Under the pieces are notes generated by a model. It was not told the origin of the DNA, ran no database searches, and worked only from the letters and a program-made list of their open reading frames with translations. Both the position numbers and the translations under genes were made by a program. Of a stretch of 64,000 nt of DNA, positions 1 through 64,000 are shown piece by piece (the first letter of the stretch is position 1; each line of letters opens with the position of its first letter). This stretch comes from Branchinecta lynchi (taxonomy: Eukaryota > Arthropoda > Branchiopoda > Anostraca > Branchinectidae), in contig JAKZAP010000012.1 of NCBI GenBank assembly GCA_023053575.1, positions 3,038,230 through 3,102,229 on the forward strand, written 5' to 3'.

Positions 1-345
1 TTAAAATATTTGAATACTTTAAAACTAGGCTGTGCTTTCAGCAAATAACCCACATTTTTGGTTGTTTAAGCCTTTTCCGAGACCCGTTGAATTACAGCGA
101 AAACAGGGAAAGAATTTACATAACCAGTGTTTTTTTATTGAAAAACATCTCGCAGACAACTGTCGACGGCGTGATACACATAGAAGGTAGCAAAACACGG
201 CGAGTGAGAGAATCAGCGTGGTTTTGTTAGAGGGGTTAGAATGTACCGTACGAAATTTGGGTCTCCGGGTTTAGAAATACATGGAGTGATTATGGAAGTA
301 GGTTGCGTTAGTATTATAGGTAAGACAGGTCCTTTAAGGAGGATT
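1..345 (+). repeat. Interspersed repeat R-A, copy 1 (cut by window start)
   Basis: This stretch recurs at 17383-17757 plus 18199-18303 and at 22430-22776. The shared order is a TTTAAAATATTTGAATACTT head, then a CTTTTCCGAGACCCGTT block, CTCGCAGACAAC, GATACACATCGAAGGTAGC and a TAAGACAGGTCCTTTAA end. There are no convincing ORFs in it. The copies are diverged by point changes and small indels, so this is an old dispersed repeat of unknown class. Confidence 0.75.
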
Positions 346-423
346 AAAGGCTGCGTCTTGTCGACTAAAAATAGAATCAAAATCATTTACTGTCAGTTCT
401 TACGAAAGTGAAAACGCTTAAAC

Positions 424-785
424 ACAAATAATAATAACAGTAATTGTATTTGAAAGCCCAGGGGCCATATACATAACAAAACAGTAATTACAAGAGAAAA
501 CAAGAACAATTTTTTCTTACGGCTATGAAGCCTCACTTCTAAGCTTAGTCGCTCTTAGCTTCAGCGCTCCTTCGATATATTCGCAAACCTTTGTTATAAC
601 CCTTTCCGAAGTGCTATTCAGGATATCAGGAAGAAGCAAAACATTTCCCTAAAAAAAAGATCTGCTTAACTCCGAAAGCTCCTGGCATCGATTCAGAAAG
701 TGGTTCATGTTTTCCTCTTCCCCTGATTTGCAAAGTTGGCCATTATACCTGACATTTGGTGATGCCTCTGCATTTAGGACGAAAA
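424..785 (-). mobile_element. Decayed 3' end of a LINE, same family as 30121-31357
   Basis: On the minus strand, broken frames encode a C-terminal zinc-finger-like stretch (QLCKSGEEENMNHFLNRC, a CX..H..C pattern, about 700-765) followed after a frameshift by DILNSTSERVITKVCEYI. The latter lines up with the very C-terminus of the LINE at 30234-31319 (GILKSTNKSVIREVV). The 3' UTR has the ATGGCC...GGGCTTTCA block typical of the family and ends in an ATT-type tail near 424-440. It is a dead, 5'-truncated fragment in the intron, interrupted on its 5' side by the palindromic element at 797. Confidence 0.65.
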
Positions 786-834
786 GAAGAGAATATATTT
801 ATTCAAACAATGTTTACACGGATGCGTCAGCTCT

Positions 835-894
835 GATTTTTCATCAGCGATATTTCGGCCCTTCTTGGCAAGGGTCCTCGTCAGGCTGTCAATC
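835..894 (-). ncRNA. Hammerhead-ribozyme-like motif, left arm of copy 1
   Basis: This is the mirror image of the motif at 973-1032, because the arms are perfect reverse complements. On the minus strand: core CTGACGA at 884-878, stem II, GAAA at 856-853, then TATC and the GCTG half of stem I. Fold and caveats are as for the right-arm motif. Confidence 0.6.
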
Positions 895-972
895 TTCTTG
901 TTCAACTTCGGGGAAGGAAACAAACCTGTAACTGGTTACAGGTTTGTTTCCTTCCCCGAAGTTGAACAAGAA

Positions 973-1032
973 GATTGACAGCCTGACGAGGACCCTTGCC
1001 AAGAAGGGCCGAAATATCGCTGATGAAAAATC
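973..1032 (+). ncRNA. Hammerhead-ribozyme-like motif, right arm of copy 1
   Basis: Order on the + strand: GATT (973-976) and CAGC (979-982) form the 5' side of stem I. The core CTGACGA is 983-989; the seventh-position base is variable in hammerheads. Stem II is 990-1010: GG/CC, one bulged A, CCCTT/AAGGG, six-base loop. GAAA is 1011-1014. A1014-T1017 (ATAT) is self-complementary, as in minimal stem III hammerheads that work as dimers. C1018 is the predicted cleavage base. GCTG (1019-1022) and AATC (1029-1032) close stem I around an internal loop. All invariant core bases are present; the bulge in stem II makes activity uncertain. Confidence 0.65.
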
Positions 1033-1138
1033 AGAGCTGACGCATCCGTGTAAACATTGTTTGAATAAATGTTTCAAAGTCAGCTTGGGCTCAAAGAATA
1101 TTTATGAAGAGAATATGATATTATTTTTTTTTTTATAG

Positions 1139-1228
1139 CAATTCTTCCCCACCGAGATGGTGGATCTGGGAGAAAATGAAGACATACTAACAGAATCAAC
1201 ATCACTAGCAAAGGCTTACGCACTGCAG
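1139..1228 (+). CDS. Grb7/10/14-family adaptor, internal exon before the PH domain
   Basis: This 30-codon exon is phase 0 at both ends. It is bounded by a long T-run acceptor ending TTTATAG (AG 1137-1138) and a consensus donor CAG|GTAAGT (1229). It encodes a peptide containing QFFPTEMVDL. Vertebrate GRB7, GRB10 and GRB14 have a closely similar FFP..MV segment just upstream of the PH domain. It joins in frame to the exon at 24174. Family role: these adaptors link activated receptor tyrosine kinases, including the insulin receptor, to downstream signalling through RA, PH, BPS and SH2 domains at the plasma membrane. Which vertebrate paralogue it is closest to cannot be decided. The exon lies 22 nt from a transposon TSD. 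Confidence 0.8.
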
Positions 1229-2627
1229 GTAAGTCGTTTGGCATTAGTTTAGATGTCTGTGTAATTTTTCAGTGTGTTTTCTATGTTTCTTGCGCCTCTT
1301 ACGTTTGGTTGTTGCGAGTATGTCCTTTTTCTCACTGTTCTTTGTTTATTTTTTGTTTGTTTAAAGGACACGTGAACAATGAAACCATACTTGAACACAC
1401 CATGGAGAATGCATTTACAGACATGGACACGGAGAGCAATCTTCTCCTGAGCGTGACATTTTCAAAATAGGGATGATTGCTTCTGGAGGTTTGCACATGC
1501 AGACTCCAAGACAAAAAGCGCAATTCATTCAAATATTGTACAGCGCTGGCCGGATCGTATTGGAATTTCTTCTAGATATACGTTTGGGCTTATCTGGTTA
1601 AAAATATTCCAGAAGAAGGGTTGATTGGAGACATATGTTCATTTCTAAAGTTGCTCGGTACTGAAATAAGGACAGATGCAAAATGGAGCAAAAATCATAG
1701 CTTTGAAACGGTATTTTGTATTTGGATTGGGTTTTCTACAGGCTATGTTAACGGACGTCACACAGATAGGGATGATACTTGGTACTCTTCATTCAGGTGT
1801 CCTTTAATAACTCCGTTTTCTTGTACATTTGTTGGGCAATCAATTTGTAATTAAAATAACAATGGTTACTGTATGCTGTACTGTCCCTAGGTCTTTTTTT
1901 TTTGGAACTGCTTTAGCTGTGAAAGTTCGGGATGGAAGCGTCCTAGAAATACTCTGCAATCGCTCTAGTATTCGATCGCAAATTTTATGCTTCAAATTTG
2001 AAATTGTTATTGAGCTTGTTAAAGTATATTTTTATTGTACAGGTGTGCTAGAAGACCTGTCTTGGCTGTCTGTATAGCTATGTACAGCTATATAAATGCT
2101 TCACTCTGCTTCCCTAGCCGTTCAGTCTTCAGTTTTATTAAATAAATAAAAACACAAAGTAACATAAAACTCTAGCCTACTGTCAGGAAAGTACAAAAAG
2201 GAGCGGTTGGCTAGGGCTGGACGAGCTGGACAACTAATGATGAATATGAAGGAAAACAAGATTGCAGAGGAAACAAAATACCATGGTTTGAACTTTTAAT
2301 ATTAATTAAACATATTAGAGGTTTTATAGCTACAGTTTTTATTGACATGGCACTCGGGGCTTTTTTTTATAATATATTCTGTACTATTATATTCTTAATT
2401 CTGCGAACAGTTTGTGTGATAGAGTAACCACCCACTCGCGCCGTACGCCATCCGGCTCCTATTGGTTCAGGATTCTCATTCAGACTGCATTCGGGGAACC
2501 GGAGAACTGAGTTAATTTTTATACTTTTGATTCACATGTTTTCACTTGCTAGCAGGGTTGCCAAGCATGACACTATGGTGCATTTTGATACCTTTGGCCA
2601 CCACGACGAACTTTAATAAAGTACAAA
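1229..2627 (+). other. Intron sequence, no gene seen
   Basis: This is the start of the 22.9 kb intron between the first two exons. I see no coding sequence. A block at 2188-2230 (GTCAGGAAAGTACAAAAAGG, then TTGGCTAGGGCTGG) recurs at 26305-26350, marking an undefined dispersed repeat. An AAAT-rich stretch at 2135-2155 may be an old retroposon tail. Confidence 0.5.
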
Positions 2628-3880
2628 AACAAGAGCTGGAAGCTCATATGGCACTTGCAAGGCTGGTTCAGAGGATGAAATATAGAATTTGCCTTTTCGT
2701 GGGTCTGTTCTTATCATTTGTAAGCAAAACTCTGGAGATAAAAATGAAACTGAACCCTTGGAAACCACAAGAATGTATCATCATCAAGAATGTATATATA
2801 ACACCCTTGAGACAAAAACGATAATAGGCCCTTGGGGATCATTAATATATATTGTTTGGTCAAAGGTATTTTTTCGCTTTTCGGTTAAGTTGCGCACTTT
2901 AAGTGTGCAAAAGATAATTTTTTTAAGAAAAACTATTATGGCACAAATGACCATGGACCGAAATGTATCGTTTGATTTAAAGTACTTTCTGACTTTTCAG
3001 TTAGAATTCGCTCTTTAAGGGAGCTAGAAATTAACTTGTAAGTTTTGTAAAGGCTGGGAAGAAAGGTTTGCTTATTGAATTATAATATTGAAAATTCATT
3101 TGCTGAATTTGTTTACAATTTGTGTACTGGAAGTTTTTTTTTTTTTTGCATCTGTCCCATTCTAGCTCTTTGCGTTAATAAATACCCATCTTTCTGTGCA
3201 TTTGTCTATACCGTCCTTTAGAGGATTTAGCAAGTCCTACTAATCTAAGAAATTTTAAAATCAGGTCGGATTCCTGAGGATATTGAAAGACCTTCCCAAA
3301 TGATCTGATAGGTTTTCTTTTGGAATTATAACATCCTAGGTATTTTTTCACTTTTCGGTTAAGATGCGCAGTTTAAGGGTGCAAGTGCAAGAGATAATTT
3401 TTTTTTAAGAAAAACTCTTGTGGCACAGATGATCATGGGCCGAAATATATCATTTGGTCTAAAGTACTTGACTTCGCAGTTAAGATGTGCCCTTTAAGGT
3501 AGCTAGAGGTTCACTTGTAAGTTTTGTAAAGGCTGGGAAGAAAAGGTTGCTTATTGAATTATATTTTATTCATTTATTTATTATTACATTTGGGGTTAAG
3601 CTTTTAGCTTGTCGCCATATTATTGAATATTTATTTGCTGAATTTGTTTACAATGTGTGTGTTGGAAATTAGTTATTTTTTTGTATCAGTCCCGTTTTTG
3701 CTTTTTACGTTAATAAATATCCATCTTTCTGTACATTTGTCTATACCGTCGTTTAGAGGATTCAGTTAATAAGTCCTCCCAATCTAAGCATTTTTAAAAT
3801 CAGGTCGGATTCCTGATTATGTTGAAAAGACCTTTCGCAAATGATCTGATAGGTTTTCTTTTGGAATAATAATATCATAT
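2628..3880 (+). repeat. Repeat R-C with an internal tandem duplication of about 475 bp
   Basis: The segment beginning GGTATTTTTTCGCTTTTCGG near 2866 is repeated from about 3341, with matching landmarks throughout: TAAGTTTTGTAAAGGCTGGG, CATCTTTCTGT.CATTTGTC, and ATCAGGTCGGATTCCTGA. The upstream part (AAGAGCTGGAAGCTCATATG, CTGGTTCAGAGGATGAA) is found in reverse complement near 44170-44240, so the family also occurs at 43521-44240. A GGGGTTAAGCTTTTAGCTTG block near 3593 recurs near 42170. No coding potential is evident. Confidence 0.7.
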
Positions 3881-3906
3881 CGTATGTGCACGTGTCACTT
3901 GTCCTT

Positions 3907-4141
3907 TATTCAAACAATGTTTACGACGGATACGTAGCTATGATTTTTCATCATACGTCATTCTTCATCATACGTCATTTTCGTTCATACGTCAGCTATG
4001 ATTCTTCACCTCGTCAGTCTGACGAGGACCCTTGCCAAGATGGGCCGACATATCGCTGATGAAGAATCATAGCTGACGTATCCGTTGTAAACATTGTTTG
4101 AATAAATGTGTCAAAGTCAGCTTGGGCTCAAAGAATATTTA
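3907..4141. mobile_element. Hammerhead-bearing element, copy 2, with 12-bp TSD
   Basis: The perfect TSD TCACTTGTCCTT flanks it at 3895-3906 and 4142-4153. It starts TATTCAAACAATGTTTAC and ends with the GCTTGGGCTCAAAGAATATTTA-type tail (split here into its two recognisable blocks), as in the other copies. The right arm carries a mutated hammerhead: core CTGACGA at 4019-4025, but GAAA has become GACA (4047-4050) and stem II has a mismatch. The left arm is rearranged, with repeated CATCATACGTCATT units and no stem II, so the palindrome is incomplete. Probably ribozyme-dead. Confidence 0.8.
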
Positions 4142-4188
4142 TCACTTGTCCTTATCTGTCGAGATGAGGTTTTAATCATACCCATCTG

Positions 4189-4375
4189 CAGGCCCGTATC
4201 CAGGAATTTATTTCGGGGGGCGGTTTGCCTTTCGGGGGGGGGTTATTGCCTGCTGCTCGGACAAAAAACGTTCAAATAACACATAGATCAGAGGGAAAAG
4301 CCTATAAAATCGTTATTTTTATGTTTCGGGGGGGGGGGGGGGGGTCCGGCGGTGTATTTGTGGTGGAGGACATAC
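4189..4375 (+). mobile_element. Poly-G hAT-like MITE, copy 1 (right end degraded)
   Basis: It begins CAGGCCCGTATCCAGG and contains two G-tracts (about 4216-4222/4236-4245 and 4325-4343) plus the internal landmark GATCAGAGGGAAAAGCCTAT. The same layout is found at 21662-21841, 36625-36806 and 44337-44494, where 8-bp duplications define the ends. The terminal inverted repeat is missing on the right here. Confidence 0.7.
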
Positions 4376-5079
4376 GCCCTTCATAAATCCCCTTCCAGAT
4401 TAATTCTGTTTTTGTCGGTAGATGCTCTAGCATAAAATAAACAATGACACGTTATTTCTTGCTGTAGGTTTAACCAGGCTCGTTTGGCTATTTTCAACTC
4501 CTACTAGGCTCAGCCATGTTTAAACTGATTAAAATGTCTCGGATCTGCCTCTACCCTACTCTGTTCTGTCAACATCGTCAAGTTTGGCAATCTTAGTTGC
4601 GTTTTCAGGCTCGCGATTCTTAACCCGTGGTCACGAGTCGTTTTTACGGAGCGCATCCAGTGCGTATCCGAACATGGGTTCCGTGTTCTGTGGCTTCAAG
4701 CGTTTTAGCTCCCGTAGTCCTTTCGAGTTCAACACCGAATTCCAAACACAAATGGATTCGGTAGAGTACCAAATCCTGTTCCGGGTTCTTATATGCAGGA
4801 CACGGGCTCTAAAAATGGGTGATAGCGCAACGTGTTAGGGTTCGACTCAAACGCTAATAGCTGAAAACGCAACTCTTAGCTTCCGACTTTCAGTGCTGAC
4901 TGACTTTCCCACGGGGCTAATGCACGACTCGGTATGAACCGACAAATAACTTACACCAAGATCTAACGTGTGATTGTTGCTAATGCTAATGCGCGACTCG
5001 GTATGAACCGACAAATTTTCACTTATCCCCCATCAGATAACTTACACCAAGATCTAACGTGCGATTGTTATTGTTTCTC
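4376..5079 (+). other. Intron sequence with a short tandem duplication
   Basis: No gene is seen. A segment with CGACTCGGTATGAACCGACA and AACTTACACCAAGATCTAACG is duplicated in tandem (about 4918-4985 and 4983-5072). A third partial match to its end lies at 10716-10752, on the other side of the DNA element at 5084-10685. Confidence 0.5.
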
Positions 5080-5083
5080 TATT

Positions 5084-5600
5084 GGGTCATTCCAGCGAAA
5101 TAAAGCCAGGCAAAAAAATCGATTTCTCAGATTTTGACGAAAATTTCTCAGAATGATCTATCAAGGCCCAGGACCTTCCCAATTTTTTTTTCGGCGAAAA
5201 AATTTTTTTTTTTTTGAAAATTCCGGCCAAATATTCTATTCTTGATGGTCGAAAAGTCAATATTTTTCAAAAATTTTGAAAAAATCAGGGAAATTCAGCA
5301 CAGCGTTCAAATTGTGTGAGCTTCTTACCTACCTTTAGGACTTCAAATCTCGAGATGTTCAAGTATGTAGGTACTTTTCTCTTCTTTTTACGGTAATTTT
5401 GGCAAGGTAAGGTAAAAAAAAGTGGGTCTTGCTAGATCCACTCAAGAAGAACCGGCCAGATTGCGAAAATTCTGAGATTCCCCATGATATTAGATTGAAA
5501 AACGAGCGACATTTTCTGCATTAGCACATTTGTGGCTATCGAGCCAGAAATGGTCTTAAATAGCGATGTTAGAAAACTTAAATTCTTGGGGAATTGCATT
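5084..5600 (+). repeat. Left inverted arm of the DNA element
   Basis: It is the reverse complement of 10153-10685 with scattered substitutions and short indels, including slippage in T- and A-runs. No ORF is present. Confidence 0.8.
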
Positions 5601-5773
5601 ATTTTTATGACAAAATAAATTAGTCTCTCAACCTAAAAATAAAAATGAGAAATGGATTTCAGTTTTCAGATCTTACTGTTAGACCACAACCTGGACCAAT
5701 TCTTCGCTGTCCAAGGGCCCGAAATCTTCTCGTTGGCTAACTTTCAGAAACTTACTACACTACATGCTTTTGC

Positions 5774-6033
5774 TTTTTGGGATCCCAAAACGTAAGTGGA
5801 GGGATACCTATGACATCCGCAAAAGTTGTCCGTCCGTCTGTAAGCACGATAACTCTCGGAAGGGAATGAGATATTTTGATGAAACTTGGTACGAGGATTG
5901 TTTGGGTCAAGGGTAAGGTCGAGTTCGTAGATGGGCTCTGTAGCCCTATATTTGGGGGTGGGGGAGGGGGTTCAGTTTAAGGGACAAACAAAATATTTTT
6001 AAACAGCTAATGTGATAGTCGATTATGGGGTAA
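5774..6033 (+). repeat. GGATCC-headed repeat, truncated copy
   Basis: It starts with TTTTTGGGATCCCAAAACG and continues through ATAACTCTCGG, GATGAAACTTGGTACGAGGA and GATAGTCGATTATGGGGTAA. It is cut at 6033 by the 3' tail of the LINE. Fuller copies lie at 13435-14491 and in the array at 59063-62724. Confidence 0.75.
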
Positions 6034-6136
6034 AATAAGATAAGAGATAAGATAAGATTTAATTGCACAAAAAAGCCAAAAGGCCATGGCAACAAGATAA
6101 ACAAAAAAAAGAACAAAGATCAATACCGTAACCTAC

Positions 6137-6460
6137 TTACTCTAGGCATAATTTTCGGTGTTGAAAAGCGACCCTGAGGAATCTTGCCAGCCTCCTCACA
6201 TCACCAAACTGCCGGCTACCAATCATACTACACATCCATTCCTCATCGAACACCCTCACGCATTCTCCAAACACTTCATTCCTTAACTCTCTTAATTCTT
6301 CACATTCACACATGACATGCACCACACTTTCATTCTCATCTCCACACATTGGACAGGAGAAATACTGACCAGAACGTTCGGAAGAACTTCCAATATATGT
6401 TCTTCTTCTCCCAAGCGGTAAACAATCTGCCCTGAGACACCAACCACACCAACTTAACTT
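6137..6460 (-). pseudogene. Frameshifted C-terminal zinc-finger region of the LINE ORF
   Basis: A second minus frame continues the protein with LRADCLPLGRRRTYIG, then CPMCGDENESVVHVMCEC, a C-x2-C-x8-H-x4-C finger, and ends at 6137. The corresponding region is in one frame in the relative at 40394-40846 (CPMCGHEDESVVHLMCDC). This shows that a single-base indel near 6440-6475 has split the ORF. Otherwise the coding sequence is well preserved. Confidence 0.8.
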
Positions 6461-9400
6461 CCTCCTTTTTTAAAAACACCTTGAAAAATATTTCCTCCCC
6501 CCACACCTCTTTAGCCTTAGCATAATACCTCAATGAATGTGACAGATCCTTTGCAACCTGCCAACTCTGAATTTCTTGGTCTAAAAGCCTAGCCTCCACC
6601 TCTTTTTTTATTTTTCCCAATTGCAAACCAGGACCTACGCCATCATTCCACCACATTGACAATCCACAACCATCTAAAATACATCTTATTTGTGAAGACC
6701 ACGAATCTATTCTAGTATCTAAAATACTCTCTTTATAAGCCGCCTTGAGGATCCTTACTCTCGGCAGCATCAAAATCTTTTCCCAAAAACCTATCATAGC
6801 TACCCATCTATGTCTACGCATGCTTGCTAAACCTAAATCCCCCTTAACTACTAATGAATTCATTTTTTCACTAACCCCTAAAATTCTTTTGAAATAACTT
6901 AACTGTAATTGTTCTAATTTTTCCCCCTTACCAAAACCCCATATTTCAGATCCATAATGGACCGCAGGTATAACTTTAGACTTAAATAAATGTTTATGTA
7001 ATTTTAAATCACCGATTTCCCTAAGGCTACTCCGTAACATCATATTAATACAACGCTTTCCTTTAGCAAGACTATTCTCAAACTGCTTTCCAAAATTTCC
7101 GTTCCACGTAAGCGTACATCCTAGGTAATTAAATTGTTCTTTATAACTAATCGGCTCTCCTCTAAACTTTAACAACGGCTCCTGGTCTATTTTACCTCCT
7201 TTCCTAAAAACCATTACAACTGTTTTTTCTATGTTTATCTCTAGCTCCTTTACTGCGAGATATTCATCCAAAATATCCAACAGCTTCTGAAGATTATGCC
7301 TTGATTCCGCTATCAATGCAATATCATCCGCGAATAACAACAAACAAATTGTTACTATGTCAATATTTATTGTTGGCGCATTTTTTTCAATCATAAATTG
7401 TTCCAAATCATTAATATAAATAGAGAACAACTTCGGGGATAGAGTACACCCTTGTTTAACTCCCTTTAACGATTTAATCCTCCGTGACACATTTTTAAAA
7501 ACTCTAACGACTATGTATATTTTAGCATATATTTCCACTATTAACAAAACTAATCGGCTAGGTAGGCCAATACTCACCAGTGCTTCCATCAGTAAATGGC
7601 GCTTAACATGATCGAATGCTCCTTTCAGATCCACAAACGCAACATATAACCTTCCTCTTCTTTTCGCTGTATATTTCCGAATTATTACTTGTAAACTAAA
7701 TATTTGGTCCAAAGTACTGTACCCTTTCCTAAAACCTGCCTGGACCCTAGTTAACTTATCTGTCGTATCTAACCACTTTTTTATTCTAACGTCTATAATT
7801 TTACAAAATAACTTACTTATTGTAGATCCTAAATGGATCCCTCTATAATTATCATGACATTTCCTATCCCCCTTTTTAAATATTGGTACCACTATCGATA
7901 TATTCCACTGACTAGGCCATGTTGCTTTTTCCACCATCCAAGAAAACGTCAAAGCCAGGAACGGTAAAACATAAACTCTGCTCCACTTTAAAACTATTGT
8001 CGGTATGCCGTCTGGTCCTGGAGCTGACCTACCTTTCATAGATTTCAGGGATGCTGTTATAGGATCTAAAAGCTGCGAATCTACCTCTTTCAATGGAAAA
8101 CAATACATAGTCTTAAGATCCTCCACAAATTGTTCAGGTAACTTATCCCCATCACTCATTCCTCCTTCTTTTTCTTCCAAAAATTCCGGCCATGACTCCG
8201 CCGGAGGGACGTTCCATTGTTCCTTATTACTAATCGTACACTTAACACTATTCCAAAACTCCCTAGTGTTCTTTTCCCTAAAACTCTTTATCACTTCTTT
8301 TTTATTTTCTTCGTCTATCCTACTTTTCTTATTTTTTAACAGGTTTTTGTATTTTTTTCTCTCAATACGATACTTTTCTAAACATGCTTCTACATTTTCT
8401 GGGGGACTACTTTTCAACATTTTCAAACATGCAACTACGACCGTTCTCATTTGTTTACATTCACTATCGTAAAACGTATTTTTATTTCTATTTCCTTTCC
8501 TCTTATTTCTGCTCACCTCCAAACCAACTTCATGCAATTTACCTGTCAGCTGTTCAAGGGAACTTTCAATTTGGCCTTCCGTAAGTCTTTCAATACAACT
8601 TCTCACATGGATCTCCATATCAACTTGAACCAGCTTTTCAGCCAACTCTTTTTCCGAAAATTCCTCTGTTTTTAACGATTTCCTAATATCCACAGGACCT
8701 TCTACATGAATTAATTCATTTTCCATCACCACATGCATTGTCCCTGTACCATGATTATTTTCAAATTCAAACATCACATTCAATGGGAGGTGGTCAGAAC
8801 CGATCACATTCTTTACACTCAGATTCTTGCAAAAAGGCCAAAGTGTAGGACAGAGTAACACGTAATCAATTAAGCTTGGGAGCTTACCCGCGTAACACGT
8901 AAAATGACCCCCTGCTTCCCGATCCTCCCCTATCCTCCCATTCAAAATTATCAACTCTTCATTTCCCGCAAAATCCAACAAATTTAGACCCCACCTGTTT
9001 TTCCGGCGATTCTGGTCCTTACTTCTCCTCTCACCATAATTTCCGATGTACTCCTCTAGAAGCTGGGAAGACTCCTCCGGGTCCATTCGCAGTTCAACAT
9101 TTTCCATCATACGACCGGTATAAGCATTGAAATCACCTAGAACAATGAATCCATGATTATGAAATCTTTTTCGCAGGGTAGACATTTCATCACATAGTAT
9201 ATTCCAACTATCTTCATTTGAGTACGAACTTGACTGGGGCGGTATATAAACACAACACACAATTATCTTACGGGCAAAAATATTTCCTTTCAACCATACA
9301 ATGTTTTCCGACCTACTTTTTATTCTCTCCAGCCCTTTCAAAGTATCTTTTTTAACTAGAATGCTTACCCCCCCATATACCCTACCATTTTTACTTGGCT

Positions 9401-9608
9401 CTCTACAACTTTCAAAACTTTCAAAACCTTCAACATTCATACTTCCCCTTTGCCACGTTTCAACCAAACATATTATGTAACACCGGCAAACACACTCATT
9501 TATTAGACTTAACATTTTTTCACTCGAATATCCTTGGATGTTCCATAACGTTATCCCCAGTTGGGTCGAACTCGCTAAAGGTAAACGTTGCTCATGGCCC
9601 GCGTGACA
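6336..9608 (-). CDS. LINE endonuclease / reverse transcriptase (ORF2-like)
   Basis: The frame opens right after a TAG at 9609-9611 and reads TQLGITLWNIQGY, a typical start of an APE endonuclease domain. The first Met is at 9515. Counting from it: endonuclease motifs LVETW (17-21), LGDFNAY (about 124), SDHLPLN (about 240). Reverse transcriptase motifs are APGPDGIP (about 496), QAGFRKGYSTLDQ, FVDLKGAFDHV, GVKQGCTLSP and LLFADDIALI (FADD about 727-730). Catalytic aspartates are present. The function would be nicking of the target and target-primed reverse transcription of its own RNA. Near 6440-6475 a one-base frameshift switches into a wrong frame that stops at 6336, so the C-terminus is lost. 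Confidence 0.85.
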   Translation of the reverse strand, partial: CHAGHEQRLPLASSTQLGITLWNIQGYSSEKMLSLINECVCRCYIICLVETWQRGSMNVEGFESFESCREPSKNGRVYGGVSILVKKDTLKGLERIKSRSENIVWLKGNIFARKIIVCCVYIPPQSSSYSNEDSWNILCDEMSTLRKRFHNHGFIVLGDFNAYTGRMMENVELRMDPEESSQLLEEYIGNYGERRSKDQNRRKNRWGLNLLDFAGNEELIILNGRIGEDREAGGHFTCYAGKLPSLIDYVLLCPTLWPFCKNLSVKNVIGSDHLPLNVMFEFENNHGTGTMHVVMENELIHVEGPVDIRKSLKTEEFSEKELAEKLVQVDMEIHVRSCIERLTEGQIESSLEQLTGKLHEVGLEVSRNKRKGNRNKNTFYDSECKQMRTVVVACLKMLKSSPPENVEACLEKYRIERKKYKNLLKNKKSRIDEENKKEVIKSFREKNTREFWNSVKCTISNKEQWNVPPAESWPEFLEEKEGGMSDGDKLPEQFVEDLKTMYCFPLKEVDSQLLDPITASLKSMKGRSAPGPDGIPTIVLKWSRVYVLPFLALTFSWMVEKATWPSQWNISIVVPIFKKGDRKCHDNYRGIHLGSTISKLFCKIIDVRIKKWLDTTDKLTRVQAGFRKGYSTLDQIFSLQVIIRKYTAKRRGRLYVAFVDLKGAFDHVKRHLLMEALVSIGLPSRLVLLIVEIYAKIYIVVRVFKNVSRRIKSLKGVKQGCTLSPKLFSIYINDLEQFMIEKNAPTINIDIVTICLLLFADDIALIAESRHNLQKLLDILDEYLAVKELEINIEKTVVMVFRKGGKIDQEPLLKFRGEPISYKEQFNYLGCTLTWNGNFGKQFENSLAKGKRCINMMLRSSLREIGDLKLHKHLFKSKVIPAVHYGSEIWGFGKGEKLEQLQLSYFKRILGVSEKMNSLVVKGDLGLASMRRHRWVAMIGFWEKILMLPRVRILKAAYKESILDTRIDSWSSQIRCILDGCGLSMWWNDGVGPGLQLGKIKKEVEARLLDQEIQSWQVAKDLSHSLRYYAKAKEVWGEEIFFKVFLKKEEVKLVWLVSQGRLFTAWEKKNIYWKFFRTFWSVFLLSNVWR

Positions 9609-10151
9609 CTAAGCTGACATATCGGTGTCCTGAGTGCTTGGCCCCGGGAAATTTGTACGCTCCCCATCCAAAGAAAATCGTCTACGAACTTGCACATTTC
9701 TTGGCTCATCTGGGGGTTGCTCACGCGAGACTCCACCTGTCTTCGCAGCCACAAAAACACTCGTGGCCGGCTGGCGATTCGCATCACTCGGGCTAAAAAC
9801 GTGGTCACTATTTCTTTTCCCATAAGCTGCTCTGTCTCCAGACCTGTGGAACGATGCCGTTGACGGTGTATTATAGACCTGGTTCTCACTTGCATCGTAA
9901 AATGCCGATAACGAGGTATTGGATCCACTTCTGCTCCTTGTTTCTATGTCTGTTGCCCCTTCAGGCTGATCAGATCTCGTTGTATCTACTACTCGCGGAG
10001 GGATCACCTCCACTTGAGTTTGTGATCTTCTGTTTCCCCTTTCGTCCAATAACTTAACTTTGTCCGACTTCGCGTCGTAAACGTACACGTCGTGACCCAC
10101 ATGGAGTTTCACACCCCTCATGTGCGCTTCAAAACCCTCGTTACGGGCCCT
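9609..10151 (-). CDS. Upstream LINE reading frame, in frame with ORF2 but ended by TAG
   Basis: A Ser/Thr/Arg-rich stretch of about 180 codons. The first Met is at 10121, but the frame is open further to the truncation at about 10152. It contains HVGHDVYVYDAKSDKVKLLD near its start, then low-complexity linker. It is in the same frame as the endonuclease ORF and separated from it by a single TAG (9609-9611). It may be the end of ORF1, or an N-terminal extension of one long polyprotein that has acquired a nonsense codon. I recognise no domain. Confidence 0.55.
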   Translation of the reverse strand, partial: RARNEGFEAHMRGVKLHVGHDVYVYDAKSDKVKLLDERGNRRSQTQVEVIPPRVVDTTRSDQPEGATDIETRSRSGSNTSLSAFYDASENQVYNTPSTASFHRSGDRAAYGKRNSDHVFSPSDANRQPATSVFVAAKTGGVSREQPPDEPRNVQVRRRFSLDGERTNFPGPSTQDTDMSA

Positions 10152-10152
10152 T

Positions 10153-10685
10153 TCAAGAATTCCCCAAGAATTTCAGTTTTCTAACATTGCTATTTAAGAC
10201 CATTTCTGGCTCGATGGTCACAAAAGTGCTAATGTAGAAATTTACCTCGTTTTTCACACTACTACCATGGGGAATCTCGGAATTTTCGCAATCTGGCCGG
10301 TTCTTCTGGAGTGGATCTACCAAGACCCACTTTTTTTTTTTACCTTACCTTGCCAAAATTACCTTTAAAAGGAAAGAAGAGTACCTACATACTTGATCAT
10401 CTCGAGATTTGAAGTCCTAAAGGTAGGTAAGAAGTTCAAAAAATTTCAAGGTCGTTTTGGTTTTCCCTGATTTTTGTCGAATTTAAAAAAAATATTGACT
10501 TTTTCGACCATCAACAATGGAATATTTGGCCGAAAATTTCAAAATTCGTCAGTCCGAACAATTTTTTTTTCGCCGAAAAAAAATTCGGGGAAATTCTTGG
10601 ACCATGGTAGATCATTCTGAGAAATTTTTGTCAAAATTTGAGAAATCATTTTTTTTTAGCTGGCTTTATTTCGCTGGAACGACCC
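10153..10685 (-). repeat. Right inverted arm of the DNA element
   Basis: It is the reverse complement of the left arm (5084-5600). It ends GGCTTTATTTCGCTGGAAC then GACCC, followed by TATT. Confidence 0.8.
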
Positions 10686-10689
10686 TATT

Positions 10690-11967
10690 GCATTGTTTCC
10701 GCCTATGCCCCATTAAATAACTTTACTAAGATCCAACATCTGATTGTTATTGTTTAAACATAATTTACATGAGGTTTCTTATGAGTTTGAGTTTTTTTTT
10801 GTGTTCTTTTTTCAGTTAGTAATTCAGTTTAAATTGTCGTTTACTCGAGCCCTTTCCTTCTGTACTCCACTGTCGCTGTGTGCATTTTTTTTAGCAAATA
10901 AATTTTCAGTAATATAATTCAATAAGCAGCCCTTTTTTCCTGACTAGCCTTTACAAAAAAAAAAAAAAAATCCAACAAAAAATTACCTATGTGTCAAATA
11001 TGAAGTCATCTGAACTAACTAATCTCTCAAATTAACCCCAGTTAAGTATGTATAGGCTAGATATATCAGTATCTGGCTGCGATTCGACATTGGATTTTAC
11101 GTTTGGATTATTTGTGTAAGTTGGAACGAAGTTCGCCATTTTCTTATTTGGATTTCAGTGTGTCGTTAACTCTGAATTTCCCGCAAAATGTTTGGCCACC
11201 ATGAGAGTTAGTTTGTTAAATTAGAGCCAGAGTGCGAGGCAGAACAACCCAGGGTTAGTCACCAAAAGTAACTTCGTACACCCTGGAAAGTAACCCAAAA
11301 TTATCTCAAAGTAACTCAGTGTAACCTAATGTAACCCAACGAAACCATAAATAACCCAAAGTATCCTGAACTCGTACACCCTGGTTCTTGGTTGGTGACC
11401 AGCCCTGGAGGACAACCTTGTTGGTTGCGGCTTCTGGGCCACGAAAAGGATCGCGGAAGCTTGCGTTTTTTTGTTTTTTTTTAGCCACAGCCTCTTCGTG
11501 CTAGTCTATTTGAATACAGTATTGTAGACTTTTAGTAAGTACGGCGCCAATCTTTGCGTGATACAGTGCTATAGCCGAGAATCTTATCCAATTCTCATAC
11601 TGCATACTTACCAGAAAAAACACGTGTTTTTTTTCTCTTTTGTAACCAGTACCGAAACCTATCATTAGAAATCAGTAGTTGGTCTTCGTACAGTAATTTG
11701 TTTTTCAACAAGATACTTTCCGCATTCACATACCGTTTTCTTTCATGAACTTTAATCATGGTCAGTGTTGTCTCGAGGTTGCAGCTGCGTCCGTTGTGTC
11801 ATTGTATCAGCTCGTCATAAACAAAATTATTACATTTACCCTCGCACAGAAAGGTATATGGAATGTCAGGACATCATCATTAGCTGCATGTAAGGCTCCA
11901 TGTCCGGCTCCGCAATAATGATGTAGAAAAAAATTGGGATTTTGTTGGGTTGGAAAGATAGCCTAGT
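10690..11967 (+). other. Intron sequence with short repeats
   Basis: No gene is seen. At 11250-11400 there is a degenerate array of AAAGTAACCCA-like units between two copies of TCGTACACCCTGG (11273-11285 and 11374-11386). Other A- and T-runs are scattered. Confidence 0.45.
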
Positions 11968-12246
11968 GGTCAAAATTGGCCATATTCCTGTTCAGCGCTT
12001 CCAAGCGGATTAGTTTCTGTTAATCCCCCTATGCCTCACCATCAGCAGTTGGATTAGTGAGTGGAAAACCTGTCATCTGTGTCCTAGGTAATGGAGCTTT
12101 GCATACGTCTCAGCAGCAGAAAGTGAAAGTGACACACAACTCTATGGATCCCAGTTTTTACTATGTCTACACAGGTGTTGGTTATGAGGCAATGGGGGAC
12201 TAACAGAAACTAGTCCAGTTGGAGCGCTGAACTGTAATACGACCAA
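11968..12246. repeat. Small inverted-repeat (foldback) element
   Basis: GGCCATATTCCTGTTCAGCG near 11970, followed by GGATTAGTTTCTGTTAATCC, has an imperfect reverse complement near 12179-12244 (GACTAACAGAAACTAGTCC, then GAGCGCTGAACTG). The arms are about 65 bp and diverged, with about 140 bp between. No TSD was found. Confidence 0.6.
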
Positions 12247-13434
12247 TTGAATCTTCACAGAAGGCAGGAACTGAGTTGTGGGTTCATGATTGTGTTTCAC
12301 GTTGCTACCGGAAGTCACTACGCGTTTTCTGTTGCTGATCTATTTCTTATCTGCTAAGAATTAGTAGACAAAGGTGGAACAGCTGATATGGTCGCGTTTG
12401 CATGAAAATTCAAATAAATATCAGAACTTTACTGATATTTTTCTCCTCGGCTCGTTCCTCAGTCAAGAAAATAGCTGCTTTTACCTAGGGATTGCCCAGT
12501 TAGGAGTTTTTAGTGGACAGCAAGCGTCCTGTGCGCTTGTCACGTGTTATAACATTAAAACCTGCATGCTTAGAAGCGGAATCGCTTAATTTATGGCCGG
12601 TTTACGGTCGATGCCATGAAAGAGTGTACGGCAGGTACTGAAATTTTTCACTATTCACAGATATATGGCCGCAGGTATTCTGAGCGTCATCCTGGGGCGA
12701 AAAATGGGACTGACAAATTTCAGTCAAGCTTTAAGCCTCCGTGACAATCATTTACTTCACTTTATACTCTCCGATCTTGGAGGTCAATAAAATATTTGAA
12801 TTTGAATTTGAAAAATTATGAGCTTCTTTAGCCGTCATCAGGCCCATTAACACGAGACAAAGTCTGCAGCTAATTATGTGGTTGAATGTCGTCGTTTGAC
12901 TGGTTTTAGTTTCTCTGTAGAATTGAAGTGACCCGAAGGTGTGGAATTTCTACCCCAAGTCGACAAAGTCGGCGATCTATCCAGTCGTTCAAAAACATGG
13001 CTAAGAGGTGCTTACTCGATGATGTGGTAAGGAGTCAACTTCTACGGAGCTTACCAGCTCCATACGCCAATTTTCGTTTTCAGGCACTCGTGGTTTTGCC
13101 GCTATTAGCCTAACGCCTCTGTTTTGAGCAATTACAGTATTTTGTAAAACGAAGGATACATAATTACTGTATTTTGTACCAGTTGACGATTATATCCAAA
13201 ATGGGTTTTGCTGCGGTTTGTAAGCTGGCAACGAGCGATCGTTATAATTTTAATAATTCGACGACTGTTATAGCGTCTCTCTGGAAATTAGCGATTATTC
13301 GTCCCGGAAACTTTTGTTGTTAGAGCGATCGTCTCAATTCAGTTCACTTATTTTTCCAAAAAAATTTCGTTGCTAACCCGGCAGCCACTAATTGAAAGCT
13401 TTAACACATATCTCCGTTTCTGGAGCTGTCGTGC
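12247..13434 (+). other. Intron sequence with an old LINE-type tail
   Basis: The sequence AATAAAATATTTGAATTTG at 12786-12812 looks like the microsatellite 3' tail of a 5'-truncated + strand retroposon that starts at an unclear point after 12600. The rest holds nothing I can identify. Confidence 0.4.
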
Positions 13435-14491
13435 TTTTTGGGATCCCAAAACGTAAGTGGAGGGAGACCTATGACATCGCAAAAGTCCGTCTGTAAGCAC
13501 GATAACTCTCGAAGGGAATGAGATATTTTGATGAAACTTGGTATGAGGATTGTTTAGGTCAAGGGTAAGATCGAGTTCGTAGATGGGCTCTCCAGCCCTA
13601 TATTTGGGGGTGGGGGAGGGGGTTCAGTTTAAGGGACAAACAAAATATGTTTAAACAGCTAATGTGATAGTTGATTATGGGGTAAGAAGACATGCTGAGC
13701 ACGATGGTGACAACCATTTTCTCGCCGGACAAGTAGTTCGTCCGGAATCCGGCAATAACCGGAAAGTTTGTTAAATGTAAAAGTTTCATTTGAAGTTGAT
13801 TAAATGTTTGATTTAGGGGTAAGAAGACATGCTGAGCACGATGGCGAAAATCATTTTGTCGCCGGACAAGCAGTTCGTCCGGAATCCGGCCAAAACCGGA
13901 AAGTTGGTTAAAAGTAACAGTTTCATTTGAAGTTGATTAAATGTTTGATCTATGGGTAAGAAGACATGCTGAACCCGATGGTGAAAACCATTTTCTCGCT
14001 GGACAACTAGTTCGCCTGTAATCCGGCCAAAACCGGAATATATGTTAAAGGTAAAAGCTTTATCTGAAGTTGATTAGATGATATCTTGAGGGGTAAGAAG
14101 AGACGCTGAGTCTGTATATAATGATCATTTTTTACCCGAACATATAATTAGTCCGGAATCCGGTTGTACCCGCATTTTTTTTAAGTCAAAATTTTATTTA
14201 AAGTTGTTTAGATTTCTTTATAGGGATGACGCCGGCTTCGTTTCTGAATGTTTCTTTTTTTGCTGGACTAGTAGTTCGCTCGGAATTCGGGCGAAACCGC
14301 AAATTTGGCAGTAGTAAAGCAGGAAGTTTCGGTCAATATCGTCAAAATAGATATGGCTTATAGAGGTATAGATAGGTAGATAGAATATCTGAACTCGGTT
14401 TTCTCTGATGATTAGCCTGGCGAAGACAAGACCGAATTGTGTGGATCAAATCTTAGATTTTTGGGATCCCATCGACACCTTTGGTCTTGTT
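13435..14491 (+). repeat. GGATCC-headed repeat, near-complete copy
   Basis: The head is TTTTTGGGATCCCAAAACG and the end is TTTTTGGGATCCCATCG ... CCTTTGGTCTTGTT. In between are several ~135 bp subrepeats, each with AAGAAGACATGCTGA, a CGGACAAGTAGTTCG-type block, GGAATCCGGCCAAAACCGG and GAAGTTGATTA. ORFs in it are by-products of the repeat. Confidence 0.8.
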
Positions 14492-14743
14492 CACTCCCTC
14501 GTGTTTTCACCAGTAGGTAATGATGCGTGTTGACGGATACTAGTAGAGCGCATATAGTAAGCATTTTTTTTATTTCGGTTTCAGTTAATTTCATTTCTAT
14601 CATTTGTCGAGCAAAACAACATAGTGATCCCGTCGAGAGAGTGCGGGAGTGCATAACTTTGATTCACATAAATCTGAAGATAACACACATTTTCTTATCT
14701 TATCCTTTCTCATTTTCTTAATATGGATAGCTTGTGGGAGCCT

Positions 14744-14754
14744 AAAAAAGGCGC

Positions 14755-14789
<35 letters not shown>

Positions 14790-14958
14790 CCCGTAGCATC
14801 TTTTGTAATTTAATTTATTTTTATATTATTTGCAAACTAAGAAATCAGATTTCGTACTTTTGTGGCTACTCCTCCATCCCTCAGTGACGTTAATTTGAAT
14901 CTTTTTTTACCCAATTTTGTATTCACGTCACCTAACTTTCAAAAAAGGCGCTGTATTT
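14744..14958 (-). mobile_element. Short poly(A) retroposon with 18-bp TSD
   Basis: The perfect duplication AAAAAAGGCGCTGTATTT lies at 14744-14761 and 14941-14958. The insert (14762-14940) begins with about 25 T, the poly(A) tail of a minus-strand insertion. The body shows no ORF and no similarity to the LINEs here. It is a processed-type retroposon. Confidence 0.8.
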
Positions 14959-15021
14959 GAGATTCAGCAAAATACGAAGTTGTCGTTTAAGAAATATGTA
15001 CGGTCTGTGCGTCTGTCAGGC

Positions 15022-16640
15022 ACCGATTTTCCCGGAAAAGGGTGACTAATTCCTCTAATTTCAGTCATGACCACGAAAGTGAAGTTATTCCTAAACCATC
15101 GTGGCTGCAAAATTATGGGCAAATATTCTCAAATATTAATCAGAAAGTGCACGCTCATTTCTCTGCACAAGTCCGGAAAGTTCTTCCATTTTCTTTAACG
15201 CAAAAGCATGTCATACCTGTATCACGTAAATCTATTTCCAAGTCGATTAAACGCCTCAAGTCAAAATCGGTAGATTTCGATGGGATTAACCCTGCTTCGT
15301 CAGAGCTACTTTGTCACCTGCAGCTTTTTTACCAAATGTGCATAATTTGTAATTCTTTTGTACCTGATAGTTGTCTATGCGGTATTGTGACATCGATTTT
15401 AAAGCGTGGTAAAGATCCTACTAGTTGTGGGTCTTATCGACCAATTATGGTCGCGTGTAATCTTAGCAAACTGTTCGAATACATAGTGCTTCCTTATGTT
15501 AAGGATAATGTTGATTACGATGCGAACCAGTTTGGTTTCAAATCCGGGATTGGGTGTCAACATGCGCATAAAGCTTTGTCGTCTCTATTTAATGATGTCC
15601 ATAGAAAAGGCCCGAGTCTACATCTCTGTACTTTAGACCTATCAAAAGCATTTGACAGTGTTGTCCATGCCCATGTATGGTTTGCCCTTCATTCTCTTGG
15701 TGTGAATGCCTCTGTTATTCATGTTCTGCGCTATTGGTATTCCAAGTCTTTTTTTGCGGTTGAAATCTGGCGGTAGTGTATTTGGTCACATCCCTGTGAA
15801 ATGCGGTGTTCGTCAAGGTGGGGTTTTATCCCCGTATTTATTTAACGCTTGTTTATTTAATGTTCTTTCACAAATTACGCACACCTGTTTCATGGGGATG
15901 ACCGATGTATCCTACATTGCTTATGCTGACGACTTTCTGGTTTCTCGCGTTGCGTCACTTTTTGGGAATATTGGTCTGCGGCTGAATGTCGATAAGTGCG
16001 AATATCTACATTTTAACGGTCCTCCTTCCCCTAGTCCACTAGATTGCTAGGTAGTTAAGATTCCCCATGTTATTTCTCTTAGATGGTTGGGTATTACAGT
16101 AACGAGTTCTTTCCCGTCTTTCCTCTGTGCTGCACTTATCGACATCAAGCGTAAGCTGCACACAGGGTACGCGAAGATTGTAGCAAATCGGGCAAGTAGG
16201 CTACAGAAGAACAGCTCTAGCAAAACTTTACGCATCTTTTTGCGACCCGTCTGTGTTTTTCTCGGTTTGTGTGTTTGATATTTTTGATAAACGGGATCTA
16301 TCCAGAACAAGGATAGATTATTTCCGTTATGTTTCTTCTGTATCTGCCCCGGTCCCACAGCAATTCTAAGATTATTAAATCTTACGGAGCCACTGTTATT
16401 TTGTCACGGCTGCAAGACTTGCATTCTGATTTCCGTCAGAAGTCTTGTCAACGTCTGTTGCCGCATCACCGACTGATTAGACTTTTTGGTTGATAGCTGA
16501 TGCGTGTTGTGTGTTTCGTATGTTATTTTCTTGTTGTCTTTTGTTTCTTTTCTTTTTATTTCTATTTATCTCTGCTCCACACTCTTTTGTTGTAAAACAT
16601 TCTGTGGGTTATAAATACACTTACTTACTTACTTAACGTT
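15022..16640 (+). mobile_element. Degraded LINE of the 32725-36300 family
   Basis: A 5'-truncated + strand copy. Its coding relic matches the reverse transcriptase region at 32860-34330 closely. The 3' UTR ends GGGTTATAAATACACTTAC with an ACTT microsatellite tail at 16618-16636. Confidence 0.85.
15042..16280 (+). pseudogene. LINE reverse transcriptase pseudogene
   Basis: Frame 1 runs from 15042 to 15776 with PVSRKSISKSIKRLKSKS, SYRPIMVACNLSKLFEYI, QFGFKSGIGCQHAHK and LDLSKAFDSV. A slippage in the T-run at 15749-15755 shifts to a second frame (to 16050) with HIPVKCGVRQGGVLSPYLF and YIAYADDFLVS. Compared with the relative at 32704-35493, about 13-15 residues after the YADD motif are deleted. 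A stop at 16048-16050 precedes more matching sequence (ISLRWLGITV). It cannot make active enzyme. Confidence 0.85.
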
Positions 16641-16647
16641 CTTATTC

Positions 16648-17345
16648 CTTGGGATCCCAACACGTTAGTGACAGGATATCGATAACTTGGCGAAGTTTAT
16701 CCGTCTGTCTTTCTGTCCACCCGTCTGTTAGCACGATAACTCCAAGAGGTTGAGATAGGTCAAGTTCCTAGACGGGCTCTGCATGTACCTATATGTTTGC
16801 GGATGGGGGTGGGTGTTTCAACTTAAGGGTCGACGAAAGATTCGTTACAAGTAATTGATATTTGATCGATTTAGGATTAAGGAGACATGACGAATTTGGT
16901 TTTGAACTTTACTTTCTTGCCGGACAAGTAGTTTGCCCGGAGTACTGCAGAAACCGGAAATCTGCCTGGAAGTTTGAAAACCTAATGAGATAGTCGATAT
17001 TGGGTGGGGAGACATGCTGGTTCGAAGTCTGAAATTATTTTTGTTGCCGACCTAGAAGTTTACCCGGAATCCGGCCAAACCGGAAGCTCGGTAAACACAA
17101 AGGTTCATTATCGATTCGATTAGAGGTAGTCCGGGGTAAGAACACTCGATTAATCTCAATATTTTCTCGTCAGCTAAGTAATTCTGCTGAAATTTGCCAA
17201 AAGCTGGATATTCGGATCGAAAGGTTCTTGGTTCGCCTCTCGAAGTCACCATCGCTTTTCCCGTCCACACAGTTCGCCCGGAATACAGCTAAAACGAGGT
17301 ATTTGGTCGAAGTAAAAAACATTCCTAAAGTTGATTAGATATAAG
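16648..17345 (+). repeat. GGATCC-headed repeat, diverged copy
   Basis: It begins TTGGGATCCCAACACG and retains CCGTCTGT...AGCACGATAAC, AAGGAGACATGA, GCCGGACAAGTAGTTTGCCC and GGAATCCGGCCAAACCGG. It is much more diverged than the array at 59-62.7 kb and starts right after the LINE tail. Confidence 0.65.
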
Positions 17346-18303
17346 ATATAGGGTAAACACGCATACTGACCAATATCTAAACTTAAAGGACCCCTCGCAC
17401 TATTAACTCTTGAACTTACAGTATTTTAAAATCGATAAGATATAGGGTAAACATGCATACTGACCAATATCTAAACTTAAAGGACCCCTCGCACTATTTA
17501 CTCTTGAACTTACAGTATTTTAAAATATTTGAATGCTTTAAAACTAGGCTGTGCTTTCAACAAATAACCCACGGTTTTTGTTGTTTTAAACCTTTTCCGA
17601 GACCCGTTTGTGTTATAGCGAAAATATGGAAACAATTTAAATAACCGGTTTTTCTGATGGAAAAACTTCTCGCAGACAACGTCAACAGCATGATACACAT
17701 CGAAGGTAGCAAAACAGGGCAAGTGAGAAAATTAGTGGGGTTTTGCTAGAGGGGTTACCTATGGTTCACACTGCTGCTATTTCGCACAAAATTCTGCGTC
17801 GTGCGACATACGACACAAATCGTGCAAATCACGCATGCGATTTTTGAGGGAAAGAAAAGAAAAAACAAAGACTAGTTAATTTTCAAGACTAAAAATTGCT
17901 CTACCTTGGTCTGACTGTAATCCTAGGATGGCTGAATGCAAAATATCTTCTGAATAAACTCGTATTAACCTGTTTTGAACAAGATGAGATGGGTGGTATT
18001 CAGATGGGTAATCTCTCAGCATCTTCAGACGCTGTTTCCCCAAGGGTTTCTTTGTCCTTTTGCAGAATAATCTCGTCGAAAAATTTCGTTTTCTATTTGC
18101 GTCTGCGTGGTAGTGGGAACGTCCATGCGATTTTGTCGCTCGTGAGAACATCACAGAAAAAATCGTGTCGCACACGAAGCAGCAGTGTGAACCAAGGTTT
18201 ACAGTGTACCGTACGCAATTGTGGTCTCCGGGTTTAGAAATATATGGAGTGATTGTGGAAGTAGGTTGCGTTAGTATTAAAGGTAAGACAGGTCCTTTAA
18301 CGA
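17346..18303 (+). repeat. Repeat R-A, copy 2, split by a MITE
   Basis: Two parts (to 17757, and from 18199) together match 22430-22776 and 1-345. The head is preceded by an ~85 bp tandem duplication (units near 17345-17430 and 17431-17525) containing AGGACCCCTCGCACTATT. The gap is the insertion at 17758-18198. Confidence 0.75.
17758..18198. mobile_element. MITE with 3-bp TTA duplication (PIF/Harbinger-like)
   Basis: The terminal inverted repeats are CCTATGGTTCACACTGCTGC on the left and the reverse complement of CCTTGGTTCACACTGCTGC on the right. Both sides carry TTA (17755-17757 and 18199-18201), and the interrupted R-A copy shows TTA once. There is no transposase. A 3-bp TTA duplication is characteristic of PIF/Harbinger; the assignment is inference. 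Confidence 0.75.
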
Positions 18304-18344
18304 TATAGAAGATACAGTTGTTTAACTAGTGAACTGAACGGCGA

Positions 18345-18428
18345 ACCTCCTCAGCCGGGATTTGAAACCAAGGAGCTTTGATCTACTAGCCGACTGCTCT
18401 TCCACTCGTGCACCAGCGCTGGCTCCAA
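18345..18428 (-). repeat. tRNA-derived SINE-like head
   Basis: The minus strand reads GGAGCCAGCGCTGGTG, then an A-box-like GCACGAGTGGAAGAGC and, about 40 nt on, a B-box-like GGTTTCAAATCCCGG. The spacing is that of a pol III promoter in a tRNA. No clean cloverleaf acceptor stem is visible, so I call it SINE-like rather than a tRNA gene. GGAGCCAGCGCTGGTG also occurs at 28626-28641. Confidence 0.45.
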
Positions 18429-18430
18429 CA

Positions 18431-18914
18431 AATTTATATTCTGAACACAGTAAAAATAAAGATACACAACTTTTAACGCACAAGATCAAGAAAATCATGG
18501 CTGCTGCATGAAAACGAAATTGGACAAAGGTCGTAGCCATGCAGCGTGGTGCATGTAGGCAGAACGGGGAACGGCGTAAGGAGAATGTTTTTTTTTCTAC
18601 TCCAATGGCAGTGTCCTGATTGTCGTCTAGCACGAATAGAGCAACCATTATTTGACGTAATTTGCGTACGGAGGCTTGGGAACATAGTCCGGAAACCACA
18701 ACAGTAGTCAGATAGAAGAGGCATAAGAACAGTGATCCCGTCGTCATCTAAGCAGTTCAAATCCCCATGATATAAGATTTGTTTTCCTTTAAAAGATTCC
18801 GTCTTAACCTAATATAGTTATTTATATTTAAATATATGTTATTTAAAGTTCTACTGAAATCCCAGCTTATTTATTTTGTATGGTGCATTTGAATAAAATT
18901 AATCATTTGACCGC
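18431..18914 (+). other. Intron sequence, nothing identified
   Basis: The ORFs at 18322-18760 show no recognisable domain or repeat match. I see no gene here. Confidence 0.4.
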
Positions 18915-19290
18915 TAAGGGACTTTTTATTTTTTCATCTTTGGCTCTAGTAGTGACCTTCAGGCCCGACTGGCCCAACAATACGCAGTTCATCCCGACGC
19001 CGAGAATTTGAATTATAATAAATCAACAGCTTAGGGAATTTGCGGTTCCAGGTTGTAAGGCCCCCCTAATAATTTATTTTTTCGTAGTGGTTTGTAGTTG
19101 TAGTTGCTAAATATGTGCAAGCACATAAGGTAGCGTACTACCACCCAAAGAAAAAGTTCATTGGATGAAAATGGATTGTACGAAAAGGAGAGCAACGAAG
19201 TAACGAATTTTCGTCAAGTCTGTAAAATCAGTGAAAAGGCTAAGCGATGGGTAATTGTAGACTGTCGTATCTCAAACCTTTTCGGTTAAA
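18915..19290 (+). repeat. Repeat R-B, diverged copy
   Basis: It shares with 19920-20330 and 40200-41360 the landmarks CTCTAGTAGTGACCTTCAG, GAGCAACGAAGTAACG, and TTTTCGGTTAAACTTT near the end. It is strongly diverged. Confidence 0.55.
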
Positions 19291-19919
19291 CTTTCGCACT
19301 CTTGCAATTGTTGAATGAAGAATGCCTCTAAAAATTTTTCGACTACATACAAAATAGAAACAGATCTTCCGCACGTGATTGAACTCGTTGAACTTCTTGA
19401 ACTTCGAATAAGTCGCATTCTTTTGGCAGCTGGAGGAGACGGAATTTTTCCGGAAACACGTGTTTCATAGAATGACACAAAGCTTCCGAATTTCAATCCT
19501 TGCCAACATGTTAGTTAAGGATAGAATTTCTGAGAAGTGAGCAGAATGAGAAGAACTGATGACTGGTTAGAATCGCAAGTTTCCAGTTTTTAGTTAGCAA
19601 TGTTGTAGAAAATGAACTTGGCCCTCCATTTTTACAACCGACAAGACTACGTAAGAAATTGGACTCTCTATTGGACTAGGGGTAGTTTTAACTACTATCT
19701 TGATTTATTCACTAGAGGTTGAAAGCCCCGATGAAAAGTAAGCAAACAAAATTGGAAACATTTAATTTTGTACCTTCTTTATTACTACAAATGCAGTCTG
19801 TAGCGTATGACAAGCGCAACAAAACTTATGACAATAGCATTTAAATTGTGTTGTGCTAAAAATTTCCTTCGTCGATTAAATTGTTTTATTTTACCTCCTT
19901 ATTTTTGTAATATCTAATT
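19291..19919 (+). other. Intron sequence, nothing identified
   Basis: There is no coding, RNA or repeat signal that I can support. Confidence 0.4.
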
Positions 19920-20330
19920 GAAGACACACTGAAATATCTGGATTCTGCCAAGCGATTTCTTTTTTTTCCACTATCTACTCCAGTAGTGACATTCAGAATA
20001 TCTACGACCATCCCCACAACGCAAATTCCACTATGACGCGGAAAATCTGAATCTCAGTACAGACGGGGCTTTTCGGCCAGTAATCAGCTCGCGGCAGATG
20101 CTCACTGCGTGAACACTTATTTTTCGTATATTCTTTTTGTCAAGCATTCAACAAGAGGACTAACGCATAGAGGTACCACAAACCCGACAGAGAATGTCGG
20201 TATCTGAAAATCGATTACTCGTCAATAGCAGAGCAACGAAGGGACGTATTTTCATCGGGCCTACAAGCCTATAAATAGATTGTCCTATCTGAGCCATGTT
20301 CAGTTAAAGTTTAACCCCGCATGTACAGTA
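19920..20330 (+). repeat. Repeat R-B, copy 2
   Basis: Landmarks are GGATTCTGCCAAGCGATTTC, CAGTAGTGACATTCAG, ACTATGACGCGGAAAATCTG, GAGCAACGAAGGGACGTATT and TGTTCAGTTAAAGTTT. It is the uninterrupted reference for the copy at 40200-41360. Confidence 0.65.
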
Positions 20331-20736
20331 GCCTACTGTAGTCTTATATGTCTGCTGAAGTAGTGTGATTTGTGTTAGTTTTATTGTTTTTTTGGCACAG
20401 AAATGGATTTTTCTTATTTTTTTTTTACCAAGTATAAAGGTAGGTTTACGTAGGTGCATATGATGTCGGACAAGCTATCGCACGCTAAATTTGCTTCACT
20501 ATAGGGAAATATCGGAAGGAGAAAGGAAATTCGCTTCGAGTGTTAAAATCGCGCAAGTATTGAAATCACATGCCTTGAATCTAAAACGTTATATTCTAAA
20601 TTTAGGCTTGCTGTATATTTATACAACTGGGTTGAGTCGAGCCTGCGCGTAGCCCTCTTGCACTTTTTAAAGCTGCTTGCACACACATTTGGAAGTCTTC
20701 TTCATCTACGATGGAACCCTCATTTGTAAAAAAAAA
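20331..20736 (+). other. Intron sequence, nothing identified
   Basis: There is no gene or repeat that I can name between R-B and the next GGATCC-headed repeat. Confidence 0.4.
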
Positions 20737-21373
20737 AAACAAGACCAAAGGTTTCGACGGGATCACAAAAATCTGATATTTGATCCAGACAACTCGGTCT
20801 TGTCTTCGCCAGATCCATTCTTCGTCAGGCTAATCATCAGAGAAAACCAAGTTCAGAAATACTTTTATAAGCCATATCTATTTTGACGATACTGACCGAA
20901 ACTTCCTGCTTTACTTCTGCCAAATTTTCGGTTTAGGCTGAATTCCGAGCGAACTAGTTGTCCAGCAAAAAAACGAAAATTCAGAAACGAATTCAGCTAT
21001 TTCCTTGTCTCTGTGAAGAATATCTAATCAACTTCAAATAAAAACTTTAACTTATTTTCCAGTTTTGGCCGAGTTCCGGGCGAACTAGTTGTCCTAGTAG
21101 AAAAAACTTTTACATAAGTGTTCAGCATGTCTTCTTACCCCATAATCGACTAACCCATTAGCTGTTTCAAGATATTAGGTTTGCCCCTTAATCTGAACCC
21201 CCATCCCTAAATGTAGGGTAGGTTGTCCGTACCCTTGACCCAAAGAATCCTCACACCAAGTTTCATCAAAATATCGCATTCCCTTCGAGGGTTATCGTGC
21301 TAACGACGGACAGACGGATAACTGCGGTGTCATAGGTATCCCTCCACTTACGTTTTGGGATCCCAAAAATGAA
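20737..21373 (-). repeat. GGATCC-headed repeat, minus-strand partial copy
   Basis: Read on the minus strand it starts at 21373 with TTTTTGGGATCCCAAAACG and ends at 20737 with CCTTTGGTCTTGTTTTTT. It carries fewer internal subrepeats than the copies at 59-62.7 kb. Confidence 0.75.
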
Positions 21374-21576
21374 AAATAAAATCTCCTGAACATCATTTAT
21401 ATCCGAGCTGGAAAACAACTTCTGGAAGGTACATCCGTAGAGGCATGTTACATGAATGTCAGCTGACTTTGAAGAGCGCCATAATACGAAGTTCAGTCCA
21501 GCAAATTAAATATTAAATCAATATGAAAAACAATATTAAATCAATATGAACAACGCAAACAATATAAAGTCACACA

Positions 21577-22204
21577 CTTTTTGGGATCCAAAAACATAAT
21601 TGGAGGGATACCTGTGAGTCCTATGACATCGCAGAAGTTGTCCGTCTGTTAGCACGATAACCAGGCCCGTATGAATTTATTTCGGGGGGGGGGGGGGGGG
21701 CTTGCCTGCTGGTCGGACAAAAACGTACAAAAAACGAATAGATCAGAGGGAAAAGCCTATAAAAACCGTTCTTTTTGTGTGTTTCGGGGGGGGGGGGGGG
21801 GGGTTCAATCCCCTACCCCCCCCCCCCTGGATACGGCCTTGACGATAACTCTCGAAAAGGTTGAGATATTTTGTTCAAACTTGCCACGAGGACGATTTGG
21901 GTCAACGTACAGGCCAAGCTCGAAGATGGGCTCTTTTGTCCTATATTTACGGTTGGGGGAGGGGGGTCTAATTGAGAGACGATTTTTGTTTGTAAAGCTA
22001 ATAAGATAGTCGATTTAGGGGTAAAGAGACATGCTGAATCTGAATATGAAAAATCATTTTCTCGCCGGACAAGAAGTTCACCCAGAATTTTTAGTAGTAC
22101 AAAATTTCAAGAAGTCGGGCGAAGACCGGATATCTAGAAAATCCAATTGTCTGGATCCAGTATGAAATCTTTAAGATCCCATCGAACCTTTGGTCTTGTT
22201 TTTC
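21577..22204 (+). repeat. GGATCC-headed repeat, copy interrupted by a MITE
   Basis: The head is TTTTTGGGATCCAAAAACA and the end is CCTTTGGTCTTGTTTTT. The AGCACGATAACTCTCG block is split by the poly-G MITE at 21662-21841. The unit continues afterwards with a shortened subrepeat region. Confidence 0.75.
21662..21841 (+). mobile_element. Poly-G hAT-like MITE, copy 2, with perfect 8-bp TSD
   Basis: The TSD is ACGATAAC at 21654-21661 and 21842-21849; the uninterrupted host repeat has this once. The termini are CAGGCCCGTATG and CCTGGATACGGCCTTG. It carries two long G-tracts (about 21685-21700 and 21786-21803) and a C-tract. An 8-bp TSD with CA-type ends points to the hAT superfamily. ORFs rich in Gly here are artefacts. 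Confidence 0.85.
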
Positions 22205-22429
22205 TATGTTTTGCTTTACATTTTTTTCCTTTTCGATGTGTCCCAACAGGAGGAACAGAGAACGAAACTAAAAGAAGCTGGTTTCATTATTTGTTTAAAA
22301 GAGCTAAAACACTTGGCTTTTAGCAGACACTAAGTTCTCAGTTCATCATTACCATTCAGCTTAGAAATACGCAAGCCCCTAATATCGCCTATAGTCATCA
22401 TCGACAGGTCCCGATTTCTCGTTAAAGGG

Positions 22430-22776
22430 CACCCCGCACTATTTACTCTTCAGGTTACAGTATTTTAAAATATTGGAATACTTTAAAACTAGGCTGAAAG
22501 CGCCTTTTCCGAGACCCTTTGACTTTAGCAAAAACAGGGAAATAGTAGTTTACATAACCGTTTTTGCTGATGAAAAAATTTCTTGCAGACAACCGTCGAC
22601 AGCGTGATACACATCTAAGGTAGCAAAAGACGGCAAGTGAGAAAACCAGCGTGGTTCTGTTAGAGGGATTATAATGTACCGTACGAAATTAGGGTCTCTG
22701 GGTTTCGAAATGTATGGAGTGATTATGGAAGTAGGCTGGGTTAGTATTATAGGCAAGACAGGTCTTCTAAGGAAAT
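22430..22776 (+). repeat. Repeat R-A, copy 3
   Basis: Same landmarks as copy 1, with small deletions near 22495-22505. It ends GGCAAGACAGGTCTTCTAA. Confidence 0.75.
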
Positions 22777-24173
22777 TCGTTATTTGGTTTTGAACGAAAC
22801 CTTACTTTTCATTGATTAGTATTTCATTGATTCTGTATTGTGATATAATAAATTTGTGTTTGTTTGGTTAGAAACTTATTGCTAGTTATCTCTGGCAACA
22901 ACCTGGTTGTTATTTTGTAAATCGGTGATGAGTTTTCATGGCGTAATTAAGTATATGAGCTCAGGCATGGAACGATTTTTTTTTTTTTTTTAGTACAGGT
23001 GAACGAGTCATTAATTTATCCATTTGTTTTGATTGTTGTGGTGTTATTATAGGTATTATTATCGAATTAATTATACCATTCCCGAGTCCCCAATTGTTGA
23101 AATGTGTGTTTGTACTTTTTGCCAAAACCAGAAAAGCAAGCACCATAAGACGTGGGAATATTTTTTTTGAGATTTCAGCGAAATCTTTGAATATTTGGTT
23201 TTTTGGGTGTCCAGACCAGCGGAATCAACTCCGAGCTCCCCTGGTGTTGTAAAGTGTATTGTTGCATTTGACGTTGCAAAACGGATTAGTCTGCTACATT
23301 TTATTAGAGCTATATTTCGGCCCTTCTTGGCTCTTCAGGCTCAAGCTGGAAAATGAACTTGTGATTGTTGATAACAATGAACCAGAAAACCTGAACCCAA
23401 ACCAGGGTTGTCCGCAGTATTTAGGAAAGTTTTCAAATACGCGTACCTCTACTGTATTTGTTGTAAGGTTGAACGAGTTGTAGGCAAGATTTAGTGAATA
23501 TAGGCTCCTGGGGTGTGGGTTGAAGACATTCTGACACCGTAGGTGCCCACTAGCCCCAGAACCAGTCAGGAAACCGGACATATCGTAAAAGGCAAGGGAA
23601 AGCCTCGGGGGATAGGCTACTATAGTTCAGCCGCAGTCAATCCAGAAATCCCTAATCAAGCTGGTTCACACATCCTAGCGAAGCTGGAATTGACATATCC
23701 AGTCAAGCCCTAGGTCTACTAGCCGAGATGGACCATAACGTAGATCACTCTACTCGTATGGCAAATCATATACAAGGCTGGACATAAATTATATTCAGTT
23801 CAATTCAATCCAGATTTTATCACCATAATATAAAAGCATGGCAGTTATAGCATTGACAACACGTTGAGACAGTACAAAACGAACCAGAAATATTTGAAAT
23901 TCAGGGCATTTTGTTATAAAACTTATTAAAATACGGCACAAATGTTTTTAAAAATCGCTCAGATGAATTGGCACGAGGTTGGTCAATCTGCTTTTAACTT
24001 CATATATACAATTCGGTTTAAAGTTTAGTAGAATGGTGCGGTGTTGATCGGACTCAAGGCACTGGAGACCAAATTTCATAACAGCTTCATATAGCACTAA
24101 TGGGTCCCTAACTAAGTATATAAACAACTCTTACGTCTCACTAACATATTTAATTCATATTCTTTTGTTTCAG
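22777..24173 (+). other. End of the large intron; degraded repeats
   Basis: A fragment at 23299-23345 reads on the minus strand AGCCTGAAGAGCC then AAGGGCCGAAATATAGCTC, a shortened relative of the hammerhead-type motif with poor stem II. Near 23785-24070 a minus-strand coding-like relic (VLYEAVMKFGLQCLESDQ) with a TTGAATTGAA tail side suggests an old LINE 3' end. The acceptor TTTTGTTTCAG at 24163-24173 ends the intron. Confidence 0.45.
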
Positions 24174-24356
24174 ACGCTGCTGAACAGCTCTGATGAAGTT
24201 CCTCAAGTGTTTGGCCATATGTGGGTTCGGGAACCGCACAAGTTCGTCTGGAGGAAAGCCTTCTTCGTCCTCAGAAGGAATAAGCTTCTTTTTTCCTACA
24301 AAATTCATAGCGTCGCCAAGTTTTACCGAAGAAAAAGCAAAGAAATGATGATCAAG
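24174..24356 (+). CDS. Grb7/10/14-family adaptor, exon with first half of PH domain
   Basis: 61 codons, phase 0 at both ends, between the acceptor TTTTGTTTCAG and the donor AAG|GTTAGT. It starts TLLNSSDEVPQVFGHMWVRE, then WRKAFFVLRRNKLLFSYK. These are the linker and beta strands 1-3 of a PH domain; vertebrate GRB10/14 have a similar LLN-SS-PEI-G-L-V-K-W-K-LRR-GL-YS pattern here. The hydrophobic core and the W-K/R-K motif before strand 2 are kept. A Lys/Arg-rich insertion of about 15 residues (RRKSKEMMIK at the end) is longer than in vertebrates. The joins give one uninterrupted frame with the exons at 1139 and 28150. Confidence 0.88.
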
Positions 24357-24619
24357 GTTAGTATAAGATCAGTTTTAGTTTCATTTGTCAGTTTCATTTG
24401 ACTATATTTAAAAACGCTCATATGGCACTTGTACGGACAGTTAGTATGTTTTTCAGATACGGTTTGCAGTTGTCAAGGCTGCATCTCTCTCCCAATACTC
24501 ATTTCATCAGAAAATCGGCTTGATCTACTAAATCGGATATGGTTATTCAACTCACTGATAACTGTTTCTCCCACAACGATGATCAGATCGGGGGAGGGAC
24601 TATTTTTTTTTTTTTTTTT

Positions 24620-26270
24620 TTTAAGCCAATCTTAAAGAGTCCCTACCATGCCTGCGAAGTTTGATGGTCATAGCACAGCCTACCAAGTTTCATGGTCGTA
24701 GCACATTTGGAAGTACCCCAGCTCGCGATGACCAGAATAGTGGAAAATCCTCTCAAACTCCTCCAACTGTGACATGATCCAGTTCTGTTTTGTCAGTATT
24801 GTCTCTACGGCTTAATATGCTTGTTCTTTCCTCAAAGTCCCAACCGATCTCTCGACTCTAAGCGTTTCACGGGATTTGTTGCACCCCCCTCCAGCCCCCC
24901 CCCCCCCCCCCCCAGTTATTGGATTCGTTCCAGACCTGAAATTGATCATCTGAGACACTTGTTCTTGACACTTGTCAAGTTTCATTCACGTCCGATCACC
25001 CGTTCTAAAGTTATGCATGCCGCTAGATCCTGGATTCCCCATCCCTCCACTCCCCTCAAGATCACAGTATCAGGGAACGAACTATTTTCAATTTGACCTG
25101 GGAGAGTACCTAATATGTCTGCCAAATTTCATGGTCCTGTTTATCTGGAAGTACCCTAACTCGCGATCACCGCGGAAATCTAGGAAACCCCCTCCGACAC
25201 CCTCCACTGCGACACGATCCGGTCCTATTTTGTCAATAAAGTATCTAGGATTAATGCTCGTTCTTCCCTTCAAATTCCATCCCGATCCCTCGACCCTAAG
25301 CGTTTCACAAGATTTCCAGTCCCCCCTCTACCAGTTATCGGATTCGGGCCAGATTTGAAACTGAAAATCTGAGAAACATGTTCTTCACACTTGTCAAGTT
25401 TCATTCATGTCCGATTTCGCGTAACAAATTTATGTATGTTTCTAGTTTCCGGGTTCCCCATCCTCCACTCCCCCCGCGATGGCTGGATGGGGGTAGTGAT
25501 TATTTCCAAGTTAATCTGGTCGGTTCCCCTCATATGCCTTCCAAGTTTTTTTGTCCTAGCTTATGTGGAAGCGTTTCAGGAGATCTCCGCTCCCCCCCAT
25601 GCAGCCCCCCCCCCCCCCCACAGGTATCGAATCTGGTCCGGATTTGAAAATGAATATCCGAAACAGTTGTTCTTGACCCATGTCAAGTTTCACGCATGTC
25701 CCATTAGCCTTTCCAAAGTTATGCATGTTAATAGTTTCCGGATTTCCCATCCTCCACTACCCCCACTATGATCGGATCTGGAAAGTGATTATTGCCAAGT
25801 TAATCTGGTCGGTTCCGTGATATGCCTGCCAAGTTTCATTGTATAGGCCTATGTGGAAGCGTTTCACGAGATTTGTTTAGTTTAATTTTAGTTAGATTAG
25901 CATCAGAGCAAAATTTTGTTCTGGTTAGCATTTAGCATTCGTTCTGACCACTTAGGTCTTACTTTAATCTTTAAACCGTATTTGTATCGGCATCTGGCTC
26001 TAAATACAACCAAGCGTATCGCTTTTGGTAGAGTGCCACAGAGATCGTTGATCGATACCGCATTTGGACATCGCTCTTTTGCTCCCCTTTTGCTATCGTT
26101 GTTCCTAGTTTCCGGACTCCCGGATCCGGGGAAAGTCGTATCGGGGAAGTGATTATTTTTAAGCTAATATGGTCGGATCCCTGATTATGCCTGCGAGGTT
26201 TCATCGTCCTAGCTTGTGTGGAAGTGCCCGAACTAGAAAAACCTTGACAGACCGACGGACGGACAGAAAT
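24620..26270 (-). repeat. Satellite-like block of ~200-250 bp units in intron 2
   Basis: Repeating landmarks are CTGCCAAGTTTCATGGTC, GTGGAAGCGTTTCA..AGAT, CCCATCCTCCACTCCCC, TCTGGTCGG and TTGACACTTGTCAAGTTTCA, with long C-tracts near 24895-24913 and 25605-25620. The reverse-complement family lies at 42545-43520. The many short ORFs are artefacts of the repeats. Confidence 0.7.
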
Positions 26271-26284
26271 AAAAAATGTCATAA

Positions 26285-26483
26285 AAAAATACACAATTAA
26301 TATTCCTGCCAGGAAAGCACAAAAGGAGTGCTTGGCTAGGGCAGGGGAATAACCCATATTACAACTTATTGAATATTTTATGTAAAGAAAAGGAAGGAGA
26401 CGAAAATATAAACCAATTGATAGATTTGATAGAAATAACCAAGATTTTAGTGGGTTGCCTGGATCAGCCATTGTGATAGAAGT
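26285..26483 (-). repeat. Dispersed repeat fragment R-D
   Basis: GCCAGGAAAGCACAAAAGGA and GGCTAGGGCAGGG match 2188-2230. It precedes the hammerhead relic. Class unknown. Confidence 0.45.
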
Positions 26484-26600
26484 ATTCAAATAAAGTATAC
26501 AACGGATACCTCAGCTACGATTCTTCAACAGCGATATTTCGGCCCTTCTTGGCAAGGGTTCTCGTCAGGCTGGCAATCTTCATGGTGAACGACCTGTTTG
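26484..26600. mobile_element. Hammerhead-bearing element, truncated copy
   Basis: The left part begins ATTCAAATAAAGTATACAACGG, matching the starts of the other copies, and includes one arm with the ribozyme-like motif on the minus strand. The second arm and the usual tail are missing. No TSD was found. Confidence 0.65.
26519..26578 (-). ncRNA. Hammerhead-ribozyme-like motif in truncated copy
   Basis: On the minus strand: GATT and CAGC, core CTGACGA (26568-26562), stem II with CCCTT/AAGGG, GAAA (26540-26537), TATC, GCTG and AATC. All core bases are intact. In stem II the second pair is an A/C mismatch instead of G-C. Confidence 0.55.
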
Positions 26601-28149
26601 TCTCTTTCCCCGACGTTGACCCTGAAGATTTCGCGAACTCGCATTTGCGTAGGCGAATTTGACGTCGCTAGCGGAAAAAATTCGCTTTGCTAGGCAGAAA
26701 TTTCGCGCCACGCCGTTTCACCTCCAAGCAGAGATGGGCGAATTCGAATCCGGATTCGGACTCGAATCCAGGATTCGTCCTTTTGGCCGGATTCGAATCT
26801 TATGCTTGTCAGGGATTCGGACTCAAATTCCTAGACTTCATCATTCCAGTTTCCGTCTTCCCAATTTTTACACAGTGTGCTTAGGCAATCCAACTTTTTT
26901 GTCTCCACCACCAAACATCCTCAGTAATTTATTACGTTAGCACACTCTTAAAGGTAACCGCTATTCACAATATCACGAATAATCGATGTTCATATTGTGG
27001 TCTTTCCCTGTCGGACTTGTGGTACCTCTACACTTGTGCTCTGCCTTTTTTGTATGCTTGACAAAAACAGTTCACGAAAAATATATGGCAGATTGTCAGT
27101 ATTCTGACAATCTATTTCACAAACATGAAATTGATTGGGTGGCAGGAAAACGTGACGATGAGGGCTTGACATTCGTCCATATATATTTGAGCCACGACGT
27201 TCACCAGCCTCACCATTGGCCACTGAAAAGCCGAGTTTGTTTTGAGACCCAGTGCTTACGCGGCATAGTAGAACATCGTTGTGGGAAAGACTAGAGATTC
27301 TGAACGTCACTACTAGAGTACATAGTGGAAAATCAGAAATCCCTCAACACAGTTCAAATAATTCAGTGTATTCAGTTAAATGGGGCAAAAATAAGTTTGC
27401 TTTTCAGTTAAACTTTAACTTCACTTTATGTACATACTTATGTAAAGACCGGCTCTTCCCTTTTGCCTTGCCCAAATATACAGAATCCGTTTATTCAAAT
27501 TTGTATCTAATTCGTATTTTAAATTCGCAGTATAGAATCCATTTATTCGAACTTCTGTGTCAATATCTTCTCTGTCTTAATAACGCGAAAATATTTTGTG
27601 ATTCTGTCATATCTTTAAATGTTTTCTTTGAACCTTTACTTTTCTATATTGCTCGGCTCCTCAGCTGTACCCTAGAAGCGGATCACGAATACAAAAACTA
27701 TCATACATTGGCCTTATACTTATCGTACGTACATATTTACATTTTCTTACTATTTTGTATCGAAGCTGTTTCGTAGTAAGTAAACATTTTTCTTGTCCAC
27801 TACTATATACACCGCTGCTCTGTCAAAAATCAGTTATTCTGTCAATTATTAGCCTACTAATAAGGGTTGGACGTGCTCAGAGGCGTTACTAGCCAACATT
27901 TTTTTTTTTTTGGGGGGGGGGGGGGGGCAAGGTATTTGCCGACTGGCTGGTCGTTTGTACCGACTGTTTCTGCAGCGCAAACTACTGTTAAAAAAACGAC
28001 TGTTTTGACGAGAAACCGACTGTTTCAACAAAAATCGACTGTGCCCAAGAAAAAGCAATCGTGGCGCTTTTCGCCGACTCGGCTATTTTTGACCTTACTT
28101 GAGGCCCCTGATGGTGCTACTATCTCCTGCATTCTTCCATTTCTTTCAG
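26601..28149 (+). other. Rest of intron 2
   Basis: A patch at 26735-26830 has repeated TTCGAATCCGGATTCG-like palindromes. A perfect hairpin AGATTGTCAGTATTCTGACA..CT lies near 27092-27115. A T-then-G run at 27898-27926 recalls the poly-G MITE but lacks its ends. The 174-codon ORF at 27252-27776 has no recognisable feature. The intron ends at the acceptor CATTTCTTTCAG. Confidence 0.45.
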
Positions 28150-28371
28150 AGTGAGAACAGCGACAGTGGTGACCTGGATGAATTCGCCGACCTCACCAAA
28201 TGTGGCGTCTACACCACGGTCAACGCCAAGAACCACTTCAAAGCACCGACCGAGTTCGGGTTGGCGCTCAAGCTACCCGGTCCCGAACCACTTGAGGCTC
28301 GCATGTGCTGCTTGGCGTGCGATTCAGAAAGAGCGAGGCTGTGTTGGCTGACTGCGATGCGACTTGCCAGG
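28150..28371 (+). CDS. Grb7/10/14-family adaptor, exon with second half of PH domain
   Basis: 74 codons, phase 0, acceptor TTTCTTTCAG, donor AGG|GTAGGA. It encodes EFADLTKCGVYTTVNAKNHF, KAPTEFGLALKLPG and ERARLCWLTAMRLAR. These match the GRB10/14 pattern of ADL-(S)-N-(I/V)-(F/Y), (A/S)PT(D/E)-G-(C)-KP and the C-terminal helix with its invariant Trp (E-RTCW-TA-RLLKYG). The exon stops exactly before the expected YG. GC content is clearly higher than in the flanks, as expected for host coding sequence. Downstream exons (BPS, SH2) are not found within the window, so the next intron is over 35 kb or later exons are missed. Confidence 0.9.
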
Positions 28372-28786
28372 GTAGGACTTCCCTATCATCTTCCCCCCCC
28401 CCCTCCGAGCAAAATAACAATAGGGAGAAGCGCCAAGACGTATGCTTTCCATGCTTTGCAAACGGGCCATACTCGTAGCACCAATTACGCTCGCGGCATT
28501 TAAAGCGAGACAAACTTGCGGGATTAGAAATTTCAGTCTAGCAAAGGTGCGCTGTGCGCACACCAAGGTAACAATCTAGGTTGTATAAATTGTTTGTATA
28601 AATGTTCAGGATATGAAGCTATTGGAGCCAGCGCTGGTGAAAGACTGATTGAGTGTCTGTAGAGACGTTCTATATCGCTAGTGGTGCTACTATCGCTGCT
28701 ATTAGAGTGTGTGTTAATTTTGTCAAGTCATGGTGCTACTACCTAGTGTTATTTTGCTCTGCCCCCCTTTACATCCCAGTCATCCC
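28372..28786 (+). other. Start of the downstream intron
   Basis: No gene is seen. It contains GGAGCCAGCGCTGGTG at 28626-28641, shared with the SINE-like head at 18345-18428. Confidence 0.4.
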
Positions 28787-29250
28787 GAAAAAAAAACCTG
28801 ATATTCAGTCACGTCACTAAGTGCCAAACTTCTTTCCCACTTATTTGACAAAAATTGATGAAAGGTCAGATGACTTTTTCAGATACCACGATCAGTTAGC
28901 ACGGGCACTATAATAACTGTAAAAATGCCTTTTAACCTTGGTATGAGATACCATGATAACTGCAAAAACCACTTTAGACCGTGGTATCACAAACCATTGT
29001 ATACGCTACTAATAATACTTGCGTTTTTGCAAATACAATGGTATCTGATACCACGGTCAAAAGGCGTTTTTGCAGTTATCGTGGTATCTGGCCTGTTATC
29101 GTGGTATCTTATATTCTGATACCAAGGTCCGACCGTGTTAACTGATCGTGGTATCTGAAAAAGTCATCTCACTTTCATCAGTTTTTGTCAAATTGGTGGG
29201 AGAGAAGTTTGGCACTTAGTGATGTGACTGAATATCAGTTTTTCTTTTCA
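28787..29250. repeat. Foldback element with ~200 bp arms
   Basis: CTGATATTCAGTCACGTCAC at 28798 pairs with GTGACTGAATATCAG ending 29238, and the pairing continues inwards (AGTGCCAAACTTCT, ATGACTTTTTCAGATACCAC, GATCAGTTA). The centre is near 29018. GATACCACG / CGTGGTATC recurs several times in both orientations, so it can also fold into smaller hairpins. No TSD was assigned. Confidence 0.75.
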
Positions 29251-29615
29251 GCTGATTTCGAAAAGCGCAATTTCGGCAATTGGCGTTTTTACTGCGGCCA
29301 CAATCAGGATACTTTTGTCTTAAAAGTGGCCGTAATGATACATTGTTTGTTTAGTTTATATGTTTTTTGATGAAATTAAAATAAAATTCTAAAAAAATAA
29401 AAAATGTTTATAGCCACTAATGTTTTGGGATCCAAACCTCAAGTGAGGGACAACTATACATATACATATATATATTTGATTTATGGCTCACAAAATTCGC
29501 CAGTCGACAGCCGAGTAATAGTAACTATGCCATCGCACATTTTCCAGCCGGTTCGTCTATTTGTGAGTGTGATTATTCCCTAGCGAACGGAATTGACGGG
29601 ATTGAATTGACAAAC

Positions 29616-29860
29616 CAAAAATAAGTAAGTAAGTAATTTATTTATAACCCACAACTTCGAAAAGAACGGAGTAAATGAAAGAAAATAAATAAAACACAGA
29701 AAGACACTGATTTTCAATCTTCGGCCAGGAAGCAGTGGAGAAGGTCGTGCGCTGGTTGGGCTGTGTTGTCAATGATTTTTTATAGCGAAATTTTGAAATA
29801 AAGGCCGAATTGGGAGGCATTGCGACAGGTGGCTTAGGAATCTGGTATCGGAAAAAAAAA
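29616..29860 (-). mobile_element. LINE 3' UTR fragment (family of 32725-36300)
   Basis: On the minus strand it ends GGGTTATAAATAAATTAC followed by an ACTT-type tail (29619-29636), the same end as the LINE at 15022-16640. Only the 3' UTR is retained; 5'-truncated near 29860. A single TTTTGGGATCC relic of the GGATCC repeat lies upstream at about 29423. Confidence 0.55.
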
Positions 29861-30120
29861 ATACGCTTGACTAAATGAAGATCAATTGAGTCAATGATTT
29901 TGTTTACCCGTTTTAAACAAAAGTATGACGAATAGAGGATAGAATAAAAAAGAAAGAAGGAAAAAAGAATCGCACTAAACTAACAAACAAACAAAAAATT
30001 AGAGCAAATAGCCTGGTACAGGTACTTAAGGTACTTAAGAAAAGCCTGGTACAGGCTGTACTGGGGATCCAGCGACTGCAGAAACTTTTCCCTACGGATG
30101 TTAATGACTTTTATTCAAAC

Positions 30121-31357
30121 AATAATAATAATAATAATAATAATAATAATTTATTGGAAAAAGCCTAATACGGCCATACAACAGATTCCTGAAGCGCCAA
30201 CAACAATTTATAACACTAATAATGAAACACAAACTATTTTCTTCTTTTCATTGCATTCAAAACGAAAGAAACTACCTCACGGATTACACTTTTATTTGTC
30301 GACTTTAAGATACCAGGGAAGAGAACACCACCAGCCATCCCAACTAAACCCAATGAAGGAAGCTCTTGGCACTGTCCTAGAAGGTAGTCAATGGTATCTT
30401 GCCCAGTGCAACAAAGTGGGCAATTGTAGTTCTCCTCACCGACCTGTTTTCTCCTATCAAAAACTTTCTGTCTGTACCGTAATGGAAGAGAGTTAGTCCG
30501 GAGTTGGAACCATACCCTAAGTGCCTGCGCCGACAATCCTAATTTAAAATAATATTCAAATCCAAAAGTAGTTTTTATTTGTCTATAATAAAATAGTGTC
30601 TCTGATTTATCCAATGCTGCCTGCCAATTTTGAATTTCCTGATCCCGTAATACCTGCTCAAACTGTCGCAGCAACTGTGGCTGATCATCTGGTCCCAAAC
30701 CATCGTTCCAAGCCAAAGATAAACCTGCTTTATCGAGCATGGCTTTCACTTGGAGTGGCCAAGACCGAGAACCCTTCGACTCCATTAATTCTTTATATGC
30801 AATTTTTAGTAACCTGTCTTCGGGTAACCGAACTAACTTAAGCCAAAATCTAAGAATTTGAACTAGCCTAAGATTCCTCATAGATTGAATCCCAAGTTCA
30901 CCCGCTACTGCCTGGGTATGAGTTGTTGGATGTAATCCAATCAGTCTCTTGTAGTGAAGCAGCTGAATCGACTCCAATTGTACCGCAGCTTCGAATCCCC
31001 AAACTTCAGCTCCGTAATGAATTGTAGGAAGGATTTTTGATTGGAAAATATGTTTATGCATTTTTAGGTCTTTTAGTCCCGAAACCACTGAATTTCTCAG
31101 TAAAGCCGAAGAAGTCATCCTCCCTCTTCTTTTCATTTCAAGGAGGTGATCCTTCCAACCCCCATTCTGGGATAAAGTAACCCCTAGGTATTTAAACTTA
31201 GCCGACTGTTGTATTCGGTGACCTCGGTAATAAAAATTCCACTCCTCACTTGGTTTTCTTCCCGTGAAAACAACTATTTCAGTCTTTTTTACATTTAAAT
31301 TTAATCTCTTTCCTTCCAAATAATCTGAAAGGATGTTTAAAGAAAGGTCTGAAAGGT
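30121..31357 (-). mobile_element. 5'-truncated LINE nested in the hammerhead element
   Basis: The 3' tail is (ATT)n at 30121-30150 on the minus strand, preceded by a TATGGCC...AGGCTTTTTCC 3' UTR block. Its 5' break at 31357 joins the palindromic element in mid-arm. No clear TSD of its own is visible. It must be younger than the element it interrupts. Confidence 0.8.
30234..31319 (-). CDS. LINE ORF C-terminal fragment (after the RT catalytic core)
   Basis: An open frame of 361 codons, still open upstream to 31357 (SLNILSDYLEGKRLNLNV). It begins after the YADD box. It contains KYLGVTLSQNG, the thumb-like region HIFQSKILPTIHYGAEVWGF, and a Cys/His finger CPLCCTGQDTIDYLLGQC near the end. It aligns along its length with the LINE at 6336-9608 but is a different family member, with the reading frame intact through the finger. 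It lacks endonuclease and catalytic RT motifs, so it cannot act alone. Confidence 0.8.
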   Translation of the reverse strand: MEGKRLNLNVKKTEIVVFTGRKPSEEWNFYYRGHRIQQSAKFKYLGVTLSQNGGWKDHLLEMKRRGRMTSSALLRNSVVSGLKDLKMHKHIFQSKILPTIHYGAEVWGFEAAVQLESIQLLHYKRLIGLHPTTHTQAVAGELGIQSMRNLRLVQILRFWLKLVRLPEDRLLKIAYKELMESKGSRSWPLQVKAMLDKAGLSLAWNDGLGPDDQPQLLRQFEQVLRDQEIQNWQAALDKSETLFYYRQIKTTFGFEYYFKLGLSAQALRVWFQLRTNSLPLRYRQKVFDRRKQVGEENYNCPLCCTGQDTIDYLLGQCQELPSLGLVGMAGGVLFPGILKSTNKSVIREVVSFVLNAMKRRK

Positions 31358-31383
31358 TTGTTTACAACGGATACGTCAGCTAC

Positions 31384-31443
31384 GATTCCGCATCAGCGAT
31401 ATTTCGGCCCTTCTTGGCAAGGGTTCTCGTCAGGCTGTCAATC
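31384..31443 (-). ncRNA. Hammerhead-ribozyme-like motif, left arm of copy 4
   Basis: Minus strand: GATT (31443-31440), CAGC (31437-31434), CTGACGA (31433-31427), stem II, GAAA (31405-31402), TATC, GCTG and a closing AATC (31387-31384). The core is intact. Confidence 0.6.
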
Positions 31444-31555
31444 CTCTGGTTCAACTTCGGGGAAGGAAACAAACCTGTAATAAATAACTGAAGCTTATAC
31501 CGACTATAAATATCTTATTAAATAATATATAAATATCTTTTCAAATAAAACAGAG

Positions 31556-31613
31556 GATTGACAGCCTGACGAGGACCCTTGCCAAGGGGCCGAAATATCG
31601 TTGATGAAGAATC
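31556..31613 (+). ncRNA. Hammerhead-ribozyme-like motif, right arm of copy 4
   Basis: Plus strand: GATT (31556-31559), CAGC (31562-31565), CTGACGA (31566-31572), stem II shortened by a small loop deletion but still CCCTT/AAGGG, GAAA (31592-31595), TATC with C31599, GTTG (31600-31603, a G-T wobble in stem I), AATC (31610-31613). The compensated stem despite the loop deletion supports a structured RNA. Confidence 0.6.
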
Positions 31614-31696
31614 GTAGCTGACGTATCCGTTGTAAACATTGTTTGAATACATTTTTCAAAGTCAGCTTGGGCTCAAAGAATATTTATGTTAATGAC

Positions 31697-32171
31697 GTCA
31701 ATGGGATCATGAATACTGTATTTAACCCGAAGGGGAGTATTTTTGTTCAAAGAGGAAATCCAAGCAATAACTTCGCAAACTTGAAATCGGCTAAACATCT
31801 CTTTCATTTCTTTCTTTTTTCAGTTGTGTGGCACATCATTGTTTTACATTTGTAAGGAAATACTTTGAAGTTAGCTCAACAGTAAGGCCAAGATTGGATT
31901 GAAAAATTCCTTTTAATTTGTTTTTATTTATTTAATGTACTTTGGCATGGTCTTGGAAAAAGTGCCCGGTTACAGATCCAAGATTCCGGAGCCCCCATCT
32001 CGGTAGTTTAGAAACAAACTTAACATTTATTTTTAAATTTAACTGACTGACTGTATTCTATTGGCCCACTATACTTGACATAGCAAAAACAGCAGAGTAT
32101 ATAGAAAATAAGAACACAAGAAGAAAAAACTAAACCGGAGAAATAACTAGAAAGAAGAAGACACTGCAACC
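31697..32171 (+). other. Intergenic or intron sequence, nothing identified
   Basis: There is no coding or repeat signal I can support between the two elements. Confidence 0.4.
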
Positions 32172-32179
32172 ATCGCATC

Positions 32180-32656
32180 CGAGGGGTCGACGAGTCTAAT
32201 TTTTTATGTACACCATTCCGGAATAACCTAATAATCCTGACCATTCCGGATTATTCCTAACCATTCCGGATTATTCCTAACTATTCCGGATTATTCCTAA
32301 CCGTCTGTATGGGATATAATTCCAGTTGAAATTAGAAATTCCGAGTCATCTGGCATCCTTCATGGCTACAGTGAAGAGATTTTTCCTTGCAAAAGGATAG
32401 TAATGATGCGTGAGTGTTTTTTGTAAGCAGAATGTTTGTTGTATATGTATGAACCGTGTATGAATGGCATGTAGAATAATATAAAAATAGTATTACCACA
32501 GTATGTAGAATAGAGAAGACTGCCACCTAATAAAATTTAATCTAATCTAATATAGTCGATTCCGGATTATTCTTGACCATTCCGGATTATTCCTGACCAT
32601 TCCGGATTATTCCTTCGGGACGTGTACACCATTCCGGGAGAGTCGTCGACCCCTCG
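32180..32656. mobile_element. Non-autonomous DNA element with perfect 8-bp TSD
   Basis: The TSD ATCGCATC lies at 32172-32179 and 32657-32664. The termini are CGAGGGGTCGACGAGTC and its near-perfect reverse complement. Inside is an array of ~20 bp units ATTCCGGATTATTCCTAACC (about 32214-32300 and 32562-32612), split by about 250 bp of other sequence ending TTTAATCTAATCTAAT, probably a later 5'-truncated retroposon. There is no transposase. An 8-bp TSD suggests hAT. Confidence 0.85.
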
Positions 32657-32703
32657 ATCGCATCATATACAGGGAGCCGTTCTTGTTAAGATAACGGGCA
32701 TAA

Positions 32704-35493
32704 CTAGAGAAACGATTTTATATGTAATAATAATAATAATTTATTTCTTACCCACTTACAAAGGGAAAAAGTGGAGTACAAGGAGAAAAAACAAAGAACT
32801 ACAAATAACACAAAATACAAGAAAAAGAAATAGTAATTTAGCAAAAAGAGGCGGATAAGACGATTGTTAGGACCAAGACGGATTGGCGCTTCATCAGTTA
32901 ATTTTGAACTTAGTTTTTCCACTGAAAGAACAATATCCGTTGCCTGATATTGACTAATTAACCTTCGGTTCCGAAATGAACGTGGTAAATAAAGTAAGAA
33001 CTTACAATACCGATAGTAATCCGTCTTGACCCTCTTTACGTCACCTTTATTCAGAAGCATAAAAAACCCAGCACAAAATAACACAGAATGGTCGCAGAAA
33101 CTCGAGTACAGCTTTGTAAGTGCTTGTCGCCGGAAATGTCCACGATTTCCAACAATTTTAGAATACCCCAGTTTAAGCTTAATCTGAATATCCCGAATTG
33201 TCTGAAAACGAAAAGAACTTAGAGAATTGCAAACAGAAATCCCAAGCCATCGAAAAGAAGTGACTTGTGGTACAGAAAAAGAAATGCAATCCAAAGGATG
33301 AGACAAACTGACCCCATTAAATATAAGAAATTCACATTTATCTACGTTTAGCAATAATCCAATTCTTGCAAATGCAGCGGCGACGGAGCGGACAGAACGC
33401 GCTAAACCGGCCTCAGTTCGGCTAATAAGAAGCAAATCGTCAGCATAAGCTAAGTAAGATACGTCTGTGAATCCTGTAAAACAAGAACTACGTATACCAG
33501 ACAAAACATTTTCAATAGAAGCATTAAAGATATGAGGGGAGAGAACTCCCCCCTGTCTAACTCCACACTTAACTGGTATATGTCCGAAAAAATCACCACT
33601 TCCTGACTTTAATCTTAAATAAGAATTTGAATACCAAAACTTCAGAACCAGAATCACAGACGCATTCACACCAAGTTGACTAAGAGCATACCAAGCTTGA
33701 GCATGGCAAACACTATCGAATGCTTTAGATATATCAAGGGTGCAAAAATGAAGACTATAACTATTCCGAGTGGCTTCCTTAATAAGCTGAGCTAAAACAC
33801 GATGAGCATGTTGACAGCTCAGACCTGACCTGAAACCGAACTGGTTAGCCTCATAATTGACAAATTCATCGATATGTGGAAGTAGAACGTACTCAAATAA
33901 TTTGCTTAGAGTACAGGCGACGGTAATTGGCCTGTAAGAATTACACGAATTTAGATCTTTTCCTTTCTTTAAAATAGAAGTAACACTTCCACATAAAAAT
34001 GAATCAGGAACAATAGACCTTGAAAGGCACATCTGAAATAATAACTGAAGATGTGATAGAAGTTCAGCTGACTTCGGATCAAGATGAGCCGCACAAATAC
34101 CATCAAGGTCACAAGACTTTGACTTTAACCGTCGAAGAGATTTCACAATATTAGATTTATCAACAGGTATAACATGTCTTTGGCTCACACTATTAGGAAG
34201 AACCTTCACCACTAAAGCATTAAAACGGCTATGAACATCATAATTAATCACGGAAAAAATGCGCGTATAGTGTTTAATCCACGACAATCTTGGAATAATA
34301 TCACTAGAAGAAGAATCTTCGAGTTTCGACGCATTGAGCACATTTTGCCACTGATTACCATTAGTCGGAAATTCAGCGCCCGAAAACCGAACTGCACGAA
34401 GATGACGTTTATAAGCCAATTTTGTTCTCTGCTTGATGCTAAAAACTTGCCCACTAGAAGGTCTACCGCAAGCAATCCACATTTTCAACCAAAACTTGGC
34501 TTGGTTCTTCACTTTCTTAAGTTCTGGATCACACTTCCAAAAGGTCTTACGGGTGTTAAGTCGCACGCGAATCAACGGAACAGCTATTGCTTCAGCTTGT
34601 TTAATTGAAGAAACGATATTTCTGTAGTAAGAGTTTAACTTACCACGAGCATCACTGACAAAATAACCAGCGCCAAGAAGATGATAAGGCACCGAAATAG
34701 TGGATAACAGAAAAGCAAGAGTCGAAAAATAGAGTGACCAATTTGCATTACCCCAATCACGTTTGCAAACCCATTTCTTAGGCTTGGGAGGAGCACTGAA
34801 ACTGATTGTAGAGCTGATAGATAGATCTAAATTAAGGGGGAGATGGTCATAGTCTCTTTCCTCATCGTCGACATGAACATCAGAGGAATGAAGAAGGGGC
34901 GAACACACACAATGGTCCAAATCAGAAACTGCACCACTATTATGGATATATGAGAAGCTGCAATCTTTATTTATAATCCTATGCGCAGCTGGTAGAGCAT
35001 TTAGCAGGGTCTCAGATCGACTGGATGATATGTGAATGTTGCAGTTTAGATCACCGGCAAGAAGCCATGAATACCCAAGAGATTCAATTCCGCTAATTAG
35101 ACCTTGTAGCTTATCACAAGACTTGGCAAAACTCGAGAACGACTGTACCGACTTTTTATCATGCGGCAGGTAAGCATTAATTAGGACAGAGTCACCAAGT
35201 CTTACAGCTAGAAAATGCTCAGATGAGTGGTAGCACACCGGTGATAAATCTGCAAGAGTCCGTCTGATATAACACGCGAGGCCACCAGAAGGCCTACCCC
35301 GAGTCCGTCTAGCATTGGTACTAAACACAATGTGATCACAATTCCTTCGCAAAAAGTTCACGCTGCAGGCAGGAAGCAAGTGTTCTTGCAGGAGAAGGAC
35401 ATCAAAACGGCTCAACTTTTCCTCCAGACTTGGCATTTTATCTTTAGTCCCGTTAATGTTAAACGAGCACACCGAAATTTTGCGACAGTTCAT
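32704..35493 (-). CDS. LINE ORF2: APE endonuclease and reverse transcriptase
   Basis: 929 codons. Endonuclease: FNINGTKDK at the start, catalytic LLLQEHLL, LLAGDLNCNI (about 145) and DYDHLPLNLDL (about 215). RT: SYRPITVACTLSKLFEYVL, QFGFRSGLSCQHAHR, LDISKAFDSV, GVRQGGVLSP and YLAYADDLLLIS (about 680). It starts at the ATGA overlapping the ORF1 stop. The last 50 or so codons read through the 3' UTR and the (ATT)n tail as poly-Leu. The relative at 16490 stops after RLIRLFG, so the true stop near 32855 has been lost. The catalytic part looks intact; whether it is active is unknown. Confidence 0.88.
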   Translation of the reverse strand: MNCRKISVCSFNINGTKDKMPSLEEKLSRFDVLLLQEHLLPACSVNFLRRNCDHIVFSTNARRTRGRPSGGLACYIRRTLADLSPVCYHSSEHFLAVRLGDSVLINAYLPHDKKSVQSFSSFAKSCDKLQGLISGIESLGYSWLLAGDLNCNIHISSSRSETLLNALPAAHRIINKDCSFSYIHNSGAVSDLDHCVCSPLLHSSDVHVDDEERDYDHLPLNLDLSISSTISFSAPPKPKKWVCKRDWGNANWSLYFSTLAFLLSTISVPYHLLGAGYFVSDARGKLNSYYRNIVSSIKQAEAIAVPLIRVRLNTRKTFWKCDPELKKVKNQAKFWLKMWIACGRPSSGQVFSIKQRTKLAYKRHLRAVRFSGAEFPTNGNQWQNVLNASKLEDSSSSDIIPRLSWIKHYTRIFSVINYDVHSRFNALVVKVLPNSVSQRHVIPVDKSNIVKSLRRLKSKSCDLDGICAAHLDPKSAELLSHLQLLFQMCLSRSIVPDSFLCGSVTSILKKGKDLNSCNSYRPITVACTLSKLFEYVLLPHIDEFVNYEANQFGFRSGLSCQHAHRVLAQLIKEATRNSYSLHFCTLDISKAFDSVCHAQAWYALSQLGVNASVILVLKFWYSNSYLRLKSGSGDFFGHIPVKCGVRQGGVLSPHIFNASIENVLSGIRSSCFTGFTDVSYLAYADDLLLISRTEAGLARSVRSVAAAFARIGLLLNVDKCEFLIFNGVSLSHPLDCISFSVPQVTSFRWLGISVCNSLSSFRFQTIRDIQIKLKLGYSKIVGNRGHFRRQALTKLYSSFCDHSVLFCAGFFMLLNKGDVKRVKTDYYRYCKFLLYLPRSFRNRRLISQYQATDIVLSVEKLSSKLTDEAPIRLGPNNRLIRLFLLNYYFFFLYFVLFVVLCFFSLYSTFSLCKWVRNKLLLLLHIKSFL

Positions 35494-36300
35494 TTATGAA
35501 GGCGCCCTGTAGCGGTCTTAACAAGAGCCAGGAGACGAGGACAGCGAAGACTAAATGCCACATGATCATCACCACAGTTTGCGCATTTTATCGGATCCGT
35601 ACATGGGGTGTCTTTGCAGTACTCATGAGGACCAGAGCATCTAGCACATTTATGGCAGGTACTAGGACAGTTAGCAATTAGATGTTCAGGAGACTGGCAT
35701 TTGTTACAGCATCTCGGGATTTTCTTAAATTCATAGACACGGATCAATTCATATTCAATTTTCAACCCCAGTCTAAGAGCCGAAATAAGAGACCCTTGAT
35801 CACTAAAAGCAATCTTGACACACCGGGAATTGCCAATCCGGGTGGCTTCAGCAACTCCAGAACAGTTCTTGAACAGAGATAAATCAAACGAGTCGCCAAT
35901 CCCTTTTGCGATTCCGTAGAACTTCCTTTCCACAACCTTCACATCCGATCCACGCAAGACCGACCGGGCTGAATCGCAAAAGCCGCTTGCCGCAACGCTG
36001 TCAATATTCACTATGATTTTGTCTCCAGAGGCGCGAATACTCTCAACACATTCATGTCCGGCAATTTTATCAATCACAGCTTTTCGTTTCGACGGATTGT
36101 CAAGATCACGCGGTGTCTTCGTGATAACGATTGTCGCTTGATTTAGTCCGACCGCCAGCTCGTCAAAAGACGCTTAGTTTCGAAAACACCCGACCCAAAA
36201 GGTACAGTCAGTCTGACGATACCATTTTGTAGGCCAAAAAATCCTGATTCAGAATATGCTTGGAACGGTGGTATCGGACGCTGGCTTAACTCCTGAAAAT
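32725..36300 (-). mobile_element. LINE with ORF1 and ORF2, nearly complete
   Basis: Minus strand. The 3' end is GGGTAAGAAATAAATT followed by (ATT)n at 32725-32742. It carries a zinc-knuckle ORF1 and an endonuclease/RT ORF2 that overlap by four bases. The 5' limit is unclear, near 36300, where the ORF1 frame fades. The 15022-16640 relic and the 29616-29860 tail are relatives. The YADD-type RT differs clearly from the 6034-10152 family. Clade undetermined. Confidence 0.85.
35490..36177 (-). CDS. LINE ORF1 with CCHC zinc knuckles
   Basis: The C-terminal two thirds of an ORF1 nucleic-acid chaperone. Zinc-binding clusters near the end are CCNKCQSPEHLIANC, CHKCARCSGPHEYC and CANCGDDHVAFSLRC. The frame opens at a TAA near 36178. 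Upstream, another frame (PIPPFQAYSESGFFGLQ, then VRLTVPFGSGVFETK) looks like the continuing N-terminal part, so a frameshift lies near 36175. Its TGA (35492-35490) overlaps the ORF2 ATG. ORF1 would coat the element RNA in the RNP. Confidence 0.8.
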
Positions 36301-36624
36301 ATTTTTTTGTTTTCGTTCATACTTGCTTTTTGGAAGTGTTAGACCCCTTCTCGAAAAGTACCTATTTTAGTTGAGAATTGCTCAACAGGTAGTGCGCACA
36401 AGCAAGAATCGCCACTAATTAGTTAACCCTACAGAGAAGACACGGAAGAGGAAATAAAATTGCGAAACAAATATGACAGTAAAAGCAACTAAAGATCAGA
36501 CTTTCTTGCTACTTACTCAGAGAACGCCGTAAAAGGCAAAATATTTGATTTCTGACTATTAACAGGGGAAATAATGTAGCTGAACTTGGCATGGTAATAC
36601 GATGATTTTACCCATGGCTGCAGC
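36301..36624 (+). other. Sequence upstream of the LINE, nothing identified
   Basis: There is no gene seen. It may include the eroded LINE 5' UTR. Confidence 0.35.
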
Positions 36625-36806
36625 CAGGCCCGTATCCAGGAATTAATTTTTTTTTTTTTTTGGGGGGGGGGGGTTGCCTGCTGGTCGGACAAAAAAGTAC
36701 AAAAAACACATAGATCAGAGGGAAAAGCCTATACAAATTATGATTTTTGTATGTTTCGGGGGGGGGGGGGGAAACCCCTAACCCCTCCACCATGGATACG
36801 GCCTTG
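36625..36806 (+). mobile_element. Poly-G hAT-like MITE, copy 3, with 8-bp TSD (7/8)
   Basis: The flanks are GCTGCAGC (36617-36624) and GTTGCAGC (36807-36814). The termini are CAGGCCCGTATCCAGG and CATGGATACGGCCTTG. Two G-tracts lie at about 36661-36673 and 36758-36771. Confidence 0.85.
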
Positions 36807-37299
36807 GTTGCAGCTCAGTCTGTCTGGTGTGTTTATTATGTGAACAGTTACTTGAATGCGAACAATGCAGGTTTGTGGTAAATGGTATAACGTGTAGTAA
36901 ATGGTAATAAAGAACCTGATGTGAAGACGAATGGACGTTAATCAACCTGTTGTACCGACAAGACTTTTCTCGGGTGCACCCGACGAAGTTTGCACAATTT
37001 AATTTCTTCCGTACAGGAGGGGTACAAGACCTTGTTTTTACACTACCTCGATTGTTGCCGCGAAAGTGTTCGTATGGGGGGCAGGTGCTCTGTCGACTTG
37101 GATGAAGAATAGGGAATTTGATTTTGTGACGCAACGTGGGCAAAGTTTGAGATTTGTGTGTCTCATTCAACTCGCCTTTTTGTGCTTTAGATATTTCGTG
37201 CGACATTTCAATACAGGAGCATATTATTTGAACCAGTTGTAATCCCTGTAGTTGTTGATTCATTCCAGCAAACTTAGGTTATTAAGCAATAGACTCGTA

Positions 37300-37845
37300 T
37301 CACATCCTTAATCAACGAGTGTCTATTCCTGGCGCACGGAATCAGCGGGTTCAATTTGGTTAGACGAACTTTTCTGCCGACAGTAGCCCACTATACCAGA
37401 TGATGGCACTTGTTTCTGAGGAGGAGAATAACTTATCAGGTTTCAGGTCTACTTATTTATTAACGGTATATTCATAATCAACGGGTTCGATTTGGTTGTA
37501 ATCCATTTCTCAACCACTGTGTTTGATAGCTGTACTCATTAGTGAGAAGAAATAATGGAAGAGCATCGGGCTTCATTTCTACTTTAAGCCACCTATTCCG
37601 GAATTTATTATCGGCATATTCGGAATCAGCGAGTTCGATTTGTTCGGAATCGATTTTTCAACCTACTGTGTTTGAGAGCGATACTTCTTATAGAGAGGAA
37701 ATAATGGAACAGTATCGAGCTTCATTTCTACTTTAAGCCATCGTTTCCGGAACCAGTTCCCGGCATATTCGGAATCAGCGTGTTCGATTTGGTCGGAATC
37801 CACTTTTAAACCTACTGTACCGTTTGGGTTAGGGGGGTGTCACAT
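37300..37845 (+). repeat. Tandem repeat, ~150 bp unit, about 3.5 copies
   Basis: Units share GGAATCAGCG.GTTCGATTTG, GGAATC.A.TTTTCAACC, CTACTGTGTTTGA, and in two units GGAACAGTATCGAGCTTC / TTCATTTCTACTTTAAGCCA. They are diverged. No ORF spans them. Confidence 0.6.
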
Positions 37846-37866
37846 TTTCAGGACCTGGCGTTCGGA

Positions 37867-38340
37867 CTAATTCGTTACAACTGGAATAGAAGCAGCACCG
37901 TCCCCTGGTAATCCTGGGAAGTGTAGATCATAAGCAGTCACCTTATCTTTAATTTGCAGCAAAGTCTGTTGAAGAGTATTAATTTTTGCCGAGAGCCTAG
38001 AATAGGCTACTGCAGGCAAACACGGAACCTCTGTGGGGGAACGTATCACGAAAACAGGAGTGATAGGAAAAGGCTCAGTTTTCATTTTCTGAAACTGTTC
38101 AAGCATGTCCTTCAGGTGATTCATTAGAGCATTGGGTCCAGTGCGTTTAGGACAAGCATCCGTAATCGACAGCTTTTCCCACAGTAGCTTCTTCCCCTTC
38201 GTAATATCAGCCAGCTCAAAAAAGTCCACAGCTGATTTTAAAATAACTGCAGCTTCTGCTCCTCTCTCCAAGTTATACTGAAGAAAGTTCAGAATGGGGG
38301 AATATACTAAACAGTCCGAAGGTTCAAGGTCAAAATCCAT
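37867..38340 (-). CDS. Unidentified ORF, possibly retrotransposon ORF1-like
   Basis: 157 codons, Met at 38340, stop at 37867. An N-terminal region rich in aromatic and acidic residues includes SPILNFLQYNLERGAEAAVI and DFFELADITKGKKLLWEKL. After that come a helical segment with NALMNHLKDMLEQFQKM and a coiled-coil-like LSAKINTLQQTLLQIKDKV. The layout (short helical N-terminal domain plus coiled coil) recalls N-terminal regions of some invertebrate LINE ORF1-type proteins, but I cannot assign it with confidence. It could also be a small single-exon host gene. It is the longest unexplained ORF outside the LINEs with ordinary codon use. Confidence 0.5.
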   Translation of the reverse strand: MDFDLEPSDCLVYSPILNFLQYNLERGAEAAVILKSAVDFFELADITKGKKLLWEKLSITDACPKRTGPNALMNHLKDMLEQFQKMKTEPFPITPVFVIRSPTEVPCLPAVAYSRLSAKINTLQQTLLQIKDKVTAYDLHFPGLPGDGAASIPVVTN

Positions 38341-38649
38341 TTTCCTTGCACATTCGTCAATCCAACACAGTAATAGGTTTATCCGTAAGACAATGCGTCT
38401 ACACCGCTCGAGAGCTGAATGAAAAAACGGAATATGTGATCCATATTCCTATATATAATGATCCATATGATATATATGATGATCCATATTCCTATATGGA
38501 TCATCGATGCCATATCTTTCACCAATCCACGAGTTTCCAGGGTGGTAGACATGACAAGAACTTACAGAATCGGTAAAGCACGACAGGATGGAGCTTAATC
38601 CTCTACTTTTAACCTATTTTGGCTTTAGAAAATAGACACTCAGAAATTG
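38341..38649 (+). other. AT-rich palindromic patch
   Basis: At 38440-38510 the words GATCCATATTCCTATAT and ATATGGATCAT occur in both orientations, giving a local hairpin. There is no gene. Confidence 0.5.
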
Positions 38650-38911
38650 ATTGATTGATTGATTGGGAAATGAAATACACAATAACCATAACTGACAAAC
38701 TTAATAAATTTGTCAGTTATTAAACTGTAATTAAATTGTAGATAAGTTTTAAGTATTTTCGGCAGTGTAGTTAGGCTATCTTTTGGCAGTTATTGAGTTA
38801 TAGTGTTTTAGCCGAAATTTGTCAGTGTCTATTAATTTCTTTTTTACTCGCTATCTTTGGCGGAAATAAAATATTGATTGATTGATTGGGAAATGAAATA
38901 CACAATAACCA
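38650..38911 (+). mobile_element. Short retroposon with long direct repeats
   Basis: A 39-bp direct repeat, starting ATTGATTGATTGATTGGG and ending ACACAATAACCA, lies at 38650-38688 and 38873-38911. The 184-bp insert ends GGAAATAAAAT just before the ATTG units, like a retroposon with an (ATTG)n tail. Part of the direct repeat may be tail rather than TSD. A hairpin (AACTGACAAA / TTTGTCAGTT) lies at its start. Confidence 0.6.
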
Positions 38912-39794
38912 TTTATACTTTCTTTTTACACATTATAATATCGACAGATATCACTTTGACCACTGGCCTGAGCCGATTTCAGGTCTGCGGTGCTCTGAGT
39001 GACCTAGTTTGCCTAGGCGCAAGTTGGCCGTTGGAAGAAGATCAGTTTTGTGGCTGAAATTTCTTTGCAAAATTCCTGATTCCTGTCCGCGAAGCACGGA
39101 TATTCTGAGGCACAAGAAGTCGCGTAAGATGAAGTGGTCAAAGTAGGGCTACACCATAATCCGACGGAAACCTGATATTTGATAGAAGCTACACATTTCT
39201 TGACCTTTTGGATACTTCAGAGTCGAAAATGACCGTATTTGGAGCATCAGATACATTCGTGGAAGTTGTTTTGATTAAAACGAATTAGAATTAAATACCA
39301 GTGAATGTAGCACGTGTTCAGAGCCCAACGACGCATTTCTTTCTTTGCCAAAATATACAGCTAGACGCGAGGCCAAAGTGATTACAAGACCTACAATTTG
39401 CTGCAATACGAGGCATTTTTGGCACCGATTTAGAAACGATCAGTTTTATCTTATGGCCAAAAATAACTAATAGTCATCTGCTGCGCTATTTTAAAAACTG
39501 GAGATTATTGCCAAAAATGGTTAGTATCAAATCTGGTTCGTACCAGAGTGTCGGACAGATTATTCTGGAGCATTCTGGGAAAAAACAACTGTTTCCTGTA
39601 ACAGTTTTTGTCAGGGGCACTGTAGGAATAGAGGTGCAAACACTTTCTCTGACGAAACCAGTTAGTCGCCTTTATTAGCTTCTAATAATGTGATTTAACT
39701 TTATTTACTTTAATTGGTTTTTGATAAGTAGCCGGTCGTAAAATTCTTGCTTGGCTTTGTAGAAAAATACCCTGACAAATCTGTTTGGTAGCCT
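38912..39794 (+). other. Non-coding stretch, nothing identified
   Basis: There is no coding, RNA or repeat feature I can support. Confidence 0.4.
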
Positions 39795-40030
39795 ACAAAA
39801 CTGTATCACATTTTTAAATTTTCGGTAAAATATCGTGCCGCGAGCTCATCAGGCCAATCACGTCACACAGATCGTTGTTACCACCCTTACTGCGCTCTTG
39901 AGCGTGGATAGATAGTAGTTGCCATTTTGAGAAGGTTGGAACGGTCAGCGTAGTAACTTTCTACGATGTTGGAACGAAAGTAGGAGCTAGTAAGTACTAC
40001 TGTTAGAAGGATGAAACACGCCTGAGCAGA
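39795..40030. mobile_element. Relic of the GAGCGTGTTCC MITE
   Basis: It shares AATATC.TGCCGCG, AATCACG, TACGCTC..GAGCGTGG and GAGAAGGTTGGAACGGTCAG with the complete copy at 47281-47585. Its left end is lost; the right end is GATGAAACACGCCTGAGC. Confidence 0.6.
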
Positions 40031-40287
40031 AATGAACAAGCTTGCGCGGAAATGACCTTATTGTTGCCAGTTGTTGCCGCTGGTTTCAGTTCTGCGATTT
40101 GTTCTACAAATTCATCTACAAAGCAAGCAAGACGTCTACCACTGGCTACTTGCCAAACAAATCAATAATTAAAGTTTACCTGAAAAGCAAACTTACTTTT
40201 GTGTCATTTAGCTGAATACACTGAGTTATTTGGATTCTGCTAGGAGATTTTTTTTATTTTCCACTATCTGCTCTAGTAGTAAGGTTC

Positions 40288-40849
40288 AGAATAGAATAGA
40301 ATAGAATAGAATATAATTTACCAAAAAAGCCCGAGGGCCATGGCAACAAAAATTCTAAGAAACGCACCCACTTACATAGATAACACGCAGCTCCTATTCT
40401 AAAAATCTCCTTCTATGCTCCATCGCAAGCCTCAAGAAACGTCCAAGTATTTTTACAGTAACAAAACACTCATCCTTCATCATCCTTACCATCCATTCTT
40501 CATTAAACACTCTCTCACCAAATACCTCCTTTCTCCATTCATTCAATTCCACACAATCACACATCAAATGTACTACGCTTTCGTCCTCATGACCACACAT
40601 AGGACAGAAGTAAGGACCAATTCTCTCGTTTACTTTACCAATACATTTTCTCCTTGCCCCAAGTGGTAAACTATCAGCCCTCATCTCAATAATATGCTTA
40701 ATATCCTCCTTACTTAACTCTGCTTTAAATAAAATTCCCTCGCCCCAAGTCTCTTTGGCCGCCTTGAAGAAACGCAGGGACACTGGAATGCCCTTCTGAA
40801 ATTGCCAAGTTTGGATCTCTTGGTCTTTTAACCTGATACTCACCATTTT
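40288..40849 (-). mobile_element. 5'-truncated LINE of the 6034-10152 family
   Basis: The tail on the minus strand is (CTATT)n at 40288-40312, preceded by the diagnostic TTGTTGCCATGGCCCTCGGG block. The 5' break at about 40849 falls inside the ORF, and R-B sequence resumes there. Confidence 0.85.
40394..40846 (-). pseudogene. LINE ORF C-terminal fragment with zinc finger
   Basis: 150 codons covering the last part of the ORF: DQEIQTWQFQKGIPVSLRF, LRADSLPLG-like EMRADSLPLGARRKCIG, then CPMCGHEDESVVHLMCDC and a C-terminal helix ending EHRRRFLE. It is uninterrupted and therefore shows what the frameshifted C-terminus at 6137-6460 should look like. Confidence 0.8.
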
Positions 40850-41085
40850 TGTTAATATCTACGGCTGTCCCCACAGCACAAACTCTACTATGACGCGGAA
40901 TATTTGAATCTGAACACAAACGCGGCTTTTCAGTGGGCAGTGCGATAAGTTTGGTGAAGAAACCTGAGTGCCTGAACAAAGACATTTCATAATTCTTTTT
41001 AGTCAAGCAAACGACAAAGGTAATACCATAAATATGACAGCGAAATTCCACTACTTGAAAATTGATTATTCGTTAATAGCGGAGC

Positions 41086-41278
41086 AACGAAGTAACGCAT
41101 TTTTTTAATAGTTTTTTTTTTTTTTTTTAAAGTAAAGGTGAAAATATTAAGGTAATTGTTAAGTTATGAATACAATTGTAAAGATAATATAATTTTAAAG
41201 TAAAAATAGAAAGAGTAAGTGCTACACTTGTGTCACTGAGTGGAGGAGGAGGGAAAAAAAAACGAAGTAACGCATTTT
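41086..41278 (-). mobile_element. Short poly(A) retroposon with 18-bp TSD inside R-B
   Basis: The TSD AACGAAGTAACGCATTTT lies at 41086-41103 and 41261-41278; the uninterrupted R-B copies have this site once. The insert contains a T-run (41112-41128), the poly(A) of a minus-strand insertion, and no ORF. Its body does not resemble the insert at 14762-14940. Confidence 0.8.
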
Positions 41279-41574
41279 CATCGGGTCTTCAAGCCTCTTA
41301 AAGTGAATAAGTGAGGGCTAACAAGACTGTCCCATCTCTGCCCTTTTCAGTTAAACTTTAAAATAAAAAGTTTAAACACATAATTATGAAGCTGATAGAG
41401 CGAGACTTCTCGTTCAGTAGTTGGTAAAAAGGACCCAGTTTTGTGGCGGCCAAACGACGCAGGAAAGTGGCAACACGAGATGACACAGGTTCAACAGACT
41501 TATGTGCCACACTGTGATCGAAAAACCACTCTTATCTTGCCACAGTTCTTAGTGGGGTCACGAAGAAACGCCTC

Positions 41575-41680
41575 TATTGCGAGCCTCTAGATCCCTTTTG
41601 GCACCGTCGAGACTTGAACCCGCGCCTGCGAACCTCTTCTGACATTCGGAGTAACTAAACGACAGGTTTACATCGTAAAA
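41575..41680 (-). repeat. tRNA-like B-box segment, possible SINE relic
   Basis: The minus strand has GGTTCAAGTCTCGACGGTG, a good pol III B box, preceded by a GTCGTTTAGTTACTCCG segment at A-box distance. The acceptor stem does not pair, so this is more likely a SINE relic than a tRNA gene. Confidence 0.35.
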
Positions 41681-42544
41681 CGGGAGTTGCAATTAGGCCA
41701 ATCCCAGCAGACGCTTTATGCTGTCGTAAAATTGGGTTTGGCATGCTTTATGTGCTTTCCTTGTGTTTTCGGGACTTTTCGAATTGATTCGCAGAAATCG
41801 CGAAGTAAACTAAAACTAGCTGGTTTATTGACGCAAGGGACCGCGCGCAGCTGTCTGTGTGCATCTGTGCAGCTGTCTTTACCGTCTAGAAACCAGTAGT
41901 TAGTGTGAGTCGTAAATTCCGACACTAATCCGAGGGTGCGTATACAGTCTTTGTATGCATGTATTGTACACTGGAAACCCAAGTGGCCGTGGTACAAAAT
42001 GTGAAATGCAAAGCAAGTAATTGCTAGGCTACATATTTAACACACTTTCGGATCTACAAAACAAAGAAAAAACTAACTACATAATTAAAATGGTTTCAAG
42101 AAAAGGGGACTTTGTTCCAGTCCCACCTAGACAAACACTGACAGGTTTGTAATTTATTATTAAATTTGGCGTTAAGCTTTTAGCTTGTCGCCCAAAAGAT
42201 CTGCTACTGAGCAGACTATGTATTTCTCTGGAGCAACTCCAACCTTAATCATTAAACAAAATTGTAGTCATCCCTGGAGCTCCGTGATGTTTCGGTTTTG
42301 TGACTTTTAATTATTTTGGTTATTGTTGTTGTGTTTCTGTCCTTTTTTTAATTTTTTCCATACTCCGTTTCTACCTAGACGGGTTAAGAGTACAATTAAA
42401 ATTAATTAATTAATTAAGTTTCTGGCAATATGACATGAAGTGGCCTCACTGTTCACTACTTCATTTACCCCTTGCTTGAAGATATAACTGCGACCGCTTT
42501 GATTGACCCCTTTTGACCAGATCATTCCTACTGTGTTTTTTATG
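41681..42544 (+). other. Non-coding stretch with a retroposon tail
   Basis: GGCGTTAAGCTTTTAGCTTG near 42170 matches a block of R-C near 3593. A (TTAA)n tail at 42396-42418 after GACGGGTTAAGAGTACAATT suggests a 5'-truncated + strand retroposon. No gene is seen. Confidence 0.45.
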
Positions 42545-43520
42545 GCACTTACCTTCCGGCCAAGTGCCGTATACCGACCACTTTTCCGTCGGTCGGTCGG
42601 TCAGTCGAGTGATTTCGAGTTAGGGTACTTCCAGATGTGCTAAGACGATGAAACTTGGCAGGCGTATTAAAGACCCGACCAAACTTAACTTGGCAATAGT
42701 CACTTCCCCTATCCGACCACTGTAGGGGGAGTCGAGGGAGGGGGAATCCCGAATCTTGATGTATGTATAAATTTGGAACGGGTGACCGGATCTTAATGAA
42801 ACTTGGTAGCTGGAACGACCTCGTGTCTCAGATGTCCGACTTTAAGTCCGGACAGGATCTGATCAGTGTGTGTGGGGGGGGGGGGGCGGAGGGGAGTGAA
42901 GCGATCAGGAAAAAAAATTGGTGAGAAGAACAAGCACACGCCCTATACATCACTGACAGAACTGGACCGGATTTGAGCACTGTGGGGGGAGATGGAGGGG
43001 GGTTCCTGAATTTCGGTAATCCGGAGTTAAGATACTTCCAGGTTGGCTACGACGGTGAAACTTAGCAGGCGTATCAGAGACCCGACCAGATTATCATGGA
43101 AATTGTCAGTTCCTCAATCCGCCATAGTGGGGTGGGGGGGGGGGGGGAGTGGAGGGACGAAAATGTGGGGGGGGGGACTGGAGGGAGGGGATTCCTGAAT
43201 CTTAAGGTATGCATCTTAATGAAACTTGATATTTGCAAAGACCTCGTGTCTCAGATGTCTCATTTCAAGTCCAGGCCGAATCCGATGAATCTGGGGGTGG
43301 ATGGGAGAACTGTAAATCTTTTCACACGCTTATAGTTGGCGACCGGGAAGAAACTTGGTAGGAAGAAGCACAAGCACTAGGTGACAGAACCGATTCGGGC
43401 ACTGTGGGGGAGTTGGGGGGGGGGGTCCGTAAGACGATGATCGCGAGTTAAGGTACTTCTAGATGTTCTGGGACGATGAAACTTGGCTGGAACATTAGAG
43501 ACTCGACAAGATAGGTTTAG
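42545..43520 (+). repeat. Satellite-like block, ~200-250 bp units
   Basis: The reverse-complement counterpart of 24620-26270: repeated GATGAAACTTGGCAGGCGTA, CGACCAAACTT or CGACCAGATTA, GTTAGGGTACTTCCAG, and G-tracts at 42870-42885, 43126-43146 and 43410-43424. It opens with GGTCGGTCGGTCAGTCGAG. Confidence 0.7.
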
Positions 43521-44240
43521 AAATTCTGACCATCCCTTAAAGTACTCTTCTTGTCCGCAAAGTACAAAAAAATAGTTTTATGCTCCCAATGACTCCATGA
43601 TCATTTTTGCCTATATACATTATCAGGTTTTGCTTATAAATGAACTTCGAGCTCCCTTAAAGTGCGCGTCTTAACCGAAAAGTGAAAAAATACTTCTGAT
43701 GTTACTATACATTTCGAGATCCCCGAGGTCGATGATCATTTATGCTACAAGGGTTTTGATTACAAATGGATTTCTAGCACCCTTAAAGTGCGCATAGTAA
43801 CCGAAAAGTTAAAGAAATACTGTTGACCAAATGATACATTATCATTTGTTTATAATACGTATATCATATTCATGATCCCAAGGGCCCCTGATCATTTTTG
43901 CCTCAAGGGTTGTTTTGTTTACAAAAATGAGTTCCTTCAAGTACAAATATACTTTTGAGGAAAATATAGATTTTCATGATCCCGATGAGCCCATGATCAT
44001 TTTTGCCGTAGGGGTTTTGCTTACAGATCAGTTTCTATCGCCCTTAAGGCGCTCATCATCACAGCCAATTGCAAAAATAAAATACTTTATACCAAACGAT
44101 ACATTCTCGTGACTTTCAAAGGCCCATGATCATTCTTATCCCAAGGCTTATGCTTAGAAATGGTCATAACAAACTTACGAAATGGCAAATTCCTACATCC
44201 ATCCTCTGAACCAGCCTTGCAAGTGCCATACGAGCTTCCA
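43521..44240 (-). repeat. Repeat R-C, minus-strand copy
   Basis: Repeats of CTTAAAGTGCGC.T.TTAACC, CCATGATCATTTTTGCC and a GGCACTTGCAAGGCTGGTTC-type block (seen here in reverse complement near 44215) match 2628-3020. Three or four diverged subunits. Confidence 0.65.
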
Positions 44241-44336
44241 GCTCTTGCTGTAAGACGGTTTCAAACTATGCCCTGTCTGGTTGAAACCAGCTTTATCTAT
44301 ATTTATTAATATCCAGAACTTATTTATTACTGTAGC

Positions 44337-44494
44337 CAAGGCCGTATCCGGTTGACCCCCTCCCCTGGAAACATAAAAAAATACTCATTTTTATAGGCTT
44401 TTCCCTCTGATCTATGTCTTTTTTGTACTTTTGTGCGATTCGCAGGCAACCCCCCCCCCCCCCCCCCCGAAATAATTTACTGAATACGGGCCTG
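44337..44494 (-). mobile_element. Poly-G hAT-like MITE, copy 4, with 8-bp TSD (7/8)
   Basis: The flanks are ACTGTAGC (44329-44336) and ACCGTAGC (44495-44502). Read on the minus strand it starts CAGGCCCGTATTCAG and ends CCGGATACGGCCTTG. A 20-odd base C-tract (44451-44468) is the G-tract of the family. Confidence 0.8.
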
Positions 44495-44639
44495 ACCGTA
44501 GCGCAACTGTCAGACCGTTCACTTCCGTCAGTCTTTTGCGAGTCTTAACCCCCTTGCTCATGGTCACTCGTTACGATCGGTTAAAGTGATGTCTGGATTC
44601 TCACAGTTTGATTTAAAACATCTGTGAATAATTCCCGAT

Positions 44640-44960
44640 GAATTTTTTTTAGCCTGCGTAGTAGTATGGTAGTAGTACGAAAACAATGCATGTAATACTA
44701 TTTAATAGCAAAGAATACTATCATTTAATGTGCCCCAGACTGGTCCAATCTTATGTAGTAGTATCCAGTAGCATCCTGTCTTGCCATAGTAGCATCGGGT
44801 CTTGCTAATAGTAGCATATTGTAGTATGCAGTAACACGGTAGCCTTGAACTAGAAGCATGTAGTAGCATCGTTAGTTCTGCATGCTACTTTTTCGTACTA
44901 CTTCATAGTACTATTTTGAGATAAATTTGTCATCGGGTTGGTAGTAGGCTAGTATATCTG
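44640..44960 (+). repeat. Degenerate GTA microsatellite patch
   Basis: GTAGTAGTATGGTAGTAGTA followed by many TAGTAGCAT and AGTAGTATCCAGTAGCAT words. It is low complexity and has no gene. Confidence 0.6.
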
Positions 44961-46124
44961 GGGTTCTTAGATTTAAACTTGTAGGCAGTTAGTGTTTCCC
45001 AAAATGTGTATTTCTTCTTTACATTTTTATTTTCTGTTTAATTGAAATTGGCTGCCAGTATTGTCAGGATTGTTTGATACCTGACCTTTTTTCTCGCCAC
45101 TATGGAGATCCTTAACAAGCAGTGGACGGTTTTTCTGGCATTTCGGCAACTACGAGTTTTAGATATAGCCTACAAGGATTTTTTTTTTCTACAAGGATTT
45201 CTCATTAAAAAATTAAACTTGAAACTTGGAAAGAACCCGATGGGAATAAGGAACTCCATTTACATACGGACTTTAAAGTCTTGGATCCATGTGGTCCGAG
45301 AAGGTGGGAGACACCATTTTACGATGGGTCGGATTTGTACGAACACACTGTTACCTTTGTTTTCCCCAAATTCCTCACGGTAGCCAACGTTCTCCACAAA
45401 TTACTTGAACACAATTCACTCCTGTACGCCAATCCGCCATTGCTAATTAACTATTCATTGATCTCCTGGCGCTGGTCAAAAGATTACTAAAACCTCCGAG
45501 AAGATCGAGTGCCGTGTAAGAGGATTAGAACAACCAAGTATATCACCATGTGGACGTTTAGATATGTCGGAAGAAGAAATCACCGGCTAGTTTGACATTG
45601 TTTGGTATCGGAAGCTGAATATTATTTAGCTCAATTTCAGAATCTTCAAGAAATCATCATCGTTTGCTTATTAGTGTCTGTTTTACATCCTTCTTTGGAC
45701 TTACGGGAATTAACAAGAAAAAACAGAAAACAAAATACTTAAAGAAATCGATAATGCAAATAATTAGTTAAATTTTTCTACACATTTTCCATATGCCTGC
45801 TACAGTAAAAACATTTTGTTAGATCCAAAGTCCAACTATGATTCCATCCTTTTCCATGTCGGGCGCTTCCGACCCGCACCGCGAGATGACCCAGCGGTCG
45901 GACCGAGTCTTGGCTTCATCTTGGGTCTTGGGTGGATGGGTTCTAGACGTTGCAAGTGCTAGAATGCTTATGATGTAACTCCTTTAAAATTGGCTTTTAT
46001 TTTGCTTGTGGTTGGTCAATTTGTAGTCGGTGCCAGGTCCTGGTTTACATCATATGCCCAGGAATCATTTACCCCTTGGCTTGAACGCAACGGATGCCTA
46101 CACGCAGTCTCATTCCGTCGAAGT
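44961..46124 (+). other. Non-coding stretch, nothing identified
   Basis: The short ORFs at 45102-45490 show no domain, no paralogue in the window and no splice-bounded structure. Confidence 0.4.
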
Positions 46125-46646
46125 ATTATTGTCATAATATAATAATAATATAATTGTAATAATAAGGCTTTCGCCTCTATAAATTTCCCGGGACAGTTTA
46201 CACACTAAATTGAATTTCAGCCAGGTGGTAGTCGACACCTGCTTTGAATTGGTTGATATTTTCGGCATTTTCAACACTTTCTGGGAGATTATTCCAACAT
46301 TCTACTATTCGGTTTCTAAAGCTCCATGTTCCGATGTCTTTTCGGAACTTCTTACCACTCAGTTTCAAGTTGTGTCCTCTGAGACCGATGTGGTTGAGGT
46401 GAAGACATCATCAGGCCTAATGTTATCATAATAACTATGGCAAATTTTAAAAGTTTCGATCAAATCACCTCGAAGAAATCTGTAAGATAAATTGGGTAAT
46501 CGTAGTTTTTGAAGCCGGTTTTCATAAGGCAGATGGCGAATGGCTGGCACTGTTTTTGTTGCTCTTCTTTGAACTTGCTCAGTGGCGATAACGTCTTTGA
46601 TATAGAAGTCATGGTTTGTGCATCCTTGTCTTGTCTTAGTGCACAC
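46125..46646 (-). pseudogene. LINE RT C-terminus of CR1/L2-like type
   Basis: On the minus strand the frame from 46646 reads IATEQVQRRATKTVPAIRHL, PYENRLQKLRLPNLSYRFLR and GDLIETFKICHSYYD, the classic conserved C-terminal RT segment of CR1/L2/Jockey-group LINEs. It continues into RGHNLKLSGKKFRKD and RNRIVECWNNLPESVENA down to about 46205. The 3' tail is TTATTATATTATTATTATA-type near 46130-46160. This is a third LINE lineage in the window. It is truncated at the 5' side. Confidence 0.8.
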
Positions 46647-47039
46647 CCCGTGAGAAATCTCGCTATTATTAGAAGTTGACTCCTGCAGACACTAACTGCT
46701 AATTACGTTCTGAGACAGACAGGTCATTACGGTACGAAACGCCCCCTTCTTAATTCTCAGGTTTGTTGCTTTTGCTTTGCTTTTCCCGAGTGTCGTTTTC
46801 TTGACTGGCTCGTTTTTGAGGTCTGGGATAACAGTGATAGGACAAGTACTACGTACGCCTACTTGGGTCAATTATTATCAGATACTTCCAAAGTCTGTAA
46901 GGAAATCAAGTAATTATGTACGTGACAACAAATGTACTTATGTAGCTAAGTGTACTTGAGCTTTAAATACGCGACTTGTCAATAGCAGCACTTCAAGACT
47001 ACACGTTGAAAGGACACAGTCTTTGCACCTTTCAATGGA

Positions 47040-47760
47040 ACTTCCACCATCAGTAGTATCAAGAACGGTAGTATGCTTGAATGCTCTTGATGACTATCTC
47101 TCCTTGCCGATGCAAAATCTCCGGCCTCTCCGGGTAGCTAGCGGAAGAAAGGCAGAAGTGGTGTCACAGCTGCACCCAAAGATCGCAGTGATTTACTGAC
47201 ACGTTGAGTTTGAGTCGTACGGACACGCTTAATCCTTCTTCCTGAGGATCACTGGCGTCTTTTGGACTTGGAGTCATATAGAGCGTGTTCCACCCTACTT
47301 ACCGTAGTTACTACGCATTACGTCACAAATTCTGGATTTTTGCCGTCAAGGCTGGAACTACTTTTCTATTTTCCCGCAGAATATCACGCCGCGGGCGAAT
47401 CCGACTAATCACGATTCAGAGATCCGTAGTTACAACGCTTACTACGCTCCCGAGCGTGGTAAGCAAATAGTTACTAATAGTTCCTATTTCGAGAAGGTTG
47501 GAACGGTCAGCGTAGTAACTTTTGGTGAGGTTGGAACGGAAATAGTAATTAATAGTTACTATTGGCACGAGGGTGGAACACGCTCATAGAGTATCTCCGG
47601 GTATCTAGCGGAATTAAGGCAGAAGCGGTGTCAGAGCTGCTGCCAAAGACCGCGGTGATTGATTGACAAAGGATTTGAGTCGTTGAGTCTGAGTCTTACG
47701 GACACGCTTACTCCTTCTTCCTGAGGAGCGCTGGCGTGTTTTGGACTTACTTGAATCCTT
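47040..47760 (+). repeat. Repeat shared with the giant inverted repeat, duplicated and MITE-split
   Basis: The blocks CTTGATGACTATCTCTCC, TCCGGGTAGCTAGCGGAA, GAGTTTGAGTCGTACGGACA and CTCCTTCTTCCTGAGGA match 51690-51860 and 55915-56110. A second unit lies at 47600-47755. The MITE at 47281-47585 sits between the two. Confidence 0.65.
47281..47585. mobile_element. MITE with GAGCGTGTTCCACCCT inverted ends
   Basis: The ends GAGCGTGTTCCACCCTA and GAGGGTGGAACACGCTC are near-perfect inverted repeats. ATA flanks both sides; the empty site in the relatives near 51855 (GTCATATAGAGTAT) has it once. So the TSD is ATA, or TA. No ORF. A relic lies at 39795-40030. Confidence 0.75.
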
Positions 47761-48864
47761 CACTCTCCTAAACTCCGTCGCAGTTTGCTCCCTGCGTGGT
47801 TGTTCGTGAGTTGCGTCGTAACCTTTCGTGACTGACCTCCAGACTGCGTCTCAACGTCTTCTACTTCTCCCATGGGTGGTCCGCAGACCAACTCGTGACA
47901 CACACTTCTCTCTGGCCCGATGTCCGCGATCACCACACCAGAGTTGGTGATCACGGAAAATACTTCTCGCCAGTAGTTCCTGCACCATCATCATTTCAAT
48001 TTGGTAAGACGAGTGTGGAAATAAATAGAGAATGACATTGTATAGCCGATCAGTCTGCGGTCGTTCTAAAAGTGTGGTTGTCAGATCTACAACGCGTATT
48101 ACGCTCCTGTGCTACGGTACTTTAACGGGTAATTAAGTTCAAGCAGTCAAAATAAAAAATAAACCCGCGCCCTCGAATCGGCGGCACACACGCTTATACA
48201 TCGGTGGGGGCGATTTGCTTGTGTTTTGTCGGTTCTTGACGCACATACAATTAAGTGTGGGAAACAACGTTTCCAGGGATCTAGGGATCCTCATGCGTCT
48301 AGACATGGGAAGATCGATTGATGGCAGCACGCACCTGGGAATTGCGTATTGCAACTGGCCCGCGTAATTTGAGAAAATTGAATTATCGATCCTTCCAGTT
48401 TAACCAGGGCTATAAAATGAAGGGGAGAAGTAGGCGGAAACGAATCGTGGTCATCAACAATACAGCTGGACCTTTGTTGGGATATTAACCCTCGGCGTAG
48501 TAATATGCATTACGATACCCATCGATATAAATGGATGAATAGATTTATTTAAAACCCGAAAGACCGTGGCCGAAAAAAATAATGTAGTAGGGAAAAACAT
48601 ACGTCGAAAACGCTCCTGGTTCTTCATGCGCCAATAGCGCCATTCCGGCAATATTAGTACCTATTCATAACTTATCAACTGAGGGCAAGGGAAAAGTAGA
48701 TCGGTACCTGCTCTCTATTCAGTTGTTTAAATAATTAAACAGGTTTTCAAGATTTAATGTGGGAAATGCCAAACTCGCTATGCATTCTCGCTATACACAT
48801 TTTGGCAAAGCTTACATTTGTTGACGGCTGCTAAGTTCAGTAATCTGGATCACTCGAATAAAAC
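47761..48864 (+). other. Non-coding stretch with a LINE-like tail
   Basis: At about 48535-48640 the minus strand has CGGCCACGGTCTTTCGGG followed by TTTAAATAAATC, similar in layout to the 3' ends of the two GGCC-block LINE families. GCGCCATTCCGGCAATATTA near 48640 recurs near 62797. No host gene is seen. Confidence 0.45.
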
Positions 48865-49184
48865 CAGACCAGGGACCCATACATTTCCTGTAATGACTCG
48901 CCATTCAGGGGGCTTGTCATTTCCTATGCTTCTATGGTGCTATGTTGCCCGAGCCTCACCTAGTTTCCAACATTTCCGCTTAGGTCTAATCGGCGCTCTT
49001 GCTAAGATAGATTGCCAGCATGCCACCAGGTACCTAAGCTAGGACAAAAGATCCAGGATACTCTTTCATTACAGAGAAATATTCCTAGTTCAGCACAACT
49101 GCTGCGAAAAATTTTGTCTATCTGGATAGTCGGGTATTTTATCCCCGTTTATGGCATGCATTTTGGGTCAAAATTGTTAAAAAT

Positions 49185-49520
49185 GTTGCCGAGAATACTC
49201 GAAATGTCGCCGAGAATCCATGAAATGTAGCCGAGAATGCTGTTTTTGTCGCCGAGATTTTTTGTGTGTATCCGAGACTGCAATGTTTGTTGCCGAGAAT
49301 GACAACTTTGTAGCCGAGATTTTCACTGAAAAACGTGTCGCCGAGAAATACGGATATGTGTTCGAAACCAAAAATCTAGTTCCCGAGATGGAACAAAGTG
49401 TCGCCGAGATTGCTAGAAATGTCGCCGAGATTTCGCGTAATGTCGCCGAGAATGCATGAAATGTCGCCGAGATTTCTTTGAAAATAACATACAAGTGAAA
49501 AAAGTGTCGCCGAGAATTGG
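49185..49520 (+). repeat. 21-bp minisatellite (left arm)
   Basis: About 14-15 units of consensus GTCGCCGAGAATNNNNGAAAT; almost all are 21 bp, with one 20 bp, one 27 bp and a longer one at the end. One frame reads a heptad such as VAEIARN VAEISRN VAE. The reverse-complement copy is at 58255-58575, and the 20-bp unit is shared, so the array predates the inversion. Confidence 0.85.
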
Positions 49521-49799
49521 AAAAAAAAATCAGCTTAGAACGAAAAATCTGATTTTTGAGATGGGAACAAATGTAGCCGACTTGGTGGTTGGTGAGGTCC
49601 TCCTTATTGTTCTATTTGTAAGTCCGGAACAAGTGTGATTCTTCGTTGCAGTACACGCTCACTACCATTGTAAGTGCTATATTTGCTATCGCACTCTTGT
49701 TGGTATTATTCTACTCAATAAACAATGTGAATGTGAACAACAGTTGCTCAAAAGTAAGATCCACAAAGAACTTTGAAAGGAAAGGATATGGCTCAGAGG

Positions 49800-50325
49800 C
49801 AGGGGCGTTGCGAAAGGGGGGGGGGATGCAACATTCGGTAACTTATTCGGTATAATTGCCAGGATTCGGTAGTTACCACGAACATGAAGAGGTCGAGTGA
49901 AGAACTGGTCGCAGACAAAAGGACTGATCTATGATTTCATCAATATTCCTTACTTTTATTCGTATCCTGAAAACAAGCTCTTATCAGAAATGTCTCGAAA
50001 ATTCTGCCTGCGGCGCTTTTCATAATATTAACTATTTTCCGGAAAGGTGCGTCATTTAGCTAGGTTTTAAACCAGTTTTAGGGATCGCGATTTTTCCAAA
50101 CCCTAAAAGCGAGAACCTGCATGGAAATAGCTGAATTTGGCAGGAAAAAAACAACTTAAAAAATCTCGCCTGCGGCGCTCACTTTATGTGATCATGGCTA
50201 GTAATGACTAGTCATACAGTAGCTGCTTCTGCCGGGATGTCGCTCTATCCGGTTTCTGGAAATTCTTAGGATCCTGGTGTTTTGGCTCTTCACTCAACTA
50301 CAAAAATTCACTTGCGACGCCCCTG
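49800..50325. mobile_element. hAT-like non-autonomous element (left arm)
   Basis: The TSD is CTCAGAGG (49792-49799) / CTCACAGG (50326-50333), 7 of 8 matching. The ends are CAGGGGCGTTGCGAAAGG and the reverse complement of CAGGGGCGTCGCAAGTG. An 8-bp TSD with CAGGG ends is typical of hAT. It contains an internal inverted pair ATTTCTGATAAGAGC / TAGCTATTTCC-type segments and no transposase. Its partner in the right arm is 57451-57979. Confidence 0.85.
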
Positions 50326-50774
50326 CTCACAGGTGCTAAGAAAGCTAGAGTAAGTATTGTCGTTGAAAGAAAGAAATAACTGAAACGCATTTATTTTACG
50401 GATATGTCATAAAAAAATGTGTTACCACCTAAAATTTTTGAAATAATGACTTTAGCACAAAAACCTGGTTCTGGGGAGCTTGACTTTGACATGGACGACT
50501 GATTTTCTCTTCCATTTAAGTCATCCACCAATAGCCTTGTATACTGGTTAGGGCTAAGGTTCAAGCATAGCAAGTATGATAGTTTGGCTCTTGCAATAGC
50601 CTTGTCGCATGGTTATGGTTAAGGTTCTAGTCTCCAAACATCGTTTGTATGGTAGTTTTGGTTCATCTTAAAAGGAAATGTCAGGTAAGCAGCACTTCAT
50701 AGCATCTCCATGACTGGAAGTGCAAGCCCATCTCAGAACCATGCTTGTTCATGGTTTCACATTCAAATCCAAGA

Positions 50775-51293
50775 TCAGAGCTTCTGAGAACTTAACAAGT
50801 CAGCAGGGCCAGGAATTGGCTCAAGCTCACTACTTCCGAACTGTAGTTTCAATGACTTATTAGGACTGTGATTGTTCAGCTCAACTTCAGAGACAAGAAG
50901 TGTTTTATCTGATAGGTAGATAACAGGAAATTTCAGTCCGGTGATGCAGCTTTTCCACCTCGAAATTCCGGCTTCCTCACTACTACAGATCCCCAGAAGC
51001 TGAGGAATATATCCTTTGCATACACGCTCCATGTACTGATTGTCAATTAATATACTTTTTCCAAATTTTGGCTATCACCCCTTGACTTCATATTTCAGGA
51101 AGTGCTCAATACTGTTCAAAACAGGAGCTTGAGTCCTAGTCAGCTGCTCCTGTTGGCTTTGGGCACGAATGATCACTGCATGGGCTTTGCCTATTCCTTC
51201 TTGCGGACCTTTAATAGCCGATTTCCCACACTGACTTCCATTATCGACAGCTGCATCTAACACTTCGGAATCCATCTTCGAATTTCCGATCAT
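50775..51293 (-). pseudogene. Unidentified two-part ORF (left arm copy)
   Basis: From 51293 the minus frame reads MIGNSKMDSEVLDAAVDNG, SQCGKSAIKGPQEGIGKA and SIEHFLKYEVKG, then TGA TAG, then in the same frame PKFGKSILIDNQYMERVCKG ... PIPGPADLLSSQKL to 50775. The right-arm copy (56497-57000) has the same double stop and nearly the same protein. The family is not recognised. It may be a decayed transposon gene. Confidence 0.5.
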
Positions 51294-51437
51294 AATGGCC
51301 GAGGCAGTTATGTTTCTTGATCAATGACTGTGCCCTGAAAAGGAGATCAAGTTGGGCACACATAGCACTCATCAGAAGAAACAATGGGATTCTCAAGTGT
51401 TAGGTTAATTGTGAATGAATTTGTGGTAAAACAATCA

Positions 51438-51510
51438 AAGATTCTTCCTTAAATATCTGATTTTGTGAATTTCTTCTCTGAAAATCAGATATTTAATGAA
51501 GAATCTTTAA
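51438..51510. repeat. Hairpin next to a diverged hammerhead-family segment
   Basis: AAAGATTCTTCCTTAAATAT pairs with ATATTTAATGAAGAATCTTT around a short loop. It is followed at 51534-51665 by AGGCTTGAGCCTGAAAAAGA, AAGGGCCGAAGTATCGCTC and a CAGTCAGTTTGGGCTGGA tail, recognisably the hammerhead family but with core CTGAAAA and GAAG in place of CTGANGA and GAAA. The mirror copy lies at 56100-56340. Confidence 0.65.
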
Positions 51511-52134
51511 TTCTTGTTCCACAAATTCATTTGCCAGCTTGACAGGCTTGAGCCTGAAAAAGACCCTTGCAATGAAGGGCCGAAGTATCGCTCTTATGAA
51601 ACTGTAGGTGACTTATCGGTTTGCTCCATACAAGATGATTTGCAGTCAGTTTGGGCTGGAGGACTATCTCCAACCTTCTTTATACTCTTGATGACTATCT
51701 CTCCATGCTGATTCAGAATCTCCGGGTACCTGCAGAAGAAATGAAGAAATGCTGCCAAAGCTGCGCTGACTCAGGATTTCAGTTGTTGAGTTTGAGTCGT
51801 TACGGACACGTTTACTCCTTCTTCCTGAGAATCACTGCCGTCTTCTGAACTTAGTCATATAGAGTATTATCCCACAACTAAAAGTTCTCCTGCTTTGGAA
51901 AGTGAACTGTTTGCTAATTCAGTCTCAGGCAAGGAGTTTTTAGCAAACTCTTTGCTTCAAAGACAATCTAGATCTGTCATGGAAGAAAAGCAAAAACGGC
52001 TCCATAGCCTGGTGCCAGAGAGCCAATGTCTGCAGATTCTCAGAAAAAGAGCCATTGACAGTCAAAGCTATTTCAGTCAATTCCGACTGGTGTCCTCCTT
52101 CGGGAAACGTAAATACCTCACTAATCCAGTGGGC

Positions 52135-53890
52135 TGATCCCCCCCCCCCCCCAAATGATGCCTCTGATCTAGGATTCTGAATCTCTGATTCAAGCAACTC
52201 TGGGCCTCAGTCTAACAATCCCCTGAGCGTAATCTCTCAGCCTCATAAACTTTGTAGCAGGCACACTGAAAAACAACAACATAGGTTCGGACAGTAGGGG
52301 GTCAAGAGAACATAGGTTACCTACCCTGCATTGTAAATGACATCTCGTTTTATCCATGAAATTCAATTCAAGCCTTTGGAAGACTCTGAGACCCCTCAGT
52401 GTGCACACCTTTCGTGGATTTTGAATCATGGCAATGCCTGAAACCTGGAGGTACTGAAATCCCTAACGATGTAAGAACAAAGGCTAGCAAAATTCAAGAG
52501 AAATCTCAAAAGAAGTCAGACAAAAATTAATGACATTTTCTTTCTTTATCTCTTCTTATTCTTGACACTAAAAGCGTAATCTTCAATGTAAAAGATTATT
52601 TTTCTTTTCATTTTCGGTGGTCTAATTATATTGTCAATAGGATGAACACAATCACAAGTCCCAGCAGACGATTCCAATATAAATTTCCCTTGTCTTTTGA
52701 AAAAACTTTAAAGTTCATATTTAAATTGGGTAGTGGGACTGGTGGGGTCCGGGTCCGCCCAGGGGTCTACCCGAAAATCCTCCTCCCCCCTGGCAACAAA
52801 AATCCGTCCGCCCTCCCTGAATGCAAATATATAGGAAACTAAATATATTCTGACAGCGAGTTTATGTAAACTCTATACAGACAGTCGCCCCAGCGACCCC
52901 CCCCCCCCCGGCGGTACGAAAAAACCTCGGGTACCGAACTACCCCGACCAAACCCTCCCCCCAATTTATTTATATGAAAAGTATTTCATAGATAGGGAAG
53001 GCCACCATCACGTATTTACATTAACTCGTGTGTCTGTATAGAGTTTACATTAACTCGCTGTCAGAATATATATAGTTTCCTCATATATTTGCATTCAGGG
53101 AGGGCGGACGGATTTTTGTTGCCAGGGGGGAGAAGGATTTTCGGGTAGACCCCAGGGTGGACCCAGTGCACCCGGACCCCACCAGACCCACTACCAAAAC
53201 ATGAACTTTAAAGTTTTTTTCAAAAGACAAGCGAAATTAATCGTCTGCTGGGACTTGTGATTATGTTTATCCTAATTGACAATATAATTAGACCACCGAA
53301 AATTAAAAGAAAAATAATCTTTTACATTGAAGATTATGCTTTTAGTGTCAAGATTAAGAAGACATAAGAAAGAAAATGTCATTAATTTTTTCTGGCGTCT
53401 TTTGAGATTTCTCTTGAATTTTGCTAGCCTTTGTTCTTACATCATTAGGGATTTCAGTACCTCCAGGTTTCAGGTATTGTATGGCCAGGATTCAAAATCC
53501 ACGAAAGGTGTGCACACTGAGGGGTCACAGGGTCTTCCAAAGGCTTGGATTGAATTTCATGGATAAAACGAGATGTCATTTACAATGCAGGGTAGGTAAC
53601 CTATGTTCTCTTCAACCACTGTCTGAACCTATGTTGTTGTTTTTCAGTGTGCCTGCTATGCTGCTGCTATGGTGTCATTTACAATGCAGGGTAGGTAACC
53701 TATGTTCGCTCCAACCACTGTCTGAACCTATGTTGTTGTTTTTCAATGTGCCTGCTACAGCAAAGTTTATGAGGCTGAGAGATTAGGCTCAGGGGATTGT
53801 TAGACTCAGGCCCAGAGTTGCTTGAATCAGAGATTCAGAATCCTAGAATCAGAAGCATCATTTGGGGGGGGGGGGGAATCAGCTCACTGG
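52135..53890. repeat. Inner inverted repeat
   Basis: The arms 52135-52880 and 53030-53890 pair from CTGATCCCCC / GGGGGGAATCAG at the outside to CTGACAGCGAGTTTATGTA / TACATTAACTCGCTGTCAG near the centre at about 52955. The right arm has a 90-bp tandem duplication (GTAGGTAACCTATGTTC at 53592 and 53691). C-tracts at 52139-52152 and G-tracts at 53864-53876 are paired. Confidence 0.8.
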
Positions 53891-54204
53891 CTTTCGTGGG
53901 GTTCTGGAGCACCCCAGGCAAAACAGAATAACATTCAGAAAATTTAGCCTGAATTTGCAGCGGGCAAAAAATTTCAAGCTGTTAATTGTCATCAGTTATA
54001 ACAAACTACTGTGGGGGCTTCACTCGTAGCAAATTCCTATTATTATGGATGACCTATAAACCTTTGCCTTAAATTTGTAAGAACTGTTGTTACTTTTCCT
54101 TGCAATTCACACAGTTTTGCGCATTTGTTTGGCCCTGTTGTTTCTTGTCTATTGTTTCTAACCAGTATAATCCTCCAGGTTAGCAAAATATCTGCCAGTC
54201 TTAT
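53891..54204 (+). other. Spacer without features
   Basis: There is no gene or repeat I can name between the inner repeat and the GGATCC unit. Confidence 0.35.
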
Positions 54205-55305
54205 AGTTGAGATACTTTTTGGGATCCCAAAACGTAAGTGGAGGGATACCTATGACATCGCAAAAGTTGTCCATCCGTCTGTCCATCTGTAAGCACAATA
54301 AATCTCGAAGGGAATGAGATATTTTAACGAAACTTGGTGTTTGGATTCGTTGGGTTGTCGGACCAGTCAAGTTCGTAGATGGGCTTTGTAGCCCTATATT
54401 TAGGGGTGGGGGAGGGAGTTCAAATTAAGGGGCAAAATATTTTGAAACAGATAATTTGATAGTCGATTATGGGGTAAGAAGACATGCTGAACACGATGGT
54501 GAAAACCACTCTGTCATCGGACAAAACCGGAAAGTTTGATAAAAGTAAAAATTTTATTTGAAGTTGATTAAATGTTCGATTTAGGGGTAGGAAGACATGC
54601 TGAGGACGATGGTGAAAACCATTTTCTCGACGGACAAGTATTTCGCCCGGAATCTGGCCCAAACCGGAAAGTTTGTTAAAATTAAAAGTTTTATTTTGAG
54701 TTGATTAGATGTTCGATTTAGGGCAAGAAGACATGCTGAACACTTATGTGAACAAATTTTCTACCTTTACATGTAGTTCCCCCAGAATCTGGCCAAAACC
54801 GGAAAATTGTTAGAAGCTTAAGTTTTATTTCTAGTTGATTAGATAACCGATTTAACGGTAAGAAGAGATGCTGAATCCGTGTTTGACAATCATATTTTAC
54901 CCGGAAATTTAGTTCGACCGGAATCCGGCTGGAGTCGGAAATTTTTTTATAAGTTAAATTTTTATTTGAAGTTGATTAGATGTTCATTATTGGGGAAAGA
55001 AGATACCCTGAGTTCGTTTTTTAGCTTTCTTTTTTCGCCGGACAAGTAGTTCTGGAGTTTGGCCGAAACCAGGAAATTGGCAGAAGTGGCAGGAAGTTTT
55101 TGTCAAAACAGATATGACTTATAGGGGTAAACACACATGCTGAATCCAAATCTGAACTTGGTTTTCTCAGATGAGTAGCTATTTGGCCTTAATCTGTTTC
55201 TGAATTTTAATTGTAAAAATGTTCAAGGAGATTGGCTAAGACAAGACGCAGTTGTCTGGATCAGATATTGAATTTTTGGGATACCATCGAAACCTTTGGT
55301 CTTGT
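54205..55305 (+). repeat. GGATCC-headed repeat inside the giant inverted repeat
   Basis: The head is TTTTTGGGATCCCAAAACG at 54213 and the end is TTTTTGGGATACCATCG, CCTTTGGTCTTGTT. There are about five ~135 bp subrepeats. It has no partner on the left side, so it is an insertion after the inversion, or it was deleted on the left. Confidence 0.8.
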
Positions 55306-56496
55306 TCAACATGCCGAAATCCTTGGAAGGGCCCCTGCGTCTCAGTCCTGTACAGTGACTTTTGTCCCTCTAGATTTCCATGAAACGAGACCTCTGCCTA
55401 GAGTCATAAGATCATTCAGACAAAATAATCTAGAAAAACACTAAGAAGTAGGCAGTACAGGATTCAGGAAGTGCGAGTGTCTACATGGGTGCAGTGCTGT
55501 ATTATTCATGGGCCTTCCTTCAGTGTCAAATTGATTTGCTAGATTAGTGAGGTATTTACGTTTCCCTAAGGAGGACATCATATACCAAAGAAAGTCAGAA
55601 GTTCAAGGCCATTGCAGCCTCTCCAAAATTCTTTCAGTGGTTCAAGTAGCTCATGTTTTAGTATAGTTTGAGTCAGAATTGACTGAAATACCTTTGACTG
55701 TCAGTGGCTCTTTTTCTGAGAATTGTGTGTAAGTATCTGCAGACATTGGCTCTCTGGCACCAGGCTATGGAGCCGTTTTTGCTTCTCTTCCATGACAGAT
55801 CTAGATTGTCTTTGAAGCAAAGAGTTTGCTAAAAACTCCTTGCCTGAGACTGAATTAGCAAACAGTTCACTTTCCAAAGCAGGAGAACTTTTAGTTGTGG
55901 GATAATACTCTATATGACGAAGTTCAGAACACGCCACTGATTCTCAGGAAGAAGGAGTAAACGTGTCCGTAATGTCTCAAACTCAACGACTCAAATCCTG
56001 AGTCAGCGCAGCTTTGGCACCATTTCTTCATTTCTTCTGCAGGTACCCAGAGATTCTGAATCGGCATAGAGAGATAGTCATCAAGAGTATAAAGAAGGCT
56101 GGAGATAGTCCTCCAGCCCATGCTGACTGCGAATCATCTTGTACGGTGCAAACCGAGAAGTCAGCTACATTTTCATAAGAGCGATACTTCAGCCCTTCTT
56201 GGCAAGGGTCCTTTTCAGGCTCAAGCCTCTCAAGCTGGCAAATATGTTTGTGGAAAAAGAATTAAAGATTCTTCCTTAAATATCTGATTTTCAGAGAAGA
56301 AATTCACAAAATCAGATATTTAAGGAAGAATCTTTAATTGTTTTACCACAAATTCATTCACAAATAACCTAACACTTGAGAATACCATTGTTTCTTCTGA
56401 TGAGTGCTATGTGTGCCCAACTTGATCTCCTTTCCAGGGCACAGTCATTGATCAAGAAACATAACTGCCTAGGCCATTATTATCGGAAATTCGAAG

Positions 56497-57000
56497 ATGG
56501 ATTCCGAAGTGTTAGATGCGGTTGTCGATAATGGAAGTCAGTGTGGGAAATCGGCTATTAAAGGTCCGCAAGAAGGAATAGGCAAAGCCCATGCAGTGAT
56601 CATTCGTGCCCAAAGCCAACAGGAGCAGCTGACTAGGACTCAAGCTCCTGTTTTGAACAGTATTGAGCACTTCCTGAAATATGAAGTCAAGGGGTGATAG
56701 CCAAAATTTGGAAAAAGTATATTAATTGACAATCAGTACATGGAGCGTGTATGCAAAGGATATATTCCTCAGCTTCTGGGGATCTGTAGTAGTGAGGAAG
56801 CCGGAATTTCGAGGTGGAAAAGCTGCATCACTGGACTGAAATTTCCTGTTTATTTCCACCTATCAGATAAACATCTTCTTATCTCTCAAGTTGAGTTGAA
56901 CAATCACATTCCTAATAAGTCATTGAAACTACAGTTTGGAAGTAGTGAGCTTGAGCCAATTCCTGGCCCTGCTGACGTGTTAAGTTCTCAGAAGCTCTGA
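56497..57000 (+). pseudogene. Unidentified two-part ORF (right arm copy)
   Basis: MDSEVLDAVVDNGSQCGKSA to KYEVKG, TGA TAG, then MERVCKGYIPQLLGICSSEE to ADVLSSQKL. Most differences from the left copy keep the frame. One region (KFPVYFHLSDKHLLISQVEL versus KFPVIYLSDKTLLVSEVEL) differs by a codon insertion and several substitutions. Function unknown. Confidence 0.5.
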
Positions 57001-57450
57001 TCTTGGATTTGAATGTGAAACCATGAACAAGCATGGTCCTGAGATGGGCTTGCACTTCCAGTCATGGAGATGCTATGAACTGCTGCTTACCTGACATTTC
57101 CTTTTAAGATGAACCAAAACTACCATACAAACGATGTTCGGAGACTTGAACCTTAACCATAACCATGTGACAAGGCTATTGCAAGAACCAAACTATCATA
57201 CTTGCTATGCTTGAGCCTTAGCTCTAACCAGTATACAAGGCTATTGGTGGATGACTTAAATGGAAGAGAAAATCAGTCGTCCATGTCAAAGTCAAGCTCC
57301 CCAGAACCAGGTTTTTGTGCTAAAGTCATTATTTAAAATTTTTTAAGGTGGAAACACATTTTTTGATGATATATCCGTAAAATAAATGCGTTTCAGTTAT
57401 ACGTTTCTTTCAACGACTATACTTACTCTAGCTTTCTTAGCACCTGTGAG

Positions 57451-57979
57451 CAGGGGCGTCGCAAGGGAATTTTTGTAGTTGGGTGCAGAGCCAAAACACC
57501 AGGATCCTAAGAATTTCCAGAAACCAGATAGAGCGACATCCCGGCAGCAGCAGCTACTGTATGACTAATCATTACTAGCCATGATCACATAAAGTGAGCG
57601 CCGCAGGCGAGATTTTTTAAGTTCGTTTTTTCCTGCCAAGTTCAGCTATTTCCATGCAGGTTCTAGCTTTTAGGGTTTGGAAAAATCGCGATCCCTAAAA
57701 CTGGTTTAAAACCTAGCTAAATGACGCACCTTTCCGGAAAATAGTTAATATTATGAAAAGCGCCGCAGGCAGAATTTTCGAGACATTTCTGATAAGAGCT
57801 TGTTTTTAGGCTACAAATAAAAGTAAGGAATATCGATGAAATCATAGATCAGTCCTTTTGTCTGCGACCAGTTCTTCACTCGACCTCTTCATGTTCGTGG
57901 TAACTACCGAATCCTGGCAATTATACCGAATAAGTTACCGAATGTTGCACCCCCCCCCCCCCCTTTCGCAACGCCCCTT
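57451..57979. mobile_element. hAT-like non-autonomous element (right arm)
   Basis: Mirror of 49800-50325. Ends CAGGGGCGTCGCAAGG and CGCAACGCCCCTT. TSD CCTGTGAG (57443-57450) / CCTCTGAG (57980-57987). Confidence 0.85.
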
Positions 57980-58254
57980 CCTCTGAGCCATATCCTTTCC
58001 TTTGAAACTTCCTGTGGATCTTACTTTTGAGCAACTGTTGTTCACATTCACATTGTTTATTGAGTAGACTAATACCAACAAGAGAGCAATAGCAAACATA
58101 GCACTTACAATGGTAGTGAGTATGTACTGCAACGAAGAATCACACTTGTTCCGGACTTACAAATAGAACAATAAGGAGGACCTCACCAACCACCAATACA
58201 TTTGTTCCGATCTCAAAAATCAGATTTTTCGTTCTAAGCTGTATTTTTTTTTTC

Positions 58255-58575
58255 CAAGTCTCGGCGACACTTTTTTCACTTGTATGTTATTTTCAAAGAA
58301 ATCTCGGCGACATTACGCGAAATCTCGGCGACATTTCTAGCAATCTCGGCGACACTTTGTTCCATCTCGGGAACTAGATTTTTGGTTTCGAACGCATATC
58401 CGTATTTCTCGGCGACACGTTTTTCAGTGAAAATCTCGGCTACAAAGTTGTCATTCTCGGCAACAAACATTGCAGTCTCGGATACACACAAAAAATCTCG
58501 GCGACAAAAACAGCATTCTCGGCTACATTTCATGGATTCTCGGCGACATTTCGAGTATTCTCGGCAACATTTTTA
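58255..58575 (-). repeat. 21-bp minisatellite (right arm)
   Basis: The reverse complement of 49185-49520, lacking about 21 bp (one unit) near its start. Confidence 0.85.
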
Positions 58576-58686
58576 ACAATTTTGACCCAAAATGCATGCC
58601 ATACCCGTTGGTATTTTTCGAACTATCTGACGCTCGGTCAAGAGCGCATCAGAAATCTCTGATTGACAAGCCCCTGAATGGCGAGT

Positions 58687-58835
58687 AATTTCAATCACCA
58701 TCGTGATTGAGTATTTTGTTTGTTGGAGGCTTCGTGCCTTCAGCATATTTGTTTTTTAGTTTTAGTGTATATAAATTATTTGTTATGTAGCAGCCCCAGT
58801 TGGCTATATTTTGAAGTAAATAAATAAATAAATAA
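58687..58835 (+). mobile_element. Retroposon 3' end inserted in the right arm
   Basis: It interrupts the outer part of the right arm between CTGAATGGCGAGTA and TTACAGGAAAT, which are adjacent in the left arm near 48890. It ends AAGTAAATAAATAAATAAAT, an (AAAT)n tail, after GCAGCCCCAGTTGGCTATAT. Confidence 0.65.
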
Positions 58836-59062
58836 ATTACAGGAAATTTATGGGTCCCTGACCGGACTAAGCCTACGTTTAGCGCGATAACACGTTTATT
58901 CCTCTTCTAGCTTTGAGCTATTTGGAAATAAATTTGATTGTTTAAAAAAAAAAGACAAAAACAATCTCTTTGCACAATGCCGCAGCGTCAGGCCACTTTG
59001 GGAGCACAGCCTTCCTTTCATGGAGCAGGTAGAATATGTGTGGAAATTTCAAGGAATACAAA

Positions 59063-60194
59063 TAGTTTTTGGGATCCCAAAACGTAAGTGGAGGGATACC
59101 TATGACATCGCAAAAGTTGTCCGTCTTTCCGTCCGTCTGTAAGCACGATAACTCTCGAAGGGAACGAGATATTTTGATGAAACTTGGTGTGAGGGTTCGT
59201 TGGGTCGTCGGACCAGTCAAGTTCGTAGATGGGCTTTGTAGCTCTACATTTAGGGGTGGGGGAGGGGATTCAAATTAAGGGACAAACAAAATATTTTGAA
59301 ACAGCTAATGTGATAGTCGATTATGGGGTAAGAAGACATGGTGAACACGATGGTGAAAACTATTTTGTCATCGGACAATTAGTTCGCCCGGAATCCGGCC
59401 AAAACCGGAAAGTTTGTTGAAAGTAAAAGTTTTATTTGAAGTTGATTAGATGTTCGATTTAGGGGTAGGAAGACATGCTGAAGACGATGGTGAAAATTAT
59501 TTTCTCGACGGACAAGTATTTCAACCGGAATCCGGCCCAAACCGGAAAGTTTGTCAAAATAAAAAGTTTTATTTGGAGTTGATTAGATGTTCGATTTAGG
59601 GCAAGAAGACATGCTGAACACTTATGGGAAAACAATTTTCTACCCGGACATGTAGTTCGTCCGAAATCCGGCCAAAACCGGAAATCTGTTGGAAGTCAAA
59701 GTTTTATTTCTAGTTGATTAGATAAGCGATTTTGGGTAAGAAGAGATGCTGAGTCCCTGTATGACAATCATATTTTACCCGGACATATAGTTCGACCGGA
59801 ATCCGGCTGGAATCGGAAAATTTGTTATAATCTAAATTTCTATTTGAAGTTGATTAGATGTTCATTACTGGGGAAAGAAGATACCCTGATTTCGTCTTTG
59901 AGCTTTCTTTTTTCGCCGGACAAGTAGTTCTGGAGTTCGGCCGGAACCGGGAAATTGGCAGAAGTGGCAGGAAGTTTTCGTCAAAACAGATATGACTTAT
60001 AGGGGTAAACACGCATGCTGAATCCAAATCTGAACTTGGTTTTCTCAGGTGATTAGCTATTTGGCCTTAATCTGTTTCTGAATTTTAATTGTAAAAATGT
60101 TCAAGGAGTCTGGCGAAGACTGGATCTCGCTAAGACAAGACCCAGTTGTCTGGATCAGATAGTGAATTTTTGGGATCCCATCGAAACCTTTGGT
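59063..60194 (+). repeat. GGATCC-headed repeat array, unit 1
   Basis: The first of three tandem units. It starts TTTTTGGGATCCCAAAACG and ends GGGATCCCATCGAAACC, TTTGGTC directly against the next head. It contains four GTTGATTAGAT junctions (59441, 59578, 59713, 59850), i.e. about 136-bp subrepeats. Confidence 0.85.
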
Positions 60195-61612
60195 CTTTTT
60201 GGGATCCCAAAACGTAAGTGGAGGGATACCTATGACATCGCAAAAGTTGTCCGTCTGTCCGTCCGTCCGTCCGTCTGTAAGCACGATAACTCTCGAAGGG
60301 AATGAGATATTTGGATGAAACTTGGTGAGAAGGTTCGTTGGGTCGTCGGACCAGTCAAGTTCGTAGATGGGCTTTGTAGCTCTACATTTAGGGGTGGGGG
60401 AGGGGATTCAAATTAAGGGACAAACAAAATATTTTGAAACAGCTAATGTGATAGTCGATTATGGGGTAAGAAGACATGCTGAACACGATGGTGAAAACCA
60501 TTTTGTCATCGAACATGTAGTTCGCCCGGAATCCGGCCAAAACCGGAAAGTTTGTTGAAAGTAAAAGTTTTATTTGAAGTTGATTAGATGTTCGATTTAG
60601 GGGTAGGAAGACATGCTGAAGACGATGGTGAAAATTATTTTCTAGACGGACAAGTATTTCGCCCGGAATCCGGCCCAAACCGGAAAGTTTGTTGAAAGTA
60701 AAAGTTTTATTTGAAATTGATTAGATGTTCGATTTAGGGGTAGGAAGACATGCTGAAGACGATGGTGAAAACTATTTTCTCGATGGACAAGTATTTCGCC
60801 CGGAATCCGGCCCAAACCGGAAAGTTTGTTGAAAGTACAAGTTTTATTTGAAGTTGATTAAATGTTCGGTTTAGAGGTAGGAAGACATGCTGAAGACGAT
60901 GGTGAAAACTATTTTCTCGACGGACAAGTATTTCGGCCGGAATCCGGCCCAAACCGGAAAGTTTGTCAAAATTAAAAGTTTTATTTGGAGTTGATTAGAT
61001 GTTCGATGTAGGGCAAGAAGACATGCTGAACACTTATGTGAAAACAAGTTTCTACCCGGACATGTAGTTCGTCCGGAATCCGGCCAAAACCGGAAAACTG
61101 TTGGAAGTCAAAGTTTTATTTCTAGTTGATTAGATAAGCGATTTAGGGGTAAGAAGAGATGCTGAGTCCCTGTGTGACAATCGTATTTTACCCGGACATA
61201 TAGTTCGACCGGAATCCGGCTGGAATCGGAAAATTTGTTATAAGCTAAATTTCTATTTGAAGTTGATTAGATGTTCATTACTGGGGAAAGAAGATACCCT
61301 GATTTCGTGTTTGAGCTTTCTTTTTTCGCCGGACAAGTAGTTCTGGAGTTCGGCCGGAACCGGGAAATTGGCAGAAGTGGCAGGAAGTTTTCGTTAAAAC
61401 AGATATGACTTATAGGGGTAAACACACATGCTGAATCCAAATCTGAACTTGGTTTTCTTAGGTGATTAGCTATTTGGCCTTAATCTGTTTCTGAATTTTA
61501 ATTGTAATAATGTTCAAGGAGTCTGGCGAAGACTGGATCTGGCGAAGACAAGACCCAGTTGTCTGGATCAGATATTGAATTTTTGGGATCCCATCGAAAC
61601 CTTTGGTCTTGT
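60195..61612 (+). repeat. GGATCC-headed repeat array, unit 2 (expanded)
   Basis: Same head and end as unit 1 but with two extra ~136 bp subrepeats (GTTGATTAGAT near 60580, 60716, 60853, 60990, 61123, 61261). It is very similar to unit 1 elsewhere, so the units were homogenised recently. Confidence 0.85.
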
Positions 61613-61632
61613 TTCTATAAGGTAGGATGTAT

Positions 61633-62724
61633 TTTTGGGACCCCAAAACGTAAGTGGAGGGATACCTATGACATCGCAAAAGTTGTCCGTCTGTAAGCAC
61701 GATAACTCTCGGAGGGAATGAGATATTTTGATGAAACTTAGTGTGAAGATTCGTTGGGTCGTCGGACCAGTCGAGTTCGTAGACGGGCTTTGTAGCCCTA
61801 AATTTAGGAGTGTGGGAGGGGGTTCAAATTAAGGGGCAAACAAAATATTTTGAAACACCTAATGTGATAGTCGATTATGGGATAAGAAGACATGCTGAGC
61901 ACAATGGCGAAAACCATTTTGTCATCGGACAAGTAGTTCGCCCGGAATCCGGCCAAAACCGGAAAGTTTGTTAAAATTAAAAGTTTTATTCGAAGTTGAT
62001 TAGATGTTCGATTTAGGGGTAGGAAGACATGCTGAAGACGATGGTGAAAACCATTTTCTCGACCGACAAGTAGTTCGCCTGGAATCCGGCCGAAACCAGA
62101 AAGTTTGTTAAAATTAAAAGCTTTATTTTGAGTTGATTAGATGTTCGATTTAGGACAAGAAGACATGCTGAACACTTATGTGAAAACAATGTTCTACCCG
62201 GACATGTAGTTTGTCCGGAATCCGGCCAATACCGAAAAATTGTTAGAAGTTAGAGTTTTATTTCTAGTTCATTAGATAAGCGATTTAGGGATAAGAAGAG
62301 ATGCTGAATCCGTGTGTGACAATCATATTTTACCCGGACATATAGTTCGACTGGAATCCGGCTGGAGTCGGAACCTTTGTTAAATTAGATGTTCAGTATT
62401 GGGGAAAGAAGATACCCCGAGTTCGTTTTTCAGCTTTCTTTTTTTGCCGGACAAGTAGTTCTGGAGTTCGGCCGAAACCGCGATATTGGCATAAGTGGCA
62501 GGAAGTTTTCGTCAAAACAGATGTGACTTATAGGGGTAAACACACATGCTGAATCCATATCTGAACTTGGTTTTCTCAGATTATTAGCGATTTGGCCATA
62601 ATCTGTTTCTGAATTTTAATTGTAAAAATGTTCAAGGAGTCTGGCGATGACTGGATCTGGCTAAGACAAGACCCTGGATTAGATATTGAATTTTTGGGAT
62701 CCCATCTAAACCTTTGGTCTTGTT
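61633..62724 (+). repeat. GGATCC-headed repeat array, unit 3
   Basis: The head is TTTTTGGGACCCCAAAACG, with one base changed in the palindrome. The end is GGGATCCCATCTAAACC, TTTGGTCTTGTTT. It is separated from unit 2 by about 20 bp and is more diverged than units 1 and 2 are from each other. Confidence 0.8.
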
Positions 62725-63059
62725 TAAAGAAGTGTCAGACATTGTTGTTTTCCAGCACGGGCGACAGCTGAGAGAAAGCTATAGACAACAACGACAGCGC
62801 CATTCCGACAATATTAGTACTTCAGCCCATAGAAGTTACTCGACGGATGTTCTCACGAATACGAGTCTTTCACCGTCCGTAAGTTCATTTTATTAATTCT
62901 TTTGCTTACTTGACTTTTATTAATTCTTTTGCAAAAAATCTGATCTGATGATTAAGTACCAGGATCCAGCAGGGCTTCCCCAACCCCAAAGGTCTTCAGA
63001 AAGTACTTTCGTCGGGCTTCACTATGGGGGGGGAGGGAGACTCCCTCCCCAAGGGTTTG
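62725..63059 (+). other. Non-coding spacer
   Basis: GGGGGGGGAGGGAGACTCCC at 63024-63050 makes a G/C-rich hairpin. The block GCGCCATTCCGACAATATTA matches 48640. There is no gene. Confidence 0.4.
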
Positions 63060-64000
63060 AGAAAATACTTTCCTCGGCCGAAGCCCGGCGAAAGTTCACA
63101 GAAGAAATCAAATTTTGTATGTTTTGCCAGGCGCCGTTCGACTCGTCGGAACATCGGGTTATTTATATACGCAAGAAATGAAATCTTGCAAACGTTTGTC
63201 GGGCCAAACACTGAAGAAATCGAATTCTGCATGCTTTTGTCGTGCCTCAGTATTCTCGTCGGCATATCGGGTTCTTTTGTAGACATAAGGAATCCAGAAG
63301 AAATACATTTTGTATGTTTTTGTCGGGCATCGGTTGACTCGTCGGCAAATCAAGTTCATTTTATACGCACTGAAGAAATCGAATTCTGCATGCTTTTGTC
63401 GTGCCTCAGTATTCTCATCGGCACATTTTGGTTCTTTTTGTACATAAGGAATCCAGAAGAAATAAATTGTGTATGCTTTTGTCGGGAGTCGGTCTACTCG
63501 TCGGCAGATCGGGTTCTACTTATACGTAAGTACCTTTGTCGGGCGCACTCGGGAAGTTCAAGTCTCATCGGCACAAGGGGTTATCCTTACACGTTAGAAA
63601 TCAATTTCTGTACGGCCTAGTCAAGCATAACAAAGAAAAAATCAAATGTTCGATGGTTTTGTCGAGCGTCGGTTTTCTCGTCGGCACATCGGGTTCTTTT
63701 TACACGAAAAACAAAATTTGAATTCTTTAAATTTTTTATCGGGCGCATGCCGAAAGTTGAAATCTCGTCGGGCTTCTATTTACACGCAAGTTCTTTCAGT
63801 CTTCTCAGGCAAAACATAGAACGAATTCTGAATGCTTTTCTCGGGCGTCGGTATTCTTGTCGGCACATCGGGTCTTTTTACACGGAAGAAATCAAATTCT
63901 GCAAACCTTTTTCTGGCGCAAATTTTTCAGGAAAAATTACAAATTAAAAAAATTTCGCCGGCGTTGCTTAATTCAACTTGTTATGAGTAGGCTACAGTCG
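63060..64000 (+). repeat. Satellite of ~80 bp units running off the window
   Basis: The recurring order is GAAGAAATC.AATT.TG.ATG, TTTTGTCGGGC, TCGTCGGCACATCGGGTT and TTTTTATACG. Two consecutive pairs alternate (TCGTGCCTCAGTATTCTC versus TCGG..TCGGT.GACTCG), giving a ~160-bp higher-order period. The 198-codon ORF through it is a product of the repeat. Confidence 0.75.

Follow-up and report, generated by a model that had tools for sequence, protein, structure and literature searches.

Described relatives of the elements analysed here are found among Penelope-like elements (PLEs) and among other retroelements with hammerhead ribozymes. In the excerpts of PMC3846280 used here, Pen2a and Pen3a of Adineta vaga have a single ORF of about 840 codons, a pLTR that holds the ORF start, a head-to-head inverted pLTR, a 31-bp tail on one inverted pLTR, short TSDs of 8-10 bp, junction palindromes and partial tandems; the word hammerhead does not occur in that paper. 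Poseidon PAc of Anolis carolinensis does carry a hammerhead in its leader. As excerpted from PMC11167929, its reverse transcription starts at two sites close to the beginning of the ORF, spaced by the length of a tail, and both strands of the target are cut and extended in vitro. Metazoan retrozymes combine type-I hammerheads, short units and TSDs, and the partial text of PMC7229834 describes canonical hammerheads in units repeated in direct tandem, together with circular RNA. Terminons, which are giant telomeric retrotransposons, bear PLE-like minimal type-I hammerheads and can be likened to the present elements by description (PMC7761336, in part). Steps of PLE insertion are left open in the excerpts of PMC11167929 and PMC3846280, and those of PMC7761336 call the role of PLE hammerheads unknown.

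The elements in the window, the 64,000-nt stretch of the Branchinecta lynchi genome that was analysed, are of a known kind, and it is their very regular fragment ends that give clues to the insertion route. The features listed above for Pen2a and Pen3a recur here; unlike in the published account of those elements, copy number is very high and many insertions consist of the pLTR only. Thousands of PLE-derived pLTR copies in the genome form a natural data set on insertion and on the role of the ribozyme.

Structure of the elements in the window

Element A (797-1105) consists of two head-to-head pLTR arms (797-932, minus strand; 935-1070, plus strand), each 136 bp long, 100% complementary and separated by a 2-nt spacer, and of a one-sided tail (1069-1105, plus; MFQSQLGLKEYL) that opens with the ATG at 1069. 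It is flanked by the 11-bp TSD GAAGAGAATAT (786-796 and 1106-1116), and hammerhead motifs occupy 845-888 (minus) in its left arm and 979-1022 (plus) in its right arm, the latter with a predicted cut after C1018. Element B (3907-4141) lies between copies of the 12-bp TSD TCACTTGTCCTT (3895-3906 and 4142-4153) and has a rearranged left arm without a hammerhead motif, a right arm from 4015 whose motif (4015-4058, plus) has decayed by a change of GAAA to GACA, and a tail at 4106-4141 (plus; MCQSQLGLKEYL). The left arm of element C (30109-31686) is split by a nested, 5'-truncated fragment with an (ATT)n tail (about 30122-31358, minus), which is assigned as LINE-like by reading, a Pfam search of the fragment having returned no match; its 375-codon frame spans 30234-31361. 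Element C has motifs at 31394-31437 (minus) and 31562-31603 (plus), a tail with a mutated start codon at 31651-31686 (plus; IFQSQLGLKEYL) and the 10-bp TSD TGTTAATGAC (30099-30108 and 31687-31696), or 11 bp counting a shared A. D is a solo, truncated pLTR arm (26483-26590, minus) with a hammerhead at 26529-26572.

The original prediction of three elements with perfect TSDs of 10-12 bp thus agrees with these coordinates. Its shared start and tail hold for A, B and C, in which the tail is exact in three of three and the start, with one mismatch in C, is the reverse complement of the arm end; they do not extend to D, where the start is degenerate, with no match within two mismatches, and the tail is absent. 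Copies of another family that bear the motif were also observed in the window, at 51.5 and 56.2 kb.

A Penelope-like element as the source

The arms of A, B, C and D are the pLTR of an endonuclease-containing PLE with a minimal type-I hammerhead motif. The one-sided tail consists of codons 1-12 of the PLE ORF; this ORF begins MSQSQLGLKEYL at the pLTR end, where the tail of A reads MFQSQLGLKEYL. Both the proposed retroelement nature and the proposed connection with Penelope are borne out, and the elements are pLTR-only PLE insertions rather than the separate non-autonomous family that had been envisaged. Among the PLE matches listed for the 575.7-Mb genome, 18 of 150 sit in 863-codon open frames, copies of which occur in tandem and head-to-head arrays. 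The pLTR lies 3' of the endonuclease end on the same strand in all 30 fetched loci, some of which overlap.

The 863-aa ORF at L060:3805-6393 has 30 homologues with 25-37% identity, for which precomputed domains list RVT_1 in 24 and GIY-YIG in two. When four homologues were rescanned, P0015 and P0016 scored above both cut-offs, P0001 passed for RVT_1 with GIY-YIG just under its cut-off, and P0028 showed neither domain. A Pfam scan of the 863-aa ORF itself gave no match even at E 10, so the domain assignment rests on the homologues and on the alignment, in which the YVDD and GIY...YVG...R...E residues line up. Judged from sequence, a reverse transcriptase and a GIY-YIG endonuclease, as expected of an endonuclease-containing PLE, thus appear to be joined in one ORF. 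No match was returned by Pfam scans of the endonuclease frame or by a protein search with this 247-aa frame; one PDB sequence search had no match and another had two chance-level matches at E 0.9, and exact DNA scans of viral contigs gave 0 matches.

Further hallmarks of such PLEs are pLTRs both in tandem and inverted head-to-head, including a 6.5-kb tandem and inverted array with a 13-bp TSD, an ORF-start tail of 30-40 bp on one pLTR, and a short TSD of variable length (9-14 bp in the 32 elements counted below). Published descriptions of PLE anatomy already include head-to-head pLTRs of which one bears a tail, as well as short TSDs. The arrangement, earlier regarded as unusual, is therefore standard, and the excerpts of PMC3846280 present it as typical Penelope structure.

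The hammerhead-like motif

By eye, and with hammerhead numbering of the core positions, the core is intact in both arms of A, both arms of C and D, that is, in five of six motifs as predicted, the right arm of B being the changed one. Arms that bear hammerheads were expected throughout; they occur in A, C and D and in decayed form in B-right, and are missing from B-left. In C-right, stem II is kept despite the deletion in loop II, which had likewise been noted. The features of a minimal type-I hammerhead are present (invariant core, stems I and II, minimal stem III, H at 17). A strict descriptor, consisting of the core with stems I and II of at least 4 bp each, finds three sites in the window, whereas 100 dinucleotide shuffles average 0.01 sites and never exceed 1; D and C-left, both with a by-eye mismatch in stem II, escape it. 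The predicted cut falls after the C of GAAATATC, and the start codon lies 51 nt past it, unlike in the PAc of the PMC11167929 excerpts, where stem II of the hammerhead marks the beginning of the ORF. An origin of the motif from protein-coding sequence, raised as a possibility at the outset, is rejected because the motif belongs to the PLE leader and precedes the start codon.

The motif of A is predicted to fold as a hammerhead; for C-right and the 51.5-kb copy the best predicted fold is a different one. Rfam models gave no family at gathering score across the window and, in the covariance search that had been recommended, no hammerhead at E<=5 within the two regions given this laxer threshold, 750-1150 and 26300-31900, which hold A, C and D. 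For covariation, 26 distinct arms spanning the ribozyme segment were aligned, shorter arms and duplicates being dropped, and the set was supplemented by hand with two copies from another family. The expected covariation is seen in part, with some in stem I and none that is both-sided in stem II, which is conserved as sequence including its loop. In the 28 sequences, the outermost pair of inner stem I is CG in 23, AU in three, GC in two and unpaired in none, and three pairs show both-sided change, a number reached by 58 of 500 shuffles. Between families, the 44-nt hammerhead block is a conserved island of an otherwise diverged leader.

Insertion ends and proposed route

Exactly one tail is found in 32 of 32 scored TSD-flanked elements, which entered the count only with a TSD of at least 9 bp; when up to 2000 random flank pairs were examined, 41 had a direct repeat of at least 9. 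Fifteen come from the 20 loci L061-L080. Five of these loci were left out: L064 has one arm, L069 has several copies but lacks a 9-bp TSD, and L073, L078 and L080 are cut by the stretch end or complex. Eight with such a TSD come from the 20 stretches L009-L028, which were hand-picked, some for minus/plus neighbours and none on tails; apart from these eight and the pairs with shorter repeats, they hold single arms, direct repeats or unpaired arms. Five are pairs from L030-L059 (L036, L038, L042, L049, L051), and L060 and the three window elements complete the count. Outside it, the L020, L021 and L010b pairs have shorter repeats and one tail each, and L041, L046 and L047 hold opposed arms too. 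In C, where the left arm is cut by the LINE-like fragment, the untailed end was read by eye; in L042 the untailed arm matches as far as +14, but about 10 nt of this stretch belong to the TSD.

Outer ends cluster at +1/+2 and +36/+37, as compared with a main start 111-118 nt into the ORF in PAc (PMC11167929, as excerpted). Inner ends peak near -132 and not at the ribozyme cut, so that hammerhead-cut RNA is rejected as the usual template; this peak is partly ascertained in L061-L079, where the query ended near -133, while L009-L028 and the window are free of this effect. L023 and L069 contain direct copies that read on to +107 and +114, outside the usual two end sites, and L064 has a single arm, no tail and a 10-bp repeat; all three are counted against the explanation favoured here.

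One tail per insertion, the discrete outer starts and the discrete inner stop favour a route in which each end of the target DNA starts its own reverse transcription and the RNA template is uncleaved. The PLE protein would cut both target strands in a staggered manner; from one DNA end, cDNA synthesis would begin about 36 nt into the ORF and, from the other end, at the start codon, with a single RNA, or RNAs that are very similar, as template. The two cDNAs would be extended upstream past the hammerhead as far as the 5' end of the RNA, placed near -132, and would then be joined head-to-head, and read-through tandem transcripts could yield the longer inserts. If both transcriptions reach a fixed 5' end about 132 nt upstream, the conserved ribozyme does not set the 5' end of the template; selection may keep it in the PLE leader without its setting the 5' end of most inserted copies. 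Very probably, the elements are pLTR-only PLE insertions with a hammerhead-like motif in the pLTR, made by this two-ended route. The stricter form, in which every insertion involves two reverse transcriptions on one RNA, an obligate division of start sites and this fixed 5' end, stands at about even chances.

Alternative explanations

Perhaps the block only resembles a hammerhead and is conserved for another reason, such as a protein binding site or a promoter. This would fit the unvarying stem II and loop, the Rfam result in the regions searched, the folds of C-right and the 51.5-kb copy and, from the excerpts of PMC11167929, a PAc hammerhead that cut only with its protein and was dispensable for insertion in vitro. 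It is nevertheless improbable in view of the core positions present by eye, the always-paired outermost position of inner stem I and the predicted fold of A. Another alternative, a distinct non-autonomous, retrozyme-like family moving as circular RNA cut by its own hammerhead, could draw on the short units, TSDs and type-I hammerheads of metazoan retrozymes (PMC7229834, in part), but it is highly implausible and was rejected as an independent family because the tail is PLE coding sequence; nothing in the analysis ties the elements to retrozymes, contrary to the relation first suggested. Retrozymes would be direct tandems with canonical type-I hammerheads, whereas stem III is minimal here and, among the first 100 places listed, neighbours within 500 bp are minus-then-plus in 15 of 16 close pairs, plus-plus in one and plus-then-minus in none, although direct pairs do occur (L014, L023). 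One of 50 inner ends, that of element B, lies near the cleavage site, and the stretch including 8 nt upstream of the cut has 1,631 genome matches against 1,872 for the downstream stretch alone; a comparison of 3,998 with 1,280 pattern matches, confounded by a subfamily variant, was discarded as a control. The arms of A are, moreover, predicted to pair with each other as one long hairpin in RNA, which makes folding of its two ribozymes unlikely when A itself is transcribed.

Alternatively, the palindrome could arise by self-priming, a cDNA folding back at its 3' end and copying itself; the excerpts of PMC3846280 put forward self-priming for Penelope, with an antisense template. Arms are identical in 15 of 25 elements compared, which is counted for self-priming and for the two-ended route alike; variants found in no other element, common to both arms in L009, L010, L011 and L013, are counted for the two-ended route. 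The nearly equal inner ends of both arms (-188/-185 in L063, -133/-133 in A) fit fold-back copying too. Self-priming of a tailed cDNA predicts two tails, however, and the scored elements show a single tail, their untailed arm stopping at roughly the start codon, so that simple fold-back copying is rejected and self-priming as such is considered unlikely. L009, with 14 arm differences and an exact 11-bp TSD, may reflect two templates and is counted against the favoured explanation.

Identity of the inverted-repeat elements

Head-to-head arms between perfect TSDs of 11, 12 and 10 bp are present in three elements of the window, A (797..1105), B (3907..4141) and C (30109..31686), and the common start and tail that the original prediction ascribed to a TSD-flanked family hold for these three but not for D (26483-26590), a single arm with a degenerate start and without a tail. 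The arms of A, 136 bp each, are complementary throughout and separated by a 2-nt spacer, and the left arm of C is split by a truncated LINE-like fragment. The head-to-head arrangement had been called unusual, but PMC3846280 already reports inverted pseudo-LTRs (pLTRs) of Penelope-like elements (PLEs), one with a 31-bp tail, with TSDs of 8-10 bp, as well as junction palindromes and foreign inserts between pLTRs.

Elsewhere in the same genome, an endonuclease-like frame lies 5' of a direct arm in one fetched stretch, and two others (L014 and L028) have fragments of the same endonuclease C-terminus upstream of direct arms. A genome search with this frame gave 150 scored matches among 5,893 first-look candidates; minus/plus pairs were frequent among them, some lay about 3,019 bp apart on the same strand, and 18 of the 150 fell within 863-codon open frames. 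An arm follows the endonuclease on its 3' side and in the same orientation in 30/30 fetched loci, a set that includes loci that overlap or belong to one array. L060, an array of 6.5 kb flanked by a 13-bp TSD, comprises an inverted and a direct truncated copy, a further copy carrying the 863-codon frame, and a closing arm; its frame starts MSQSQLGLKEYL at the pLTR end, and the one-sided tails read MFQSQLGLKEYL in A, MCQSQLGLKEYL in B and IFQSQLGLKEYL in C. The arm can therefore be identified as the pLTR of a PLE, whose ORF begins with the tail. The proposed relation to PLEs is thus borne out, but the elements are not a separate non-autonomous family, as their tail is the start of a PLE ORF. They represent a genuine PLE family that bears a hammerhead motif and is visible through pLTR-only insertions. 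The L060 array itself (L060:364-376 and 6860-6872) is inserted a few nucleotides downstream of the ribozyme block in the pLTR of another PLE family, a PLE inside a PLE leader.

A protein search with the 863-aa ORF gave 30 homologues of 25 to 37% identity from the best 7,996 candidates scored, with precomputed reverse transcriptase domains in 24 and GIY-YIG domains in two. A Pfam rescan of four homologues placed two above both cut-offs, one above that for RVT_1 only with GIY-YIG narrowly below, and one above neither; a Pfam scan of the ORF itself scored no domain. YVDD and GIY-YIG residues match in the alignment of the ORF with its homologues.

In the assembly of 575.7 Mb, 26,461 matches to the core pattern CTGACGA-N4..30-GAAA compare with 8,218 to the reversed pattern, and copies of the element therefore likely number in the thousands, as judged from pattern counts. 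Twenty stretches hand-chosen among the first listed matches contained eight more head-to-head elements, flanked by direct repeats that measure 9 to 13 bp.

Arm ends and insertion mechanism

Exactly one arm is tailed in all 32 TSD-flanked elements (left in 15, right in 17), and none of the 32 has two tails or zero. If tails were chosen independently, at no more than 50% per element, this outcome would have a probability of about 2e-10. The ends of 52 matched arms (L009-L028 and the window) were placed on the PLE leader with the start codon as +1. Outer ends fall at -3 to +10 in 24 arms and at +31 to +45 in a further 17, with 11 at other positions; inner ends fall at -139 to -127 in 21/52, exactly at -132 in 11. 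Since the match continues upstream of -132 in the L060 array and, among other stretches, in L080 and L024, so that -132 is no boundary there, we infer that this point corresponds to the RNA 5' end. Inner ends close to the ribozyme cut (-54 to -44) were found in 1/50, namely in element B. The 24 nt downstream of the cut have 1,872 exact genome matches and the same stretch with 8 nt upstream has 1,631, so that at most 13% of copies, mutations included, would start at the cut. Off-site ends also occur, as direct copies extend to +107 (L023) and +114 (L069). L064:210-371 consists of one arm, untailed and flanked by a 10-bp direct repeat, and is possibly a one-ended product.

The arms are identical in 15 of 25 elements compared, and in L009, L010, L011 and L013 variants unique to one element are present in both its arms; the two arms of an element therefore come mostly from a common template, or one was copied from the other. 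Differences confined to one arm affect 30 positions, mostly in L009, L012, C and L016, and may have arisen by later mutation or, in L009 (14 arm differences, exact TSD), from a second template. At L010:1831-1966 a main-subfamily arm has an arm of the stem I AAGC/GCTT subfamily on either side, all within a single 11-bp TSD, possibly a template switch.

Fold-back copying could give rise to inverted arms; it would, however, be expected to duplicate the tail, and one tail is observed. In the simplest reading of the observed anatomy and end positions, each insertion would instead comprise two reverse transcriptions, one per DNA end, which would start at different sites on the same RNA and yield two cDNA products joined head-to-head; the copying from one RNA and the joining are, like the RNA 5' end, inferred steps. 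For an Anolis PLE protein, PMC11167929 describes cutting and extension of both target strands from two neighbouring start sites, the tail being the distance between them. The passages of the PLE literature examined state neither an obligate one-tail rule nor a fixed inner end, and no priority is claimed. The unusually clean end statistics of this family make the mechanistic question testable.

The hammerhead motif

A hammerhead descriptor matches three window sites, compared with 0.01 on average over 100 shuffles. The Rfam search, to which the original prediction had looked, reported no hammerhead. Four sequences were folded: unconstrained, segment 969-1035 of A forms hammerhead stems I and II (z -2.3), L023 retains the inner stems (z -0.6), and the best fold is not a hammerhead for the right arm of C (z -0.6) and the second-family copy at 51.5 kb (z -1.7). 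In an alignment of 28 sequences, 93.5% of cells pair versus 31 to 51% with the partner slid; the covariation score was equalled in 0/500 shuffles and the count of pairs changed on both sides in 58/500. Some covariation appears in stem I, where the inner helix has an outermost pair that is never unpaired and reads CG in 23, AU in three and GC in two sequences, these changes representing few independent events. Stem II has no both-sided change among the 28.

The exact 44-nt block is present in 23/30 loci L030-L059. In comparisons with four copies from three other families, 32 to 41 of its positions are identical, while the leader flanks match at 11-14/43 and 18-19/46. The core is CTGAAAA in both family 2 copies and stem II is incomplete in the family 4 fragment, and these copies are therefore probably dead.

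PLE hammerheads are described as minimal, with most of helix III absent, and possibly active as dimers (PMC7761336), and that of the Anolis PLE as cutting in vitro only with its protein (PMC11167929). Within RNA transcribed from A, pairing is predicted between the arms along nearly their full length, so the putative ribozyme would more plausibly act in direct-repeat PLE RNA.

Other repeats in the window

Copies of a second PLE family at 51505-51672 (+) and 56118-56262 (-) share the hammerhead block and differ in the rest of the leader; the ORF start of the former is similar too. Both have the core CTGAAAA, are probably inactive, and by eye have a palindrome of about 75 bp beside them. A fragment of another related family at 23180-23400 (-) has GAGC/GCTC in stem I and a partly absent stem II. 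LINE-like reverse transcriptase frames of 1090 codons (6336-9608, -) and 929 codons (32704-35493, -) contain an endonuclease/exonuclease/phosphatase domain. Dispersed tandem arrays of a 137-bp unit occupy 13671-14110, 54522-54985, 59317-59930, 60455-61302 and 61871-62384.
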